IMG/VR virus record: IMGVR_UViG_3300033149_005152
Location: 34,586 to 98,585 of that record
Direction: 5' to 3' (one strand)
Length of the DNA: 64,000 bases
Origin: a virus
The notes under the pieces are model-generated. The model did not search any database. It had not been told where the DNA came from and saw nothing but the letters and a program-made list of their open reading frames with translations. Below are positions 1 to 64,000 of the stretch, one piece after another. The stretch's first letter is position 1. The number at the start of each line of letters is the position of its first letter. Made by a program: the position numbers and the translations under genes.

Positions 1-1565
1 AAATTAACTGCTTTCTCCGTTGTCTTTTCATCTAACCCCTCAAACGGCTCATCCAAAATTAGAATATTAGGTTTAACTCCTATCCTATTTGCAGCTATAT
101 CAAGTAAAGCACAACCTACAGCTAAATCCTGGCATCGCCTTTCTCCACCAGATAATTTCTGGTACGTTCGCCTCTCAAAATCAGATACACACGTAAATCT
201 ACCATTTTCAGAAATTTCAAATTTTATATTTGGTTCACCCAGATCATTCAAATAACAATTAACAGTCGAATTAAAAGAAGGCAAATACTTCTCAATAAAC
301 AAAGTTCTTAATCCATATCTCCCAAATGTACTTACAGCAAAATCACCTATTTCCTTATTTTCCTGTACTTTAATCAATTGTTTCCTTTTACTCATTAATT
401 CCTTGTTTATCTCTTTAATTTTATCATTAAAGAACTCAATCTGCTTTCTAGGTTGTTCTTTCCTAATTTTATCTGCTTTATCAAGAAGAGCTATCTCAAA
501 AATAATACCATCCAACGTTGATGAAAGATAATCATATGCGATTAAAGCTTTATCCCTTTCAGCAATTACCTGCAATCTATATTTATCCACATTATCTTTC
601 TTTATCTTCTTAACATCACCTTTTTCTATCAACGCATCAATCTTAATTTTTTCCTTCTTCAAAAATGCTTTTTTCCATAGTTTGTCTATTTCCCTCTCAC
701 AGAAAGGGCAAATACTTTTTTCACCAACCTCAACCATTCTAAGTTTTCGTGCTTTTATTACCTTCTCGTTCTCTTCGATTTCTTCCAACAGAGAATAAAA
801 TTGTGAATCCAATCTAGATATATTATCTTCATGCCCTTTTAAAACCTTTTTTAAGTCTTCAACTTCTTTCTGTCTCTTATCCCTCTCTATCCCCAATGCT
901 TCCCTATTCTTTTTAACTTCCCTCAAACTTTCTTTAATTTCCTTTCGTATTAATCCTATTTGCTCTTTCAAATTTTCCTTTTCCTGTTCTAATCCTTGTA
1001 TTTCAAATTCTACATCCAATTTTCTCTGGGTACTTTCGGCTAAATATACTTTAGCTTTATCAAGAGCAGAATCAAATATATCTAAACCAATAACAGATTC
1101 AAATATATTTTTTTGTTCTGCATCAGCATAGCCAGAAAAATATTTTTCCACTCCCTGACCAAATACTATCGAATTACGAAATGTTTCAAAATTAAACGGC
1201 AACAATTTTCCAAGAAATTTCTCAGCTTCCGTATTAGTGTTAAAATGCATATATTCATCATCAAATATTACCTCTAAACCGTGATGATCTTTCATACCTC
1301 GTCCAACAGAAATATTACAATTTTTCTTATCCAACTCAAAAGATAAATCAACCTTACAATTTTTCTTTTCTACCCAATTTATAACATGATCTGCTTTTAT
1401 ACCCTTCAAAGTTTTTCGATATAAAGCAAAAGAAATAGCATCAAATATAGATGATTTTCCACTTCCCTTTTTGCCCATAATAAAAACCAAACCTTGGTTT
1501 TTAAGTTCAAAATCTAATTTTCTCCAACTCCTGAAATTCCGCAACCGGACTTCCCTTAAATACAT
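1..1565 (-). CDS. SbcC/Rad50/gp46-like recombination ATPase (3' part cut by window edge)
   Basis: Starts at ATG 1565 and runs off the window; about 521 residues are visible. Seen: Walker A GKKGSGKSS at residues 31-39; long charged coiled coils either side of a zinc hook CPFC (C286, C289); an ABC signature LSGGERR near residue 475; Walker B ILILDEP with the D-loop FEGLD near residue 502. This is the full SMC/Rad50 layout, with only the last part of the ATPase lobe missing. Family knowledge: it pairs with an Mre11-type nuclease to resect DNA ends, and in T4 gp46/gp47 feeds recombination-dependent replication. The nuclease partner lies directly upstream, 10 bases away. Confidence 0.93.
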   Translation of the reverse strand, partial: MYLREVRLRNFRSWRKLDFELKNQGLVFIMGKKGSGKSSIFDAISFALYRKTLKGIKADHVINWVEKKNCKVDLSFELDKKNCNISVGRGMKDHHGLEVIFDDEYMHFNTNTEAEKFLGKLLPFNFETFRNSIVFGQGVEKYFSGYADAEQKNIFESVIGLDIFDSALDKAKVYLAESTQRKLDVEFEIQGLEQEKENLKEQIGLIRKEIKESLREVKKNREALGIERDKRQKEVEDLKKVLKGHEDNISRLDSQFYSLLEEIEENEKVIKARKLRMVEVGEKSICPFCEREIDKLWKKAFLKKEKIKIDALIEKGDVKKIKKDNVDKYRLQVIAERDKALIAYDYLSSTLDGIIFEIALLDKADKIRKEQPRKQIEFFNDKIKEINKELMSKRKQLIKVQENKEIGDFAVSTFGRYGLRTLFIEKYLPSFNSTVNCYLNDLGEPNIKFEISENGRFTCVSDFERRTYQKLSGGERRCQDLAVGCALLDIAANRIGVKPNILILDEPFEGLDEKTTEKAVN

Positions 1566-1575
1566 TTTATTCTCC

Positions 1576-2637
1576 CTAAATAAACTTTTTCATTATTTCA
1601 TAATACTCTTTCACCTTTTTTTCTTCAACATTGTGTCTTACATAATCTAACAAAATTTTACTAACGTCCATATTCCCATTCTTTAATTTTGAATTATTAT
1701 CAGGTAAATAAACAATCTTCACTTCGGGCTTCACAAATCTCGCTCCTAAAGACAAAAATTCATCTCTTACCAATTTCCAATTATCCCCCACTTTATACTG
1801 TAATTTTATAAAATTATTATTAATAAGTGAATATGCTTCAAAATTAGTCAACTTTTGATCGAAATCTATTGTTACAAATTTAGGAGCCTTCACTGGAATT
1901 TTTTTAATTTTCCATAACTTTGTATCAAAAAGAATAAAATATTTATCTATTCCTTCATCGCCCCAATTAAGTTGCAATGGAGAACCTATAAAATAACATT
2001 TATTTTTAATCTTCCTGAAATTATGAAAATGACCAAAAAAATTCCAACAATTCTTAGGGATTCTTCCAGCAGGCATTGATATATCAAAATAATGAAACCC
2101 TTCTACACCACAATGCCAAAAAACAACATCTACATCAAGTCTTTCTATCTTTTCAGCTATTTCTACTAACTTTTCACTACCATTCTTAATATAAGGAACA
2201 AATACCACTCTTAATTCTTCACCATTTTCACTACGAAGAAGCCAGGTTAAATTATTAATATCATCATCCTCCTCAATGGATTTTAATTGATCTGAATAAC
2301 TTAATCCTTTAAATTCTTTCCATAAATCAAATATAGAAGTATTCCCATAAAGACTTATATCATGATTTCCCACATTTACTAATAATCTATCCCATATATC
2401 ATGATTTGAAAGTAATTTACCCATAGTCATATCAACTAATTCAGTCCTTATAATACTCCTTTTATGAAATAAGTCGCCCCCAAAAATTATAAAATCAGCT
2501 TTATATTTTTCCTTACATTCAAATAACTGATCCAACACATTCATTGAATCAAGAAATCTAGTATTATCATTTTTTTCTCCATAACTACAATCCAACCAAT
2601 CATTAACGTGTAAATCAGAAAATATCAAAAGCTTCAT
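1576..2637 (-). CDS. SbcD/Mre11/gp47-like exonuclease subunit
   Basis: A 353-residue calcineurin-like phosphoesterase with the metal motifs in order: DLHVND near the N-terminus, GGDLFHKR, GNHD, HCGVEG and GHFHNF. The length and the C-terminal cap-like region fit Mre11/gp47 rather than a lone phosphatase. The SbcC-like ATPase follows immediately, so the two almost certainly form the end-processing complex. The start overlaps the stop of the upstream coiled-coil gene by 4 bases, suggesting translational coupling. Confidence 0.93.
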   Translation of the reverse strand: MKLLIFSDLHVNDWLDCSYGEKNDNTRFLDSMNVLDQLFECKEKYKADFIIFGGDLFHKRSIIRTELVDMTMGKLLSNHDIWDRLLVNVGNHDISLYGNTSIFDLWKEFKGLSYSDQLKSIEEDDDINNLTWLLRSENGEELRVVFVPYIKNGSEKLVEIAEKIERLDVDVVFWHCGVEGFHYFDISMPAGRIPKNCWNFFGHFHNFRKIKNKCYFIGSPLQLNWGDEGIDKYFILFDTKLWKIKKIPVKAPKFVTIDFDQKLTNFEAYSLINNNFIKLQYKVGDNWKLVRDEFLSLGARFVKPEVKIVYLPDNNSKLKNGNMDVSKILLDYVRHNVEEKKVKEYYEIMKKFI

Positions 2638-3185
2638 TTTTCTTCCTCTAGTTCCATAACATTATTCTCTAACCTATATCCTCTAGCATTTAACTCATCC
2701 TCCCAATTTTTTAATTCATTTTTCCAACCATTTAATTCATTTTTCCAACCTTCTAATTTATTTTCCTTATTCTCTAACTTATATTCTTTATCATTTAATT
2801 TTTTTTCTCTATTATTTAGTCTGTTTTCCCAATCAATCAAGACATCTTTTCTATCATTTAGTAATTTTTCTCTATTCTTTATATCATCTTCCTTATTTTT
2901 AACTTCATCTTTCTCATTTTTCACTACCTCTATATCATCACAAAAGCGCATCACTTTTTCCAAGGATAAATCTGTTTTCCTTATTGCATCACACAATACA
3001 TTATACAACACGTTCCCGTGATACAATACACTCCCCTGGTATTCACCATCTCCTATCTTAATATACCACGTATCCCCAATTATATAACAATAAATCTTAA
3101 AACCATATTCCACCTCAGTTTTTTCATCAATTTGTTTATTAATCTCTTCTCTACTTTTACGTGCATCAGATTTTGTTTTTCTCAT
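2634..3185 (-). CDS. Coiled-coil protein of unknown function in the recombination operon
   Basis: 183 residues from ATG 3185, which has an excellent ribosome site (GAGGAGA, 7 bases upstream). An in-frame ATG at 3209 lacks one, so the shorter form is preferred. Residues 1-90 look globular (several Y/W/I strands). The remainder is a highly regular heptad coiled coil with units such as LEGWKNE and LNGWKNE repeated in register. It overlaps the RecA-like gene by 20 bases. No family recognised; the location between RecA-like and Mre11-like genes suggests an accessory recombination role (inference). Confidence 0.75.
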   Translation of the reverse strand: MRKTKSDARKSREEINKQIDEKTEVEYGFKIYCYIIGDTWYIKIGDGEYQGSVLYHGNVLYNVLCDAIRKTDLSLEKVMRFCDDIEVVKNEKDEVKNKEDDIKNREKLLNDRKDVLIDWENRLNNREKKLNDKEYKLENKENKLEGWKNELNGWKNELKNWEDELNARGYRLENNVMELEEEK

Positions 3186-4308
3186 TAATCTTCTCCTCAA
3201 TTTTCCCATAAGATTTAATAAATCCTCTTTTTATTGCCTCAGTCAATAACAAATCCCTAAACTTATCACAACCGCCCTTTTTTTCTACAAAATCTTTCCA
3301 CTTTACTTTTCCTATTTTATCATTTTTATAAATAAAACTCCTTCCTTCTTCCCTTATGTATCCTATTTTTAATGCACCATCATACAAATCTTCAAATTTA
3401 TCTATACCACTTTTAAACAACAAACCAAATTGACTTTTTTCTTCAGGAGCCGCCATATCATTCTTTTCAATCCTAGTCCTTATAATTCTTCCCAACACTT
3501 TTCCATTTTCCTCTATTTTAGAACTTTTTGCTAATGATATTCTTACTGAAGTATGATATTTAGGAGATTCTCCCCCAGAAGATTCCAAATCAGCATCAAA
3601 CCGTGCTTGCCATCCTGTTTTTTTGAAATCATGCTTAACTTGATTTAATAAAACTACCAATATTTTTTGTTCGGCTACTTGTCTCACAAACTTCTTAAAT
3701 GCCCTTGACAAAGCTCTCGCTTGGTTTCCAGGTAAATTATCTTCATAGCCACCAGCTAAATCAGCTATGGTAGCCGCACCACCAATAGAATCTATTACTA
3801 TTGTCATTGGTGTTTTATAATCATGAACTGCCCTAATTGTTTGAATTAAATCAGCACACACCTTAAATGCAGTTTCTAAAGTATCAGGCTGTAACAAAAA
3901 CAATTCTTTGCCAAAATTAAACAATCCCATCATCCTATCACGATCTATCTTATGTTCTATCTCGCAAAGAACCGGAATACCTTCTTTCCTTTTTGTCTCA
4001 TGTAAAATATGATAACCTAAAGTTGATTTAGCAGCTTGATTTTTACCCATAATCTCAACAATTCTACCTACGGGCAAACCAGGACGCCCTATAGTCAAAT
4101 CTAAACACAATGATTGCGTTGAAATACCGTATGGAACATAAGACAAAAATGTTCTGTCATCGTCCATCCTAGTTACTGTAAATTCTCCATATTTTTTCTT
4201 TAATTCTTTAACGATAGATTCCTTATCCAATAAAAGATCAACTTGATCAGAATGGAATATCGTCTTCATCTTCCCATCTTTTTTCCCATTCTTCTTCATC
4301 TTCTTCAT
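3166..4308 (-). CDS. RecA/UvsX-like recombinase
   Basis: A RecA-fold ATPase of about 380 residues. Walker A reads GKNQAAKST: the usual second glycine is alanine, a position also non-canonical in T4 UvsX (GPSKSFKS). Walker B is MTIVIDSIGG, followed by the RecA core (ILVVLLNQV; SSGGESPKYH). Three ATGs in a row lie just after GGAGG; the third (4308) has the best 6-base spacing. A later ATG at 4269 would remove a lysine-rich stretch and align better with RecA N-termini but has only GGGA two bases away. It overlaps the SSB-like gene upstream. Role: strand exchange in recombination-dependent replication. Confidence 0.9.
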   Translation of the reverse strand: MKKMKKNGKKDGKMKTIFHSDQVDLLLDKESIVKELKKKYGEFTVTRMDDDRTFLSYVPYGISTQSLCLDLTIGRPGLPVGRIVEIMGKNQAAKSTLGYHILHETKRKEGIPVLCEIEHKIDRDRMMGLFNFGKELFLLQPDTLETAFKVCADLIQTIRAVHDYKTPMTIVIDSIGGAATIADLAGGYEDNLPGNQARALSRAFKKFVRQVAEQKILVVLLNQVKHDFKKTGWQARFDADLESSGGESPKYHTSVRISLAKSSKIEENGKVLGRIIRTRIEKNDMAAPEEKSQFGLLFKSGIDKFEDLYDGALKIGYIREEGRSFIYKNDKIGKVKWKDFVEKKGGCDKFRDLLLTEAIKRGFIKSYGKIEEKINEKNKI

Positions 4309-5065
4309 CATCATCCTCCAATTTCATTTCCTCCTCATCTTCCCATTCCTTTTCATCTTCTTCTTCATCATCAACCAAACTCATATCGTAAATCCCTAAT
4401 ATTTTCTTTTGTTCTTTCTCATCTACCATAGTTACAATTTTATCCAAATCATGTAATTCAGTAAGAAATGAAAGAGGAATAGCTGAAGGATTTTTTTCTA
4501 ACCGCACATCCTTATATTTGGCCCCTATAGTACCAGGATTTACACATCTAAATTTCAAATTGTATCCCTCTTTTGGGTCTGTAAAATCCCCATAATCATT
4601 GTCGTTGTAGAATGAAAATAATGATGATATAATAGTTTCAGGACATTTAAAAATACGTGGCCCTAATTGAATTGTTTCCTTTGAAGTCATATCCAAAACA
4701 TTTACCCAATAACAAACCCGCAACTTTAAACGGTCAACCAGCCTCGTAGCACGTGGCGTCCCCTTAAGACATAATCTCTCGACAAAAGCACCTATTAAAT
4801 CTCTTCCAACAGGTTTAACAAATCCTCTTTTTTCTATAAAATAACATTCTTCTTCCTTTATAAAACTACCATTCTTCTTCCACGAAGGTAATATGCGAAT
4901 TAAATTTAATTCTTTTGGTTTATACCTTATAGATAATCTTTTTTCCAAAGAAATCCGTTGTTTTTGTATAACATCTTTATTTGGACGATACCACACATTT
5001 GATTTTGCGTTTGATTTTGTGTTTGGCTTTACACTTGACTTTCGCCTTTTTATTTTTACTGACAT
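4247..5065 (-). CDS. gp32-like single-stranded DNA-binding protein with SSB-type DDIPF tail
   Basis: 272 residues with a strong start (GGAGG, 7 bases before ATG). Lysine-rich N-terminus (1-30), a central beta-rich core (55-200) with motifs IRILPSWKKNG, YWVNVLD and GPRIFKCPETI resembling phage gp32-type SSBs, then a strongly acidic tail (231-270) ending in DDIPF. Basic N-arm, core and acidic tail match gp32/gp2.5 architecture, and the last residues copy the bacterial SSB C-terminal tip. Adjacent RecA-like and polymerase genes support the role. The core match is by pattern only. Confidence 0.75.
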   Translation of the reverse strand: MSVKIKRRKSSVKPNTKSNAKSNVWYRPNKDVIQKQRISLEKRLSIRYKPKELNLIRILPSWKKNGSFIKEEECYFIEKRGFVKPVGRDLIGAFVERLCLKGTPRATRLVDRLKLRVCYWVNVLDMTSKETIQLGPRIFKCPETIISSLFSFYNDNDYGDFTDPKEGYNLKFRCVNPGTIGAKYKDVRLEKNPSAIPLSFLTELHDLDKIVTMVDEKEQKKILGIYDMSLVDDEEEDEKEWEDEEEMKLEDDDEEDEEEWEKRWEDEDDIPF

Positions 5066-5324
5066 TTTTTTCCTCCAATTTTCTTTTAACGCAATATTTT
5101 ATACAATCCCTCAACTTTTCGGAATCATATCCACCCAATTTACATAAAACCTCAAAATCAGTTAATTTCTTTCTACCTTTAACAAATATCCAATTTTGAG
5201 CACTAATATATTCATTACTAGCTAAATTTAATTCCGACAAATTAACAAAATCCTGAATAGCTCTCAATATAACCTTGTCTAACAAATATACAGCCTTATA
5301 TTTGTCAACTTGTTCATTTTCCAT
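4977..5324 (-). CDS. Small protein with basic tail, unknown function
   Basis: 115 residues starting 1 base after the polymerase stop. Residues 1-75 look like a compact helical domain (LDKVILRAIQDFVNL, then LTDFEVLCKLGGYDSEKLRDCI, reminiscent of small phage proteins in replication operons). The last 35 residues are Lys/Arg-rich (KNKKAKVKCKAKHKIKRK). It overlaps the SSB gene by 89 bases in a different frame; because the SSB start has a strong ribosome site, both genes look real. DNA or RNA binding is inferred only from charge. Confidence 0.65.
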   Translation of the reverse strand: MENEQVDKYKAVYLLDKVILRAIQDFVNLSELNLASNEYISAQNWIFVKGRKKLTDFEVLCKLGGYDSEKLRDCIKYCVKRKLEEKNVSKNKKAKVKCKAKHKIKRKIKCVVSSK

Positions 5325-5325
5325 C

Positions 5326-7806
5326 TTAATCTCGCACCTTCACCTTTTTTGCATTTCTTTCCGCTATAGACCAATTTTCTCCCTCCCCAATCTCAAATAA
5401 AAATTTATGATTGCCCAATTCAGGAATAGATTTCCCCATTTTCTCAATCATAATATCCCTAACTTCTTCAACCAATTCAACAGGAGTTTCCACCATTAAC
5501 GAATCATAAACGATATTAACAGGATATGGAATTTCCATAAGGGACCTAGAAGTTAATTTTCCATTTGCAAACCTCCTTTCAAATTCATGAACTATATTAT
5601 AATTAGCATCTTTTGTAACCTCAACAGCACAATGTTGAGGCAAAATATTTAATACCTGATTTCTCTGATGGAAATCTTTAATATTAAAATCAGGAAATCT
5701 CCTTTTATACCCAAAAGGAGTTACTACATACCCATTCTTTTTAACCTTCTTTAAAAGATTAGTCTGAAAATCGGGTATCTTAGGATAATGGGAATAAATT
5801 CTATCCTTAATTTCTGAAACCTTTTCAACATCTATCCCCAAACTACGAGCCATACCTGCATCCGTGCTACCATAAATAAGTCCAAAATTAACTATTTTAG
5901 CATCCCTCCTTATTTTCTTTAACTTATTATAAATATATATCTTTTTCTTATCGTTCTCATCCAACTTTTTAAATTTGTCAGTAGCACTTATTCTTTTTAA
6001 TTTCAAATATTCTTCATCATAAATAGCTATTGCCGTTTCATGATGAGCATCCCCTTCCCCCCCATACAAATTCTGAATTATTTTCTCTTCACCGCAAAGG
6101 ACACCCAAAATAAAAATCTCTATCTGACTATAATCAGCAACTATAAAAGTATATCCTTCTTTTGCCACAAATAAAGACCGAATTGAAATAGACTCTTTCT
6201 CATCCCCTAAATCAATTTCCCCATCAGCAGGAATGTTCATAATATTAGGATCACTTGAAGAAGGTCTCAATGTAATAGTACCAATATCGTTAATATTGGT
6301 ATGAATCCTACCATCAGGAGTCTTTGAAAATTCAATTAATGCTTTTATATCCTTCGTCAACAATTTGTTTATACGTTTATATTTTGAAATGTAAGAAACA
6401 ACGGGGTGCTCATCCATTAATGCATTCAAAACCTCTTTATCCGTTGAAGGAGCACCTTTTTTCGTATATTTAACCTCAGTCAAATCAAGATCATCAAATA
6501 ACAATTTCCTTACTTGTAGATGTGAATTTGGATTAAATTCGTCATCACCAGTTTCTAACTTTATTTTATTTAAAAAACCATCTTCCGCCCTTTTCAATTT
6601 CCTTTGCACATTTTTAACCTGGGATAAATTTATTCCTATTCCTCTCAATTCCATCTTCAAAGATACAAGTAAATTTCTCTGCATCCTTTTCTGAAAATAG
6701 GGCCAAACTTTTTCAGTTCTCATTTTAGAAACTATTTTTGGAAATATCCTCGCTAATGCATCAACATCACTTGCACCATAATTTATTAAAATATCCTTCG
6801 GTGCTTCAACCATTTTCTTTTTATACGCCTCGACAGGAAGCCAATAAAAACCCATCTCAGGAGCAAATAAAGAAACCAATGTATCTAAATCACGACTTCC
6901 ACTTGTATTTTCATCAGTTAAATAATACATGGACAAAGTATCAAAAAACTCTCTTAAAGAAAATACATCAAAACCATTCTGGTATAAAAATCTTAAATCA
7001 AACTTAATATTTTGGCCTACAAGTTTATTTTTACTAATCAATTTATTAATCAATCTTATTAAAGTCGGATTAATTCCCAACCTATAAACAGGATAAATAT
7101 ATCCCACTCCCGATTTTTTAGTAAATTGAATAGACAATATTCCATTATCCCAATAAGTTAATCCGGTAGTTTCTAAATCAAAAAACAAAAATTCATTCCT
7201 TTGAGTCAATTCAGTAACTATTCTATTTAATTCTTTATTACTTTTTATCAAAATAGGTTTAGTAACAACAGAGGGTATTATTTTTTCTCCCAAATAAACC
7301 TTATAAGCAAATTTTAAATCCTCATACATCAGATCAACTTGATAAGGTTGACGTGCGGCAGGATGATATGTAGCAATAAGTTTAGCACCCATATATTCAT
7401 ATATCTGCCCTCTTGAATTCTTAATTTCTGCTTTACGTGTAAAAACTTTTAAAGCGCAAGCTCCTAATGCAATAATTAATTTAGGTTTTATTTTATTTAT
7501 AACAAAATCTAAATATGGTTTACACTGTTTACACACTTCATCATCCGGTTTTTCATTTCTCACATTGTAACACTTCACCACATTATCAAAAAATAATTCA
7601 GAAATATTAAAACCAGCTTTTTTTAATCCAGCCCTTATTCTTCCACCAGCTTGTCCATCAGGATGAAACGGTATATTATGTTCAGCCTCATTTGCACCAG
7701 GATTTTGACCCACCACCATCACCTCAGCATGAATATTCCCTTTTCCCCAAACAGCCTTATTGAATTCATATTGACAATCATGACAATATTTTCTTAACTT
7801 TTTCAT
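5326..7806 (-). CDS. Uracil-DNA glycosylase / 3'-5' exonuclease / family A DNA polymerase fusion
   Basis: 826 residues with three domains. Residues 1-165: family-4-like UDG with GQNPGANEAEHNIPF, TYHPAA, and cysteines C8-x2-C11 and C79-x15-C95 in the Fe-S spacing of family 4. Residues about 200-360: DEDD proofreading exonuclease with D210-L-E212, NIKFD (D270) and Y343..D347, all present. Residues about 375-826: family A polymerase with motif A DYSQIE (D558), O-helix RRDAKIVNFGLIYG (633-646) and motif C VYDS (D768; serine replaces the usual glutamate). All key catalytic acids are present, so it should be an active proofreading replicative polymerase. ATGA overlap with the upstream gene. Confidence 0.95.
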   Translation of the reverse strand: MKKLRKYCHDCQYEFNKAVWGKGNIHAEVMVVGQNPGANEAEHNIPFHPDGQAGGRIRAGLKKAGFNISELFFDNVVKCYNVRNEKPDDEVCKQCKPYLDFVINKIKPKLIIALGACALKVFTRKAEIKNSRGQIYEYMGAKLIATYHPAARQPYQVDLMYEDLKFAYKVYLGEKIIPSVVTKPILIKSNKELNRIVTELTQRNEFLFFDLETTGLTYWDNGILSIQFTKKSGVGYIYPVYRLGINPTLIRLINKLISKNKLVGQNIKFDLRFLYQNGFDVFSLREFFDTLSMYYLTDENTSGSRDLDTLVSLFAPEMGFYWLPVEAYKKKMVEAPKDILINYGASDVDALARIFPKIVSKMRTEKVWPYFQKRMQRNLLVSLKMELRGIGINLSQVKNVQRKLKRAEDGFLNKIKLETGDDEFNPNSHLQVRKLLFDDLDLTEVKYTKKGAPSTDKEVLNALMDEHPVVSYISKYKRINKLLTKDIKALIEFSKTPDGRIHTNINDIGTITLRPSSSDPNIMNIPADGEIDLGDEKESISIRSLFVAKEGYTFIVADYSQIEIFILGVLCGEEKIIQNLYGGEGDAHHETAIAIYDEEYLKLKRISATDKFKKLDENDKKKIYIYNKLKKIRRDAKIVNFGLIYGSTDAGMARSLGIDVEKVSEIKDRIYSHYPKIPDFQTNLLKKVKKNGYVVTPFGYKRRFPDFNIKDFHQRNQVLNILPQHCAVEVTKDANYNIVHEFERRFANGKLTSRSLMEIPYPVNIVYDSLMVETPVELVEEVRDIMIEKMGKSIPELGNHKFLFEIGEGENWSIAERNAKKVKVRD

Positions 7807-8042
7807 TTATTTTTTCCTAATCTAGAATGAGTCAATTCATGAGGAGATAAAGCCGAAAGATAGACGTGCCCATTAGTCATAATTATAACAGACATAGTAG
7901 GTTGATCTCTAGAACATGAATAAAGTATATTTTCTTTTCTTGCTTGTTTTATAACTCTCTTAATTGGATTACTATTAGGTTCTAAAATAGATTCTATACT
8001 ACTTATTTTCAAATGACAATCATATCCTATATTGACCATCAT
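7803..8042 (-). CDS. RemA-like (DUF370) DNA-binding regulator
   Basis: 79 residues. The central stretch PIKRVIKQARKENIL, then MSVIIMTNGHVYLSAL, closely follows the RemA/DUF370 pattern (PIKR-IIQEAR ... AVIIM-DS-HV-LSA). In Bacillus subtilis RemA is a ring-forming DNA-binding activator of matrix genes. The basic pair after the conserved turn in RemA is only partly kept here (SRDQPT). It has a strong ribosome site (AGGAGGGG) and overlaps the polymerase start as ATGA, so it is co-translated with the replisome. The operon position suggests a phage role in replication or transcription control (inference). Confidence 0.8.
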   Translation of the reverse strand: MMVNIGYDCHLKISSIESILEPNSNPIKRVIKQARKENILYSCSRDQPTMSVIIMTNGHVYLSALSPHELTHSRLGKNK

Positions 8043-8098
8043 AATCCCCTCCTAATCAAATCCCAAAAATCTCAAAATCTTCCTTCCTTATCACATCC

Positions 8099-8941
8099 TT
8101 ATATGGGAGAAAATCCATCCCAAAACTCAGTTGATTTTATTTTTCTTCTTAAATCGTCATATTCCCAATCATCAGGTTGCGGACGTTCTTTTGATAACTT
8201 TATTACTTTTACCTTAAACTGCTTAAACAATTTCCTCGCCGCTTTATAAGTTTCCTTTTCAGCACCATAATCCCATAACAAAACTATTTCATCAAATCCT
8301 TTATTCACCAATTTCTTTATTTGAATATCAGATAATGAACATCCAAAACTTGCCATAAATCCAAATTGAATAGCAGGAAATACTCCCTCCACTATCACAC
8401 CCAGATCATTTCTTTGATTATCTATATTATAGATATAATGACTCACTTGAGAATTTTTTGAAAATAAATATTTTGTTTTCCGTTTCCCACTCAAATCTCT
8501 GGCTACAAAAAAAACCATATTTCCTTTATCATAAATGGGAACTATCACCATATCTATATAATTACCACCATAACAATATAAAATATTCCTACTTTCTATT
8601 TCTTCTCTTGAAATGTTCCTATTCTCTAAATATTTTAAAGCTCTCCTACTTTTTAAAGCAGATACAACAAAATCCAACTTTAAATCATCTATACCTTCTT
8701 GTTTTGCTATATTTTTAAATATAGAAACTTGATCTATCTGTTTTATTAATCCTAAACTTCTCATCAATTCCATAAAAGAAATTTTTTCCTTACACCTTTG
8801 ACAATAACCTACTTTTTTATAAATATTAAAATATAAATGTTTGGGCTTATTACATTTAGGGCAAGTTAATATAATTTCTCCATGCGAATTAGGAAATGAA
8901 ACATCTATTCCCCTTTTTTGTAACAATTCAACCAAATTCAT
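8099..8941 (-). CDS. DNA primase (zinc ribbon plus TOPRIM)
   Basis: 280 residues. N-terminal zinc ribbon CPKC...CQRC (about residues 27-54), then a TOPRIM domain with the catalytic glutamate in VIVEGVFPAIQFG and the acidic motif LLWDYGAE. Much shorter than DnaG: there is no obvious helicase-binding C-terminal domain, and the separate DnaB-like helicase is encoded immediately upstream with a 14-base overlap. Family knowledge: it lays RNA primers at the fork. Confidence 0.88.
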   Translation of the reverse strand: MNLVELLQKRGIDVSFPNSHGEIILTCPKCNKPKHLYFNIYKKVGYCQRCKEKISFMELMRSLGLIKQIDQVSIFKNIAKQEGIDDLKLDFVVSALKSRRALKYLENRNISREEIESRNILYCYGGNYIDMVIVPIYDKGNMVFFVARDLSGKRKTKYLFSKNSQVSHYIYNIDNQRNDLGVIVEGVFPAIQFGFMASFGCSLSDIQIKKLVNKGFDEIVLLWDYGAEKETYKAARKLFKQFKVKVIKLSKERPQPDDWEYDDLRRKIKSTEFWDGFSPI

Positions 8942-10274
8942 TTCTTATCCTTCGGGATAATTTTCTATAAAATTGCCCTTTCACAAAATTAGTATAAATA
9001 GGAATCTGTATACCTGCCCTCTCATTTCTATTTTTACCAAGATATATCCTTATTTTACTTTCTTTTTCCTCGTCCTTCGTTTGATTCAAAGAAATCATTA
9101 CGTCAGCTATCGCCGGTTTTAAACGACTTGCTCCACAATCACCCATAGTTAATATTTCCTTATCCTCTGTTCCACTTTTAGTCCATGCGGCAGTCCATAC
9201 AGCAGAATTATATTTTTGACCAAATCCCTTTAATTCTTGATAAATATCACCTTGTTCCCTATGAATAGAATAAGCATCAGAAAATCCCCGTGAACTCATG
9301 GACATCATTAAATCAGCAGAATCTATTACAATTAAATCCGGACTAAAACCTTTAGACTTCAATGATCTAATAATTTCATCCATATTTTTAACAGAAAATC
9401 CGGTAGGATATGAACTTATTATCAAATTACCATTATATACTTTTGAAAACCTATCTATTTTTTTTGAAAATAATCCCTGTTCACTAATTAATTCATTAAT
9501 TTTCACGCCAGTAAACGCAGAATCCATTCTCATCGCAATAACGTCATAAGGCATTTCCAAGGTTATAAACCAAACTTTTAAATTTTGTAATATTCCTGCT
9601 TTTGCAACATGAACGAGAAAAAAGGTCTTTCCTACATTTGGATGAGCCAATACAAAACCCAATTCTCCTCTTGCTAAACCATTCAACAACAAACATTGAT
9701 CCAATTCTGTAATCAACGTACGAATAGCTCTTATTGGATTTTTTAATCTACGAACCATACGTTGTTTTATATCTTCAAAGTAATCATAATCTTCAGATCT
9801 AATCATAGCTATCCTAAAAGAATTATAGAAATGATTCTCTAATTCATCTATATCTTCATTAGTTAAATCTTCTATTCGACCGCTGAGTAATTGACCCGCA
9901 TTATAAATAGAATTACGAATTGCTTGAATTCTAATCCATAACAAAATTCTATCATTAATATACTTTTCTTCAAATTCAGAGACAGGATTAGAAATTCTTC
10001 TAAAAATTTTAAGCCACATCTCTTTATCTTCAATAGTATCTACTCGATCAAGAAATTTAGATTTTAGTATCTTCCAATCGGGATAAATACCATATTGTTT
10101 ACTAAGAGATGTCGCTTCTTCAAATATTATACCCAATTCTCCAACAGAAAAAAAATCTTTTGTTATATATATATTTATAGGTAAATTAACCTTATTCTTC
10201 AAAATTAAATTTATAAACTTATACTCATAATCAGATGTAAGTTCCAAATCACTTCGTCCTCCCTTAAAGAACAA
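8928..10274 (-). CDS. DnaB-like replicative helicase (N-terminus uncertain)
   Basis: 448 residues from TTG 10274. The C-terminal RecA-like motor is clear: LNGLARGELGFVLAHPNVGKTF (Walker A AHPNVGKT), FITLEMP, Walker B PDLIVIDSADL, and NRNERAGI near the end. The N-terminal 190 residues are helical, as in DnaB-type N-domains. No ATG is available: the open frame continues 21 codons above the TTG with no better start, while a 16-codon ORF with a good ribosome site overlaps that extension in another frame (separate entry). The TTG has only GGGAG at 10 bases. Confidence 0.9.
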   Translation of the reverse strand: MFFKGGRSDLELTSDYEYKFINLILKNKVNLPINIYITKDFFSVGELGIIFEEATSLSKQYGIYPDWKILKSKFLDRVDTIEDKEMWLKIFRRISNPVSEFEEKYINDRILLWIRIQAIRNSIYNAGQLLSGRIEDLTNEDIDELENHFYNSFRIAMIRSEDYDYFEDIKQRMVRRLKNPIRAIRTLITELDQCLLLNGLARGELGFVLAHPNVGKTFFLVHVAKAGILQNLKVWFITLEMPYDVIAMRMDSAFTGVKINELISEQGLFSKKIDRFSKVYNGNLIISSYPTGFSVKNMDEIIRSLKSKGFSPDLIVIDSADLMMSMSSRGFSDAYSIHREQGDIYQELKGFGQKYNSAVWTAAWTKSGTEDKEILTMGDCGASRLKPAIADVMISLNQTKDEEKESKIRIYLGKNRNERAGIQIPIYTNFVKGQFYRKLSRRIRNEFG

Positions 10275-10300
10275 ATGATACTGTCTCCCTTTCTTCGATC

Positions 10301-10351
10301 CTAAATCCTTTTTCCGTGCTTTCCAAACATAATTTGTAACTTATTTCTCAT
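10301..10351 (-). CDS. 16-codon ORF overlapping the helicase 5' extension
   Basis: ATG 10351 with AAAGGTGG upstream reads MRNKLQIMFGKHGKRI and stops at 10301. A run of five A (10309-10313) lies where a -1 slip would move ribosomes into the open frame leading to the helicase (KKDLGSKKGRQYHLFF...). It may be a leader peptide, the true helicase start read through a frameshift, or chance. Confidence 0.35.
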   Translation of the reverse strand: MRNKLQIMFGKHGKRI

Positions 10352-10363
10352 AATTACCACCTT

Positions 10364-10753
10364 TTAATAATCAAAAATTTGAATTGCTTTTTCAACAGAA
10401 ATTGACCAAATATCAGCTAAATATTCTATTTCCTCTCTTACTTCTTTTTCACTTATTGGTTTAACGACAATGTAATTAGGATTTCCGATATATTTGAAAT
10501 AAATATCAAAACTATTTTTAGAGAGTAATTGTGAAGGATATAAATACTTCTTATAAATCTTATAATGGGCCTTTATATACTTTATTAAATCTATTTCTTT
10601 ATTATTTTTACGCTCGTAATCTTCTACTCTTTTAATCAACTTCTCGAATATTTCTAATCCTTTTTCCCTTTTCCTACCATACTTCCATCTGTTATAATTC
10701 AATTCCCCATACTCTAAAAAAAATCTGTGAAGAAAAACAGCATCTCTTTTCAT
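10364..10753 (-). CDS. Hypothetical protein in the replication operon
   Basis: 129 residues, no family recognised. Rich in aromatic and charged residues, mostly helical by eye (KGLEIFEKLIKRVEDYERK), with a C-terminal segment EYLADIWSISVEKAIQIFDY. The start overlaps the upstream stop as TAATG, implying coupled translation. Lying between a membrane protein and the helicase, it could be a helicase loader, but nothing in the sequence proves this. Confidence 0.65.
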   Translation of the reverse strand: MKRDAVFLHRFFLEYGELNYNRWKYGRKREKGLEIFEKLIKRVEDYERKNNKEIDLIKYIKAHYKIYKKYLYPSQLLSKNSFDIYFKYIGNPNYIVVKPISEKEVREEIEYLADIWSISVEKAIQIFDY

Positions 10754-11166
10754 TATTTTTTATCTAACTGTTGCAATTCCATTAACAAACTCATTATTTC
10801 CATTGATTCATTATCATGATCAGATTTTTCTTCGAGTTTATTATGTAAATAATTCAATGCGGATGTCGGCAATGTTATAACTTGTTCATTTCTTAAAATT
10901 TTAGGAACCAAATAAATAGCTAACATCCAATTCTTATTTGGTAAAAATAAATTAATTAATAAAAATATACATAAAGCTATTATTGATTTCTTAATCAAAT
11001 TTTTAGCATTTGCCATATCCTTCTCTAACTTCCCACCGCAATTACTAAAAGCGGCTATCCAATAAACAATTGACACAATAATTGCAAATATCGAAAATAC
11101 AACAAAAAGACTATTCAATTGTTGTATCTGACCAAGAAAAAACCACAAATAAATCAACAATTCCAT
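10753..11166 (-). CDS. Two-helix membrane protein
   Basis: 137 residues from ATG 11166 (GGAGG, 7 bases upstream; a TTG at 11172 is less likely). Two long hydrophobic segments (about residues 15-37 and 61-83) separated by a charged loop (KLEKDMANAKNLIKK), then a soluble acidic tail ending in MELQQLDKK. No family recognised. A membrane protein inside a replication operon might anchor the replisome or alter the host membrane (inference). Confidence 0.7.
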   Translation of the reverse strand: MELLIYLWFFLGQIQQLNSLFVVFSIFAIIVSIVYWIAAFSNCGGKLEKDMANAKNLIKKSIIALCIFLLINLFLPNKNWMLAIYLVPKILRNEQVITLPTSALNYLHNKLEEKSDHDNESMEIMSLLMELQQLDKK

Positions 11167-11168
11167 GA

Positions 11169-12602
11169 TCAATCCTCCATCAAATTAATCTTAAATCCTT
11201 CATTTTCATAAATTCTCAGTCTCTCTTCAGAATGTTTTTCACAATAATACTGTTGATGATCATAAAAGTCTATTACCTCAAGCTCATTATTATTCTCTTT
11301 CCTTCTCATTCCCCTACCTGGCCTCTGTATCGCTTTTATCTCTGATTTTTCTCCACCAGCCAAAACCAAACAATTAATTTTAGGAATGTCAATACCCTGG
11401 TCAAATATCGTTGTAGTAATAACAACTTTATTTTTACCCTGTCTAAAATCTTTCCTCACTTTGTTACGAAAATCCATATCATCTTGACCATGAATATATT
11501 CTACATCAATCCCTTTCTCCCATAATTTATTTTGTAATATTCTACCATGTTCCACTCTTAAACATAAAATCAAAATATGTTTTCCTTTTTTTAACCTATC
11601 AATTACCTTTTCCACAAGCAAATTATTTCTTACTTCATTTTCCACAATAGCAATATTATAAATTTCATGATAATCACCCTTTCTAGGTAATCCAACAGGC
11701 TCATGAACAGGAAACATATTAACAATTACACTTGATAAAATACCCTTTTTCATTAATTCTTCGGATGTTATTTTATCTAACAAACCTCCTACCCATCCCC
11801 TTAAATACCAATCACATATATCTTTTCTCTTAAAAGGAGTACCAGAAAAACCAAATCTATAATAAGCGTTTGGCATAAAACGCATTATTTTATAATAAGT
11901 AGCATCATTAAAAAAATGACATTCATCTATAATTACACAATTCACTTTATCTAAAAATTCAATTATTTTTTTATCTTTGTTTTTTAATAAAGATGCGAGA
12001 GTTTCCACCATACCAATCGAAACTTTCTTCTCCGTCTCCCTTCGAGACCCCGCTATAACTCCAGGAATAAACCCAAAATGATTAAATTCATCTTCAAATT
12101 GACTTAATAAATCTCTTTTATTGAGAAATATAACAGTATTTACATTAAAAGATCGTGCAATTAAAAAAATAGCCCCTGTCTTACCAGAACCAACCGGATA
12201 CTGAAAAACTCCCCTATTCCAATTCATATTCCTAAACTTCTTAGATTTAGCTATCTCCCACGCATTATATTGTATTCTTGCAATATTGTCATTAAATTTG
12301 TTACCAAAAATCCTTGATAATAAATCACACCAATCGTCAAAAGAAATCTCATTAAATTTATTATTTTGAAACTTCCTTCTATCCTCTAATTCAAACTCTA
12401 TGTTTTTCTTTCCCAAATAAGGAAGAAATCCAGTTGGAAATTTATTCCAATCAAAAAATCTTTTATATCCATCCCATCCGCACTTGTATGCATTTGTATA
12501 TGGAGCACTAGGAATAAAAAATGAGAGAGATTCATAAATTCGTTTTTTTTCTTTTAAAGTACCAATTACTTTAACATAATCGTTATTCACCAGCATTTTC
12601 AT
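11169..12602 (-). CDS. UvsW-like superfamily 2 DNA helicase
   Basis: About 477 residues from ATG 12602; a TTG at 12632 lies inside a hairpin and is rejected. Superfamily 2 motifs in order: Q-like region, Walker A VGSGKTGA, DECH box VIIDECHFF, motif III FSGTPF, motif V TTIFDQGIDIP, and motif VI QRPGRGMRR. The N-terminal 100 residues resemble the UvsW/phage DEAD-type domain (GWDGYKRFF). Family knowledge: UvsW unwinds R-loops and branched intermediates and switches origin-based to recombination-based replication, which fits the RecA/SbcCD genes in this operon. Confidence 0.87.
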   Translation of the reverse strand: MKMLVNNDYVKVIGTLKEKKRIYESLSFFIPSAPYTNAYKCGWDGYKRFFDWNKFPTGFLPYLGKKNIEFELEDRRKFQNNKFNEISFDDWCDLLSRIFGNKFNDNIARIQYNAWEIAKSKKFRNMNWNRGVFQYPVGSGKTGAIFLIARSFNVNTVIFLNKRDLLSQFEDEFNHFGFIPGVIAGSRRETEKKVSIGMVETLASLLKNKDKKIIEFLDKVNCVIIDECHFFNDATYYKIMRFMPNAYYRFGFSGTPFKRKDICDWYLRGWVGGLLDKITSEELMKKGILSSVIVNMFPVHEPVGLPRKGDYHEIYNIAIVENEVRNNLLVEKVIDRLKKGKHILILCLRVEHGRILQNKLWEKGIDVEYIHGQDDMDFRNKVRKDFRQGKNKVVITTTIFDQGIDIPKINCLVLAGGEKSEIKAIQRPGRGMRRKENNNELEVIDFYDHQQYYCEKHSEERLRIYENEGFKINLMED

Positions 12603-12620
12603 TTCAATTACCCAAATAAT

Positions 12621-12648
12621 AGAGCGGGACAAAAACTTATCCCGCTCT
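12621..12648 (-). terminator. Perfect 9-bp hairpin between operon genes
   Basis: AGAGCGGGA and TCCCGCTCT pair perfectly across a 10-base loop, 17 bases after the stop of the acidic-repeat gene. The following minus-strand bases (TATTATTTGGG) are only moderately T-rich, so termination may be partial and would lower expression of the helicase downstream. It could instead be an RNA-processing or protection structure. Confidence 0.55.
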
Positions 12649-12664
12649 TATTAATTTATTAAAT

Positions 12665-13486
12665 TTAATCAGAATCAACTTCCCGCATTTTTATTCCAGC
12701 AGCTAACAAACCCTTTTGCGTATAGGCAGCATTGAATTTTTTTCCAGCCTTCCCCGAAAATTTCAACTCAACCTTTTTTGGAGAAGGTTTCCTTACAACT
12801 TTCCCCTCTATTATCTCATCCTTATAATTCACATAAACAGAAGTATGTTTATCAAGCATATCAATTTCAGCTGGAACTAAATCATCAGGCTCATCCTCTT
12901 CATCAGGCTCATCTTCTTCATCAAGCTCATCTTCTTCATCAAGCTCATCTTCCTCATCAGGCTCATCTTCTTCATCAAGCTCATCTTCTTCATCAGGCTC
13001 ATCTTCATATTTAACTTCAATCCCAAATTCATTATAAGCTTCTTCGTCATAAGTTTCCACATCATCATCATCCCACTCAATAGTAACCACCCTTTTATTC
13101 CTCTTTCCTCCTCCCTCAACGGCCGTAACCACACCCATCTGTCCAGTATTTGGGTCTCTTACAATATCATCAACCTCCAATTCTGAAAAATCAGGGTGTT
13201 CAAAACTAATTCCCCCTTCATCAGTCTCATCTTCCCCATTATCCCCACCAAGATCAGCATTATAAACATCTTCTTCAATATCAAGATCAGGAGGCTCAAC
13301 ATTAGAAAGAACTTTAGCAAGACTTTTAAATGATTTTTCAGTTCTCTCCGATAATTTATCCACTAAATCAATTAATACAGTCAATGATTCCTGAATCGTC
13401 TCAAAAACACTTTTCTCAACATTCCTTTCTACATTTTTCATAATAGATTTTTTTTCAGCTACCTTAGGTCTGCCCCGTTTTGCCAT
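12665..13486 (-). CDS. AT-hook protein with acidic hexapeptide repeats and SH3-like segments
   Basis: 273 residues, first gene after the leftward promoter. N-terminus MAKRGRPKV is an AT-hook-like minor-groove motif. A helical segment (30-65) is followed by a beta-rich segment ELEVDDIVRDPNTGQMGVVT...RVVTIEWDDD resembling KOW/SH3-like folds, then seven tandem units of the type DEEDEL/DEEDEP, then a second beta-rich segment (VYVNYKDEIIEGKVV). DNA-binding end plus acidic middle suggests a chromatin-like or transcription/replication organiser. First-gene position implies high expression. No homologue named. Confidence 0.75.
   Translation of the reverse strand: MAKRGRPKVAEKKSIMKNVERNVEKSVFETIQESLTVLIDLVDKLSERTEKSFKSLAKVLSNVEPPDLDIEEDVYNADLGGDNGEDETDEGGISFEHPDFSELEVDDIVRDPNTGQMGVVTAVEGGGKRNKRVVTIEWDDDDVETYDEEAYNEFGIEVKYEDEPDEEDELDEEDEPDEEDELDEEDELDEEDEPDEEDEPDDLVPAEIDMLDKHTSVYVNYKDEIIEGKVVRKPSPKKVELKFSGKAGKKFNAAYTQKGLLAAGIKMREVDSD
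12883..13008 (-). repeat. 18-bp tandem coding repeat (about seven copies)
   Basis: Copies of catcagGCTCATCTTCTT-type units run head to tail and differ mainly by G/A at one position (CTTGAT versus CCTGAT on the coding strand). They encode the alternating Leu/Pro acidic hexapeptides of the gene above. Such an array can change copy number by slippage without shifting the frame. Confidence 0.85.
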
Positions 13487-13543
13487 TATTTTTCTCCTTC
13501 TGTAAATTAAATTGGTGAAAATATAAAAACATCCAATACTATT

Positions 13544-13571
13544 ACTGTACCATATTTTTTCCCAATGTCAA
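13544..13571 (-). promoter_or_regulatory. Leftward sigma70-type promoter for the replication operon
   Basis: On the minus strand: TTGACA (13566-13571), 16-base spacer, TACAGT (13544-13549) with an extended -10 TG one base upstream. It lies 58 bases before the ATG at 13486 and points into the replication operon. Confidence 0.75.
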
Positions 13572-13743
13572 GAACTATCTTACCTCCTCTCTCCAAACGT
13601 CAATATTATTAACTACTTATCAAACAACCCTACCTCTAACCGATAAAAATATCAAAAACGTTTCAAAGTTCATAAACATGCAAATTTAGCTCATATTTTA
13701 ATCATTAACGAGCTATTCCACAATAATCGTTATTTCCACATCC

Positions 13744-13771
13744 TTGACTTCTTGAAAAAGTATGTTATACT
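13744..13771 (+). promoter_or_regulatory. Rightward sigma70-type promoter facing antisense to the small-gene cluster
   Basis: TTGACT (13744-13749), 16-base spacer, TATACT (13766-13771) with an extended TG. Same spacing and TG as the leftward promoter. No plus-strand gene follows, so a transcript would be antisense to the genes from 13816 upward. Confidence 0.6.
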
Positions 13772-13815
13772 ATAACTGGATGGTAGGGGGAGATAATATA
13801 TCTTCTTCGTTTTCT

Positions 13816-14019
13816 TTATTTAATTTTAAATTTTTCTTGTAATAACATATATTTTCTTTTTCCAAGTACAGCTAAATCATAAAATCCTAATTTATTAGCC
13901 AGATCAACAACACAATCATAGTCATACATATTACATAAACCACTTTTCCTTATATATTCGTATTGTTTTATAACATTATGCTTGTATTCCTCGTTTTCTT
14001 CAACCATATCAGTTACCAT
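13816..14019 (-). CDS. DUF5049-like small protein
   Basis: 67 residues from ATG 14019, which overlaps the upstream stop (a longer TTG form from 14058 is less likely). The central part IRKSGLCNMYDYDCVVDLANKLGFYDL resembles the small phage family DUF5049 (I-x-SG-x-NMFD-x-V-x-x-x-A-x-x-x-G-x-x-EL) but is seen by pattern only. Last gene of the small-gene cluster before the promoter region. Confidence 0.6.
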   Translation of the reverse strand: MVTDMVEENEEYKHNVIKQYEYIRKSGLCNMYDYDCVVDLANKLGFYDLAVLGKRKYMLLQEKFKIK

Positions 14020-14530
14020 CTTTTTTTTCTTTACCCTTATCAAAATCGAAATCTTCAAATGGATTTTTTTCTCCTTTAATTACATCCTCATTATATTTTC
14101 CAAACAATTCAAGAAACTCATTTAAAAACTCGTCTACTTCCACATCTTGCGATTCATCTTTTAACTCCCCCATAATTTTTTCTATGTTGTGTACTCCATT
14201 TTTTAATTCTTTCATAATTTCTGAATAACGACGTTTTATATCTAAAATAAATAAACGCTTAATAAATTTTACTTCTTCTACCATTTTATCACTATTCGTA
14301 ACTATTGAAAGATGTATTATACTATCTAAAAGAACTAATAGCAACATATCTCTATTAAAACAATAATTTATCATGAAAATACGAAAATAACGATTTTTAT
14401 CTTCCCTATTTTCAAGTTCTTCTGTTCTTATAGTCAATTCTTTGTTTTTATTTATTAAAGCAGTTTCAACTTCATTAAATCTTTCATTTATTTGATCTAT
14501 TACTTTTTGTAATTTATCCTCATCTATCAT
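14009..14530 (-). CDS. Helical/coiled-coil hypothetical protein
   Basis: 173 residues with GGAGG before the ATG. N-terminal coiled coil (IDQINERFNEVETALINKNKEL), a hydrophobic helical middle (MLLLVLLDSIIHLSIV), and an acidic C-terminal half ending in a K/D/E-rich tail. No family recognised. Confidence 0.65.
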   Translation of the reverse strand: MIDEDKLQKVIDQINERFNEVETALINKNKELTIRTEELENREDKNRYFRIFMINYCFNRDMLLLVLLDSIIHLSIVTNSDKMVEEVKFIKRLFILDIKRRYSEIMKELKNGVHNIEKIMGELKDESQDVEVDEFLNEFLELFGKYNEDVIKGEKNPFEDFDFDKGKEKKDGN

Positions 14531-14554
14531 CTTTCCTCCATTTTTTTAATATTA

Positions 14555-14698
14555 TCAAATTAATCTTACATTTTCGATAAGATAATCAAGAACTTCATAA
14601 AAAGTTTGGGTGTCATCATCATCAATTTGACAAATATCACAAATACCCTCAGCAATTTCTTTCATTACTTCATTTTCTTCATCTTGTTTTGTTATCAT
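14555..14698 (-). CDS. Small acidic protein (47 aa)
   Basis: ATG 14698 follows AAGGAGAAAATA, the same start region as the next upstream gene. It encodes an acidic 47-residue protein (MITKQDEENEVMKEIAEGIC...) with a CDIC pair and an acidic run DDDD. Overlaps the upstream gene's 3' end by 20 bases. Function unknown. Confidence 0.6.
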   Translation of the reverse strand: MITKQDEENEVMKEIAEGICDICQIDDDDTQTFYEVLDYLIENVRLI

Positions 14699-14918
14699 TA
14701 TTTTCTCCTTTATCTTTTTCTGATTTGATTCTTTCTATTTCTAATTCAACTTTTTCTATTCTCAAATCAAGAAAATCATTATCATTTCTTAATCCAACAA
14801 TACTTAACTCGTTTGCCATAATAGTACCTCTCCAACGATTATAAAACATTATAATTCTAAAAGTAGCATATACATCAGCTATTATAACCAAAATAAGTAT
14901 TATAACTACCCATTCCAT
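14679..14918 (-). CDS. Single-pass membrane protein with coiled-coil tail
   Basis: 79 residues from ATG 14918 (AAGGAG, 8 bases upstream). One hydrophobic helix at residues 3-22 (WVVIILILVIIADVYATF), then RIIMFYNRW and a charged coiled coil (LDLRIEKVELEIERIKSEK). Looks like a small inner-membrane protein; spanin or holin-type roles cannot be excluded. It sits in the cluster that carries the Ycf46/Ycf35 genes. Confidence 0.65.
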   Translation of the reverse strand: MEWVVIILILVIIADVYATFRIIMFYNRWRGTIMANELSIVGLRNDNDFLDLRIEKVELEIERIKSEKDKGENNDNKTR

Positions 14919-14931
14919 TATTTTCTCCTTT

Positions 14932-15081
14932 TTATCCACAATAAGGATTGTCTAAAAGATTAAATCCAGAAATATCAATTGATATTTCCTTCAAAACCTC
15001 CGCAACTTTTTCATCCCACCAATCGCACCATATCTGATCTTTATCTATAATAATCATCATTTGTTCTCTTTTTTTGGTCAT
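14932..15081 (-). CDS. Small hypothetical protein (49 aa)
   Basis: ATG 15081 with AAGGAG 5 bases upstream. The product (MTKKREQMMIIIDKDQIWCDWWDEK...) has a W-C-D-W-W core and an amphipathic helix VAEVLKEISIDI. Its stop lies just before the ribosome site of the next gene. No family recognised. Confidence 0.6.
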   Translation of the reverse strand: MTKKREQMMIIIDKDQIWCDWWDEKVAEVLKEISIDISGFNLLDNPYCG

Positions 15082-15082
15082 T

Positions 15083-15268
15083 TTAACTCCTTAATTTAAT
15101 GTTATCTACTAACTCGATATAATATTCCTCTTTTTTACGATGATCTAATTCATCCCCCATTTCTCTCAATATATCATCAATTCGATCATAACAACTACTA
15201 CCTTCAAAACCAAAACCCTCAATAGAAAAATCCCCGTTTTTATCAATAATTATTTCCCAACGTGCCAT
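15083..15268 (-). CDS. DUF2997 family protein
   Basis: 61 residues. WEIIIDKNGDFSIEGFGFEGSSC follows the DUF2997 pattern (I-x-I-x-DG-x-x-x-x-x-x-GF-x-G-x-SC-x-E) and is followed by the expected helix. From memory of the family, DUF2997 genes often sit beside DUF1257 (Ycf35) and a Ycf46-type AAA ATPase; both are found nearby on the same strand here. Biochemical role unknown. The gene begins at the base where the upstream stop ends. Confidence 0.72.
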   Translation of the reverse strand: MARWEIIIDKNGDFSIEGFGFEGSSCYDRIDDILREMGDELDHRKKEEYYIELVDNIKLRS

Positions 15269-15558
15269 TATTTCATTCCTCCTATCCTTTGCTTATATTC
15301 CATTAAAGCTTCATATCTTTTTTTATCCCTAATTAATTCTTTATAGCTCCATATCCAAAACCTACAAATATCATGATCATATGTATTACAAATTTCATCA
15401 AACTTATATCCATTGTACCAGCTTAACTCATTTTCTGCATTCATTTTATAACATAAATCAATTAACTCAATTCTTCGCCTAAATACCCATTCATTTCTAT
15501 ACATCATATAAAAAGCGAAAAGAGTGGAAATACATATTAAAAATATAAATATAAACAT
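15268..15558 (-). CDS. Membrane-anchored hypothetical protein
   Basis: 96 residues with AAGGAGGG upstream. N-terminal hydrophobic segment (FIFIFLICISTLFAFYMMY) then a soluble helical domain rich in Y, W and D (WYNGYKFDEICNTYDHDICRFWIW). No family recognised. It separates the DUF1257 and DUF2997 genes and so may belong to the same functional set. Confidence 0.65.
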   Translation of the reverse strand: MFIFIFLICISTLFAFYMMYRNEWVFRRRIELIDLCYKMNAENELSWYNGYKFDEICNTYDHDICRFWIWSYKELIRDKKRYEALMEYKQRIGGMK

Positions 15559-15569
15559 TTTGTCCCTCC

Positions 15570-15944
15570 TTATGCCATTACTTGTAATTTTATCCTACCA
15601 TTTTCAATTACTTCTGCATCAGAAAGTGATAATCCTTTTCTAAGAAATTTTTCAGTTAATTCCTCTTTTGTGTAGTTTTGTAAAATTTCTCTCTGTAAAT
15701 TTTCATTATAATAAGTATCATAAATCATCTCATAAGTTCCATCCGGCATTAATTTGAAACCAAATTCAAATTCATGATTAAAACGACTATTTCCTTTTAC
15801 TTTAATATCTACTTCTTTTGTTTCAGCATAACCTTTAATGGTTAATCCTTCTCCTATTTCAAATTGTAATCCTAAATCTTCCATTACTTTTGAGAGAGTG
15901 CTCAAATTACTTATTCTTGTTTTTGTTAATGTATAATGACTCAT
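15570..15944 (-). CDS. Ycf35 / DUF1257 family protein
   Basis: 124 residues. MSHYTLTKTRISNLSTLSKVMEDLG at the start and GYAETKEVDIKVKG, YEMIYDTYYN, ILQNYTKEEL and IKLQV later reproduce the DUF1257/Ycf35 order (MSHF-x-x-IKT-x-I-x-x-L-x-x-L-x-x-A-L-x-x-L-G ... DIGF ... Y-x-x-V-x-D ... Q-x-Y). Ycf35 is known from plastids, cyanobacteria and scattered bacteria, function unresolved. Its presence with DUF2997 and Ycf46 genes in a phage cluster is the strongest sign of a transferred functional unit. Confidence 0.8.
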   Translation of the reverse strand: MSHYTLTKTRISNLSTLSKVMEDLGLQFEIGEGLTIKGYAETKEVDIKVKGNSRFNHEFEFGFKLMPDGTYEMIYDTYYNENLQREILQNYTKEELTEKFLRKGLSLSDAEVIENGRIKLQVMA

Positions 15945-15955
15945 TTTTTATCTCC

Positions 15956-16120
15956 TTATTTAAAAGTATATCTTATTTTTACAAAAACGCTAGTAACTAT
16001 CCAACAAAATAATACTAAAAGAAAATTTATGTAAACATTATTATTAAAATAATCACTTATTATTCCATCTCCTACTATAATCCACATAATTGCTATTATC
16101 CAAGCTTTCCAGAAAGGCAT
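15956..16120 (-). CDS. Small two-helix membrane protein (54 aa)
   Basis: ATG 16120 with AGGAG upstream encodes MPFWKAWIIAIMWIIVGDGIISDY..., with two hydrophobic segments (about 4-18 and 30-45) and a basic end (KIRYTFK). The stop codon overlaps the ribosome site of the Ycf35-like gene, so the two are coupled. Holin-like size, but no specific evidence. Confidence 0.65.
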   Translation of the reverse strand: MPFWKAWIIAIMWIIVGDGIISDYFNNNVYINFLLVLFCWIVTSVFVKIRYTFK

Positions 16121-16129
16121 TTTAATCTC

Positions 16130-16423
16130 CTATATACCTAAAGAATGAAGTATTCGTAAAACATCAAGTACTTGAGAATCTGGTTGACCTTCTTTATCAC
16201 ATCCACAATAAGCACACATTTTATTCTTTTTAGAATGAACAAAATTATAATCTTCACATTCACAATTCCAAAATAATCCAGTTGTAAAAAATGTAAAACC
16301 ATGTGAATCTATATGTTCTTCTATTTTTAATTCCTTTTTTAATTTATTATATTCATCATCTTCCGATTTTAAACCATAACTACTAAATCTAGTAAACTTC
16401 TTTTTTAATTCTTCATACTTCAT
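16130..16423 (-). CDS. Zinc-finger-like small protein
   Basis: 97 residues from ATG 16423 (AAGGAG, 7 bases upstream). A probable metal site is CEC...CAYCGC near residues 52-77. The N-terminal half is charged and helical (YEELKKKFTRF). No family recognised. It belongs to the tight cluster between the DUF3150 and Ycf35-like genes. Confidence 0.65.
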   Translation of the reverse strand: MKYEELKKKFTRFSSYGLKSEDDEYNKLKKELKIEEHIDSHGFTFFTTGLFWNCECEDYNFVHSKKNKMCAYCGCDKEGQPDSQVLDVLRILHSLGI

Positions 16424-16434
16424 TTCCAATCTCC

Positions 16435-16674
16435 TTATTCAGTTATATACCAACACCGTTGAATGACAAAACCACATTCACCATAAACTTCCTCATATCT
16501 TAATTTACCTTTACTCACCAAGGTAAATAATCTATCTCGTAAATAAGTTTCATAGGCCTGGCGATCCCCACGTAATTGAGCAAGTTGATGAGTATTACAA
16601 CCTTGATTATTCTTCACCAGTTGTAGCAATTCCTTTTGACGCTTTTTACTATTGTTATGACGAAAATACGGCAT
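16435..16674 (-). CDS. Winged-helix-like DNA-binding protein
   Basis: 79 residues with GGAGG upstream. Basic start (FRHNNSKKRQKELLQLVKNN), then a helix-turn-helix-like stretch GCNTHQLAQLRGDRQAYETYLRDRLFTLVSKGKL followed by a beta-wing-like end (GFVIQRCWYITE). This suggests a small winged-helix regulator, possibly controlling the neighbouring ATPase cluster. Assignment is by pattern. Confidence 0.6.
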   Translation of the reverse strand: MPYFRHNNSKKRQKELLQLVKNNQGCNTHQLAQLRGDRQAYETYLRDRLFTLVSKGKLRYEEVYGECGFVIQRCWYITE

Positions 16675-16686
16675 TCTATCCTCCTT

Positions 16687-17640
16687 TTAATCAAATTCTA
16701 TTTTCCTTTTAAATTGTCCTGTAATTTTAGAAATATCACTTACAGTCTCTGCCTTTTCTCTTATTCTTGACAATATTTCAGCTAATTCACTTCTTGTTCC
16801 CTCATTTTTTTTATAATCATAAGAATCTACATTCTTCAAATGTCCCTTTAATTCTTCAAGTTGTTTCTCAACTGTCTCATCACCTACAAAATTCAAACTT
16901 TTAAAATACTCAATAAAATTTTCCATGGTACTAATGTTTTTGTTAGAAATTAATTCATTGTTATCTAATTTCTTTTTAAGCATATCACACAATTCAGTTG
17001 TTTGCAAACGCAATTCAGCGACTATATCATCAATAAATTCATCAATAAGGATTTTAGATTTTTCCCGATATATCTCTGCTAATTTTTCATTTTCTGCCTG
17101 CGCCTCTAACGCTTCATTATCAGTTACAAATACTCCATCATTATTGGATATAGCAAATAGAATCCAGTCAAAAGAAAATTTAGTTCTTATCCTCTTTGCT
17201 ATTGGATATAACGATCTTATTTTATCCACAATACTTATTCCAGACTTTTTCTCCCATTCCATATATTCCTTTATCATTTCCTCCTGTATTTCTCTATACT
17301 CATCAATAAATTCTTCTACACATTGATAAAATTCAGATTTTAATTCTTCCAACTTAGAAAGTAAATCAGGCAAATTCTTCTTAGGGATAAAATAGTGTTT
17401 TCCTATAGGAAACTGGAAACCATGTTCAGATACACATAATCTTGTCCTCGTATCAATAGAATTAAATTTCCCTACTAGTCCTTTAGGAATAAGACGTTTT
17501 CTACCTAAAGAATAAAATTCAGGAGCTTCATCTAAACCTAAATCTTCTTTATCTAATCTTACCTTTCCTTCCCATTTGGAGATATTAACATCAATCAATA
17601 CTCCTTCCGTAAATAATTTCCCAAAATTTAATTTTTCCAT
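16687..17640 (-). CDS. DUF3150-like protein
   Basis: 317 residues with AGGAG upstream. The start GVLIDVNISKWEGKVRLDKEDLGL, then SLGRKRLIPK, a serine/Phe-rich FPIGKHYFIPKKNLPDLLSKLEELK and a long helical C-terminal half match the layout of DUF3150 proteins found in large phages and bacteria next to AAA ATPases. It lies immediately after the Ycf46-like ATPase (81 bases). A substrate or adaptor role for the ATPase is an inference from position. Confidence 0.7.
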   Translation of the reverse strand: MEKLNFGKLFTEGVLIDVNISKWEGKVRLDKEDLGLDEAPEFYSLGRKRLIPKGLVGKFNSIDTRTRLCVSEHGFQFPIGKHYFIPKKNLPDLLSKLEELKSEFYQCVEEFIDEYREIQEEMIKEYMEWEKKSGISIVDKIRSLYPIAKRIRTKFSFDWILFAISNNDGVFVTDNEALEAQAENEKLAEIYREKSKILIDEFIDDIVAELRLQTTELCDMLKKKLDNNELISNKNISTMENFIEYFKSLNFVGDETVEKQLEELKGHLKNVDSYDYKKNEGTRSELAEILSRIREKAETVSDISKITGQFKRKIEFD

Positions 17641-17721
17641 TATTTACTCCTAGTCGTTCATTTTTAATAATAAATAATTCCTCTATAAGCATCAAATTTT
17701 CTTTTTATAATTAAATCCCCC

Positions 17722-19281
17722 TTAAAGTTCTATTTTTCTCCCTGATTTTTCTTTCTTTACTTCCTCAACAACATTAGCCGAAACTGCAATACCATCCAAT
17801 CTTTTACGCATGTGATCTAAATCATTTCTCATCGCAATAGATATTGGTTTTATATTCTCATAAGCATCTGCTATAAATTCAGTATTAACTTCCTTTCCCC
17901 TATCAAAAGCCTCGAACATAGCTTGTATAATACCTTGCTCAATTTCGGCACCTACAAAGTTATTAGATAAACCAGCTAACAATTTTAAATCAAAATCCTT
18001 TGGATTTCTATTCCTTTTTCTAATATGAATAGAAATAATCTCCATTCGCCCCTTATATCCTGGCAAATCCGCCCAAAATATCTCATCGAATCTACCTTTT
18101 CGTAAAAAATGTGGTGGTAATCCTTTAATATCATTTGCAGTAGCCACCCATATAATAGGATCAGTAGATTCTTGCATAAAAGTTAAAAACATTCCTATGA
18201 TCCGAGCAGTAGTTCCAGAATCGCTTCTACCCGATGATTCAACCCCCTGAAAGGCCTTATCAAACTCATCAGCGAATATAACAACAGGAGCTATAGCTTT
18301 AGCTAGTTCAAAAAACCGTTTTGTTTTTCCTTCAGATTCTCCATAAATTCCCGTAACAATATCGGCCATAGTAAATTTTAATAAAGGCATACCAAATTCA
18401 TTTGATATAGCCTTCCCTATAAGAGATTTTCCTGTACCAGCAATTCCTACAATAAGAATGCCTTTTGGGAAGGGCAAACCATAATCTCTTGCCTCTTTAG
18501 ACAAAATACTCTTTCTTTTTTTACACCAATTTTTAATATTTACTAAATCTCCTACGTCCGACATTTTCTCGTCAGTAGCATAATAATCTACACCAGACTT
18601 CTTTAAAGACTTTATTTTTTCCTCTTGAACCATTTGAATACCTTTTTCTTCAAACCCTTTTTTACCTTCTCTTGATATTATATACGAAAGAGTATTTTCC
18701 ATTTCTTCAGTAGTCAAACCTATTCCCGCATAAGACATCTTTTCCTTAACTTCATCAGTTATTTTTATTTTTGCATCTTCACCTCCACCTTTTTCGGCAA
18801 TAATTGTATTAGCACTTTCTATTACGTATTCTACTCTTTCTTTTAAATCATCTCTTGAAGGAAGAGCATATTCAAGTAATACAATTTGTTTTTCTAATTC
18901 TTCTGGTATTTTTACAACGGATGACACAATTATTATACTTCTTTTTGTTGCTTTCAAGATATAAGATACATCTTTAAATTCTCTAGTTAAAATATTGTCC
19001 TTTTCTAAATAAGGATGAAAATCCAATAGGACAAATATAGCTTTTCCATCATTTAATTCTTTTTTTTCTAAAATTTCCTTAATTATTCCCTTAGGATTAC
19101 CGATAGAACTTTTTTTCTCATCATCCCATCCATCAGTAATTTTCCAAATAAAGATTTCTCTTTGTAGTTCTTCTGCTATGGCTTTGATCTCAGCTATTAC
19201 TTTACTTTCTTCCCATGTTCGCACCCACAAAAAAGGAAAGGAAGCCTTTATATATCCCTTCAAATTATCATAAAATCCCAT
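17722..19281 (-). CDS. Ycf46-like AAA+ ATPase
   Basis: 519 residues. N-terminal part (1-235) has the Ycf46 pattern: KASFPFLWVRTWEE, a P-loop-like degenerate domain with FVLLDFHPYL, then LTTEEMENTLSY. The C-terminal AAA+ module has Walker A GIAGTGKS (279-286), Walker B VVIFADEF (333-340), sensor 1 ATAND (380-384) and an arginine finger RKGRFDE (394-400), with an AAA lid following. All key residues are intact. Family knowledge: Ycf46 occurs in plastids, cyanobacteria and other bacteria, with poorly known function. It has its own near-consensus promoter and a 12-codon leader ORF. Confidence 0.88.
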   Translation of the reverse strand: MGFYDNLKGYIKASFPFLWVRTWEESKVIAEIKAIAEELQREIFIWKITDGWDDEKKSSIGNPKGIIKEILEKKELNDGKAIFVLLDFHPYLEKDNILTREFKDVSYILKATKRSIIIVSSVVKIPEELEKQIVLLEYALPSRDDLKERVEYVIESANTIIAEKGGGEDAKIKITDEVKEKMSYAGIGLTTEEMENTLSYIISREGKKGFEEKGIQMVQEEKIKSLKKSGVDYYATDEKMSDVGDLVNIKNWCKKRKSILSKEARDYGLPFPKGILIVGIAGTGKSLIGKAISNEFGMPLLKFTMADIVTGIYGESEGKTKRFFELAKAIAPVVIFADEFDKAFQGVESSGRSDSGTTARIIGMFLTFMQESTDPIIWVATANDIKGLPPHFLRKGRFDEIFWADLPGYKGRMEIISIHIRKRNRNPKDFDLKLLAGLSNNFVGAEIEQGIIQAMFEAFDRGKEVNTEFIADAYENIKPISIAMRNDLDHMRKRLDGIAVSANVVEEVKKEKSGRKIEL

Positions 19282-19284
19282 TGA

Positions 19285-19323
19285 TCAATTTCCTCCTTGT
19301 ACTTCTCCATTATTTTCCATCAT
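19285..19323 (-). CDS. 12-codon leader ORF before the Ycf46-like ATPase
   Basis: GAGGAGG lies just before two ATGs; the frame reads MMENNGEVQGGN and stops (TGA) 3 bases before the ATPase ATG. The ATPase's own AGGAGG site is inside this ORF, so its translation could expose or coat that site (translational coupling). Confidence 0.45.
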   Translation of the reverse strand: MMENNGEVQGGN

Positions 19324-19340
19324 TCGCCTCCTCATTAAAT

Positions 19341-19368
19341 ATTATACTATCTCTAAAAATTTTGTCAA
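19341..19368 (-). promoter_or_regulatory. Near-consensus sigma70-type promoter for the Ycf46-like ATPase
   Basis: Minus strand: TTGACA (19363-19368), 16-base spacer, TATAAT (19341-19346). Both hexamers match consensus exactly. It lies 60 bases before the ATPase ATG and just after the stop of the upstream gene, and probably drives the ATPase-DUF3150-Ycf35-DUF2997 block. Confidence 0.82.
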
Positions 19369-19377
19369 GAAAAATCT

Positions 19378-19716
19378 CTAGCTGAACCTTATGTTCTTAG
19401 AAATATTAATTTTTCCTATCTTTTCCAATTCAACTTCTGTCAAAAATCTTTTCGCCTGTGTAATTGAAACGGAAACTGAAGCAAGTAATTTATCATGAGT
19501 AATGATAGGATGTTTATCGTACAAATAAGGATCAATTGTCAACCTCTTTGTTTCAATTAACTTACAAGTACCAAAATGCTTACTTTGTTTTTCTTCAATT
19601 CCCATTTTCTCCATTTTAGAAATCAAACGTTTAGACAATTCTTTATCTTTTTTATCTAAAAGATTTTTTTCATTTCTAATATCTTTTAATTGTTTCATCA
19701 TATCTAACAAATTCAT
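19378..19716 (-). CDS. Phage coiled-coil protein
   Basis: 112 residues with AAGGAGG upstream. A coiled-coil start (MNLLDMMKQLKDIRNEKNLLDKKDKELSKRLISKMEKMGIE) leads to a beta-like KHFGTCKLIETKRLTIDPYLYD and a C-terminal helix. Helix plus 'late-acting strand' layouts like this occur in small phage proteins near nucleases and recombinases, but no family is named. Last gene before the strong promoter. Confidence 0.65.
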   Translation of the reverse strand: MNLLDMMKQLKDIRNEKNLLDKKDKELSKRLISKMEKMGIEEKQSKHFGTCKLIETKRLTIDPYLYDKHPIITHDKLLASVSVSITQAKRFLTEVELEKIGKINISKNIRFS

Positions 19717-19738
19717 CTTTTAATCCTCCTTATAATAT

Positions 19739-19948
19739 TTACCCCCTGTTATAAATTGCTTCTATTAAGCTAAAATCACACTCAAAAACTTTATCGTACT
19801 CTCCATCATTTTTAAAATCAGAACGATCACATATATACATATTAACTCCTCTATTAGGATACATAGACATGGCAAAAACATCATCATCAATTATTACCGT
19901 ATATCTATCACATGTCTTTCCACCGTTATCATAAATTTCTACTTTCAT
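19739..19948 (-). CDS. Conserved-looking small protein (DNGGKT-DRYTV motif)
   Basis: 69 residues; begins MKVEIYDNGGKTCDRYTVIIDDDVFAMS, a motif I recall from many small phage and plasmid proteins of unknown role. The rest is an acidic alpha/beta domain. Ribosome site GGAGAACTAAAA. Confidence 0.6.
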   Translation of the reverse strand: MKVEIYDNGGKTCDRYTVIIDDDVFAMSMYPNRGVNMYICDRSDFKNDGEYDKVFECDFSLIEAIYNRG

Positions 19949-19959
19949 TTTTAGTTCTC

Positions 19960-20178
19960 CTATTCATCTTTGTTACCTATTACAATTTTGTATGAAAAAT
20001 CACGTACAAGCTTTTCTAATATAATCATAACATGACTATTTAACTTTTCCCATCTTGTTAAAATATGTTCATTTAAATTCATATATTCTTCATCTCGACC
20101 ATACAAATCTTCAATCCACTTTTTTAGGCTTTCCTGAACTTCTTTTGGGATTTTTTCTACCCTGTTTTCTTGTAGCAT
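19960..20178 (-). CDS. Small helical hypothetical protein
   Basis: 72 residues from ATG 20178, which has GGAGG 8 bases upstream; an in-frame start at 20235 lacks one. Helical and charged (IPKEVQESLKKWIEDLYGRDEEYMNLNEHILTRWEKL). The 5' end overlaps the upstream membrane-protein gene by 68 bases in another frame. No family recognised. Confidence 0.55.
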   Translation of the reverse strand: MLQENRVEKIPKEVQESLKKWIEDLYGRDEEYMNLNEHILTRWEKLNSHVMIILEKLVRDFSYKIVIGNKDE

Positions 20179-20305
20179 TTTTCTTTCCTCCTTTTGGCTT
20201 TTCTTTTTCACTCCCATTCCAATAATCAAGAGCAATATTTAAAACAATAGCAATAAAATCTATTACTTTTACAATAGGATTCAAAGCTTTTCCAAAATCT
20301 TGCAT
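20111..20305 (-). CDS. Small membrane protein with basic tail
   Basis: 64 residues with GGGAG upstream. A hydrophobic stretch IVKVIDFIAIVLNIALDYW is followed by a Lys/Arg/Gly-rich tail (KPKGGKKNATRKQGRKNPKR). The layout of one membrane segment and a basic cytoplasmic tail suits a peripheral anchor or small pore. Function unknown. Confidence 0.55.
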   Translation of the reverse strand: MQDFGKALNPIVKVIDFIAIVLNIALDYWNGSEKEKPKGGKKNATRKQGRKNPKRSSGKPKKVD

Positions 20306-20329
20306 TTTTTACTCCCTCTCTTTAATAAT

Positions 20330-20560
20330 TTATGATCCTTTTACTAAATCATCAACAATATATAACACATCACCTTTATAATCATCATCTCTAATTTCCA
20401 CGATCGCCTTATCATCCCAAATAACATCTCTATCCAGCAAATTTTCACCCTCGTCAGATTCGGAGAGCATCACTAAGAGGTTATCTGGATCGTAGGTATA
20501 ATCTCCATCATTAAGACGGACGCTGTCTGGCATTTGATTTAATACGTCTTTGAGTTTCAT
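20330..20560 (-). CDS. Small acidic hypothetical protein
   Basis: 76 residues, strongly acidic (DGDYTYDPDNLLVMLSESDEGENLLDRD), ending IVDDLVKGS. The segment YIVDDLVKG resembles the end of the upstream 62-residue protein (EIVDDLVVDL), hinting at a shared C-terminal motif. Function unknown; acidity would fit a DNA mimic, without proof. Confidence 0.58.
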   Translation of the reverse strand: MKLKDVLNQMPDSVRLNDGDYTYDPDNLLVMLSESDEGENLLDRDVIWDDKAIVEIRDDDYKGDVLYIVDDLVKGS

Positions 20561-20632
20561 TTTAATTCCCTTTCCAAATCCATCGTCATCCCATATACTA
20601 AATGCTGGCGATGTTGATCTTTGTCGCCATCT

Positions 20633-20821
20633 TCATAAATCTACTACTAAATCATCAACAATCTCATACAACTCTCGTTTGAGATTGCATTTTAAATCTA
20701 ACCAATCAAAATCTGAACCGCTTTTTCGTGCTTCTTTAACCTTCTCCATTGCTTCCTTAATATCTCCTATAATTGATCTTCTTGTAGTTTCCCTAATAAA
20801 GGACATATCAAAAATATCCAT
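20633..20821 (-). CDS. Small helical hypothetical protein
   Basis: 62 residues with AAGGAG upstream. Mixed-charge helices (RRSIIGDIKEAMEKVKEARKSG) and the ending LYEIVDDLVVDL. A 7-bp inverted repeat just upstream (20840-20863) may affect its expression. No family recognised. Confidence 0.58.
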   Translation of the reverse strand: MDIFDMSFIRETTRRSIIGDIKEAMEKVKEARKSGSDFDWLDLKCNLKRELYEIVDDLVVDL

Positions 20822-20839
20822 TTTCTTTCTCCTTTCTTT

Positions 20840-20863
20840 AATGGTTTGTATCTTTCAACCATT
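20840..20863. promoter_or_regulatory. 7-bp inverted repeat
   Basis: AATGGTT and AACCATT pair across a 10-base spacer in the short gap before the 62-residue protein gene. No T-tract follows, so an operator or an RNA hairpin near the ribosome site is more likely than a terminator. Confidence 0.4.
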
Positions 20864-20891
20864 ATTTTAACACAACATACCTTTCTTTCAT

Positions 20892-21461
20892 TTACTCAAA
20901 AGTACTCTTACGGGACATCAATAGGGCTAAATGGTCAGGCTTTTGGAACATTGCCATAGGAGCACTTTCTTTGGATCTTTGATGAAGAGTAATATCGTAA
21001 TCACCCTCACCAATATCCATAAAGAATTTATATTCAAAATAATAAGAAGAATCTAATCCCATTAATCGGGAAAATTTATTATAAGTTTGATCATTAATTG
21101 CTACTTGTCTCAACTCAATTTTAAGTCCATTCGTTGGAATAATACTTTCCCATTTAAATACATCAATATTTTCCTTCCTAACTCTTTTTAATGCAACTTG
21201 TGTTTTTGTGTTTATTTCAACTTTATATTGCCCCTCTGGATATCCCATTCTTGTTTTGAACGCATGAAGTCTAAATCTATCCGTTCCTACAAAATATCCT
21301 TTATCATAGATTAAATAACTATATCTTAAATCACGTTTGTTAATCGCCCTAACTACCCACAACACACCTTCAACATCCACCATTTCTGAATGTTTCTCTT
21401 TTTTAAACATAAACATTTCACCCATATCTATTTTCCCTTCCTCTCTTTTAATGTTTTCCAT
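20892..21461 (-). CDS. Hypothetical protein, possibly sliding-clamp-like
   Basis: 189 residues with GGGAGG upstream. The stretch YFVGTDRFRLHAFKTRMGYPEGQYKVEI resembles the 'ATDGHRL' strand-turn of beta-clamp domains seen in some phage proteins; the rest is beta-rich. At 189 residues it could hold one to two clamp-like subdomains. The resemblance is short and the call is tentative. The replication operon has no other clamp. Confidence 0.5.
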   Translation of the reverse strand: MENIKREEGKIDMGEMFMFKKEKHSEMVDVEGVLWVVRAINKRDLRYSYLIYDKGYFVGTDRFRLHAFKTRMGYPEGQYKVEINTKTQVALKRVRKENIDVFKWESIIPTNGLKIELRQVAINDQTYNKFSRLMGLDSSYYFEYKFFMDIGEGDYDITLHQRSKESAPMAMFQKPDHLALLMSRKSTFE

Positions 21462-21500
21462 TTTCTTCCTCCCTTTCCTAAAATTTTTTATAATTAATCT

Positions 21501-21863
21501 CTACCCCCAAAAAGATTGACCATCAAATTCAACTTCAGTATAATTCTGCTTTAATTGTTCCGCCGCCGCATTCCAATCAATATGATTTGCAGGCCAATTT
21601 TGATTTCTATCAATAGCTCCAACATCTTCAGCAAGTTCTTGTGCATATTCTTCAAAATAATCATCATTAATAAGGCAAACTCCATATTTCATTACTTCTG
21701 CAGAAAAAGTCTCCTCTATTTCGTTCTTAAATTCTTTTAATTTTTCTAATTCCTCTTTATCTTCATCAAAAGATTCATCATTTATCACATCTTCAAGGTA
21801 TTCTATATACTCAATAAGGTCTCTACTGTCAATAATTTTATCGCAATTAGTAATCTCTCTCAT
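21501..21863 (-). CDS. Acidic conserved phage-type protein
   Basis: 120 residues, highly acidic. The C-terminal half, YFEEYAQELAEDVGAIDRNQNWPANHIDWNAAAEQLKQNYTEVEFDGQSFW, follows a pattern common in small phage and plasmid proteins (ELAEDIG...WP-IDW-AAAEELK-DYT-VEFDG-x-YW). That family is sometimes linked to anti-restriction-like acidic proteins, but no activity is established here. Ribosome site AAGGAGG. Confidence 0.65.
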   Translation of the reverse strand: MREITNCDKIIDSRDLIEYIEYLEDVINDESFDEDKEELEKLKEFKNEIEETFSAEVMKYGVCLINDDYFEEYAQELAEDVGAIDRNQNWPANHIDWNAAAEQLKQNYTEVEFDGQSFWG

Positions 21864-21865
21864 TT

Positions 21866-22063
21866 CTAATCCTCCTTGTCCTCGCCATAAGTTGTAACTA
21901 TATCAATAACACCACCTTCTTTACGAACATCAATATCCATTTTTACAACATCCTCCTTATCATCTCTATATATAAGAATATCAAATAACATATTACCACC
22001 ATCATAAATAATTATTTGTTTCAATTCAGTTCCACTATGCACATGAATAACACGAGTATTCAT
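21866..22063 (-). CDS. Small hypothetical protein (65 aa)
   Basis: Beta-rich 65-residue protein (TRVIHVHSGTELKQIIIYDGG...) with a charged end GEDKED. Start region GAGGAGAATTAAAAATG is one of several near-identical copies in this cluster. No family recognised. Confidence 0.6.
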   Translation of the reverse strand: MNTRVIHVHSGTELKQIIIYDGGNMLFDILIYRDDKEDVVKMDIDVRKEGGVIDIVTTYGEDKED

Positions 22064-22065
22064 TT

Positions 22066-22290
22066 TTAATTCTCCTCACCGTTTTTAATATTTACTTGAT
22101 TAAAAGAAAATTCATAAATTTCAGAACCTTCTTTTCCACAATTCTCACAATGAAATTTATACCCAGGAATATTAAAATCCCAACATCCATCTGCAACATA
22201 TTCACTCCCACAATAAGGGCATATCCCTGCTTCATAATTTACATATACCTTTCCTTCTCCAGGAATTATACGTAAATTTTCCTCTCTCAT
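22066..22290 (-). CDS. Zinc-ribbon protein
   Basis: 74 residues. Two cysteine pairs, CPYCGSEY and CENCGKEG, about 28 residues apart form a zinc ribbon typical of small phage proteins. Ribosome site AGGAGAATTAAAAATG. A nucleic-acid or protein-binding adaptor is likely. Confidence 0.68.
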   Translation of the reverse strand: MREENLRIIPGEGKVYVNYEAGICPYCGSEYVADGCWDFNIPGYKFHCENCGKEGSEIYEFSFNQVNIKNGEEN

Positions 22291-22312
22291 TTTTAATTCT
22301 CCTTTTCATTTA

Positions 22313-23221
22313 TCAGTCTATTTGGCCGTCCACCGTCCAACTTCCCAAATGGGTTGATTCAACAGCCAAATGCCAAGTTTCCCCTAATTTAAGCATTTTG
22401 TGATCTCCGTTCCTATGCCTTACAGTACCTCTTACTAATACAGATTTACCTATTGAGACCCAATCTCTAACCATATGATTACGATCATATTTACCATTTA
22501 AATGTGTTTGTTTTACTATATCTTTTTTCATTACATGCTTTGTTTTCTTACTCAAGTTATTTACAGGAACAAAAAACCACTCTCCTTGTCTCTTATACGA
22601 ATATTTTCTCTTTTTAACAATTGGAGGAACAAGAGAATCAAATGCTTCTTTTATAGTAGCTACCTTGTGAGGAAGCATAGTTAAAAAATAGTTATAATTC
22701 TCCATTGAAGATAGATAATATTCATCATCACCATGACGAGAATATTTTAGGACACAAGTCTCGGGACGATACTCTTTTTTATATTCATCACACACCGATA
22801 TTTGTTTAACAGATAAAAAATCATACAAATCTTGGGAAATTCTTTTTCCAGTTTTCTTATGAACATAATCCCATTCTAAAGCTTCATGACTATTATAATA
22901 ATCAACTAAGGATACTTTTCCGGCAAGAAGTATATCATCAACAAGACGAGAAATACCAGCACGAAAAGCCCTCTGCAAAGCACTAAATGGAATTTGAACC
23001 GTTGCATATTCAAAACAGGAAGATTGATGACTACTCGTAGTTACACTATACTTATCTGCATTTAATAAAAATTTATCCTTACCCCAATTTCTCATTCTAA
23101 CCAACAATGGAAAATGGTATCCATAAGAATATAAAACATCTCCGCTAATGAACATGTGTCCAGATTTACCATTTTCTCCCCCAATAAATCTTTTTATAAC
23201 TTCACTATTTGTTAACTTCAT
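22313..23221 (-). CDS. Conserved large-phage protein of unknown function
   Basis: 302 residues. Motifs SYGYHFPLLVR, EWFFVPVNN and VRGTVRHRNGDHKMLKLGETWHLAVES resemble a family I recall in large phages, without known biochemistry. Conserved histidines (H-x-x-x-H in the C-terminal third) could be catalytic or metal-binding, but this is unproven. It overlaps the upstream zinc-ribbon gene by 4 bases. Confidence 0.6.
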   Translation of the reverse strand: MKLTNSEVIKRFIGGENGKSGHMFISGDVLYSYGYHFPLLVRMRNWGKDKFLLNADKYSVTTSSHQSSCFEYATVQIPFSALQRAFRAGISRLVDDILLAGKVSLVDYYNSHEALEWDYVHKKTGKRISQDLYDFLSVKQISVCDEYKKEYRPETCVLKYSRHGDDEYYLSSMENYNYFLTMLPHKVATIKEAFDSLVPPIVKKRKYSYKRQGEWFFVPVNNLSKKTKHVMKKDIVKQTHLNGKYDRNHMVRDWVSIGKSVLVRGTVRHRNGDHKMLKLGETWHLAVESTHLGSWTVDGQID

Positions 23222-23418
23222 CTTAATTCTCCTTTCTTACTTAGGATGTTATTGTATGATCTCACTGTATGTTTACATCTATTACAAGTAATAGCCCAAG
23301 TTATACGCCTATAAATTTTTCTTCCACAATCACATTTTTCATAAACAGTAGGCAACGGAGGCCACATATCAAACAATATATGAGCTTTCCATGCTCGTCT
23401 ATATTCAGATATTGTCAT
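23218..23418 (-). CDS. Small zinc-ribbon protein
   Basis: 66 residues. CDCGRKIYRRITWAITCNRC supplies four cysteines (C-x-C and C-x-x-C) for a zinc ribbon, surrounded by Arg/Lys and Trp. Its stop overlaps the start of the next gene. Probably nucleic-acid binding (inference). Confidence 0.62.
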   Translation of the reverse strand: MTISEYRRAWKAHILFDMWPPLPTVYEKCDCGRKIYRRITWAITCNRCKHTVRSYNNILSKKGELR

Positions 23419-23436
23419 TTTAATTCTTCCTCCTTT

Positions 23437-23562
23437 TCAAAATAGGATATTGTTATAATCTCTAATCGAATTTACCATTAAGAAGTAAAGAAAAGGTAAT
23501 ACATTAATAACAAATCCACATCCTAATATACCGTAAAAAAGATAATCTTCCCAATTTTCCAT
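23437..23562 (-). CDS. Small single-pass membrane protein (41 aa)
   Basis: ATG 23562 with AAGGAGG upstream gives MENWEDYLFYGILGCGFVINVLPFLYFLMV..., a single hydrophobic segment with a short polar tail. Function unknown. Confidence 0.55.
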   Translation of the reverse strand: MENWEDYLFYGILGCGFVINVLPFLYFLMVNSIRDYNNILF

Positions 23563-23645
23563 TAATCGTTTACCTCCTTATTTTTGTGTAAATAACTTTT
23601 CATTTTCTTAACTTTTTCTCTCAATACACAAATCCAACCAGCTCA

Positions 23646-23846
23646 TCATAAATCAATATCTTCCAAGTATGATATTATTATTTTAATAATGATATACCTC
23701 TTTCCATAATTATTACCATAATATTCAACAGCATTTAATAAATCTTTTTTACTTGTACGTTTTAACCATTTTTTAAAATCACTTATATTCCCATTAATTA
23801 GAGTATCAATAGCTTCCTCTGCTGATCTTTTCGTATCTTTTTTCAT
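23646..23846 (-). CDS. Small basic helical protein
   Basis: 66 residues with GGAGG upstream. Charged helices (EEAIDTLINGNISDFKKWLKRTSKKDLLNAVEYYGNNYGKRYIIIK) and a hydrophobic C-terminus. No family recognised. Confidence 0.55.
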   Translation of the reverse strand: MKKDTKRSAEEAIDTLINGNISDFKKWLKRTSKKDLLNAVEYYGNNYGKRYIIIKIIISYLEDIDL

Positions 23847-23858
23847 TTTAAACCTCCG

Positions 23859-24050
23859 TCAATAAGTTCTCCCACAATCTACTTCATCAAATCCATTTAT
23901 TCTTATTCTTTCCTTTAAAACCTTAAAATATTCCTGCCTCTTAAATAAAAATTCTTTTTCTTCTTTTGATATAGAGACAAACTTGCCCCTTTTCGTTCCA
24001 AACAATTTCCCGTCTTTTCCTTTAACAACCCTACATTCAAATATATTCAT
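23859..24050 (-). CDS. Small hypothetical protein (63 aa)
   Basis: Begins MNIFECRVVKGKDGKLFGTKRGKFVSISKEEKEFLFKRQEY: a short beta hairpin followed by a basic helix. Ribosome site GGGAGG. No family recognised. Confidence 0.55.
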   Translation of the reverse strand: MNIFECRVVKGKDGKLFGTKRGKFVSISKEEKEFLFKRQEYFKVLKERIRINGFDEVDCGRTY

Positions 24051-24182
24051 CTCAATCTTCCTCCCTTACCTTTATAAACAACTAAAAGTATGGCGTGGCT
24101 GTTGACTTTGTTCTACCACAAAACCCCTCATACAGAAGATTTTTTTAAGAAATCTTAACATCTTTTTAATCACTTTTCAACT

Positions 24183-24332
24183 TTAATCCTCTTTTTTAAT
24201 CAAACTTTCCTTCAAAAAATCAGGCCACGACTTCAATATTTTCCCATTGATATTATTTTTACCTCCATGTTCTTGAACAAACTTATACCAAATCTTCATT
24301 ATTAATTTTACATTTTTTTCAATATCAGTCAT
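24183..24332 (-). CDS. Small hypothetical protein (49 aa)
   Basis: ATG 24332 preceded by GGGGGG, 6 bases away. Product MTDIEKNVKLIMKIWYKFVQEHGG... is helical, with a W-Y-K-F core and a basic end. Too short to assign. The space down to 24050 holds only a 29-codon ORF lacking a ribosome site. Confidence 0.5.
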   Translation of the reverse strand: MTDIEKNVKLIMKIWYKFVQEHGGKNNINGKILKSWPDFLKESLIKKED

Positions 24333-24368
24333 TGATTTCCCCCCTTTTTATAATATGCGTTAATTATT

Positions 24369-24575
24369 CTATCCTTTTAAATTTAATACTTCAACATTCG
24401 TTATTTCCTTAACATTTATCTTTCTACAAGCGGTCTCTATTTTAATATCAAAAACATCAACTTTTTTTTGTGTTATTGTCAATTCGTGTTTTAAATTTCC
24501 AAGATAAAGGTGAAGATTTAAAATATCTCCATCTTTAAAATCATCAACATCATCACAAAATCTCAACATATTCAT
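24369..24575 (-). CDS. Small hypothetical protein (68 aa)
   Basis: 68 residues: acidic N-terminus (MNMLRFCDDVDDFKDGD) then beta-rich (LNLHLYLGNLKHELTITQKKVDVFDIKIE). Ribosome site AGGGAG. No family recognised. Confidence 0.55.
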   Translation of the reverse strand: MNMLRFCDDVDDFKDGDILNLHLYLGNLKHELTITQKKVDVFDIKIETACRKINVKEITNVEVLNLKG

Positions 24576-24593
24576 TTTTATCTACTCCCTATA

Positions 24594-24767
24594 TTAATTA
24601 GCATATAAAACATATTGCCTCCCACGCAACCCAGGAAACAACATCCTTTCCTCGTGCCCTATCTTAAATATAGGATTTCCATATACATCCTTTTCGTCAA
24701 ACTGGCCTATTTTATACAAATATTCAAAATAGGCCCTATAATCTCCTTTAAATTTTAATTCTATCAT
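24594..24767 (-). CDS. Small hypothetical protein (57 aa)
   Basis: ATG 24767 with AGGGGA upstream encodes MIELKFKGDYRAYFEYLYKIGQFDEKDVYGNPIFKIG..., an alpha/beta-looking basic protein. Codon use and spacing fit the neighbours. Function unknown. Confidence 0.55.
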   Translation of the reverse strand: MIELKFKGDYRAYFEYLYKIGQFDEKDVYGNPIFKIGHEERMLFPGLRGRQYVLYAN

Positions 24768-24800
24768 AACATCTTCCCCTAATTCAATTTAGTTGTTTAT

Positions 24801-25091
24801 TTAATCAATTACACCACCAATAACATATTCATCGGGTGCAGAATATAAACAACTTGCCGCACTAACCTCTGCAATCTCTCTTAGTTCCTCTGCGCATGTA
24901 TCCATAATGTACTCATGCGCAAACCAAGGAGTCTTCATTCTCTCCGCTTGTTCAAATGCTTTATCTATTTTGTCTTGCAATTCCTCATCAAACATTAAAA
25001 ATCCCTCAACTATATCCTGTAATAACCTGTTTAAGAAAATTTTAACAGCCTTCTCTTTTTGTTTTTCTGTTAATTCACTATAACTTTTCAT
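24801..25091 (-). CDS. Conserved phage-type helical protein
   Basis: 96 residues from ATG 25091 (GGAGGG, 6 bases upstream; a longer form from 25112 is unlikely). Starts MKSYSELTEKQKEKAVKIFLNRLLQDIVEG and continues DEELQDKIDKAFEQAERMKTPWFAHEYI, a pattern I recall in small phage proteins. Acidic, helical. No function assigned. Confidence 0.6.
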   Translation of the reverse strand: MKSYSELTEKQKEKAVKIFLNRLLQDIVEGFLMFDEELQDKIDKAFEQAERMKTPWFAHEYIMDTCAEELREIAEVSAASCLYSAPDEYVIGGVID

Positions 25092-25125
25092 CTTAAACCC
25101 TCCAATAATCATTTAGTTGTTTTTG

Positions 25126-25260
25126 TCAGGCAAGAATATATCTGTAAAAACATTTGTCATATATCCTTGCTATCTTCCATGCTGTTTTTAACTTTAACCC
25201 ACAATCACGCAATCTACAAAATACATGTTGTGGGTTAAAATAATGTCTTATTGTATCCAT
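25126..25260 (-). CDS. Small basic phage-type protein (44 aa)
   Basis: ATG 25260 gives MDTIRHYFNPQHVFCRLRDCGLKLKTAWKIARIYDK..., matching a short phage-protein pattern NPLHVYCRL-D-GL...A-IYE. An 11-bp inverted repeat TTAACCCACAA/TTGTGGGTTAA (25194-25204 and 25228-25238) lies inside the coding sequence. Function unknown. Confidence 0.55.
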   Translation of the reverse strand: MDTIRHYFNPQHVFCRLRDCGLKLKTAWKIARIYDKCFYRYILA

Positions 25261-25288
25261 GACATTCCCTTAATTCTTAATTGTTTAA

Positions 25289-26284
25289 TTATGCTGACCA
25301 AATAGCCGACAACTTTCGGATTAACCAATTTCGTTTTTCTGCTTTCTTATTAACTCTACGATTCCCGTTATTAACCTTATTGTTAACCTTATTATCATTA
25401 TAAGGTTTAGTTGTCCGGTTATTTTTGTTACATCCTTCATGTGCCGCATAATATCTTCCCTTATACCTCCATAATTTTCCAGTTCCTTTCTTGACAATAC
25501 CGCCACAATAAACGCAGTTCGTATCATATTTCGTAGTCCATTTTCCACCATTACCGTTAACTTTTGCAGTACTATTTTTTGCAGTTTCCTTTACCGGCTT
25601 GTTTTTACTTCCCACAGGACGACCCCGTTTTTTTACAGTTTCCCTTATTTCTGGTTTACTTTTCCTATTTTTACTTCCTACGGGACGACCCCGCTTTTTT
25701 ACAATTTCCTTTACTTCCGGCTTGCTCTTAGGCTTCCTGTCAACCGGTTTAAACCGTGAATAGTTATTGGCAAGACATTCAGCACATACTTTATGCTTAC
25801 CCTTAAACCGGCCTAAATTACAAGTTTCAAGTTTTTCGCAAGTTTTTACCTTTGCGACTTTAGCCGTCTTTTTTACTTTCTTACTCATAATTCTAACTCC
25901 CTTCTTTTCTTTGCGGTTAATTTTTTCAACCTTACTCTCAACTGTATGAACAGGTGAAAGTTCGGCAACATCATTGACTTTTGCTTTTGCCTTGACCTTC
26001 CTTTTTACCCCTTCCCTTTTAATAAGTTTAGGCTTTTCAACAATCCGCAAAGTATTATTTCGCATAATGACCTTGCTTTCTATTTTATCGTCCTCATAAA
26101 CCTTAAAATAATACTTCCCGTCTTTTGAGAGTTTAAACCCTTCTCTCAATTTAAAATTATCTTCATTGCCAGGTATGCCATATTTTATCAAAGGTTGACT
26201 ATACTTACAATTGGAACACTCATTTATTAATGATTTGCAAACAGCGCACTTATTATCTTTTAACACAATAGTTTCCTTTTTCAT
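25289..26284 (-). CDS. Zinc-finger protein with two AT-hooks
   Basis: 331 residues from ATG 26284 (AAGGAAGG upstream). N-terminal CAVC...CSNC pair, a linker rich in Lys, a second cysteine cluster CEKLETC...CAEC, two near-identical AT-hooks KKRGRPVGSKN (duplicated cassette), then CVYCGG...H-x-x-C and an Arg/Lys tail. Clearly a DNA-binding, probably chromatin-organising or transcription-related protein. Base composition is less AT-rich than the neighbours. First gene after the long non-coding region, so likely expressed early. Confidence 0.72.
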   Translation of the reverse strand: MKKETIVLKDNKCAVCKSLINECSNCKYSQPLIKYGIPGNEDNFKLREGFKLSKDGKYYFKVYEDDKIESKVIMRNNTLRIVEKPKLIKREGVKRKVKAKAKVNDVAELSPVHTVESKVEKINRKEKKGVRIMSKKVKKTAKVAKVKTCEKLETCNLGRFKGKHKVCAECLANNYSRFKPVDRKPKSKPEVKEIVKKRGRPVGSKNRKSKPEIRETVKKRGRPVGSKNKPVKETAKNSTAKVNGNGGKWTTKYDTNCVYCGGIVKKGTGKLWRYKGRYYAAHEGCNKNNRTTKPYNDNKVNNKVNNGNRRVNKKAEKRNWLIRKLSAIWSA

Positions 26285-26324
26285 TTTTTCCTTCCTTTCA
26301 TCAACGAGACACAATCCCATGTTA

Positions 26325-26341
26325 TGCTTTACATCAAAGCA
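26325..26341 (-). other. 6-bp perfect hairpin in the leader of the AT-hook gene
   Basis: TGCTTT and AAAGCA pair around a 5-base loop, about 40 bases before the ATG. Probably part of the structured leader. Confidence 0.4.
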
Positions 26342-26358
26342 CCTCTCTCATACCTATG

Positions 26359-26410
26359 CACGGTTGAAAGTATCGCACCGTTAAGCCATTTGCTTTCCTA
26401 ACCGGATACC
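26359..26410 (-). other. Structured leader segment with mutually exclusive stems
   Basis: In the minus-strand RNA, GUAUC pairs with GAUAC enclosing an inner stem (CGGUUA...UAACGG with one mismatch and AAGC/GCUU); alternatively ACGGU pairs with ACCGU further down, which would break the first fold. The segment is GC-richer than its surroundings. Not recognised as a known riboswitch. Confidence 0.35.
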
Positions 26411-26472
26411 AAGAGCAAGGGATAATAGCTCATGACCCCCTATTATATAATAAGGTGTAGCGGCAATATATC

Positions 26473-26605
26473 TTGTCCACAAAACTATTGAAAAACATAC
26501 AGAAATACCTATAGAGAAAAAAAATAAAAAAAATCAAAAAATAATTAATTAAGTGGACAAAAAGTGGACAAAGTTGTGAAATAAATTAATTGATTTATTG
26601 GACAA
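26473..26605. repeat. GTGGACAA iteron-like repeats in AT-rich DNA
   Basis: GTGGACAA at 26553-26560 and 26564-26571 (11 bases apart, one helical turn), TTGGACAA at 26598-26605, and an inverted copy TTGTCCAC at 26473-26480, all in a very AT-rich block. The layout resembles an iteron/AT-rich replication origin or a cluster of operators. Confidence 0.45.
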
Positions 26606-26630
26606 AAAAAGAAAAGTTATTTAAGGTAAG

Positions 26631-26658
26631 AAGGGGAAATAATTCAATATTTCCCCTT
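26631..26658 (-). terminator. 11-bp hairpin at the end of the tail operon
   Basis: AAGGGGAAATA and TATTTCCCCTT pair perfectly around a 6-base loop, 10 bases past the stop of the last fibre gene. On the minus strand the next bases are not a clean T-run (CTTACCTTAAATAAC), with TTTTCTTTTTTT about 20 bases later, so it may be weak or bidirectional. Confidence 0.6.
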
Positions 26659-26668
26659 GTTGATTTGA

Positions 26669-28714
26669 TTAAATGAACCAAGATATTCTATTCGGAACTA
26701 TCAAAACATTTAATGCACCAGTAGAAGTGAATGTAATAGCAATTTCTCCACTAATAGCTCGTATACCGGCTATTCTATTAGCAGTCAAAGCGGAAGCAAT
26801 ATCAATATCTCCACTAATAGCCCACACACCGGCTATCTTATTAGCAGTTAAAGCAGAAACAATATCAATATCTCCCGTTAATTTTTGCGAAAGTTTTAAT
26901 TTATCCGCAGTTAAAGAAGAAGTTATAGCAATATTACCTATCATTTCTTTTAAAATCTTTATTTCAGTAGCATTTAAAGAAGAAGTTATATCAATACTAC
27001 CTGTCATTGCTTTTGAAAGTTTTATTTTAGATGCAAGTAAATCAGACTCTATTTCTATAATACCATCCATTTTTTTTGAAAGTTTTATAACAGGAGCAGT
27101 CAAGGCAGATGTTATATTAATATCTCCGCCTAAGCACCATAAACCAGCCAAATTTGCTTCCGAACTAGATTTTATTATTACACTACCGTCTAATTTTTGC
27201 GAAAGTTTTAATTTATCAGCAGTTAAAGTAGATTCTATCCCCATATTTCCCGTTACTTTTCTTAATGCCTTCATTCCAGTTGCAGATAATGCTAATGTAA
27301 TATCTGATGAACCAGTCATTAAAATAGGAGCTGTACAAATAACAGACAAATAAGGATCATTATCAGTACCTTCATAATCACTTGCACGACACGACATCAC
27401 ATTTACATCTGTAGAACCCCATCCAGGATTATCATCACTCAAATCCGCAGCACACCTAATACCATGACGTGTATTACCAGTAGTACTGATGCTATTCTTC
27501 CCCGCTGTGTTGAGTGTTATTTCGTTATAACCATCTGTAACGAAATCGCCATATGCTATGCTCCCAAAGTCTGTTGTACCGAGAGAGTCGAAGTCCCCAT
27601 CTACTAAGTCGTCATCGCTTGCTGGGTTTGACGAAACAATATGCGCCTTACCTTCATCTTCTGTGAAGGATTCTAAAGATTTATAAGTACCCCGCAAATG
27701 CCAGGATGCAGCAGTTACTACCCCAGACAAAGAAGATGTATCTACTACGAGAATTCCACGATACAAGTCGCTCCAATAATTGGTGTGGTTATATTTTCCT
27801 ACCGCCCGCCACATATACATAGCAGTATCAGTGTCATTATTAACATTACCAGACGCACTACGTATTGCAGACCAAGTAAGATCAGTAGACCCCTGTCCCA
27901 CTTCCCCATCAACCGTTGTGCCTGGAACAGGATAAAAATCAGTATCACAATAAACAGGAAATACAACATCATCAAAAAAAACAGCAGGAATATATTTTGT
28001 TATAATAAGTTTTCCTTTTTTTAATTTTGCTGTAGTCCGAACAAAAGCACTTTTTCGCTCAATAGGGTTACTATCCCATATTCTTGCTTTTCCTAAAATA
28101 ATTTCTCTTGATAAACTATCTTTTTTCAAAATTGTTAATTTATCAGTTAATATAGTACCAGCTTCAGAAATAGAAATACTAGATGTCCATTCTCCTTGAA
28201 AATTAACTTCAAAAGAAAAAGAAACATCCTTTACCGGAGCCTTATTAATTCTAATTAATTTTCTTAATCTCGGTGGATTTCCATGATGAGAATTTAAAAC
28301 GTAATCAACACCACTTCCAAAAGCATCTTTAAATATCACTTTATCTTGTTCTATAATACCACTTACTCTATTAATATCAACTGGCTTAACATCTAATGCA
28401 AATTCAGGCTCGTTTATGATAGTTTTAGAAGATGCTCTAAGTCTTTCTTTATCAGGAGGAGATATTTTAAATTTACTGTTTGCAGAAAATTGTAAAACTT
28501 CATCTGAATTTTTTGGAAAAACACAAGAAAAAACAGACTTATCCATCTGCCATATTCCAGATTTTTCCTCAACACGCATATCTATATCTCGCCAGTCAGA
28601 TTCTAAATCTGCAAGATAATGAATTTGTTTAATATGAAATTCGGTAGTTAATCCTGGAGAAGTTCTTTTAAAAGTTTTACTATTCCAATTTCTTTTACTT
28701 ATAATTTCTGCCAT
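26669..28714 (-). CDS. Tail-fibre-like protein with C-terminal 22-residue repeats
   Basis: 681 residues from ATG 28714 (AAGGTGG; a GTG at 28723 lacks a site). Residues 1-260 are beta-rich with stretches like DYVLNSHHGNPPRLRKLI; a middle domain (about 280-470) rich in DLTWSAIRSASG and GDFDSLGTTDFGSIAYGDF resembles propeptide-like/DNRLRE-type beta modules; the end has about eight units of the form MTGSIDITSSLNATEIKILK. Last gene of the tail operon, followed by a terminator-like hairpin. Likely a virion fibre or decoration. Confidence 0.7.
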   Translation of the reverse strand: MAEIISKRNWNSKTFKRTSPGLTTEFHIKQIHYLADLESDWRDIDMRVEEKSGIWQMDKSVFSCVFPKNSDEVLQFSANSKFKISPPDKERLRASSKTIINEPEFALDVKPVDINRVSGIIEQDKVIFKDAFGSGVDYVLNSHHGNPPRLRKLIRINKAPVKDVSFSFEVNFQGEWTSSISISEAGTILTDKLTILKKDSLSREIILGKARIWDSNPIERKSAFVRTTAKLKKGKLIITKYIPAVFFDDVVFPVYCDTDFYPVPGTTVDGEVGQGSTDLTWSAIRSASGNVNNDTDTAMYMWRAVGKYNHTNYWSDLYRGILVVDTSSLSGVVTAASWHLRGTYKSLESFTEDEGKAHIVSSNPASDDDLVDGDFDSLGTTDFGSIAYGDFVTDGYNEITLNTAGKNSISTTGNTRHGIRCAADLSDDNPGWGSTDVNVMSCRASDYEGTDNDPYLSVICTAPILMTGSSDITLALSATGMKALRKVTGNMGIESTLTADKLKLSQKLDGSVIIKSSSEANLAGLWCLGGDINITSALTAPVIKLSKKMDGIIEIESDLLASKIKLSKAMTGSIDITSSLNATEIKILKEMIGNIAITSSLTADKLKLSQKLTGDIDIVSALTANKIAGVWAISGDIDIASALTANRIAGIRAISGEIAITFTSTGALNVLIVPNRISWFI

Positions 28715-28724
28715 TAAATCCACC

Positions 28725-30023
28725 TTATTTATAAAATGTCATTAAAACTGTTAATCCGTAAGGAGCTACATCAGTCACAGCATCTATATCTACATAAATT
28801 ATATCTCCTGTTAACACATCATCATTATTGGTATCTATCGTACAAGTAGAAGAACTATAAACATCAACAGCTAATTGAATTTTAGAAGTTAACATATCAA
28901 CATCAACACCGTTCCTCCTGCGTCTTAATTGAATATCGGTCGTATTTCCAGTTGTACCAGGTGTATGAACTATTGCTAAAACTTCTATCAAGTTTAATCC
29001 GTTTAAATCTGATGGAATACCCACAGGAATTGTTCCATCTCCCACGGTCACGTAATCATTTGATTTAAATGGAGCAAACGAAACACTTCTTTTTCTTGAG
29101 TTAGGATAAACCCTTCTATCCGAAATATTGGAGCTTTCCATGTAATCTTCATTTGCTGCTATATATACATTCGCAAGAGGAGCACATAAATTCGGAGTAT
29201 TAGGAACAACGGGATCTGCTGCCGGTGTACCTTTTGAAACAACAATTGTTCCATTTTTAGTTAAATAAACCAAATCATATCTTGGATGTGTAGCATCAGC
29301 AGTTTCTATTTCTATACTAGCAAAACATGTAGATTTAGATACAGTTAAAATAACAGCATACGCATCAACATAAGCAATATTACAATTTTCGTAATCTTCA
29401 TTTTGTACAGTATTTTCAGTTGCCGTTTCCGCAGTTACAGTTAAATACATGGACTCTATAGTATATGCTTGTGATCCGGCAGAGGGTGAACCAGTTACAG
29501 TGATCGTAGTATCCGTATTTGCAGTAATAGGATACCTTGTGCCATCCACGTTTAATACCCAGTTAGTTTTCCACTGGTCAGTAGTCCATGCCCTATTAGA
29601 ATCCGTCAAAACACTTCCGGAAACTGTACCAGTACCAGAAGCATGAATAGTATATGCCTGTGATCCGGCAGAAGGTGAACCAGTTACAGTAATAGTAGTT
29701 GCATCATTATCTATAATATTATATTCAACACTATCAATTAAAATATTAAACCCAATCCACTGATCAGGAATCCAAGACTTTGAAGTATCAGTTAATACGC
29801 TTGCAGAAACAGTTCCAGTTCCAGTATCAGAAGCAGATTCCACTATTTTAAATCCAGCAATAATTAATTCAGGCCCATGAACATATCGAAATATATTTTT
29901 TGGATCATAATTATTTATATCTGTTTCTAAAGCAAGAATATCAGCAGTATTTGTTGCAATATTAGCCGCATTTATAGCTACATTTGCGGTATTTGTATCT
30001 ATATCTTCTCTAAGAGTTCCCAT
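28725..30023 (-). CDS. Tail fibre-like protein with internal duplication
   Basis: 432 residues. Coiled-coil N-terminus of 11-residue rhythm (NTANVAINAANIATNTADILALE) as in trimeric fibres. Two copies of a 60-residue module follow: GTGTVSASVLTDTSKSW...TTITVTGSPSAGSQAYTI and GTGTVSGSVLTDSNRAW...TTITVTGSPSAGSQAYTI. The C-terminal part is a beta-sandwich-like region. The start overlaps the upstream stop as TAAATG. Confidence 0.72.
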   Translation of the reverse strand: MGTLREDIDTNTANVAINAANIATNTADILALETDINNYDPKNIFRYVHGPELIIAGFKIVESASDTGTGTVSASVLTDTSKSWIPDQWIGFNILIDSVEYNIIDNDATTITVTGSPSAGSQAYTIHASGTGTVSGSVLTDSNRAWTTDQWKTNWVLNVDGTRYPITANTDTTITVTGSPSAGSQAYTIESMYLTVTAETATENTVQNEDYENCNIAYVDAYAVILTVSKSTCFASIEIETADATHPRYDLVYLTKNGTIVVSKGTPAADPVVPNTPNLCAPLANVYIAANEDYMESSNISDRRVYPNSRKRSVSFAPFKSNDYVTVGDGTIPVGIPSDLNGLNLIEVLAIVHTPGTTGNTTDIQLRRRRNGVDVDMLTSKIQLAVDVYSSSTCTIDTNNDDVLTGDIIYVDIDAVTDVAPYGLTVLMTFYK

Positions 30024-30245
30024 TTATGATAATTTAGGTGCACCTCCTTCTTTTTCATTATCTTCTTCTTTATTCTCCTTTTCAATTTGTTGTGCAACTT
30101 CTTCCAACAATAAAAGATTAGATTTTAAAGAGATAATATGTTTTTCAATTACATCTTTAGCAGTAATTATTTCTTCTAATCTTTCCCGCATATTAAATAA
30201 TTCATTACTTAAAAGTTGTTTTTTCAAAGCAACCCAATTTTTCAT
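30024..30245 (-). CDS. Small coiled-coil protein in the fibre cluster
   Basis: 73 residues from ATG 30245 (GGGAGG, 5 bases upstream; a longer frame to 30305 lacks a site). One long coiled coil (MKNWVALKKQLLSNELFNMRERLEEIITAKDVIEKHII) and an acidic tail. Possibly a fibre chaperone or tail component (position only). Confidence 0.62.
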   Translation of the reverse strand: MKNWVALKKQLLSNELFNMRERLEEIITAKDVIEKHIISLKSNLLLLEEVAQQIEKENKEEDNEKEGGAPKLS

Positions 30246-30255
30246 ATTTTCCTCC

Positions 30256-31785
30256 CTAATCAATATAAGCAGGATATGCCTGCCAAGCAGCACCATCCCA
30301 AACATGTAAATTAAATGTATTAGCCGCAGTACCCATTATAATATTACTGCCATCACCAACATACAATCCATCATCAGTTGCCATTCCATATGTATCACCA
30401 GCTACAACGAGACCAATAGTATTTGTTGAAGATATGTAAGCACCTTCTCCATCACGGGAATATAAAACAGCCCCCTTTTCAGCGATAGACCTGGAATATA
30501 AACCTACACCATATGTAGTAACAACAGTTACAGCATAATCTCCTGTTGCTCCCCAAAAAGTTCCTGCTTCTCCATCATAAGATCGTCCTCTTATAGCAAC
30601 ACCACTATAACTATAACCAGCAACAGCCGATAAAGTATTACCAGCCGTATAATTTCCAAAAGTAGCTAATGTGTATACTCCACCAAGGGATGAAACACCT
30701 ATTCGAGCTTTTTCATTGCCGTTTGAATCATACCATTTAGCATAATTATCAGCAGCATCAACTTGAAATCTTTTCCCGCTTGCAGCGGTTCTTAAAGTTC
30801 TACCAGTAATTGTACCTGCCGTAATATCATCTGCATTAATATTTCCCCTTATGTCTAAAGTTCCGTCATCAGCATGAAACCAAACAAAATGATTAACTCC
30901 CCCGTCAGAATCTCCAAAACCAGCATCTCCAGGGCGAATATAACTTCCTCTCCAAACCATTGTATTTAAAGCTGTAAAAGATATTAAATTACCATTTCTA
31001 AATCCCCTCACACCAAAACTATTGATATGGTAGCCAGTTCCAGATGGAATATCACCGACTATTAATCCTCCAGTGTCAGTAGTTCCTTGACAATTTAAAG
31101 TTAATTCTTCAAGAGTAGAGACCCATGTTAAATGACTCGCTGTTGTATTTCCAAGAGTTAAATTTCCGTCTAAATCCAAATGAAAAGTTTTTGTGCCATT
31201 TCTCCAACCCATAATTCCATCAAGGGAGGCATTAGAAGAAGATATAATCGAAATACCACTATATGATCCTGGATTATCTTGATCAAATTCAGAAGACATA
31301 AATGCAGCACCAATAGCACGCATAACACCATCCGCCCTTACATAGAATTGAGCAGCATTTATTGAATCAATAGAACTCCCACAATGTAAAAAATGAGTGG
31401 ATGGGTCTGCATCCATATCCGCATCTAAATTTATCCAATTTTTGGAACACCAACTATAAATTAGTTGTGTTCTAATCGCACCACCTCTAATATTTGTTAA
31501 AGATGTAGGAGCAATCCAATCATCGAGAAAAACTGTATCTCCTGCAATAGCTACCTTTTTCGCAGTAATTCCTATATTTTCTTGAGTAATTGCTATTGCA
31601 GCCATAACATTAGCCTCATCTACTTTTAATAAAATTCTATCTTTATTTTGTGTTACCTCATCTTGGATTACTTTTATAGCATTCAGTGCCGCCTGAACAG
31701 AACTGGTTAACTCCATTATTGGAGTATATATCGAAATAGTGGATGGTAAACATAATGGATATGAACTTGAAATACTTGTCGCCAA
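30256..31785 (-). CDS. Tail fibre/tip-associated protein (start uncertain)
   Basis: 509 residues if TTG 31785 is used. The start follows AAGGAGG, but that site better suits an ATG eleven bases earlier in another frame that runs only 43 codons; a run of six T links the two frames. N-terminal coiled coil (ELTSSVQAALNAIKVIQDEV), then beta-helix-like repeats (DGNLTLGNTT, RGNINADDITAGTITGRTLR), typical of prophage-tail fibre regions following J. C-terminal end GAAWQAYPAYID. Confidence 0.75.
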   Translation of the reverse strand: MATSISSSYPLCLPSTISIYTPIMELTSSVQAALNAIKVIQDEVTQNKDRILLKVDEANVMAAIAITQENIGITAKKVAIAGDTVFLDDWIAPTSLTNIRGGAIRTQLIYSWCSKNWINLDADMDADPSTHFLHCGSSIDSINAAQFYVRADGVMRAIGAAFMSSEFDQDNPGSYSGISIISSSNASLDGIMGWRNGTKTFHLDLDGNLTLGNTTASHLTWVSTLEELTLNCQGTTDTGGLIVGDIPSGTGYHINSFGVRGFRNGNLISFTALNTMVWRGSYIRPGDAGFGDSDGGVNHFVWFHADDGTLDIRGNINADDITAGTITGRTLRTAASGKRFQVDAADNYAKWYDSNGNEKARIGVSSLGGVYTLATFGNYTAGNTLSAVAGYSYSGVAIRGRSYDGEAGTFWGATGDYAVTVVTTYGVGLYSRSIAEKGAVLYSRDGEGAYISSTNTIGLVVAGDTYGMATDDGLYVGDGSNIIMGTAANTFNLHVWDGAAWQAYPAYID

Positions 31786-31838
31786 AAAACATTCTACCTC
31801 CTTTTATCCTTCTTTTTCTTATATTTTAAATAAGCTTC

Positions 31839-34800
31839 TTATTCTAACCAAAATTCAGGAAATTCTATAACTGATCGCATAAATCCTGCTTCGTTTCGTA
31901 CTACAACCAAGTCATCTTGTGCCCAAGCATCCGCACTTTCATTTGTATTTATTTGTCTTGATGCAGCATCAATAGAAATAATTCTCCGATTATCATTTCT
32001 CGTTTTATTAAACAAAATATACCCTGGCATAATTACGCCAGTAGTTCCACTAAATGATGCAACATAAGTAACATAAGTAGAAGCTACAGTGTCTAATTTA
32101 CTTTTAAATAGATCAAGACCAGCAGACTTTTTATAAGCCATCATACCTAAATAATAAAAATGATTTGTAAAGGCCAAATTTGTATTTGACTCATAATACC
32201 GCATATGGGAAGGAACCGTAAAATAATTATCATATAAAGTTACGCCATAATGAATAGGCGTACCGGCGGCCCAACTTCTTGCATCAGTTCCTTCTTGACC
32301 TCTGTCACATATTACAAAGTCGAACTTACCATCACCAGCATCGTCCAAACCTTTATAATGTACAACTTCAAAATGATCAGCATCGGCAATCACAAAATTG
32401 GGTCTCACCGGAAACACTCCCCAGCCGACACCTCCACCAGGAGTTGCACTTGTACAAGAAGTATAAAGCCTATTTGCTTGAATAACACTAGTCGAAGAAT
32501 TAACTGACGTAAAATAAAATTCTTCTATATCTAATATTTGTGGTCTTGAATTAACACCAGTTGTATCTGCCTTGATTACCCATGCAGGTCTACCAACTTG
32601 CATCCAGGGTTTAACACTTTCTACATGTATATCTACATTTGTACCCGCAGCAAAGGAAGTTGTTACCATTGTATATTTAGAAAATCCCAACTCCTCAAAA
32701 GTACCAAAATCAGCCTGATCTTGAGCAGTAAAAAATTCTGCTCTTATCATAGTAGAATCTGAAGTTACAGAATCTGTTAATTTACCAATTATTTGATGAT
32801 CAACAAGCCTACCAAGCACCAAAAACCCGTCAATAACATATAAAGGATTTTCTAAATAATCCCAGCGCATTTTTATATTACTTACTTCATCACCTACAAT
32901 AATTCCTCTTACTTCAAAATTCTGAACTCTCACTCCTAATGAATGAGGCAACGGAAATTCGATATAATCCCAATCTAAACCACCATCTGAAGCTGTAGGA
33001 TCATAAGTAAATTGATGTTGAGGAAATATTGTTTCCGCTACACAAGCCACAACGTGCCTTTCGCCCATATTCACAATTTTTGTAAAATGGGTAGATTTCC
33101 ACACGCTCGATGCTCTTTGTGCAGCACTCAAAGCAACACCATCAGCATCGAAAGCTTCTCCTACAGGAATAAATTCCAAATGAAAATTGTTAAAATCAGA
33201 AGTATCAGTTCCACCAATTTTAGGAGAATAATTAAAATCCCTATTAGTAATATCCATACCTACAATCCAATAACCCTTTATAAAAGGATAATCAGCATTA
33301 GGTACCCAATCACCATCTACCTGACTCCATCCTATAGGATCCCATTTTAATCTTACGTGATAATTATTTGATCCTCTATGAGGGATATAACCGCCACCTG
33401 AATATTTAATGGTAATATAAACACCGCTTAAAATTTGATGAGTAAAATTAGAGGACATAGTAATTGTTCCTGTTAATCTATCAAAAGAAGCAATATCTAT
33501 TTCCTCCCCAGCAGCATCACCATCAACTATCGCAACCGTCCAACTAGTATCAAATTGATCATCTGCATATCGCTCTATTAAATCAGAACAAACAACTGTA
33601 GAACCATCTGCAGCCCCATTTTCAGTAGTAGTATAATAATATCCGTAATCAGTATCAACACCAAAATTAGCAGGAGCAGAAATAACGTAAATAATATCAA
33701 TAGTTTTTTGAGGAGGATATAAAGATTTTTTACCATGATTATTTACGGCATAAACTCTAACATAATAAGTATTTCCAAAAACAACATTACCATAAAAAAT
33801 ATTAATTCCATCTATACTTGGTTGAAGATCAATCCAGGTTTCCCCATCGGTTGAAACTTGAATCAAAGAATGATCATAATATGTATACCATAAAGGAGGA
33901 TTAAAGGAAATATAGAACCCGCTTAAATCTTCTGCAAGAGTTAAAGTTAAATCTGTAACATCAGGAACAACATACGGATCAGGAGCAGAAGTATATCTGC
34001 CAGTTGGTAATACTATTCCAGTATCCGCATAAAGACTTTCATTATATTCAATAGCTTCTATATCAACATTATCATCTACACCTCTAGAAATACTCATACA
34101 TCTAAAAGGTTTAGTGGCAACAGTAGAATATCCAACAGAATAAATAGAATAACGATCAGGAGCACTATCAAAGGCAGATTCAACAGAAATTTGCACAGTA
34201 GTTTCAGCACTGTTTGAAATCTCTTTTGTTGTTACAGAACCATCAGCCTCTCTTACAACAACCTCATATTTAAAAGTCCAGGTTAAAACATCTGGATCAC
34301 CATTATCCCATCCACCAGTAAAATTAGCTTGAGTACTTCCTGTTAATGAGGTAATTGTAGCATAAGTATCAGCACCACCTGAAGTTGATTTTAAAACCCT
34401 ATTAATATCATCTGAAGTAAATGTAAAATCATCATCAACTAAAGCAGAAGAACTTATAGAATTAGCAGTCCCACCTCTAATTTCAATACCCCTATCGGTT
34501 GTTAATAAAGAAGTAGTAGCATCTAATAGTCTTCCACCTTCTCCCCACTCAGGAACATCATGCTGAAAATAAAATAGATCACCAGGTAACATATGAACTG
34601 AATCTATACCAGCAGAAAACCTAATAACTTTTAAAATATATTTTGAGAAATACAGATAATAATACGCTTCCCTAAGAGCCTGCGAAGATCGAGTAACCCC
34701 AATCAAAGTTATTGGCTTCTTTAACAGAGAATCACCAGCATCAAAAGCATCTTGATCTTCTACACTTAATACGTCCCTATCAAATTTTCTATCTCTATTC

Positions 34801-37778
34801 AAATATTGCACTTCAACCATATTAGGTCTATCTTGTTTAGCTGTAAATATTTCTTCAAAACTACCTTCAACAATATTTCCCATAGAAAATAATTGGATAG
34901 GAGTTTCCTTTTTATCTATTTTTACACTAATTTTACCATTAGCCCAAATTAAACATCCCCTGATAGAAGTCAAAATAGTTTGAATTACATCGGGAGCCGG
35001 AGCTTGGTAATCAATTACAATATCAGTTAAAAATCTTGTCTCTCCCCATTGGAAAAATTCCCCATTAGTAGGAGTTCCGTTACTCCAAGCATTACCATCT
35101 CCCCATATATCACCTAAAGTCAATTCAGTTGTACTTACTACGTCTGAAACATAAGCAACAGTTACTTCGGTAGTAGAAATAGGAACTACTACCCATTTTC
35201 CTTTTTCTGGTTTATTAGTGGTATTAAAATCATTTCCAGATGTTTTTGTAAGGCTTAATGCACCATAATTTGCTGTACCATAATTATTTCCATTACCTAC
35301 TATACCTCTTCCATATTTAGAAGATTCCATCAAAGTAACGTAATCTACATCCGAGGCGTACACCCACTCGCCAACACCATATCTTTTTTGTACAAGTATA
35401 TCATTTATAATCCATAATGGATCACGTGAAAATTGAACTACATATTCATCGGGAACAAGAGTACACTCATTAATTCCGCCACCACCAGGACTTATTTCAA
35501 ATATTTTCTCTACATCACCATCATCAACCAAAACATTACAATACTCCCACTTAGCAACTCCCCCATCAGAATTTCTGGTACATTTGGGAACTAATATTCT
35601 CTTTCCTAAAACATGGGAAGTAATATTAGGCATACCACCGGATAATCTGTCAGTAGCAAGAGCTTGTAATCCCAATAGTGCAGTATTAGGATAACTCAAA
35701 TCTCTAAACATAATTTCAGTAATACCAACTACTTCCATAGTCCTTTGATCACGACCTGTATCATAATCGGTTATTCTTGTAACTTTTATATCATATTGTT
35801 CAGCAGCTAAATTAGCCCCATTAGGGTCACTAACCACTCTATAACTATATTTATAAGGAGAAGTTGATTTATTTACTATTTCAATAGAATCATTTACAGT
35901 TATATAGGAGGGATCGCCATGTACCTTATATTCTATTTTATATACCAAATTATTATCTTCAAATGTTCCCTTATCAGTAACATGATATAAAAAACCGGAT
36001 AAATGAACTTCAAATCCCTCTATCGCAGTTCCGTTCGTTGTAAAAACAAAAAAATCACCAGCACCAGCAAAAGTTTTACCATGATATGAATAATAAGTTT
36101 CTATTGTATTAAAATTACGAATAGGGACTTGGTCATTTGTTCCCTTTCTAATCCATACTTTAGGAATAGGATCATAATTAGAAAGAGGCTGTTCTTCGAC
36201 CTCTGTATTAGAAACGCTTTCAATTTCCCCCTCTCCATAAGAAATAAGAGCGTTTAAATATTGTTTTTTCATCTTAATATGTCCAGAAGCTCTACTTATT
36301 TTGTAAATCCCCTCACCATAATAAGTATATTGAGCAAGAGTAGAAGGAACTTCTCTAGTATTAAGATTTATAATCCTAATATGATATTGATCTTCATTTT
36401 CAAAACTATATTGAAAATATTGTCCGTCCACACATTTAACGGAAATATCCTCGTTATCTCCCCAACTATCACTCGTATCACTAGTTGTAATAATATTATT
36501 CGTTTCGTCAATGGAGATAATTTTTCTAGACGTCCTTTGTTCTGAATTAAATAAAAAATGCCCTTCCTTTACAAATTCTTCTCCTGTATCCCCATCGTAA
36601 GGAACACTTGTAGAAGTCAATTCACCTCCAGGTGAATTAATCTTTCCACGAAATAAAATAAAATAATGACTATAAGGAGCAGATGTAACATAAACACTGT
36701 CCATAGAATTCCACGCATCAATCACAATGGTGTCCGTATCCAACCATCCAGTTAATGCACTATCACACAAAATAGTTTTATTTGTTGTATCAATACTATC
36801 AACAACTTTAACTTCATTTCTCGTTGTATTCCAAACAGTTGTAAATTCTGGCAAAAAATGTAGAGTTCCTGATTCTCCAGTATAAGTTAAAGTTTTATCA
36901 GAAGGTGCCCCATCTATAACAGCCGTCCAAGGAGTGGCATCATGTACCTTATATTGAATAAAATAAGCAGTTCCATCCCCAAGAAGAGGATTAGGATAAG
37001 CACTATCAGGCCCCCAATGTTCAAGATTATCTTCGGGAATCCATGCTCCAACTTGACCAATTTCAGGATCAATATCAACAATGTTGTTCAATCTAAACCT
37101 GAGAACCTTTACATTTTCATTAGTTTCAAATGTGTTCACCCAAGGAAGAGAATTTTCAGACCTTGTAAAATCTTTATTAACAGTCGTAATAATAAAATCA
37201 TCACTCGTTATTTTATCAGGGCTAATATATGTTTGTAAAACATTTCCACCAACTCTATGACTTCCATAAACCATTCCTACAGGTATATCTGGATCAGTAG
37301 CAACTTGAATTCCATCCCAACTATATGTACTAGAAATATCTTGTTTAGACGGAGACATAAGAAAACCAACCATGCCTCCAATCATCATCATTGCACCTGC
37401 GCCCATCATATAGTTAGCCCAACTTGCTTTTATTAAAGCTTTGCCCGCAAATCCTAAAGCCCCCCAACCAGTAGGCCCTAAGAAAAAACCACCAGCAAGA
37501 AGAGCAAATCCTAAAGCTATTTGAATAAATCCAGCATTTTTTCCGCCACGCAAATTAGGATAAATAATTACATCGTCCGTATTAGATAATGTAACCATAT
37601 TCCACTGATCAACTTCAAGTAAATTTCCATTTAATAAAATAGATACACGGGTCTCAAGAATTTCTTTATGAACAACAGAAAATTCTTTCAACGCAGAAAT
37701 CAAATCAGGTGCTTTTGAACGAAATTCTATTCGGTTATCTGGTTCAAATAATGTAGGTAAAAATGAAAGATTAGCCAA
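31839..37778 (-). CDS. Giant tail tip protein: gpI-like N-terminus fused to gpJ-like host-specificity protein
   Basis: 1979 residues from TTG 37778 (AAGGGGA). Residues 1-80 form a beta-grasp-like domain ending in LRGGKN; residues 84-150 are a Gly/Ala/Met-rich hydrophobic region, as in lambda tail assembly protein I. From about 160 the protein reads like gpJ (PVGMVYGSHRVGGNV), with beta domains and at least one FN3-like domain near residue 1300 (QVSTDGETWIDLQPS...YYVRVYAVNNHG). In lambda I and J are separate genes. Largest gene in the window; it should initiate tail assembly and contact the host receptor. Confidence 0.87.
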   Translation of the reverse strand: MANLSFLPTLFEPDNRIEFRSKAPDLISALKEFSVVHKEILETRVSILLNGNLLEVDQWNMVTLSNTDDVIIYPNLRGGKNAGFIQIALGFALLAGGFFLGPTGWGALGFAGKALIKASWANYMMGAGAMMMIGGMVGFLMSPSKQDISSTYSWDGIQVATDPDIPVGMVYGSHRVGGNVLQTYISPDKITSDDFIITTVNKDFTRSENSLPWVNTFETNENVKVLRFRLNNIVDIDPEIGQVGAWIPEDNLEHWGPDSAYPNPLLGDGTAYFIQYKVHDATPWTAVIDGAPSDKTLTYTGESGTLHFLPEFTTVWNTTRNEVKVVDSIDTTNKTILCDSALTGWLDTDTIVIDAWNSMDSVYVTSAPYSHYFILFRGKINSPGGELTSTSVPYDGDTGEEFVKEGHFLFNSEQRTSRKIISIDETNNIITTSDTSDSWGDNEDISVKCVDGQYFQYSFENEDQYHIRIINLNTREVPSTLAQYTYYGEGIYKISRASGHIKMKKQYLNALISYGEGEIESVSNTEVEEQPLSNYDPIPKVWIRKGTNDQVPIRNFNTIETYYSYHGKTFAGAGDFFVFTTNGTAIEGFEVHLSGFLYHVTDKGTFEDNNLVYKIEYKVHGDPSYITVNDSIEIVNKSTSPYKYSYRVVSDPNGANLAAEQYDIKVTRITDYDTGRDQRTMEVVGITEIMFRDLSYPNTALLGLQALATDRLSGGMPNITSHVLGKRILVPKCTRNSDGGVAKWEYCNVLVDDGDVEKIFEISPGGGGINECTLVPDEYVVQFSRDPLWIINDILVQKRYGVGEWVYASDVDYVTLMESSKYGRGIVGNGNNYGTANYGALSLTKTSGNDFNTTNKPEKGKWVVVPISTTEVTVAYVSDVVSTTELTLGDIWGDGNAWSNGTPTNGEFFQWGETRFLTDIVIDYQAPAPDVIQTILTSIRGCLIWANGKISVKIDKKETPIQLFSMGNIVEGSFEEIFTAKQDRPNMVEVQYLNRDRKFDRDVLSVEDQDAFDAGDSLLKKPITLIGVTRSSQALREAYYYLYFSKYILKVIRFSAGIDSVHMLPGDLFYFQHDVPEWGEGGRLLDATTSLLTTDRGIEIRGGTANSISSSALVDDDFTFTSDDINRVLKSTSGGADTYATITSLTGSTQANFTGGWDNGDPDVLTWTFKYEVVVREADGSVTTKEISNSAETTVQISVESAFDSAPDRYSIYSVGYSTVATKPFRCMSISRGVDDNVDIEAIEYNESLYADTGIVLPTGRYTSAPDPYVVPDVTDLTLTLAEDLSGFYISFNPPLWYTYYDHSLIQVSTDGETWIDLQPSIDGINIFYGNVVFGNTYYVRVYAVNNHGKKSLYPPQKTIDIIYVISAPANFGVDTDYGYYYTTTENGAADGSTVVCSDLIERYADDQFDTSWTVAIVDGDAAGEEIDIASFDRLTGTITMSSNFTHQILSGVYITIKYSGGGYIPHRGSNNYHVRLKWDPIGWSQVDGDWVPNADYPFIKGYWIVGMDITNRDFNYSPKIGGTDTSDFNNFHLEFIPVGEAFDADGVALSAAQRASSVWKSTHFTKIVNMGERHVVACVAETIFPQHQFTYDPTASDGGLDWDYIEFPLPHSLGVRVQNFEVRGIIVGDEVSNIKMRWDYLENPLYVIDGFLVLGRLVDHQIIGKLTDSVTSDSTMIRAEFFTAQDQADFGTFEELGFSKYTMVTTSFAAGTNVDIHVESVKPWMQVGRPAWVIKADTTGVNSRPQILDIEEFYFTSVNSSTSVIQANRLYTSCTSATPGGGVGWGVFPVRPNFVIADADHFEVVHYKGLDDAGDGKFDFVICDRGQEGTDARSWAAGTPIHYGVTLYDNYFTVPSHMRYYESNTNLAFTNHFYYLGMMAYKKSAGLDLFKSKLDTVASTYVTYVASFSGTTGVIMPGYILFNKTRNDNRRIISIDAASRQINTNESADAWAQDDLVVVRNEAGFMRSVIEFPEFWLE

Positions 37779-37792
37779 TATATAAATTCCCC

Positions 37793-38197
37793 TTATAATT
37801 TATTTTTAAATCTGAAACAACCATATATTTTTGACTTCCATTGTGGAAGGGTTAAATCGTCTATATGTACATCTGAATTCTCATACACATGAATAACTTT
37901 ATAATTACCTAAATAGACAGCACAGTGATTAGGAATAGATGATTTTAATTTCATAACAACAATATCATATATTTCCGGAAACTCAACTTTTTCCCATTGT
38001 AATTTATAATTTTCATTTATCAAATCTTTCTTACTTTTATACCAATCTTGGGCGTATTGCCAATAATCAAGTAATTCAAACCCCAAATCCCTATAAATCA
38101 TTATTACCAACCCATAACAATCCAATCCTTTTAAATCCCTACCTTTATTTTTATAGGGAATTCCTAAATATTTACTTGTTATTTGTTGTTTATTCAT
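37793..38197 (-). CDS. NlpC/P60 tail-tip peptidase (gpK-like, no JAMM domain)
   Basis: 134 residues. Catalytic Cys in LDCYGLV (C27), His in PNHCAVYLGNYKVIH and a later polar residue give the NlpC/P60 triad. Lambda gpK carries an extra N-terminal JAMM domain, which is missing here. It lies between L-like and J-like genes, the standard place. Likely cleaves peptidoglycan during DNA entry. Confidence 0.85.
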   Translation of the reverse strand: MNKQQITSKYLGIPYKNKGRDLKGLDCYGLVIMIYRDLGFELLDYWQYAQDWYKSKKDLINENYKLQWEKVEFPEIYDIVVMKLKSSIPNHCAVYLGNYKVIHVYENSDVHIDDLTLPQWKSKIYGCFRFKNKL

Positions 38198-38209
38198 TTC
38201 TTTTTCCTT

Positions 38210-39064
38210 TTATCGAATATAAAAACGACCTTTTTGTGGAATTCCAGGAAATCCACCAAATCTTTCGTAATTACCATGAGATTTACAATCAGTAAACGTT
38301 TTTTTACAAGTAGTTAAAGCCCCAAAATACCCACATTCAGTTCCTATTTTATATAAAGACGTAGTATCTATTGCGGTAGGCATCGCAGTAACTAAAGTAA
38401 CACCACCCGCTAATTTCTTAGCTATTACCGAACTACTACCTGAATTTGCACCACTATAAATATAAACAACTCTACCAACAACTTTTGTAGCTACACCTAA
38501 AACATCAGAGTCAATAAGAGTAACTTTATCAGAACTTGCTTCAGCAGTACCAGTATAATAAGGAGTATATTTATAAACCCACTGACATAAATCTCTTTGA
38601 TACCGGCGAATAGGAATATCTATCGTATGTAAATTAACAGAACTACAAGTAAATTTCGCATCGTTTTCTCCTATATGAACTCTCGAAATATAAAATTTTT
38701 CTTTTATACAAGCATCTTTATCATCAAGATTATCCCTAAATACAGTTATAATAACAACTTGTAATCCTGATAAACCACTACCATGATGCAAAAGGCTGTG
38801 AATATACCTATCAATATTCGGATAAATAAACTCAACAGTAGGAATTTCCCCCCTGTTACTTATTTCAATTCTTTCATGATGTACTCCCGACTTTGTATAT
38901 GTTTGAGGAGCATCAGTATCAGGTTCAAAATAATCCACGTCATCAATATCCTGAGCAAGATAAAGATATGAGTTACTATCTATTTGGACCCTATAAAGTG
39001 TTATAGGTTGATTTTCTAGTTTATCTTTTTGAGTTCTAAATGGCTGTGTAATATCTATAGGCAT
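38210..39064 (-). CDS. gpL-like minor tail protein with Fe-S-type cysteines
   Basis: 284 residues. Beta-rich core (about 10-150) then a C-terminal part with four cysteines: DLCQW, ECGYFG, TTCKK and TDCKSH, ending in RFGGFPGIPQKG, the signature of lambda gpL/DUF2163-type proteins. In lambda gpL the C-terminal cysteines bind an Fe-S cluster. Directly upstream of the K-like gene, as in lambda (M-L-K-I-J). Confidence 0.78.
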   Translation of the reverse strand: MPIDITQPFRTQKDKLENQPITLYRVQIDSNSYLYLAQDIDDVDYFEPDTDAPQTYTKSGVHHERIEISNRGEIPTVEFIYPNIDRYIHSLLHHGSGLSGLQVVIITVFRDNLDDKDACIKEKFYISRVHIGENDAKFTCSSVNLHTIDIPIRRYQRDLCQWVYKYTPYYTGTAEASSDKVTLIDSDVLGVATKVVGRVVYIYSGANSGSSSVIAKKLAGGVTLVTAMPTAIDTTSLYKIGTECGYFGALTTCKKTFTDCKSHGNYERFGGFPGIPQKGRFYIR

Positions 39065-40101
39065 TATTTATTTTTCCTCTTCTTTCTTCGATAAGTAGAT
39101 GCAGTAACTCCACCAATACCCATAACAGTAGATGGATATAACCTCTTTTTCCTACGCATTTTCATTTTTGATTTATATTTTCTTTCAGCTCTCGCTTGGC
39201 GAGATGCTATTAGTTTTGTTCTTCTTATTGCTTCTGCTTTTCTTACAGACATCTCAGCCTTTCTAGCTCTTTTCGCAGGAATTAATTTTTTAGAAATAGC
39301 AGCAGTTTCATAATCAATAAGTCTTCTTCTCATTTCATTTGTAGAATATTTACCTAATTTTGGTTTTTTAGATGCCTCCGCCAAGGCACGTTCCAAATGA
39401 GGAATATCTACCTTTTTTATAATTTTTGCTGATTCTGTTAACTTCCAAATTTTGTACCGATCAACTTCCCCAGTTCCTGATCTACCCTTTCTTACTTCTT
39501 TTTTTATCAAATTACCAATTTTCCTCAATAATTTCTTCTTGGATCGTAACGCAGCCGCAGCTTCACTTTTATTATAATCAGATATAGATTTCAAATTTCG
39601 TCCCATTTCTGTAAAACCCGCAGAACCCAAATTAGACCTAACTTGCAAATAGCCCATATCACCTGTATAATAATGAGAAGGAGGTTTTGATCTTGCGTGC
39701 ATAACTTGAGAAGGGTATTCTTCACGAATGGGTTTAGGTAATTTTTCTCTTATGGCCACATTACGCCATCTCATTTTGCCACTTTTAGCCCTAGTAACTT
39801 TTTTACCCGTTATTTTTGCTAATTGTCTTGATTCTGTAGTAGGAACCCATATTCTTTTTCTTTCAGTAGGCCATCCTTCATATTTAGCAAGACGATCTAT
39901 AACTTCATCTCTTGAATACAAATTCACTTTTCTACTAACTCTTTTCTTTATATCCGATTTCGTCAAAGTTTCAATAGGGCGCACTTTGGCCTTTTTCATC
40001 ATTATCTCCTTGATCCTAGAATATGCAGTTTTCCTTATTTTACGAGTGGGAATTCCAAAAAACTCTTTTATTTTCCCTAGTTTATTAAATATTCTTGCCA
40101 A
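39064..40101 (-). CDS. Very basic protein with tag-like N-terminus
   Basis: 345 residues from TTG 40101, pI very high by eye. Starts MARIFNKLGKIKEFFG, an amphipathic basic helix shared with other late proteins, then Lys/Arg-rich helices throughout and an end MGIGGVTASTYRRKKRKNK. A segment RERALAEASKKPKLGKYSTNEMRRRLIDYETAAI resembles helical bundle regions of phage virion proteins. It sits between two tail genes (L-like and the other basic protein), so it is probably a virion component or DNA-binding. Function unknown. Confidence 0.62.
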   Translation of the reverse strand: MARIFNKLGKIKEFFGIPTRKIRKTAYSRIKEIMMKKAKVRPIETLTKSDIKKRVSRKVNLYSRDEVIDRLAKYEGWPTERKRIWVPTTESRQLAKITGKKVTRAKSGKMRWRNVAIREKLPKPIREEYPSQVMHARSKPPSHYYTGDMGYLQVRSNLGSAGFTEMGRNLKSISDYNKSEAAAALRSKKKLLRKIGNLIKKEVRKGRSGTGEVDRYKIWKLTESAKIIKKVDIPHLERALAEASKKPKLGKYSTNEMRRRLIDYETAAISKKLIPAKRARKAEMSVRKAEAIRRTKLIASRQARAERKYKSKMKMRRKKRLYPSTVMGIGGVTASTYRRKKRKNK

Positions 40102-40104
40102 TTA

Positions 40105-40674
40105 TTATTTCACACCTCGCTTTTTCTTCAAACGAAGAATAACATACCTTTTATTCTTATATTTAGTATAAACAAAATCCCTTTTAGGATAATTTTTTTT
40201 CAAATTCTTCAACATCCTTGTGCCAGAAACGGGCAAGACTATATCAGTAACCCTTAATCGTATCCCAGCATTTTCAGCTACTCTATTTTTTCTAATATTT
40301 AAATAAGCCCCGTAACCTAAAGAAGCACCGGAGACACCCAAAGATCCCCACATAATACCCGATAAGGTTTTATCTATCTTTCCATACGGGCTACTCCTAT
40401 ATTCTTTTTTAAATAACTCCTTTAACCTTTTTTCAGCTTCTAACTTTTTCTGCATTCTAGCTTTCGCTTTAACATTTATTCTTCTTTCAACAAATGGAGG
40501 TAAACCTTCTTTACCCCCACTTATAACCTCAAATTTATCCCTTGATCTTTCAACTTTATCATGTACACCCTTTGCTTTTGAAACTTTACCACCTTCTATA
40601 ACTCTAAGCTTATTTTTATTTCTATAAAATCTAGAAAATATTTTTCTAAGTTGTTCTAAAGATATTTTTACCAA
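40105..40674 (-). CDS. Basic protein with a glycine-rich hydrophobic segment
   Basis: 189 residues from TTG 40674 (GAGGAGG). Begins MVKISLEQLRKIFSRFYRNK, then charged regions, a hydrophobic glycine/serine segment (LSGIMWGSLGVSGASLGYGAYLN, about 105-127) and a basic tail. Same layout as other late basic proteins in this genome: basic amphipathic start, hydrophobic middle, Lys/Arg end. Function unknown. Confidence 0.62.
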   Translation of the reverse strand: MVKISLEQLRKIFSRFYRNKNKLRVIEGGKVSKAKGVHDKVERSRDKFEVISGGKEGLPPFVERRINVKAKARMQKKLEAEKRLKELFKKEYRSSPYGKIDKTLSGIMWGSLGVSGASLGYGAYLNIRKNRVAENAGIRLRVTDIVLPVSGTRMLKNLKKNYPKRDFVYTKYKNKRYVILRLKKKRGVK

Positions 40675-40680
40675 TTGTTA

Positions 40681-41286
40681 TTAAGCCTCCTCAAATTGCA
40701 AACCTACAGTAAACAAATGATCCATTATATTATTTTTATTCATATTAGAATTAGCAAATCTAACCTTATACGCCCTCATTACATTAGAATATATAGTTAA
40801 AGTATTTGTAATAGTATCCGTTGCAGTAAAAGAAATATATCCAGAACTTATTCCCGTTAACTGCCTTACTTCGTAATTATCTGCCCTTGTTTTTGAACCA
40901 GATTCCCAATTTATAATAATCACAAGATTTCCAGCCATACCAGGAGTAGTAGTAAACCTCGTGATGTTATTTACACCAATAGTATTTACACCAGGATTCG
41001 TAGCTATACTACATCTCGCCTCATAATGCCATGAAGGAATATAAAATCTATCACATCCACCCTTTACGGCATCAAAAAAATCTCCTATTTCCTCAACTTC
41101 CTCCCATGAAGTCACGGGATAAGGGGCAAAATTTAAATTAAAATAATACTTAGGTCTATTCCACTTATTTCTCGCCTGAACATATCCAGCCTCAAATGGA
41201 GTTTTCAAAGTTTTGAAAGTTCTTCCTTCTTTCCAAGTTGCTAGTATAGGTTCCCAATGAAATATTGTCAAAACTTCAGTACTCAT
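40681..41286 (-). CDS. gpM/DUF2460-like minor tail protein
   Basis: 201 residues, beta-rich. WNRPKYYFNLNFAPYPVTSWEEVEEIGDFFDAVKGGCDRFYIPSWHYEAR is typical of minor tail proteins that cap the tube near the tip (lambda M/DUF2460 type). It lies just after the tape-measure group and before the L-like gene. Overlaps the upstream gene by 4 bases. Confidence 0.68.
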   Translation of the reverse strand: MSTEVLTIFHWEPILATWKEGRTFKTLKTPFEAGYVQARNKWNRPKYYFNLNFAPYPVTSWEEVEEIGDFFDAVKGGCDRFYIPSWHYEARCSIATNPGVNTIGVNNITRFTTTPGMAGNLVIIINWESGSKTRADNYEVRQLTGISSGYISFTATDTITNTLTIYSNVMRAYKVRFANSNMNKNNIMDHLFTVGLQFEEA

Positions 41287-41594
41287 TTATCTCCACCATT
41301 ATTCATTCTATATTCTCGTGGATAAACCGATTTTAATATTTGCTTAATCAAGGCAATATCAATGTTCATTTTATTTAATTCCTTACGAATTTCTTCTTGA
41401 CTTTCATGATGTTTACAAATTAAATCATCAAACTTTTTTTCAAATTTTTCATCAAATTTCTTCAAACTAATTATTTTACTTTCAGCAACCGCAAATTTAT
41501 TACAATTATATACAATACCACCAATTACAGTAATTAATAAAAAGACAACAGAAATAATAAGTGTACCCCAATTAAATATTTTTTGGTTTTGCAA
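41283..41594 (-). CDS. Membrane-anchored coiled-coil protein (XhlA/holin-type layout)
   Basis: 103 residues from TTG 41594. A transmembrane helix (WGTLIISVVFLLITVIGGIVY) is followed by a coiled coil (FDEKFEKKFDDLICKHHESQEEIRKELNKM) and a polar end. The layout resembles XhlA-type proteins, but it starts just after the tape-measure stop, so a tail-associated role is equally possible. Confidence 0.58.
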   Translation of the reverse strand: MQNQKIFNWGTLIISVVFLLITVIGGIVYNCNKFAVAESKIISLKKFDEKFEKKFDDLICKHHESQEEIRKELNKMNIDIALIKQILKSVYPREYRMNNGGDK

Positions 41595-41597
41595 CTT

Positions 41598-44500
41598 TTA
41601 CATTCGCCCCCTTAACATTTTATTTAATTCCCTCTTTTCAGAATAATTTCTCATCACGCTATCTATACTTATTCTTCCAATCAATCCCTGCTCTTGAGCA
41701 AGTAATTTCTGAAAACTAGGAGCATCAACAGCACTAATATTAATCACGGTTATTCCAGACTCAGGTTCAATTCCTCCACCAGTATTCGCTCTTTCAACAG
41801 AAGTACGCCCCAATGCTTTTACAGCATTAGCATTAAGAATATACTCCCCTGAATGAATTGTGGCTAATCCGGATTTAGAAACATAACCTCCTGCTTGATG
41901 ACTATCAGGTATTCCCGAAGGAGTTAACAAATCAGTTACCTTTATAGGAGCTTTACCACCACCAACCTTACTATCACCACTAGGAAAAAGACCCATACCC
42001 CATTCAAGAAGTTTAAAAGCCATAAGCTGGGCAATCATCTTATTTAACGATCTTAAAAAATTTATTGCAAATTGCTTCCAAACATTATCTGCCTCTTTAA
42101 TATTTTCAGTCATATCCGCAAAGGCATCACCCAATCCCAAAACCGTTTGTTTAGCCATATCAGTAATAGCCTTTCCATATTCATATCTCCATGTTTTTAT
42201 ATCATCTTTAGATTCTTCAAAATGTTCTTTCATAGAATCCCAAATAGATATATTTTGAATTCTTGCTTTTTCTGCTTGAGCATATCTTAAAGAAGCAAGG
42301 CCAACTTCATCCCTTCGCATAATGGCTAACATCTTTTTCCGATGTATATATTCATCTTCCGTAATTTGTTTCATCTTTCGTGCATGTTCCAAAGCTAAAT
42401 CTTCTAATTCTCGATTTATTTGTTCTTCATGTGATTTAATTATATCATCAATTCGTAATTTAGTATTTTTTATTTCTTCATCAATAAGCTTCAATTGTTC
42501 CCCATATTGTTTTACCACTTTTAAATGATCTTTATAATCCATTTTTAATATTTTATACTTTTCTTCTTCAAATATTAAGAGTGAAGCAATTATATTTTTT
42601 CTTCTTTCTAATGCATCTAATTGTATTTCGCCCAATTTTTCCTGATAAACTTTTTCACTAATTTGATTAGTCGCTCTTAAACGATCCAATCTCACCCTTT
42701 CTCTCTCATCCATCTTTGTTTCCAAATCATTCCTGGCTTCCAATTCATCTTTTAATTCTTGCATTATTCTTTCGGCATCTTCCTTTCGTGCCGCACCTAT
42801 AGTAGATATTTCCTCATATTTTAAATTAATAAGTTTTTGAGCATATTCCTTTCTCCAAAGTTCTGCTCGATGAAAAAAGTCTTTCCTCTCGTCTTCGCTT
42901 ATTTTAGCAGCTTTCATATCTACCTTATACGCTATTACTCTTTGTTTATGCCGCATAAGTTCAGCATCTAATTCCTTCTTAGCCAATTCCATAACTCCTT
43001 TTGCATATTCTTCCTGAGACATTCTACCTTTTCTTAACTCTTGATCTAATTTTCCTCTTTCTTCTGCAATTTTATTTACAGAATCATGATAAGCTAATTC
43101 AAATGCCCTAAAATTCTCTTCTATTCTTCTAGCCGCAGCTTCAGGAGAATCCTCAATAGGTTGTAATGTAGCCAATACCTTTGAAGTTAATGGAAACTCA
43201 GCTTCCTTTATCAACTCTTTAAGCTCTTCTCCTGCTTTTATCACTTCCACTTTGAGCTTTGTTATACGTTTATCACGCTTTTCTTGATATTCCTCTGGAC
43301 CAAAAAGCATATCAAGAAGAAAATTTCTAGGCCCTTTTCTATACTTATCACCTTCTTTAGTAGCTTTTCTTGCCTTTTTACCCAACTCCTCATAGGCCGA
43401 AAAATATTTGGCACTTAACTTCTTCAAACCAACCTCAAAAGATTTAGCCATAATTTCAAAAGAAGAAGTAAAATATCCAGCAGATGCTTTAGAAGCATCC
43501 TCCATAGCACTACCAATTATTGACAATTCATCCTTTAATTCAGATAGGGCTTTACTTTCTTTTTTTATCTCTTTCGTATACTCCTTTGTATAACCTATGG
43601 ACCTTAATATTGCTTTTTCATCTTCTTTTTTTGCTTCTCTAAGCATCCCAAATAATTTAATAATAGCAGGCAAACTAACTTTATAAAGAATATAAAGAAG
43701 TGTCATCCATGCCGTTAAAGGAACAATCATCCTTGCTATAACAGCAGCAAGCATAACAAATCTAGTATAAAGAAATGTTAAAGACTTAAGAAGCACTCCC
43801 CTAATTAATGCCCCTAAAGTAGCCCCTTGAAGAGCTAATCCAGCTAATTTAACCTTCGTTTTTTCTGCCGCTTTACCAAGAACAGGAAATTTTTTAGCAA
43901 CTCTATCTACTGAAACAAAAATACCACCAAAAATAGCCGGAATTTTAAGATGTAAAATATACTTTGCAAATTTAATAAGCTGAGCAACAACCAAAAAACC
44001 AAAAGCAAATTTCAAAGCCTTACCAAATATTAACAAGGATGTTCCAATAAATCTATAAGCTTCACCTATAGCCCTCAAAACATTTGGAGGTATTTTTAAA
44101 ATAGCATCCGCAAATTTATTTAAAACCTCGTACCATACCATAAAAACACTTTCAGAAGGTTTTCCACCAAGTTTCTGTGCTATCAATTCTAAATTAGAAT
44201 GAAATAACTTTATCTGACCCGCCAAAGTCTCAACATTCGCCTGCATTGATTTTCCAAAAAATCTATCTAATATCTCTCTCAATGCCCTATACCTAACAAC
44301 ACTTTTTTCCACCTTTGTAAGACCTTTCCAAGATTTACCAAGTTCTTCTGTAAATTTTTCAACTTCATGCCCTGTTGAACCTAAATCAATACCATAACTT
44401 CTTAAATGCTGAGGAATGCCTTTAAAAGCCATATTTACTGCATCAATTATATCTAAAAAAGCACCTGGTTGACCAATAGAAGTAGCAAAATCAGAAATTC

Positions 44501-45146
44501 TTTCAATCAATTTGAAAATTTGATCAGCAGACATACCAGAAACTCTTGACATCTCTAACATGATCAATGTGCCTTGACTCAAAATTGCATTACTAATTCC
44601 AGTTACTCTATGCAAATCCTGCATTCTATCAACTATTTGATCTAAATTATGAGATAATGGTCCGGTAGTTTTCTCATAAATTTCCATTTGGGTTTTCAAT
44701 CCAAAAATAATTGTTTCTTGCTCCATAGCTGCTTCAGTCCATTGAGCAGAAGTAGCTAACAAATTTTTACCTATAACCTCGCTTAGATTACTAATTCCCA
44801 ACGTTAAAAGACCAACCTGCGCTGTCAATCCAAATGATAACTCACTTAACTTTAAAAAACCAGGAGCTAAAACAGCCACACTTCCACCAAGTGCTTGCGC
44901 AGAAACCCCCGCAGCACCAAAAACAGCAGAAACCCCCAACAATTTAGTTGCTAAATTAGTTAAAGTTTTTCCAAAAATATTATGAAGGGCTAAATCAGTC
45001 TTATGTAATTCATGACCAGTATGAATTACTTCTTTTTTGAATTCACGTAATGCTTTTGTACTCCCGTCAGCATCAACACCAAGCTTATAGGTAAATTTTC
45101 CAATAATATTTTCAAGCAAAACCAACACTCCCCATGTATTGCTCAT
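41598..45146 (-). CDS. Tail tape measure protein
   Basis: 1182 residues. N-terminal IGKFTYKLGVDADGSTKALREFKKEV and a long alpha-helical body, several hydrophobic stretches (about 370-390 and 450-500), then a C-terminal GGYVSKSGLATIHSGEYILNANAV, the tape-measure signature. Length of about 1170 residues predicts a tail of roughly 170-180 nm (inference from about 0.15 nm per residue). The start is ambiguous: ATG 45146 has AAGGA only 2 bases away; a TTG at 45119 overlapping the T stop is possible. Follows the G/GT chaperone genes. Confidence 0.88.
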   Translation of the reverse strand: MSNTWGVLVLLENIIGKFTYKLGVDADGSTKALREFKKEVIHTGHELHKTDLALHNIFGKTLTNLATKLLGVSAVFGAAGVSAQALGGSVAVLAPGFLKLSELSFGLTAQVGLLTLGISNLSEVIGKNLLATSAQWTEAAMEQETIIFGLKTQMEIYEKTTGPLSHNLDQIVDRMQDLHRVTGISNAILSQGTLIMLEMSRVSGMSADQIFKLIERISDFATSIGQPGAFLDIIDAVNMAFKGIPQHLRSYGIDLGSTGHEVEKFTEELGKSWKGLTKVEKSVVRYRALREILDRFFGKSMQANVETLAGQIKLFHSNLELIAQKLGGKPSESVFMVWYEVLNKFADAILKIPPNVLRAIGEAYRFIGTSLLIFGKALKFAFGFLVVAQLIKFAKYILHLKIPAIFGGIFVSVDRVAKKFPVLGKAAEKTKVKLAGLALQGATLGALIRGVLLKSLTFLYTRFVMLAAVIARMIVPLTAWMTLLYILYKVSLPAIIKLFGMLREAKKEDEKAILRSIGYTKEYTKEIKKESKALSELKDELSIIGSAMEDASKASAGYFTSSFEIMAKSFEVGLKKLSAKYFSAYEELGKKARKATKEGDKYRKGPRNFLLDMLFGPEEYQEKRDKRITKLKVEVIKAGEELKELIKEAEFPLTSKVLATLQPIEDSPEAAARRIEENFRAFELAYHDSVNKIAEERGKLDQELRKGRMSQEEYAKGVMELAKKELDAELMRHKQRVIAYKVDMKAAKISEDERKDFFHRAELWRKEYAQKLINLKYEEISTIGAARKEDAERIMQELKDELEARNDLETKMDERERVRLDRLRATNQISEKVYQEKLGEIQLDALERRKNIIASLLIFEEEKYKILKMDYKDHLKVVKQYGEQLKLIDEEIKNTKLRIDDIIKSHEEQINRELEDLALEHARKMKQITEDEYIHRKKMLAIMRRDEVGLASLRYAQAEKARIQNISIWDSMKEHFEESKDDIKTWRYEYGKAITDMAKQTVLGLGDAFADMTENIKEADNVWKQFAINFLRSLNKMIAQLMAFKLLEWGMGLFPSGDSKVGGGKAPIKVTDLLTPSGIPDSHQAGGYVSKSGLATIHSGEYILNANAVKALGRTSVERANTGGGIEPESGITVINISAVDAPSFQKLLAQEQGLIGRISIDSVMRNYSEKRELNKMLRGRM

Positions 45147-45815
45147 ATTCCTTACTTGTCATTTGTTTTATAGGTTTCGGCAATCGAGTAGCATTACTTG
45201 GCTTTTCAATACCAGAACTTTTCTCCATATCTTCATATCGCATATTATGCCCACAACTTAACAGTACTAATTGTCCCAGTGTATGCTCTCTAATTAATTG
45301 ATTAAAACCGATCCCCCATGTTTCACAAAAAGATTCAAAATTTACGAAGTAGGGATATTCTCTTCCAGATTTATCATGCCTGTCGCCTTCGCTCCGTGAA
45401 TAATGACTCGCAAGGGAAGTAGCAAAAAATCGTTTTCACCATTTACCTCCAATTGAACCTCTATGAAATTAAGAAGCTCCGAAGTGGAACACTTGGAAGA
45501 TATTTCCTCCAAGGACAATCCCAATTTATAAAAATCTGCTATATTTCTTACAGCACTAATCAAAGCATCCATTATTTTCAAATCAAAATCAGGCGGTATA
45601 TTTTCTGGATTTTCAACATTTATAGTACTAGTAATTAACTCCCTTACCTCAGTTATATCTTTAGATATTTTCTTGGCGTTTGCAACGGGTAATGGATGCA
45701 ATTCAACTTCATTTCCGGCCAAAACTGCTTTTTTCGTATGCAATTCCGGAATCAAAACTTTATCTATTGTTTCCTCTAATTTTTTCTTATCGGAAAAATC
45801 TATCTCCTTAGTCAT
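45112..45815 (-). CDS. Tail assembly chaperone GT (frameshifted extension of G)
   Basis: The zero frame gives protein G (45342-45815). A -1 slip at T TTT TTG (45423-45429) joins it to an open frame that reads ATSLASHYSRSEGDRHDKSGREYPYF...QLVLLSCGHNMRY and stops at 45112, overlapping the tape-measure start. The -1 frame opens directly after a TGA just upstream of the heptamer, the classic G/GT arrangement known from lambda. The extension would bind the tape measure or major tail protein during assembly. Confidence 0.78.
45342..45815 (-). CDS. Tail assembly chaperone G
   Basis: 157 residues ending INLEENIPTS. GGAGG sits 5 bases before the ATG. Helical with an acidic middle, as in gpG-type proteins: DFSDKKKLEETIDKVLIPELH... 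and LGLSLEEISSKCSTSELLNF. It lies between the major tail protein and tape measure as in lambda, and most of it is shared with the GT product made by frameshifting. Confidence 0.8.
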   Translation of the reverse strand: MTKEIDFSDKKKLEETIDKVLIPELHTKKAVLAGNEVELHPLPVANAKKISKDITEVRELITSTINVENPENIPPDFDLKIMDALISAVRNIADFYKLGLSLEEISSKCSTSELLNFIEVQLEVNGENDFLLLPLRVIIHGAKATGMINLEENIPTS

Positions 45816-45938
45816 ATGATCCTCCTATTTATTATTAAAATTTATTATTAAAAAATAAGTTTTCCTTCTCTTATAGAATAGAAATTTATTTCTTATTTAT
45901 TTTACCTTCTTTCCCAACCAGCCCCCACATTATTCTAA

Positions 45939-46208
45939 CTACAAGATGCGTCTCTTTTTTCTCCTCTGAGGAGATCGGCCGTATGCTATATAACCCCCAA
46001 TATGACTTCTTGCCTGCCTTATTCTACGCCTGCCCATTACAGAAGCATATTTTCTACCATAACGCAATCTTTCACCTATATTACGCCTCAAAGACCCCAC
46101 ACTCCTACGCCGTCCAGCAGGAAGTCTTGTATAGTATCTTCCAGCCCTTTTCCTTGCACTTCCAACTAAATTTATTAATTTTTTCAATAAAGAACTATAT
46201 GCAGCCAA
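45939..46208 (-). CDS. Small arginine-rich late protein
   Basis: 89 residues from TTG 46208 with GGAGG. MAAYSSLLKKLINLVGSARKRAGRYYTRLPAGRR is an amphipathic basic start; the rest is Arg/Tyr/Gly-rich (RRSVGSLRRNIGERLRYGRKYASVMGRRRIRQARSHIGGYIAYGR). About one in four residues is Arg. Its place between the major tail protein and the G chaperone is unusual. Protamine-like composition suggests nucleic-acid or membrane contact; function unknown. Confidence 0.6.
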   Translation of the reverse strand: MAAYSSLLKKLINLVGSARKRAGRYYTRLPAGRRRSVGSLRRNIGERLRYGRKYASVMGRRRIRQARSHIGGYIAYGRSPQRRKKRRIL

Positions 46209-46241
46209 TCTACAATCCTCCTTTCATATTTTAAATTATTC

Positions 46242-47081
46242 TTATGGAGTAGTATCTTTAGGGAACCAATATCTCTCTCCAACTATGAGTTCACTATCCC
46301 CCTCATAATCCGTAGTAGTATAACCATAAGCATCTAAAGTAATAATAATTCTACCATCTTCGGTAGGTTTAATAGCCTCAGTCCATTCTCCACGAGGAGC
46401 CATCTGCCCAAAATCATGAACAAGCTGTACTCCATCAATAAAATCAGCAACTCCCAGCACATGAAACTTTTTGATTTTACTAGTTCCGAATGGAGCTTGA
46501 ATAACTGTTACTTTCTGAAGATTATGATCTACAGTAGGTGTAAGAGGAAATCCAGGAGTATAAAAATGCAACTCCAACCCATTTATGGAACAAATAACAG
46601 CAACATTATCCGTAGTCTTAATAAGAGATTCCGTATCAGTAGCTAAAACATCATTTACATAAAAATCTACTGATGGTGAAGCCTCTATGGTTACAACATA
46701 TGAAGTTGGAGTAGGTGTGCTTACTACACTCCAAGGAGTGGTAGCAAGAGTTTTTACGGGATCAGTATTCCCCAGTGCCCATTTCACCTTCTGATTTGAA
46801 TGAGAATGAAGTGCAAATGTAAATTCACCAGTAACACGGGTTACAGCCTCATATTGTAAAATCTGAGGAAGTCCAGTAGCAATTTGATACTTTTCACGAG
46901 TTATAGTCATAACTGGAGAATCTTCCACAACCGCCCCAAGATCAATAAAAGAAGTAGGCATCGTAGGAAGGTCAATTCTTGCAGGAGTCCAAGTAGTCGG
47001 ATAAGGTGCTACTAGTACTCTTTCGATACCTAAAGATACTTCTTTTTCGGAAAGTTCATTATTATAAGTTTTTCCAGCCAA
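46242..47081 (-). CDS. Major tail (tube) protein
   Basis: 279 residues from TTG 47081 (GGAGG). Beta-rich with TFALHSHSNQKVKWALGNTDPV and WTEAIKPTEDGRIIITLDAYGY; a central Ig-like or tube beta-sandwich region. Immediately upstream of the G/GT chaperones and downstream of the tail terminator, the standard slot for the major tail protein. Confidence 0.75.
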   Translation of the reverse strand: MAGKTYNNELSEKEVSLGIERVLVAPYPTTWTPARIDLPTMPTSFIDLGAVVEDSPVMTITREKYQIATGLPQILQYEAVTRVTGEFTFALHSHSNQKVKWALGNTDPVKTLATTPWSVVSTPTPTSYVVTIEASPSVDFYVNDVLATDTESLIKTTDNVAVICSINGLELHFYTPGFPLTPTVDHNLQKVTVIQAPFGTSKIKKFHVLGVADFIDGVQLVHDFGQMAPRGEWTEAIKPTEDGRIIITLDAYGYTTTDYEGDSELIVGERYWFPKDTTP

Positions 47082-47107
47082 TTATAAAGTCAGTCCTCCT
47101 TAAAATT

Positions 47108-47302
47108 TTATATTTTTTTCTTAAAACGTCTTTTTCCTAATAATTTTCTTGCTCTTTTCCTTGCTTTTTTCTTTCTTACTCTCTCAGGAAGGCTCAATCC
47201 TTTTGATGCTTTATCCCATTCAGCTACGACCTTAGAACTAATTTCACCTCTTTTTAACATGGCGTGAAATTTCCTCCGTTGTGCTTCAGATTTATATGGA
47301 AT
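47108..47302 (-). CDS. Small basic phage protein starting at ATT
   Basis: Frame 47302-47108 reads (I/M)PYKSEAQRRKFHAMLKRGEISSKVV AEWDKASKG...LPERVRKKKARKRARKLLG, a well-known small-phage-protein pattern (MP-x-KSEAQRR-x). The first codon of that pattern is ATT, preceded by AGAGGTGA six bases upstream; there is no ATG, GTG or TTG before residue 15. It ends in a long basic stretch. Confidence 0.62.
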   Translation of the reverse strand: MPYKSEAQRRKFHAMLKRGEISSKVVAEWDKASKGLSLPERVRKKKARKRARKLLGKRRFKKKI

Positions 47303-47308
47303 TTTTAA

Positions 47309-47380
47309 TCACCTCTTTTTAGGTTTTCCCTTTCTTTTACTATATTTTAATTTTTGTCTTCTTTTGTGTTTCATAGGCAT
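47309..47380 (-). CDS. 23-residue highly basic peptide
   Basis: ATG 47380 reads MPMKHKRRQKLKYSKRKGKP and continues KKR; two thirds of residues are Lys, Arg or His. Its stop sits in the ribosome site of the ATT-initiated gene, suggesting coupling. Short, but in keeping with the many basic late proteins here. Confidence 0.4.
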   Translation of the reverse strand: MPMKHKRRQKLKYSKRKGKPKKR

Positions 47381-47382
47381 TA

Positions 47383-47757
47383 TTAATATTTTTCCCTTTT
47401 TTTACGTTTTTTAGAAATTTTGGGGTGTCGCAACGTACCATACTTTTTATAAAGTGCAGCCGAACTTAATCCAGTCGCCCCTAAAACAGCAGCTATACCC
47501 CCGTATTTTTTAGCAATTCGTTTTCTCTCCGCCGTAAATGGAGTTACTCCATATTTGTATCTGCGCCTAGTTGATCTAACAGCTCCTCCAACTCTATCTT
47601 TTACACCTCTAATTTTACGCCCTACAGCAAATTTACCACGCCTTGCCTTTGAAAGAGCTTCCCTTCCATATCTAGCGGGCTTAGCCTTAATTTTGGCTAA
47701 AAGCCTTCTTAATTGACCGATTCTCTTCATTGATCTTGCCATATTCGTTAATGCCAT
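47383..47757 (-). CDS. Basic protein with hydrophobic segment (tagged late family)
   Basis: 124 residues. MALTNMARSMKRIGQLRRLLAKIKAKPARYGREALSKARRGK is a long basic amphipathic start; a hydrophobic stretch YGGIAAVLGATGLSSAALYKKY (about 88-109) precedes KISKKRKKREKY. Same plan as the 83-residue gene at 48626 and the decayed copy next door. An internal ATG at codon 6 (MARSMKRIG) would also fit. Function unknown. Confidence 0.6.
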   Translation of the reverse strand: MALTNMARSMKRIGQLRRLLAKIKAKPARYGREALSKARRGKFAVGRKIRGVKDRVGGAVRSTRRRYKYGVTPFTAERKRIAKKYGGIAAVLGATGLSSAALYKKYGTLRHPKISKKRKKREKY

Positions 47758-47793
47758 TTATTAATTAGACCTCCCTTCTTAAATTTTTATAAA

Positions 47794-47920
47794 TTAATAT
47801 CTTTTCTTTTTGCATTTTTTCCTATCTTTATATTTTCTGGCAAACAACCCAACTAAACCACCACCAACACTACCTATCAACTAAAAGTTCTCTCAATTTT
47901 GAAATATTTAATCTTGCCAC
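47794..47920 (-). pseudogene. Frame-disrupted copy of a basic late gene
   Basis: GTG 47920 reads MARLNISKLRELLVDR and stops at 47870. A +1 step continues as IGSVGGGLVGLFARKYKDRKKCKKKRY to 47794, which has the glycine-rich hydrophobic segment and basic tail of the same family. The N-terminus matches the 83-residue protein (MARMNVGKLRELL). Either a decayed short paralogue or a programmed +1 frameshift. Confidence 0.5.
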
Positions 47921-47927
47921 TCTCCAA

Positions 47928-48308
47928 TTAGACCTCCTTAAAAATACAACTAAAATTTAACGTATAAATTACATTATTGTTCTGATCTCTGTAATTTGGG
48001 CCTGGCTGATGATCAGCTAAACATCTTCCCTCAAAAGTAGTTAAAAAATTCCATTTATTATCAAGTACAGAAAATACACTATCTGTTTTTGTTTTAGCAG
48101 AAGAATTTCTCGAATTTCTTATTAAAACCTGCAAATTAGGTTTAACAAGTGGATCATCAGCACTCCTAGACCCACCGGAAGCATATACAGCTACACAATT
48201 TGTAGGAGAACCTGGCATAATACCAGAAAAAATATCTATTCCAACAGTTCCTATTGCGGAATATTGTAAATATGTAGATAATTCTGTTAAAAAGTTATTT
48301 AAATTCAT
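47928..48308 (-). CDS. Tail terminator / minor capsid-like protein
   Basis: 126 residues. The pattern (FSGIMPGSPTNCVAVYASGGSRSADDPLVKPNLQVLIRNS) then a beta region ending YTLNFSCIFKEV resembles the phage minor-capsid/tail-completion family (Y-x-GG ... P-x-LQV-x-VR). It lies just upstream of the major tail gene with one basic-protein insert. Overlaps the DUF2292-like gene by 4 bases. Confidence 0.65.
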   Translation of the reverse strand: MNLNNFLTELSTYLQYSAIGTVGIDIFSGIMPGSPTNCVAVYASGGSRSADDPLVKPNLQVLIRNSRNSSAKTKTDSVFSVLDNKWNFLTTFEGRCLADHQPGPNYRDQNNNVIYTLNFSCIFKEV

Positions 48309-48541
48309 ACATTATCACCAGATATTTTTGCCCTATAAATTCCAGTATCAGACATAATCTTTTTTATTGAACCATCAAAATCATTAATAATTGTTTCCAT
48401 CTTTAGATTTTTTTCAATTTTCACATGCACAACATTCCCATCTTCAAATTTCACAGTGACAGCACCATAAAATTTCGAGTTAATAAGAGTATTTAGCAAT
48501 GTATTTACTGCATATGCTTGAGTTGTTTTGGGAATAGTCAT
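48305..48541 (-). CDS. DUF2292/YezD-like small protein
   Basis: 78 residues. The stretch NSKFYGAVTVKFEDGNVVHVKIEKNLK resembles DUF2292/YezD (FGSV-x-V-x-V-x-DG-x-V-x-Q-x-E-x-x-x-KIR). Family function unknown. The gene lies between the basic 83-residue gene and the tail terminator. Ribosome site AAGGAG, slightly distant. Confidence 0.55.
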   Translation of the reverse strand: MTIPKTTQAYAVNTLLNTLINSKFYGAVTVKFEDGNVVHVKIEKNLKMETIINDFDGSIKKIMSDTGIYRAKISGDNV

Positions 48542-48625
48542 TTTTATTTACTCCTTTAAATTAAATCCATTTTAAATCAAGAACTAAAATCTTTTAAAAT
48601 TTTTGAATACCTTTTCTTATTAAAC

Positions 48626-48877
48626 TTAATCTTTTTTCTTTTTCTTTCTTATGCGTTTTTTTAGAGCATAACCACCATATAAACCAGCACCTATTTCAGT
48701 AGCTAAACCCATTCTTTCATAACGTTTTGGATTTTTGAGATAGGACTGCCTAGCTTTACTTCTACCCAATCTTATGCGACTTCTCATAGCCACATTCTTC
48801 CTCCATGCATGGTATCTAGCTTTTTTCTTTAATTTAGATAAAAGTTCTCTTAATTTTCCAACATTCATTCTTGCCAT
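48626..48877 (-). CDS. Small basic late protein with glycine-rich segment
   Basis: 83 residues: MARMNVGKLRELLSKLKKKARYHAWRKNVAMRSRIRLGRSKARQSYLKN, then MGLATEIGAGLYGGYALKK and RIRKKKKKD. A clean example of the family plan: amphipathic basic N-terminus, hydrophobic Gly-rich helix, Lys-rich tail. Ribosome site AAGGGGGG. The function is unknown; a membrane-inserting, DNA-binding or virion-packaged role could all fit. Confidence 0.62.
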   Translation of the reverse strand: MARMNVGKLRELLSKLKKKARYHAWRKNVAMRSRIRLGRSKARQSYLKNPKRYERMGLATEIGAGLYGGYALKKRIRKKKKKD

Positions 48878-48895
48878 TTGTTAGTTAAACCCCCC

Positions 48896-49612
48896 TTAAA
48901 TTAAATCATTATGTAATAAAATAGGCTTCTCATTCCGGTCAATAATAAGTGCTCCCAACTGCGGAACAGGATGTTTGGTCAACTCTCTGTGCAGCCATTC
49001 TATCCTATTATAATCGGCGCACATTCCCATTTCTACTGCCCAATATTTCCCGCTTCTATCCCGACCCATAGACCATTTATGCGTGTGTCCTACCGCAACA
49101 TTTTTATGAAACTTTTCGGACAATGTTTTAGCAGGTTCAGTATTCACCTGAGAATAATTTCCAGGATGTGCTATTAACCAAGTTTTTCCTACATACATCT
49201 GATGATGTTCATAAACATTTATCGCTTCATACGTGATCCATTCAAGAAACTTTTTAAATCTAATTTTACCTTCTAATTTTTTTGCTAATCTTTCATCATG
49301 ATTTCCAGGAAATACGTGTACTTCTCTAAATTTTGTTTTTAACCATTCTATTATTTGCCTACTCATATCTATTTCATCTTCCATCAACGAATCACTCAAT
49401 TTAGGAAAATTAGAAAAATGTTTCATATCAAATAAATCACCAGCAACAACTATTCTTCTTACTTTATGTCGTTTTGCTATTTTAACCACTTTTTCTATCC
49501 ACTGTGCATGGTGATAAGGAATATGTAAATCTCCTATAACTAAAACAGGTGTTGTTGTTTGAGGATATTGAGACCATATTTCTTTGGTTGATATAGGTAA
49601 ATTATTTTCCAA
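48896..49612 (-). CDS. Calcineurin-like metallophosphoesterase
   Basis: About 238 residues. Metal motifs VIGDLHIPYHH, VVAGDLFDMKHF, FPGNHDERLAKKL, IAHPG and VAVGHTHKWSM are all present. The start codon is unclear: TTG 49612 has no close ribosome site, while an in-frame ATT six codons earlier follows GAGGTGAT. Found between the glycosyltransferase fusion and tail genes; a regulatory or nucleotide-phosphatase role is possible. Confidence 0.85.
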   Translation of the reverse strand: MENNLPISTKEIWSQYPQTTTPVLVIGDLHIPYHHAQWIEKVVKIAKRHKVRRIVVAGDLFDMKHFSNFPKLSDSLMEDEIDMSRQIIEWLKTKFREVHVFPGNHDERLAKKLEGKIRFKKFLEWITYEAINVYEHHQMYVGKTWLIAHPGNYSQVNTEPAKTLSEKFHKNVAVGHTHKWSMGRDRSGKYWAVEMGMCADYNRIEWLHRELTKHPVPQLGALIIDRNEKPILLHNDLI

Positions 49613-49646
49613 CTTAGGTATTAAAATGACCTATCACCTCGTTTCT

Positions 49647-52600
49647 TTATGAAATTCGAGTCATCTCAACAAATCTATCCACATTCATAGAAATAAATTC
49701 CCTAAATTCTTTTTCGGTTACAAACCATAATGTCTGCGGTTTATATTCACCTTTTGCATCCAAACCACCTATTCCACCAGCTAGAGTAAATGCTACTTGA
49801 AACGGAGGCATATTAGTTTCTTCCATTGGAATTCCAAATCTACCCAATCTCTCCAATGCTTGTTGTGTTACCACGGTAGATAATTTATGATAAATATTTT
49901 CAGGATTATCAAATCCAGCTTCTTTATAAATTCTATAAACTGACTTCAAATATCTTTCTCCATCCGCCCCTAATTTTCCTTCAAGAGCTTCTATCTCCCA
50001 ATTAGTTAAATTAATATAATCTCTCTGCATCAAAACTTTACCTAATTGTCTTTGTGGATGAAGCTGGCGATCCTTCTTTAATAATCTTAAATTTCTAAAG
50101 GCACATTTAGCACGTCTTTGCTCTTCAATAATATATCCAAAATGTGCTATATCTACGTCAGGCAACATCAATGCGGGCCATATGGGAGTATCCATACCAT
50201 TTTCCACATGTTCGTGGATACAATTGTGAACCACTATTCCATTAGCTACATAATTATGATTATCCTGAACCTCCATATTATAAACATCTGTTTTACCAAT
50301 TTTTTCTATTTTAGTAATTATATGATTTGATCTAAATCTTTCAAGATCACTTCTTCTTTGTATTTTTAATTCTTCCCATTTTTTTACTAATTCTGAAACA
50401 TCTTTATTATTCCTTTTATCATTTCTAATTTGTGCCAGCAATTTCCATTGTTCTTTAGACCATTTTTCTCTACTTTTTTGACCTATTTTCTTCTTTGTTT
50501 CTTCAGAATGATGTCTCCCAAAATTAGGATTATTTTTTCCACTCACATCATAATGATTTTTTGAAATCAACTTTTTTGTCCTTTCGGAAACAAATTTACC
50601 GAGGTGATGTAAAGAAACGTGATCCTTAGATTTCATTAATTCTAAATTATTAATAGAATTATTAAAAGTATTTTTATCTTTATGATGCCCATCTCCATCA
50701 AATTTACCATTCATAACTTCTAAAATATATCTATGTTCAGATACACGATTATTCTTTCTCAATATTTTGTCACTGCAATCAACATTATTTATTAACCAAT
50801 ATTTTTTTTCTAACATTCTTCTAAATGGTAAAAGTGAATCCCCAACTTTTAAATCTGATACATTTTTATAAATGTTATTGAATAACATCACCGGATGATT
50901 ACCGGTAATTTTCAACGAATCAACTTTTCCGGTATATCCATCTTTATACGTCATTTTGTATACATCAACATTTCTACCAATACATTGAACATCCAAAATT
51001 GGTTTTAATTGGAATTTATTTAATTTTCTATTATAAGAATAACAATATTCATCCTTATAATTATTTACTAAATCTTTTATTGGTATTCCATTGGGATATT
51101 TGGATAAATCTCTCGGCATATCAATACAAGTATCACCAGATACACAACCATAAAACTTATATCCTTTAAAATTTCTAAATAATCTAGCTGGAACATCTGG
51201 TGTTACGTCCTTTAAATCTATACTTAAATGTTGTTGTCTAATTATGAAACATTCAAAAATTTCAGTACCAACATACTTTCTAAGATTATGAGGTCTTACC
51301 AATAATTCATCTGCATCAATCCAAAGAATAAAATCTCCAGTAGCTTTTTCTATAGATTTATTTCTAGCCCAACCAAAATTAAACAACCCGTCCCCATCAG
51401 GATCATCAGTTTCTTCATATACTATTGCACCTAATTCCTTTGCAATTTCTACCGTTCTATCGGAAGAATTACATGAAACAACAATTATTTCATCCACTAC
51501 GTCCCTAAATGACTTAATACATCTTCCTATATTATCTTCTTCATTCTTAGCAATCATACAAGCAGAAACACTTTTATATGGTCTTGTTATCAATATCTTT
51601 TTATCTACATCATATTCTCCGGTTTCTCTACTTTTATCCTTATGATACCTTATTAACCATGCTGCTATTAAATCACCTCGTGGATTTATTGCAAGGGGGG
51701 AATGTTGCAATTCAAAATCTTTTTTCTTACCAAATATTTCTTTTAGATTATTAAATTTATAATGATGAATGTGGTATCTCGATTTCCCTTGTTTTTCATA
51801 TGATTGCCACTCCATAGGGCCACTAGGAATTGTAAATATAATTAATCCATCTTCAACACACAAATCTTCCATCATATCAATATATTTTTTGTAATCCACA
51901 ACATGTTCAAGAAATTCTCCCGCAACAACCACATCATATTTATCGCCTTTAAAATCTTTATGATAATCCTCTAAATCAGAATGAATAAATGTAGGCTTAG
52001 AAATATTTCTATCTAATTGCTCATTACAAAATTCCTTGGCTACCTGTAAAACACCCTCAGTAAAATCAATTCCCGTGTAATCCACTTCCGGATTTTTAAG
52101 CATAACAGTAGTCGCTATACCACCAGCACCACAACCCACATCTAAAACACGTAACTTATTATTCCCCTTTAATCTTCGTTCATCGGCTATAAATTCTGCT
52201 ACTGCACGAAACCTTGCATTAATCTTCCATTTATCATTCGCCCATAATGCAGTATTTTCATTAAAATATTGTTCCTTATCAATCCCAACATTATCCATAA
52301 TTTCCTGAGAAATTGGTAATTCCGGTAAATCTTCCCGTTTTGCAAGGTAATGGGCAGTAACATGATCTGAATAATAAGAAAGATTCTGCCATATTTTAGA
52401 CCAATTTTTATTTGCTCTTCGAGTAAATAATTCTATTATTTTATTTTCCCATTCTTCAGCCCTATCTTTCCAACTATAATTCTTTTTAACAAAATCAATT
52501 CCTTCTTTTGCTATCCTATCATACAATTGTTTATTTTCAACAAATTCAAAAACCCTATTCGTAAAATCTTTCTGGTATTTTTCCGTTTCTAAATCACCTT

Positions 52601-53507
52601 TAACTCTACATTCATGAAATGGAACTGTCTCTGGTAATGCAAAATTATCAGTGCATATAATAGGAGTTCCCATTACTTGAGCACTAATAGCAGAAATACA
52701 TTGTATTTCTGGGAACTTACTAGGATAAATCATTAACTTAGAAGATGCCAACCATCGTAAATAATCATCCTGTTTCAACTGTCCTAAATTTACAACATTA
52801 GGAGTTTGATTTATTAATTGATTAATATAATCATAAAATTGCGTTAGATGTTCCGGTATGGGTAATCCCCGTATATCATACCCACATAACATTAATTCAG
52901 CTCTAGGATTTCTTTTTAATATTTGAGGCCATATATTCTCCAGTAACTGTTGTAATCCACGTTCAGGTCTAGATGAATAAATAAATCTGTCCTCATTCTT
53001 TTTAATTTTCCCCTCATCAAATTCTTGCCATACTTGGTCTACCATATCCATATCAAGGCCATTAGATGTAACCCAGATATGAGGATCAATTTCAGGAAAT
53101 TCTTTTGTAAATAATTCTTTATGAAAACGGCTTAAACAAAAAATATGATCCGTTTGCCACAAATGAGATGCAAAATGTGCAACATTTACCAATACGTCAT
53201 GATTTACAAGAATATTTAATTCAGAACGAAATCTTGTAACCAACTGGTCATAAAACCTATATACAAAAAATACATCAAACTCGGCCACTGTTCTAATTTT
53301 ATCAAAATTATCAAAATGATGATAATATACCCCATCATACAGACCAGGAGCATCACAATTGCACCATACCTTCACATCATGTCCTCGTGCGGCCATTTCC
53401 TTGGCCATCATAAGAAGGGCTGTTTCTGATCCCCCTAAAGCCCTTTCTTTTAATGTTCGACCAGAAAACTTCAGACCCTGAGTGTAAAAACCTATTAAAA
53501 ACTTCAT
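49647..53507 (-). CDS. GT4-methyltransferase-GT2 fusion interrupted by an intein
   Basis: 1286 residues. Residues about 1-365: GT4-type glycosyltransferase (GGSETALLMMAKEMAARGHDVKVW; RFIYSSRPERGL). About 400-640: class I methyltransferase (VLDVGCGAGG, residues about 451-460). About 645-787: GT2 glycosyltransferase (ACMIAKNEEDNIGRCI; LWIDADELL near 726). The intein occupies 788-1095. The C-extein 1096-1286 (CIHEHVENG...) completes the GT2 and adds a helical tail. Predicted to glycosylate and methylate a virion or host surface glycan. Ribosome site AAGGAG. Confidence 0.88.
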   Translation of the reverse strand: MKFLIGFYTQGLKFSGRTLKERALGGSETALLMMAKEMAARGHDVKVWCNCDAPGLYDGVYYHHFDNFDKIRTVAEFDVFFVYRFYDQLVTRFRSELNILVNHDVLVNVAHFASHLWQTDHIFCLSRFHKELFTKEFPEIDPHIWVTSNGLDMDMVDQVWQEFDEGKIKKNEDRFIYSSRPERGLQQLLENIWPQILKRNPRAELMLCGYDIRGLPIPEHLTQFYDYINQLINQTPNVVNLGQLKQDDYLRWLASSKLMIYPSKFPEIQCISAISAQVMGTPIICTDNFALPETVPFHECRVKGDLETEKYQKDFTNRVFEFVENKQLYDRIAKEGIDFVKKNYSWKDRAEEWENKIIELFTRRANKNWSKIWQNLSYYSDHVTAHYLAKREDLPELPISQEIMDNVGIDKEQYFNENTALWANDKWKINARFRAVAEFIADERRLKGNNKLRVLDVGCGAGGIATTVMLKNPEVDYTGIDFTEGVLQVAKEFCNEQLDRNISKPTFIHSDLEDYHKDFKGDKYDVVVAGEFLEHVVDYKKYIDMMEDLCVEDGLIIFTIPSGPMEWQSYEKQGKSRYHIHHYKFNNLKEIFGKKKDFELQHSPLAINPRGDLIAAWLIRYHKDKSRETGEYDVDKKILITRPYKSVSACMIAKNEEDNIGRCIKSFRDVVDEIIVVSCNSSDRTVEIAKELGAIVYEETDDPDGDGLFNFGWARNKSIEKATGDFILWIDADELLVRPHNLRKYVGTEIFECFIIRQQHLSIDLKDVTPDVPARLFRNFKGYKFYGCVSGDTCIDMPRDLSKYPNGIPIKDLVNNYKDEYCYSYNRKLNKFQLKPILDVQCIGRNVDVYKMTYKDGYTGKVDSLKITGNHPVMLFNNIYKNVSDLKVGDSLLPFRRMLEKKYWLINNVDCSDKILRKNNRVSEHRYILEVMNGKFDGDGHHKDKNTFNNSINNLELMKSKDHVSLHHLGKFVSERTKKLISKNHYDVSGKNNPNFGRHHSEETKKKIGQKSREKWSKEQWKLLAQIRNDKRNNKDVSELVKKWEELKIQRRSDLERFRSNHIITKIEKIGKTDVYNMEVQDNHNYVANGIVVHNCIHEHVENGMDTPIWPALMLPDVDIAHFGYIIEEQRRAKCAFRNLRLLKKDRQLHPQRQLGKVLMQRDYINLTNWEIEALEGKLGADGERYLKSVYRIYKEAGFDNPENIYHKLSTVVTQQALERLGRFGIPMEETNMPPFQVAFTLAGGIGGLDAKGEYKPQTLWFVTEKEFREFISMNVDRFVEMTRIS
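50223..51146 (-). mobile_element. 308-residue intein with HNH homing endonuclease
   Basis: Begins with Cys788 in CVSGDTCIDMP (block A) and ends VHN|C (block G), with Cys1096 as +1 residue. Hint blocks include LKITGNHPVMLF (block B, T-x-x-H) and HNYVANGIVVHN (block F/G). Between them lies HRYILEVMNGKFDGDGHHKDKN-type HNH (HHKDKNTFNNSINNLELM...HVSLHH) and a NUMOD3-like SGKNNPNFGRHHSEETKKKI. All splicing residues expected for class 1 inteins are present, so splicing is likely. Confidence 0.92.
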
Positions 53508-53535
53508 TTAATCTCCTTTCCGGATAAATAATTAT

Positions 53536-53847
53536 TTAATAAGGAAATTGAAGATGAAAATGTCCATCTCCTGTTTCCATAAAAAGCCTAATATGTTTAA
53601 GTTCGTGTCGTAATACTTCTTCCCAATCTTTACCAGGCTCTATTATTACAAGATATGGGTAAGTTGTAACTGCCATTCCTTTATCAACATGTCTAAAAAT
53701 AAATTTTATTTTATTATAATCAACATTTTCTTCAACGCATATTTGCTCAACAATTTCTTTAGGTGGAGGCCAAGAATATTCACAAATTGAAAAATGAGCA
53801 CATCCAAAAGTAAAAATAAAAAATAACATAATTATTAATTTCTTCAT
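53536..53847 (-). CDS. Lipoprotein with HExxH metallopeptidase-like motif
   Basis: 103 residues. Signal MKKLIIMLFFIFTFG with a lipobox ending in Cys (FTFGCAH), so the mature N-terminus is probably Cys16. Later RHELKHIRLF supplies HExxH (HELKH) flanked by a helix, as in small zinc metallopeptidases. Small size rules out most known families; activity untested. It could be anchored in the host envelope. Start overlaps the upstream stop by 1 base. Confidence 0.62.
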   Translation of the reverse strand: MKKLIIMLFFIFTFGCAHFSICEYSWPPPKEIVEQICVEENVDYNKIKFIFRHVDKGMAVTTYPYLVIIEPGKDWEEVLRHELKHIRLFMETGDGHFHLQFPY

Positions 53848-54290
53848 TACGGCCCATAATCTCCATTTTTTATTGGTAAAGGAACTTCATCACCCAAAGT
53901 TAACTTTTCATCAGGATAACTAAATATTAACGCCCTATTATTAAAATCAAGATGGGCTTCCTTTGGTATAGGCCTATTTTTCCATTTTAAAATTTTATTA
54001 CCAATTGGTTTTAATGCCTTTATTATTGCTTTTCTGCAATTTTGTAATGTTTCAACTTTAGTTTTTCCAAATGGTACTTCAAAACCCCTTGCCCCAATTT
54101 GATTACCTTTTTCGTCAATAATAGAAACAGAAAATATCACTACTCGTTTTGATGTATCAGCATGCAAATTTCTAATAACACCTCTAACTGTTACACCTGT
54201 AATTTCCTGTTTTTCCTGCGCAAATGAAGGAATATAAATTCCTAAACATAAAATTAAAGCCAATATAAAGAAAAACTTTTTCTTTATCAA
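53847..54290 (-). CDS. Secreted small protein with TTG start
   Basis: 147 residues from TTG 54290, chosen because AAAGGAGGTG lies 5 bases upstream; the frame above it to 54335 would overlap the preceding gene. Signal peptide KKKFFFILALILCLGIYIPSFAQE with cleavage likely after SFA. The mature part is beta-rich (VTVRGVIRNLHADTSKRVVIFSVSIIDEKGNQIGARGFEVPFG) and ends in NGDYGP. Periplasmic or surface role inferred; no family recognised. Confidence 0.65.
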   Translation of the reverse strand: MIKKKFFFILALILCLGIYIPSFAQEKQEITGVTVRGVIRNLHADTSKRVVIFSVSIIDEKGNQIGARGFEVPFGKTKVETLQNCRKAIIKALKPIGNKILKWKNRPIPKEAHLDFNNRALIFSYPDEKLTLGDEVPLPIKNGDYGP

Positions 54291-54303
54291 TTCAACACCT
54301 CCT

Positions 54304-56697
54304 TTAAAAATTTTTATATGGATTTGTAAAGGCAAATTTTAACGGAAAATCATCAAACCCGATGTCCGCTCTGGGTGCTACGCCAGTGATAATCCCACCC
54401 GTCAACCTCTGCCAGAGGCGGATTTGGTTGACGGTCAAGGCTGTGCCGTTGTAAATTACTATGTGGGCGAGGTAGCCGTTGATGGCATTAACATTCGTAT
54501 TTGCATCTCCAATGTAAAGATTATCTTCAGAATCAACTAAAGTTGCTTCGATATTATCAGTATATAATGTTTGAAGTATTAAATTCCCGTTCAAATCACC
54601 TACATAAATTCTCTTTTCGGGAACTGAGCCATCATAAATGAAAGCAACAAAAAACCATTTATTAGGGCCAGTGGAGGGCACTATGGGAGAACTCGTTGTA
54701 TAACTCGTATCAATACCACCAGAGTCAAATAGAGAAAAACCAATTTCATCCGTTTTTCCAAAATAAAGTGTGGAACCAGCGTATTTACGAGCAAGATGGC
54801 CTTTGTAATTATGTGTGCCTTCCCCCATATCTCTCAAATAAACCCATCCCATCCATGTTCCCGCCGTCGCCCCATCAAAATTCAAATCTCCGCCAGCCTG
54901 CACCGGAGGGCCGGTGATATAGGCATAATGAGTTGTCCCGTATCGGTAGTATTCCTCAATGGGCGTGCACTCAACCATATTGTGGCTCAGGGGCAGAGTT
55001 CCTACCGCATCGTCAAGCTGGTGCCAGCAGGAGACCTCGTCAACAAATATAGAACCACCAGCCGTTTCGCTGGCTATTACAAGATCATGAGTTGTGTCAG
55101 TTGCAATGAACTCGAACTCGAACCAGGTCATAGTAACATCAGTATCCGCTATCGAATCGGAAGCCCCACCTATGCCGGTGATTGAGAACGAACCTGTCCC
55201 CACGGTATCGCTCATCGCTTTGAAATAAACATGGTATCTTTCGCCAACGGTGAGGCCGGATACAGTCCAAGTTAAGCTCACATCAGCGCCATTACCTGCA
55301 CCCTTTCTAAGCTCGGCACAATAAGTGCCTTCACTATTGTTACTCGTGTCTGCATCAATCCAGCCCCAATCAGGAGAGTTTTCCGTTATGCCGTTAAAAT
55401 CATCATTAAAAATGCGTTTGAGGGAGGTGGAGTCATAGAAGGTGGTGCCAGTTGCTATTACTGTTGCCCCAGAAAACTTAACATGACCTGTTATATCATC
55501 AGCCGTTTTAAAATATTTTATTCTGTTTAAATAATTTGTATTTTCAACATTATTATTATAATTTACTCCACTATCATAAGAAGCATCTGCTAAATCTAAA
55601 ATACCAAATGCTGAAACTCCACTGCCTGTATTTCTTCTTTTCCAAAGAGATAATTTATAAGGAATATCAGTAATTAATGTAACATTTTGCAAAATGCCTT
55701 CACTACTCTCCTCGTCATCATCCACCACCACAGCGTGCCACGTCCCCGCCTTCGGAGCGGTCTTGCCTGCGCTTCCTTCGGTCATTCCGCTTTTTGTCCA
55801 GCCATCAACGTCCTGCTGTTTGAAGGTGAAGTCGTCAAAGTAGGCGATGCCGCCTTCGGTGGAGGGACAATAGAAAAAGAATGATAAACTAACGCAACCA
55901 GTAGGAACATTTAAAGTATCTGTTATTTCAGTATAATCTGTCCCTGTAATTCCTGTCGCCGTCCAAGTGATAATCGTAGCCGCATTTGTTTCATCATAAA
56001 CATAATATCTCCCGTCATGCGTTCCATCACCACGTGTCCAAAATGAATATTTTAGGGTTGTACTTGGAACAACACTTATAGTTTGAGCAATACGAGTATT
56101 AACAGAAGCCCCCGCAGTTATCTTGGCAGCATCGCTTCCACCATGAATAATCGTTGTCTCATTTGCCAATGCACCATCAGATGCAACCTCACTCCAATTC
56201 GCCCAAATATCCGCACCGCCAGCACCGGCATCCTCAAACCCACCGTTATCTGCTAAATCAGTACCATCCGAAACATTCTCAAAATCGGGATTGACTAAAA
56301 TCTCATCCCCAAGGTGATTATCCGCCGTCCCAGTGAAGTCCTCAAATCCGCCGTTAGGAACAAGATTTGGGCCAACAAGCCTATCCCCCGCTTGCCTCCA
56401 TGCAGCGGCATTAGACAGCGTCAAGTCATTACCGCCAATAGTGTCCTCAATATTAGTACCTGCTCCCTCTTTCATGGGCCAGTAAGCAGTAGGTATAGGT
56501 AAATTCTCTATCTCTTTATTCCATGCAGTAGTCATAAACGGGGTAAGACGTTTAGGACTATAAAAACCTAAAATTTTTAATTTATCCACAGCTTTCGCCG
56601 AAAAATTAAAACCCGACCCTATTTGTACATAAAATAAAGAGAAAAACAAAAAAGATACAATTATAAAACTTGTTACAAAAATAGATAATTTTCTCAT
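54304..56697 (-). CDS. Secreted LamG/concanavalin-like multi-domain protein
   Basis: 797 residues. N-terminal hydrophobic segment (LSIFVTSFIIVSFLFFSLFYV) then WPMKEGAGTNIEDTIGGNDLTL, typical of LamG domains; three carbohydrate-binding-type beta-sandwiches (LVPNGGFEDF...; GWTKSGMTEGSAGK...; YAELRKGAGNGADVSLTW...); and a C-terminal LamG with GTWMGWVYLRD...GHLARK...IVIYNGTALTVNQIRLW. Its GC content is visibly higher than that of the neighbours, pointing to transfer. Probable role: surface glycan binding, in the virion or on the host. Function not tested. Confidence 0.72.
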   Translation of the reverse strand: MRKLSIFVTSFIIVSFLFFSLFYVQIGSGFNFSAKAVDKLKILGFYSPKRLTPFMTTAWNKEIENLPIPTAYWPMKEGAGTNIEDTIGGNDLTLSNAAAWRQAGDRLVGPNLVPNGGFEDFTGTADNHLGDEILVNPDFENVSDGTDLADNGGFEDAGAGGADIWANWSEVASDGALANETTIIHGGSDAAKITAGASVNTRIAQTISVVPSTTLKYSFWTRGDGTHDGRYYVYDETNAATIITWTATGITGTDYTEITDTLNVPTGCVSLSFFFYCPSTEGGIAYFDDFTFKQQDVDGWTKSGMTEGSAGKTAPKAGTWHAVVVDDDEESSEGILQNVTLITDIPYKLSLWKRRNTGSGVSAFGILDLADASYDSGVNYNNNVENTNYLNRIKYFKTADDITGHVKFSGATVIATGTTFYDSTSLKRIFNDDFNGITENSPDWGWIDADTSNNSEGTYCAELRKGAGNGADVSLTWTVSGLTVGERYHVYFKAMSDTVGTGSFSITGIGGASDSIADTDVTMTWFEFEFIATDTTHDLVIASETAGGSIFVDEVSCWHQLDDAVGTLPLSHNMVECTPIEEYYRYGTTHYAYITGPPVQAGGDLNFDGATAGTWMGWVYLRDMGEGTHNYKGHLARKYAGSTLYFGKTDEIGFSLFDSGGIDTSYTTSSPIVPSTGPNKWFFVAFIYDGSVPEKRIYVGDLNGNLILQTLYTDNIEATLVDSEDNLYIGDANTNVNAINGYLAHIVIYNGTALTVNQIRLWQRLTGGIITGVAPRADIGFDDFPLKFAFTNPYKNF

Positions 56698-56730
56698 TAT
56701 TATATATTAAATTCACTTCCCTCCTAACTG

Positions 56731-57108
56731 TTATGGATAAGTCGTATTAGACAAAGCAACACTAGCATGTAATTTATCTCCTGAAACATTTGAAGTAACT
56801 TTGAGACCGATTGCAATAAACGAACATCGCTCTACAGGAATAGGAATTGCTTCCCCATAAGTTTCCGCTGCACTATATGGTTTTGTATACAAACTACACC
56901 ATATTGAACCTACCTTCCCTAGAATTATAAATTCAGCACTTGTAGATTTAAGAGTTTCAACCCAAACACCTACTGTTACTTCATTATAATCCTGCACATC
57001 TATTTGAACAGCAGTATGATCTGTTTCTCCCGCCTCATTAAAAATGTAATCAGTGGAAGTGCAATCAAAAGCAGTAAATATATCTTTTTCATGCGTTAAT
57101 ATAGCCAA
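56731..57108 (-). CDS. Structural-type beta protein
   Basis: 125 residues from TTG 57108 (AAAGGTGG). Beta-rich (DHTAVQIDVQDYNEVTVGVWVETLKSTSAEFIILGKVG...WCSLYTKP), ending SVALSNTTYP. Fits a fibre- or decoration-type domain, as small accessory virion proteins often do. No family recognised. Confidence 0.55.
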   Translation of the reverse strand: MAILTHEKDIFTAFDCTSTDYIFNEAGETDHTAVQIDVQDYNEVTVGVWVETLKSTSAEFIILGKVGSIWCSLYTKPYSAAETYGEAIPIPVERCSFIAIGLKVTSNVSGDKLHASVALSNTTYP

Positions 57109-57142
57109 TTATTTTTCACCCACCTTTTATTAATTAAATTCA

Positions 57143-57268
57143 TCACATATCTAATATTCTATAAACAGTACTTGAACTAATATTATAAAAATTAGCTAAT
57201 TTAGAACCATTTTCGCCTCTTAAATAAGAATCAACAATTTTTTGTTTAATTAAAATATCTAATTCCAT
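57143..57268 (-). CDS. Small helix-turn-helix protein (41 aa)
   Basis: ATG 57268 with AAGGA upstream encodes MELDILIKQKIVDSYLRGENGSKLANFYNISSSTVYRILDM. The segment ENGSKLANFYNISSSTVYRIL is a resolvase/transposase-type helix-turn-helix. It fills the gap between two structural-type genes. Could be a minimal regulator or a remnant of a recombinase. Confidence 0.6.
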   Translation of the reverse strand: MELDILIKQKIVDSYLRGENGSKLANFYNISSSTVYRILDM

Positions 57269-57303
57269 AAAATTCCTTTTTAATTTTTAGTTAATTAAAT
57301 TCA

Positions 57304-57702
57304 TCAATCGAGCGAAATTTTCAACGCATTCTCAGCAAACTTGGGAGTATCCCCATCACCAATTGCTTTAGCTGCATCTAATGATCCCCATGCAACCATA
57401 TTACCAGCTTCACTTGCCGAAAATAATCCAAAATAATTTATAGTACCCCATGAACCAGTCGCTTCTGGAAATACAATAGACGTTGCATTTTCCGTTGACC
57501 CACCAGCAGCAACATCCCAATCAGTCTCTAGAGTATGTACCCTCGCATAGCCATCACCGGAATGTTCCCCTGATAAATTAGTTTCTCCGCTCAGTCCAGT
57601 TCCTAAACCAACATACAAACTTTCATGAGGTGTCCAATTACGAGTACCACAACCAAATATATGATCTAATATTTCTAATTCATAAGCATCCGAAAGACTC
57701 AT
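57304..57702 (-). CDS. Phage structural protein of the small fibre-associated family
   Basis: 132 residues. ELEILDHIFGCGTRNWTPHESLYVGLGTGL... then GYARVHTLETDWDVAAGG, IVFPEATGSWGTINYFGLFSASEAGNMVAWGSL and GDTPKFAENALKISLD reproduce a phage-protein pattern I know well from many tailed phages (L-x-x-HVFGG... YVGLST... GGYARV... W-x-x-A... FPTATG-WGTVTHFGIF ... GDTPSFAAG-L-ITLD). Beta-rich virion protein, role unassigned. Confidence 0.72.
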   Translation of the reverse strand: MSLSDAYELEILDHIFGCGTRNWTPHESLYVGLGTGLSGETNLSGEHSGDGYARVHTLETDWDVAAGGSTENATSIVFPEATGSWGTINYFGLFSASEAGNMVAWGSLDAAKAIGDGDTPKFAENALKISLD

Positions 57703-57728
57703 TTTATTAATAAAACCTCCTTAAAATT

Positions 57729-58574
57729 TTATCTACTTCTTTTAACTAATTTTTTGTAATATTTTCTACCTACAGGAGTTTGAAATAATGGATATTCTTT
57801 TACAGGTATCTCCATAACTTTTATTCCCTTCTTTTTCAACAAAACATGAAAATCCCAATTATTTTTGCCCTTTTCCAAACGAGATTGAGACCACTTCTGA
57901 ACTTCTGTAGCACTAGGCCATTTTCCACCTTTCAACCTCTCATATCTATAAACAATTCTTTTATTGGGAACAACAATATCAAATATTTTCGGTTGTGTAA
58001 CAGCACTCAAATTTAAATCTTGTTGAGAAATAGTTTGTAATTTTTGCTGTTTCACTAAAAATCTTGTACTATTGTAAGCCATTTTACGTAATGAATATTC
58101 TTTACTTCTAGGATTCATCCGAGAAAGATCATATCTCATTTCTTTTTTTAACTCTTTTAGCTCTTTTATATCCATACCCATAACTTTTTTTAAGGGTACT
58201 TTAGGATGATTATGTATCATCCAACTATGCCCTTTCACCATAAAAGGCGATCTCACAAATTGCCCAGTCTTTACATCAAGAACACCAGTATCGGACATTC
58301 TTTCTAAACCAATAGAAGGAAGTCTTACTCCATATTTTTGTCCTTTTATAACTTGACCAGTAGAAGGTAAAAGTAAAGTTTCCCTCCCATAACTTGTCAA
58401 TGCTCTCTCAGGGATTAATCTTTCTCTTCTTCTTTTTCTAAAAGAACGAGCTAATAATTCACGTAAACGAGGATTTCTAGCTATAGATTTAGCAAACCTT
58501 TTTATCGGAACAGGTTGAGTAACCCATTTTCCCAACTTTTTAGAAAAAAATCTTAATTGTTTTATTCTGGCCAA
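57729..58574 (-). CDS. Basic protein with degenerate JAMM-like HNHP segment
   Basis: 281 residues from TTG 58574 (in-frame GTG at 58583 is weaker), giving MARIKQLRFFSKKLGKW. The middle has SDTGVLDVKTGQFVRSPFMVKGHSWMIHNHPKVP: HxHP is kept, but the Ser/Asp ending of JAMM is not (VMGMD instead of S-x-x-D). A C-terminal block KRIVYRYERLKGGKWPSATEV matches the end of the JAMM protein at 60402 (RKRVVNRFICRDGNWPTSQKY), so the two are diverged paralogues. Function unknown. Confidence 0.62.
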   Translation of the reverse strand: MARIKQLRFFSKKLGKWVTQPVPIKRFAKSIARNPRLRELLARSFRKRRRERLIPERALTSYGRETLLLPSTGQVIKGQKYGVRLPSIGLERMSDTGVLDVKTGQFVRSPFMVKGHSWMIHNHPKVPLKKVMGMDIKELKELKKEMRYDLSRMNPRSKEYSLRKMAYNSTRFLVKQQKLQTISQQDLNLSAVTQPKIFDIVVPNKRIVYRYERLKGGKWPSATEVQKWSQSRLEKGKNNWDFHVLLKKKGIKVMEIPVKEYPLFQTPVGRKYYKKLVKRSR

Positions 58575-58591
58575 TAAAGACACATCCCATT

Positions 58592-58921
58592 TTAAAATTC
58601 TATTTGTCTTAAAATTTCACCTTTTTCATTTTTCTTAAGTTTATCCTCTTTTTTAACTTCTTCTGATTCCTTAATGGTAAAAGGAGATTTCATCATCACT
58701 CCTGTTTTTAAATCAGCAATTAGAGGCCAATCATTACGCTTTCTCGCTTGTTCTGCTCTTTCTATTAATAATTCACCCACATTTATTTCCCCAGAAGTTG
58801 TCGTAAACCCATCAGAAGAATCTGAATATCCAAATTTTTCATAATACCACGAAGGCCACCCAGACGCATCAACTACCGTTATTAATGTACCATTATTACA
58901 CGCAGTATTCGCAGTATCCAT
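58592..58921 (-). CDS. Small hypothetical protein sharing the D-KTG-SPF motif
   Basis: 109 residues. N-terminal DTANTACNNGTLITVVDASGWPSWYYEKFGY looks beta-rich, and the C-terminal half carries DLKTGVMMKSPFTIKESE, which parallels DVKTGQFVRSPFMVKGHS in the neighbouring basic protein. Charged end. Possibly a virion component with a shared interaction motif. Confidence 0.55.
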   Translation of the reverse strand: MDTANTACNNGTLITVVDASGWPSWYYEKFGYSDSSDGFTTTSGEINVGELLIERAEQARKRNDWPLIADLKTGVMMKSPFTIKESEEVKKEDKLKKNEKGEILRQIEF

Positions 58922-59391
58922 TATTTACTCCTCCTAATATAAAAATCTATCTTTTTAACCTTCTCATAAGTTAAATTATCAACTATTAAAGTTGGAGAAC
59001 GATTCAATTTAGAAATCCACAACATTTGTATATCACAATTATGCACTTTCTTACTTTCATTTATTAAATCGTTAGCATCTTTAACTAAATAATGAGATAA
59101 TTTTGTATTTCTAAATTCCTCTACTATAGATTGAAACATAAGGTGGTGATGAATTCCGTCATAAAATAATCCCATACATCCTATAGGAACCCATTTTTCT
59201 GGATTTAAAGCTACAAGAATTAAACCTCCTCGCATCAAGAAACCATTTAAAGAAACATCGTCTATATAATCAAAACCACTATTATTAATAATGGGAATTA
59301 AACCTCTTAAATATTCTTTACTTTTATCAGCATCGTCACCCAACAACATTCGATTTGATAAAACAACTAATTTATAAAATTCATCTTTCAT
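58921..59391 (-). CDS. GNAT-like protein, weak
   Basis: 156 residues. IGCMGLFYDGIHHHLMFQSIVEEFRNTKLSHYLVKDANDLI resembles the V-x-x-x-R-x-x-x-x-x-x-x-L core of GNAT acetyltransferases, but the acetyl-CoA motif is not clear. It starts at the base after the upstream stop overlap. A modification role is only tentative. Confidence 0.42.
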   Translation of the reverse strand: MKDEFYKLVVLSNRMLLGDDADKSKEYLRGLIPIINNSGFDYIDDVSLNGFLMRGGLILVALNPEKWVPIGCMGLFYDGIHHHLMFQSIVEEFRNTKLSHYLVKDANDLINESKKVHNCDIQMLWISKLNRSPTLIVDNLTYEKVKKIDFYIRRSK

Positions 59392-59400
59392 AATTATTTC

Positions 59401-60081
59401 CTATGTTTTTTTGGTTCTTATTCCTCGTCTTATATAATAAGTTTTATTATTTCTTCTCACGGGATAATAAACCCTCTTTCTGCCTACTTTTTTAGGTCTG
59501 CCCACTTTCTTCTTAACTATTATGGGAGTTGGATAAAAATCAGGATACTCCCTTCTTAATAAGGATTCCCTCCTTAATTCATTTTCCATCCTTTTTCTAA
59601 ATTCTCTTTCTTTCCTTTGTTCTAGTTCTTTTGCTTTTTGAAGTAATTCCTTTCTCTTTCTTTCTTCCCTTATCCTACGAATTTTCATCTCTTGTCCACG
59701 TCTGCGCTCTCTTAATGCTTCTCTAGCTACCATTCCTACACCTGGTGCAGCTGCGGTTCCAAATAAAACATAAGGATGAGAAATAAATCTTTCAAATCTA
59801 TCTCCACCAGCTTCTAATTTCCTCAATTTCTCTTCGCTTTGTGAAATAAATTCTTCGCCCGCTTCTATTTCTCGCCTTAATTCCTGTGCTCTTCTGGTTT
59901 CCTTATTTTTTAATCTATTATATCGTTTTTTATTTGCGCTAATTGCTCTTTTTTCTTCATTAATAATTTTTTGTAAATCAGATATTTTTACTTTTTTTCT
60001 ACGAGCAAACTGTCTACCAGTCCGTCCAGTAGCATTTAAAATATGTCTTAAAGCCGAAAGTATACTACGTCCATATGCCAC
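59401..60081 (-). CDS. Basic coiled-coil protein with AT-hook-like tail
   Basis: 226 residues from GTG 60081 (GAGGTG). MAYGRSILSALRHILNATGRTGRQFARRKK is an amphipathic basic start, then a coiled coil (ISDLQKIINEEKRAISANKKRYNRLKNKE), a hydrophobic segment (YVLFGTAAAPGVGMVA), a second charged helix and a tail with VGRPKKVGRKR, similar to AT-hooks, and YYPVRRNNKTYYIRRG. Same layout as other late basic proteins. Likely DNA-binding or virion-associated. Confidence 0.6.
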   Translation of the reverse strand: MAYGRSILSALRHILNATGRTGRQFARRKKVKISDLQKIINEEKRAISANKKRYNRLKNKETRRAQELRREIEAGEEFISQSEEKLRKLEAGGDRFERFISHPYVLFGTAAAPGVGMVAREALRERRRGQEMKIRRIREERKRKELLQKAKELEQRKEREFRKRMENELRRESLLRREYPDFYPTPIIVKKKVGRPKKVGRKRVYYPVRRNNKTYYIRRGIRTKKT

Positions 60082-60084
60082 TTA

Positions 60085-60402
60085 TTATAATTCACCTCTT
60101 TCTATTAATAATCCTTCAAGAAGAACCATATAATTTATAATATCCCCGATTTTTTCAGTCCAATATTCTGATGGTTGAGATTGTCCTCTTTCCAATCTTT
60201 GAATATTTGTAATAATTCCAAACCAGTGCTTTGTAACTAAATTCATTAAATAACGTTCAGGTATTTCCCCTAATGCTTGAGAACCGTCTTTAAAATTACG
60301 TAATCTATCCTTTTCTACATATTCTTGCCCTTTTTGTAGTAATACCTGTTCACATTTCTCAAGTCTATTTTTTACTATCATATCAAATTCTTTTTGTGTC
60401 AT
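60085..60402 (-). CDS. DUF1599/MazG-like protein
   Basis: 105 residues. RLEKCEQVLLQKGQEYVEKDRLRNFKDGSQALG then VTKHWFGIITNIQRLER...YWTEKIGDIINYMVLLEGLLIERG follows DUF1599 (K-x-x-x-Y-x-x-x-D-x-L-x-NF ... E-K-x-x-DL-NY-x-x-L), a family linked to nucleotide modification or pyrophosphatase-like folds. Overlaps the upstream gene by 1 base. Confidence 0.65.
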   Translation of the reverse strand: MTQKEFDMIVKNRLEKCEQVLLQKGQEYVEKDRLRNFKDGSQALGEIPERYLMNLVTKHWFGIITNIQRLERGQSQPSEYWTEKIGDIINYMVLLEGLLIERGEL

Positions 60403-61151
60403 TATTTTCTCCCTTTAGACCATTTTCTTTGTCTTATTTTTCTAATAACTCTATCTAATTGTTTTTCTTTATATGTTATCCAATGATCATACTCTTTAGC
60501 TGCTTCTTTTGATACATTTTTCATAATTGGATGTTTTGAAAAAGGAATTACCTTCATTATCACATTTTCTTCAAGTTCACGTGGAACCTTTCCCTTTATT
60601 CTTGCCAAAACCTCATAATATTTTTGAGAAGTAGGCCAATTTCCATCTCTACATATAAACCTATTTACAACTCTTTTACGAGGATCAACAATATCCATAA
60701 TTTTTTCTTTATAATTTCTAGCAAGATAAACATCTGCGGTACTTGGTAATGCTATTCCCGAAGGATGATTGTGAATGTTATAACCTACACCAAGTTTTCT
60801 ACGCATTACTTCTAACGGCCTAAATCTTTTATCAAACTGGTCAAAATGTACGTTCTCTTTTCCTCCTACCACCCATTCTCGCTTAGGTTTAGCTCCTTTA
60901 CCTCTTTTTCTTAATGAAAAAGAAACTTCTCTTTTCTTACTTGCCAATGCTACAGGCATACCACCATATTTTTTACGTATTTTTCGCCGGATAAATTCAT
61001 CGGAAGTTAATTCAGTTTCTCCCAAAGCATAAATTTCATCCATTAACGTAGATAAAGTCTGTTTTTTCTTCCTTTTCGCTCTTTTATATCTCCTACTTTT
61101 ACCTAAAACGCCACGAAGTCTAAGCAGAGCAGCATATTTTTTCTTAGCCAA
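60402..61151 (-). CDS. JAMM-type metalloprotease-like protein
   Basis: 249 residues from TTG 61151 with AAGGAGGAG. MAKKKYAALLRLRGVLGKSRRYKRAKRKKK is a tag-like basic start. Then GYNIHNHPSGIALPSTADVYLARNY gives a perfect JAMM core (H-x-H-x7-S-x2-D), with Glu residues earlier (EIYALGETE). C-terminal DPRKRVVNRFICRDGNWPTSQKY is shared with the degenerate paralogue at 57729. In lambda gpK JAMM precedes NlpC; here it is a separate gene. May cleave a tail or ubiquitin-like partner (inference). Confidence 0.74.
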   Translation of the reverse strand: MAKKKYAALLRLRGVLGKSRRYKRAKRKKKQTLSTLMDEIYALGETELTSDEFIRRKIRKKYGGMPVALASKKREVSFSLRKRGKGAKPKREWVVGGKENVHFDQFDKRFRPLEVMRRKLGVGYNIHNHPSGIALPSTADVYLARNYKEKIMDIVDPRKRVVNRFICRDGNWPTSQKYYEVLARIKGKVPRELEENVIMKVIPFSKHPIMKNVSKEAAKEYDHWITYKEKQLDRVIRKIRQRKWSKGRK

Positions 61152-61183
61152 TCATTTTCTCCTCCTTTTACGCCGATAATTTA

Positions 61184-62878
61184 TTATTTTGCTACCATAT
61201 AACGATAAACTAATAATGGACTATTGGGAGAATAAACTTCAATCCATCCGTCCTTTATATTTAATCCTGAAAAATAATCCTGCACTTGACGAACTATCTG
61301 ATATTTTGAAGGCAAATACTTAATTACTGACTCTTCAGCTATTAAACTGCCATTATCACCATAAGCTTTAATTGAAATTTCAGCACCCTCTTTTCCAGGA
61401 TTAAAAATACTCATCATAGTTGTCCATCCAGATATAGACGTTAAATAGAAAATTGTCCAACGCTTTTTTGGTGTAAAAGATGGAAAAGCTACAGCATGAT
61501 CAACCACCGGAGAAGCACAAATAGACTCATCTCCACTAAGTTTAGCCTTTTCGCTTTTAACAATCATCCAACCTTCAGAATCTTCCTCAAAAAATTGATG
61601 AAGTTCATCAGAAAACTTCAAAACGTGTCCCATTGGATTAATAGAAATTGCAGGCCTATTAAGGACATAATTTTCTCCTTCGTTCATATAATATTCAACA
61701 CTCAAATCATCAACAACCGATACAGGACAAAGATTAACGATACTCAACACAGTCATCATTCCAGATGTTTTCGCTTTTTGAACGACATAAAAATAAAGGG
61801 GATCACCAGGCGAGCATAATACCTCATCGTCAAATGGCACACAAGGGGTCTCACCCTCTCCAGGACACATCGAAGCATCCACAAAGGTAACTTCACCCTT
61901 GTTCACCCTCACGTTACCGTAACACCACGAACGATAGCCGTCACGAGTATATTTTATTTCATAAAGTCCTGGAGAAATATTTAATGTATAATTTCCTGCT
62001 GAAATACGATTAAAAAAAGTTCCTGATTGTGTTATAATAATATGATTTCCTGGATTAACAACTACTTGAACACCAGCTAATCCCAACCCAGTGGAAGCAT
62101 CTATTACTCTACCACTAATAGTACCAACAGAATCGGGAGAAAACGTAACCTCGTTATAAATATCTTTTATATCATTTTCTGATAAATTTACCTTATAAAA
62201 CCTAATTTCATCCATCCAACAATTAACAGGGCATATTTCCATTTGCCCATAATGTGAACTGCATCCTATATAAATAGGTGTTGATGAACCATTATACCTA
62301 AAATAATTATAATTAACAGCTTTTAAAACACCATCAACATATATTTTTTTACCATCTTCACCCCAAGTACATGCTACATGATGCCAATCATTATCCCTAA
62401 AAATATCATCAATTTTAGTATATAAATTACAATCGTCATTAAATCCAGGAGGTTTAGTTTTAAAATTCAAATGTCCAGCTGGATTAGCAGAATTTCCTTG
62501 TTTTCCTCCGATCCAACTTAAATGAAAATTAGGATCGTTACCAATTGCAAAAAAATCATGACGCTCATCATCTTCCATAAAATCAAACAAGGGTTTTATC
62601 CAAGCAGTAAAAGTTCCTCTATCAGCAGTCCAAAAGCCAGAATTTACAAACTTTACTGAAGAACCATATGTAAAATCAGCAGCCCTCCCCAATCCTGGGA
62701 TACTATCAGCGTATGTAATTCCTTTTACAATAGGGGAATGATCACTAACTACATCTCTCATATCCCCCTCGCAAGGAAGATGTAAAGATGGAGTAACCGC
62801 ATTAGCATTAGAAATAAATAGGGGAAATCCTATTAAAATTCCAACCAATAAGAACAAATTAAAAATTTCCATTTTCAT
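61184..62878 (-). CDS. Secreted LamG plus carboxypeptidase-regulatory-like protein
   Basis: 564 residues. Signal peptide MKMEIFNLFLLVGILIGFPLFISNANA, cleavage likely after ANA. Residues about 35-245: LamG-type jelly roll (ADSIPGLGRAADF, GTFTAWIKPLF, DWHHVACTWGEDGKKIYVDGVLK, CWMDEIRFY). About 252-340: regulatory beta domain (GTISGRVIDASTGLGLAGVQVVVNPG...YEIKYTRDGYRSW). The rest is beta-rich. Together with the other LamG gene it suggests a secreted glycan-binding set. The 5' end is duplicated upstream (separate entries). Confidence 0.75.
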   Translation of the reverse strand: MKMEIFNLFLLVGILIGFPLFISNANAVTPSLHLPCEGDMRDVVSDHSPIVKGITYADSIPGLGRAADFTYGSSVKFVNSGFWTADRGTFTAWIKPLFDFMEDDERHDFFAIGNDPNFHLSWIGGKQGNSANPAGHLNFKTKPPGFNDDCNLYTKIDDIFRDNDWHHVACTWGEDGKKIYVDGVLKAVNYNYFRYNGSSTPIYIGCSSHYGQMEICPVNCWMDEIRFYKVNLSENDIKDIYNEVTFSPDSVGTISGRVIDASTGLGLAGVQVVVNPGNHIIITQSGTFFNRISAGNYTLNISPGLYEIKYTRDGYRSWCYGNVRVNKGEVTFVDASMCPGEGETPCVPFDDEVLCSPGDPLYFYVVQKAKTSGMMTVLSIVNLCPVSVVDDLSVEYYMNEGENYVLNRPAISINPMGHVLKFSDELHQFFEEDSEGWMIVKSEKAKLSGDESICASPVVDHAVAFPSFTPKKRWTIFYLTSISGWTTMMSIFNPGKEGAEISIKAYGDNGSLIAEESVIKYLPSKYQIVRQVQDYFSGLNIKDGWIEVYSPNSPLLVYRYMVAK

Positions 62879-62880
62879 AT
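62803..62880 (-). repeat. Direct repeat copy A (5' end of the LamG gene)
   Basis: About 78 bases that nearly match 63709-63786. It encodes the start and signal peptide of the 564-residue protein. The two copies flank the kinase/phosphatase gene. Confidence 0.7.
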
Positions 62881-63689
62881 TAATCCCCCACTAATGCGTT
62901 TCTATCATCATAATAATAATGAGCAAATAATTTTCTGCACCTTATGCCACCAGTCCACACAGAATCATAATTTATATAATCATAAGGCACATTATTTTTG
63001 TACAACCATTCTGCCATTCTTCTTTCATCTTCCCCCTCTCTACAAGTCCAAATTATAATCCTTGTTAAATCATCTTCCCATAACTTTTTCATTTTATCAA
63101 CAACACTATTACGAATTTTCCCTATTTCTGGATATTCATTTTTACAAATAGTGCCATCAAAATCAAAAGCGTGTATTTTATAAGCTCCATTTTTAGGAGC
63201 TTCTATTATGTCATCAAAACCCTCATCTAATGTTGGAGACTCAAATTCATCAGCAAATTTATTATATATTTCTGCCCATTTTCTTTCAGTAATTCCTTTG
63301 GAATTTTTACTCCTCCTATGAAGACAAGTTATTATGTCGGAATTAAAAACAACTGCTATTTTTTTCCATTCTATATTGCTTTTACCCTCCCGCACATTTA
63401 TATAACAATTTATTAAACATATAAACCTTTTTCTTTTTGCTCGACTCATATTTGTTCTATCTATTATAATATCTCTATCTTGATTTAATAAACTATCTTC
63501 CAACAGAGTATCTTCAATACGATGATAAGTAGAACTTAATTCTGGATCATAACGAGTATAATCTCCCATGTGCATCATATCAGTTATGGCATCATTTGAA
63601 ATATAAATAGCACCCTTAAAAACCTTTCTTCTAGCCCAATAAGTTTTACCTGAACCTATATTACCTATTAATATATAAACATTTGGCAT
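62880..63689 (-). CDS. Polynucleotide kinase/3'-phosphatase (T4 Pnk-like)
   Basis: 269 residues. N-terminal kinase with P-loop GNIGSGKT (8-15) and the acceptor motif IIIDRTNMSRAKRKR; C-terminal HAD phosphatase with FDFDGTICKNEYPEIG (catalytic aspartates near 174), IIIWTCREG (motif II) and YYYDDRNALVGD (motif IV). The order matches T4 Pnk, which repairs broken RNA or DNA ends, notably tRNA cleaved by host defence nucleases. An RNA ligase is not seen here. Ribosome site GGAGG. The gene lies between two direct repeats. Confidence 0.9.
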   Translation of the reverse strand: MPNVYILIGNIGSGKTYWARRKVFKGAIYISNDAITDMMHMGDYTRYDPELSSTYHRIEDTLLEDSLLNQDRDIIIDRTNMSRAKRKRFICLINCYINVREGKSNIEWKKIAVVFNSDIITCLHRRSKNSKGITERKWAEIYNKFADEFESPTLDEGFDDIIEAPKNGAYKIHAFDFDGTICKNEYPEIGKIRNSVVDKMKKLWEDDLTRIIIWTCREGEDERRMAEWLYKNNVPYDYINYDSVWTGGIRCRKLFAHYYYDDRNALVGD

Positions 63690-63708
63690 TTAATCCTCCA
63701 CTGTATTA

Positions 63709-63786
63709 ACATTAAAAATAAATAAGGGAAATCCTATTAAAACCCCCCACCAATAAGAACAAATTAAAAATTTCCATTTTCATATT
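63709..63786 (-). pseudogene. Direct repeat copy B: duplicated signal-peptide fragment
   Basis: Same start MKMEIFNLFLLVG, but an extra base in the G run shifts the frame, so only 23 codons (ending NRISLIYF) are read. It follows AAGGAGAAGTAAT and lies upstream of the kinase gene. It records a duplication between this site and 62803-62880. Confidence 0.65.
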
Positions 63787-64000
63787 ACTTCTCCTTATCT
63801 TCAAATATACCTTCTAAATCATGGCATATTTCAAAATCCCCCTTTTCATAATGATCATAAATTGAACAACATCCGCATGTTCCCCTATTAGTATTCATAT
63901 GTCCTATTAAGATCATTTTTCCCTCATCTCTTATTATTGTACCTACAGTAAAATTCTTTTCTAAAAACTGAAAATGCTCAGTTTCTAGTTTACAATTACC
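63785..64000 (-). CDS. Partial hypothetical protein (5' end beyond the window)
   Basis: 71 residues visible, stop at 63785. Contains NTNRGTCGCCSIYDHYEKGDFEICHDLEGIF: a C-x-C-C cluster and a later Cys suggest a small metal-binding protein. No family recognised. The stop overlaps the start of repeat copy B. Confidence 0.6.
   Translation of the reverse strand, partial: GNCKLETEHFQFLEKNFTVGTIIRDEGKMILIGHMNTNRGTCGCCSIYDHYEKGDFEICHDLEGIFEDKEK

Follow-up and report, generated by a model that had tools for sequence, protein, structure and literature searches.

How do strongly basic proteins with differing bodies come to begin alike, and what might the common beginning do? The question is raised by an uncultured tailed phage with about ten strongly basic proteins, which differ in their bodies and start with a similar short helix. 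We studied the window, that is, the whole 64,000-nucleotide stretch, which covers bases 34586-98585 of a virus record 98,585 bases long; coordinates prefixed C1 refer to the part of the same 98.6-kb genome beyond the window. The answer that we tentatively favor, as possible if short of probable, is that these tagged proteins are virion cargo that would work by analogy with the internal proteins of phage T4, which carry a capsid-targeting sequence (CTS).

Genomic context and description of the tagged genes

Every called gene lies on the minus strand, the only strand that the gene caller scanned. Genes for the large terminase, the portal and the major head protein were recognized outside the window, and genes for tape-measure, distal-tail-like, tail assembly and NlpC/P60 proteins inside it. 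The nearest named phages are distant, with identities of about 23 to 28% for the portal and 28 to 31% for the capsid. All eight genes singled out in an earlier note on this DNA are present as ORFs that begin where it had placed them. Its remark that they stand between virion genes is true of most of them; five of the tagged basic genes are located among tail genes, not head genes.

The eight genes, all on the minus strand, are named here by their start positions, with net charges per 100 residues. Gene 61151 (60402-61151; 249 amino acids [aa], +16.5) has the N-terminus MAKKKYAALLRLRGVLGKSRRYKR and a JAMM-like HNHPSG...D motif. Gene 60081 (59401-60081; 226 aa, +17.7) begins with MAYGRSILSALRHILNATGR, and its body is predicted by eye to be charged and coiled-coil-like. 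The JAMM paralogue 58574 (57729-58574; 281 aa, +16) begins with MARIKQLRFFSKKLGKW; an alternative GTG start at 58583 would give 284 aa. Two genes have a body that ends in a basic tail: 48877 (48626-48877; 83 aa, +30), in which MARMNVGKLRELLSKLKKK is followed by a Gly-rich part and a KKKKK tail, and 47757 (47383-47757; 124 aa, +29), in which MARSMKRIGQLRRLLAKIK is restored by an internal ATG and the body holds a Gly/Ala-rich segment. Gene 46208 (45939-46208; 89 aa, +30; N-terminus MAAYSSLLKKLINLVGSARKR) is flanked by major-tail-like and tail-chaperone-like genes, roles that gene order suggests and for which there was no family match. Finally, 40674 (40105-40674; 189 aa, +19) couples MVKISLEQLRKIFSRFYRNK to a Gly-rich middle, and 40101 (39064-40101; 345 aa, +20) runs from MARIFNKLGKIKEFFGIPTRK to the C-terminal end STVMGIGGVTASTYRRKKRKNK.

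Translation starts at ATG in 48877 and 47757, at GTG in 60081 and at TTG in the other five. Shine-Dalgarno-like stretches, e.g., AGGAGG, precede most tagged genes and are weak or absent at 58574 and 40101. The basic proteins matched no family at cut-off in Pfam, PHROG or NCBIfam. A very basic 50-aa ORF beside the tagged genes (47108-47260; MLKRGEISSKVVAEWDKASKGLSLPERVRKKK...) has neither the N-terminal motif described below nor family matches.

A short motif is shared by the N-termini

We applied an unsupervised Gibbs search to residues 2-31 of the eight proteins, with the background drawn from these same N-termini. One 8-residue motif, x-[KQ]-[LI]-[RK]-x-[LIF]-[LF]-[SGAN], was found in 8/8 genes (AALLRLRG, SALRHILN, IKQLRFFS, GKLRELLS, GQLRRLLA, SLLKKLIN, EQLRKIFS and GKIKEFFG). 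It scored 58.5, compared with 43.7 +/- 4.3 for residue shuffles, none of 200 reaching the observed value. In seven of the eight genes the motif starts within a 4-residue window, residues 6-9, a positional clustering matched by 0 of 200 shuffles. The score of an earlier Gibbs run was reached by 1 of 150 residue shuffles and by 1 of 150 shuffles that kept the hydrophobic/charged pattern. When ten late genes were selected by charge, the motif score again exceeded all 200 shuffles, but in a mixed register; because the best register differs in the 10- and 11-gene sets, that of the eight genes alone is used here.

The likeness is graded, since leave-one-out ranks among the genome's N-termini run from 1st for 48877, 2nd for 47757, 4th for 40674 and 5th for 40101, through moderate 10th and 11th places for 58574 and 61151, to 60081 and 46208, which fall below the best 26 listed. 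With a genome-wide amino-acid background, the eight-gene motif was not significant (21/200 shuffles), and the signal is short, because wider motifs of 11 to 12 residues in the same N-termini lacked clear significance.

These limits bear on the main rival reading, which holds that duplication and composition are all there is: two small paralogue families plus independently basic genes, with an N-terminus that has no targeting function. The loss of significance with the other background or the wider motif speaks for it, as do the low leave-one-out scores of 60081 and 46208 and the fact that the eight genes had been picked in the earlier note partly for their N-terminal likeness. The motif and its position nevertheless beat shuffles across genes that otherwise have no detected similarity, and the charge-selected ten, chosen on another basis, did so for score. 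We consider this rival somewhat unlikely, though serious.

Part of the likeness stems from gene duplication

A further argument for that rival is clear paralogy within the set. Genes 48877 and 47757 are related, with a z of 5.1 against local shuffles and a BLASTP E of 7e-4 in a single comparison. Between them lies the relic 47920 (47794-47920, minus strand), whose existence the earlier note had proposed and which we find to be real. It starts with GTG GCA AGA ..., and 32 of 39 start bases are identical to those of 48877; across 10,011 other gene-start pairs, the highest such count is 26. A six-frame scan recovered it too. As read by eye, this decayed copy retains the start MARLNISKLRELLVDR and, out of frame, the Gly-rich basic end GSVGGGLVGLFARKYKDRKKCKKKRY; because the two are joined out of frame, the relic looks internally deleted. 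Judged from their sequences, 48877, 47757 and the relic are true paralogues. A second group is the JAMM trio described below, and beyond these two groups the remaining likenesses among the tagged proteins are weak.

The claim of the same start on unrelated bodies is thus an overstatement, because ordinary duplication (48877/47757/relic and the JAMM trio) explains part of the likeness. What stands is that the N-termini are alike beyond composition, that the likeness lies about equally far from the start in each, and that the bodies differ.

Charge, nucleic acid binding and the membrane

Nine ORFs of at least 80 aa in the window have a net charge of at least +15 per 100, and eight of them are the genes named above. 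The ninth, 25289-26320, is a basic gene (+18 per 100) with a repeated KKRGRPVGSKN, AT-hook-like by eye, and without the N-terminal motif. The whole genome has eleven such ORFs, two of which lie outside the window and fit the set. In stretches of three other phages, no genuine gene of at least 80 aa reached +15 per 100, the sole two matches being antisense to annotated genes. A 199-aa product of C1:21497-22096, outside the window, is strongly basic (+22.6 per 100) and has no clear motif; its gene lies two genes before the polyacidic gene at the scaffold position.

The tagged proteins might instead bind DNA or RNA, condensing or neutralizing the packaged DNA, and either stay in the particle or act on DNA in the cell, with the helix as part of the binding surface. 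Their net charge of +16 to +30 per 100 fits this, and so do basic tails at both ends: the last 15 residues of the eight proteins carry +6 to +8, among the highest values in the genome. Nucleic acid binding alone would leave the shared start at a fixed position and the JAMM-type bodies unexplained, and we regard it as unlikely.

A different role for the helix would be to target the inner membrane, either at a late stage of infection or as the genome enters. The N-termini are amphipathic, their helical moment exceeding that of shuffles overall (Stouffer z of 3.7 over 11 proteins), and several members have Gly/Ala-rich segments. By eye, the Gly-rich stretches near the C-terminus are alike in 48877, 47757, the relic, 40101 and 46208. 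A transmembrane segment is usually taken as 19 residues with a mean hydropathy of about 1.6 or more; the highest 19-residue Kyte-Doolittle mean in the set is 1.19, and basic residues stand on both flanks. The glycine-rich membrane segment of the earlier note thus finds no support, and the membrane reading is weakened because hydrophobicity is so low. We hold it to be improbable.

A JAMM-type trio within the tagged set

Gene 61151 and C1:626-1381, outside the window, are paralogues (E of 5e-12), and 58574 joins the pair at E values of 5e-6 and about 0.002. Alignments read directly show that 61151 and C1:626-1381 share H-x-H-x10-D and a conserved upstream Glu with the JAMM/RadC-like (JAB) metallopeptidase domain. 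The HNHP motif is borne by 58574 as well, a correction to the earlier note. In contrast to the JAB domain, 58574 has an insertion of about 55 residues after HNHP, which breaks the JAMM spacing. The score of 61151 against Pfam RadC was 17.8 bits, below the cut-off of 22.1, and the NCBIfam JAMM match fell far below cut-off. Structure models were of low confidence (pLDDT 60 and 53), and Foldseek returned zero matches for them. We call these proteins JAMM-like on the strength of the motif residues, with profile scores below cut-off and no fold match.

Beyond the window, the genome also has genes for papain-like, trypsin-like and metallopeptidase enzymes (C1:4582-5475, C1:9950-10795 and C1:33034-33564).

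A polyacidic protein at the scaffold position and comparison with T4

The gene immediately before the major capsid gene encodes a protein of net charge -56, with -24 in its worst 30 residues. In five GTDB relatives the protein in the same pre-capsid position is near neutral: its net charge ranges from -7 to +3, and its most acidic 30 residues carry -5 to -9. This compares one genome with five, and counterparts are matched by position. By its position, the polyacidic protein is a candidate scaffold. The protein encoded at 12665-13486, distant from the head genes, has a net charge of -19 per 100 and acidic repeats in tandem (DEPDEEDEL); because such repeats are found off the head cluster too, the polyacidic tract may be an unrelated feature.

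The internal proteins of T4 are basic and are targeted to the head core by an N-terminal propeptide of 10 to 19 residues; their bodies vary among phages, and one is a counter-defence protein (PMC9026906; PMC3012670). As in T4 IPI, IPII and IPIII with their CTS, a short common N-terminus here precedes differing basic bodies. In both phages the accessory genes are scattered. The head core of T4 is acidic, and that of this phage would be so too if the polyacidic protein at the scaffold position forms it. The tract of -24 in 30 residues is comparable to that of T4 gp67 (-22 in 30 residues); T4 gp22 has -10.4 per 100. In contrast, the tag sequence differs from the T4 CTS, the charge is much higher than the +2 to +5 per 100 of IPI/IPII/IPIII, and, in place of T4 tail genes, tape-measure and lambda-like tail-tip genes are present. 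No consistent [LI]xE-type cleavage site follows the tag; any [LIV]xE within residues 1-40 occurs in only 5 of 11 proteins, at varying positions. We do not class the set as a T4 CTS member, because this T4-type site is lacking. Neither Pfam nor PHROG gave a protease match between the portal and capsid genes, and no prohead protease was recognized there. The ejected head proteins of the SPN3US type (PMC7411985; PMC10052503) offer a likeness at the level of the idea, namely that a phage packs many accessory proteins along with its DNA; SPN3US uses a prohead protease.

A model for the tagged proteins

According to our cargo model, the tagged proteins, strongly basic and accessory, would be expressed late, enter the virion and be delivered together with the DNA. 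Their amphipathic, basic N-terminal helix would dock on the assembling head core, represented by the polyacidic protein at the scaffold position, and the basic bodies would remain with the packaged DNA. On infection, some of the tagged proteins would enter the host cell, where the JAMM-type members may act as peptidases. Docking, packaging, ejection and peptidase activity are steps that we infer. In favor of the model we count the motif at a fixed distance from the start, the number of highly basic ORFs, the polyacidic protein with near-neutral counterparts in five relatives whose late clusters have no comparable basic genes, the T4 precedent and the placement of many of the genes between virion genes. 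Against it we count that five genes lie among tail genes, that no tagged relatives of the queried proteins were found, that neither a consistent cleavage site nor a prohead protease was recognized, that T4 internal proteins are much less basic, that the acidic tract may be an unrelated feature, and that duplication accounts for part of the likeness.

A more specific form of this model is rather unlikely in our estimate. It posits a tag for encapsidation that is modular and has no sequence relation to that of T4. In a phage whose tail genes are lambda-like, this tag would load a set of basic effectors, JAMM-type peptidases among them, onto the polyacidic core of the head, and the genome would show cargo genes that were duplicated and that decayed. 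If the cargo reading is true, accessory proteins would be packed by way of a short common N-terminus outside the T4-like phages as well, and uncultured phages could be searched for injected proteins with a sequence handle. The pairing of an acidic core with basic cargo is open to direct test.

Search for relatives

In IMG/VR, no relatives were found for 47757, 61151, the JAMM pair or the 48877/47757 pair, and none for the last pair in GTDB genomes; the single-protein scans rely on exact 8-residue stretches and detect close relatives only. A tblastn search of 50,697 phages gave no relatives for 61151, 40101, 40674 or 60081, and the terminase had none in IMG/VR. Capsid searches at first returned distant phages or viral contigs only and then five GTDB loci at 32 to 38% identity. 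Among the ORFs around the capsid gene of these five loci there was no comparable basic gene; the basic ORFs flagged there were few, short and mostly overlapping or antisense calls. By eye we had suspected synteny of the tail genes with these loci. Profile comparison gave it no support, so we dropped the description of the basic genes as inserted between conserved tail genes.

Other genes in the genome

Three more observations concern other genes of the phage. The Gp80-like fiber/head protein encoded at 57304-57702 has a 53% identical counterpart on a genome contig of Phycisphaerales. At 49647-53507, an intein carrying HNH and NUMOD3 motifs splits a glycosyltransferase/methyltransferase fusion; on two of the GTDB contigs, the capsid gene is directly followed by a relative that lacks the later parts. 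Finally, three otherwise different proteins, encoded at 58592-58921 and, outside the window, at C1:3220-3660 and C1:7678-8010, end in a common C-terminal tail (GEILRQIEF, GELLRQIEF and KKLLRAIEFD, respectively).
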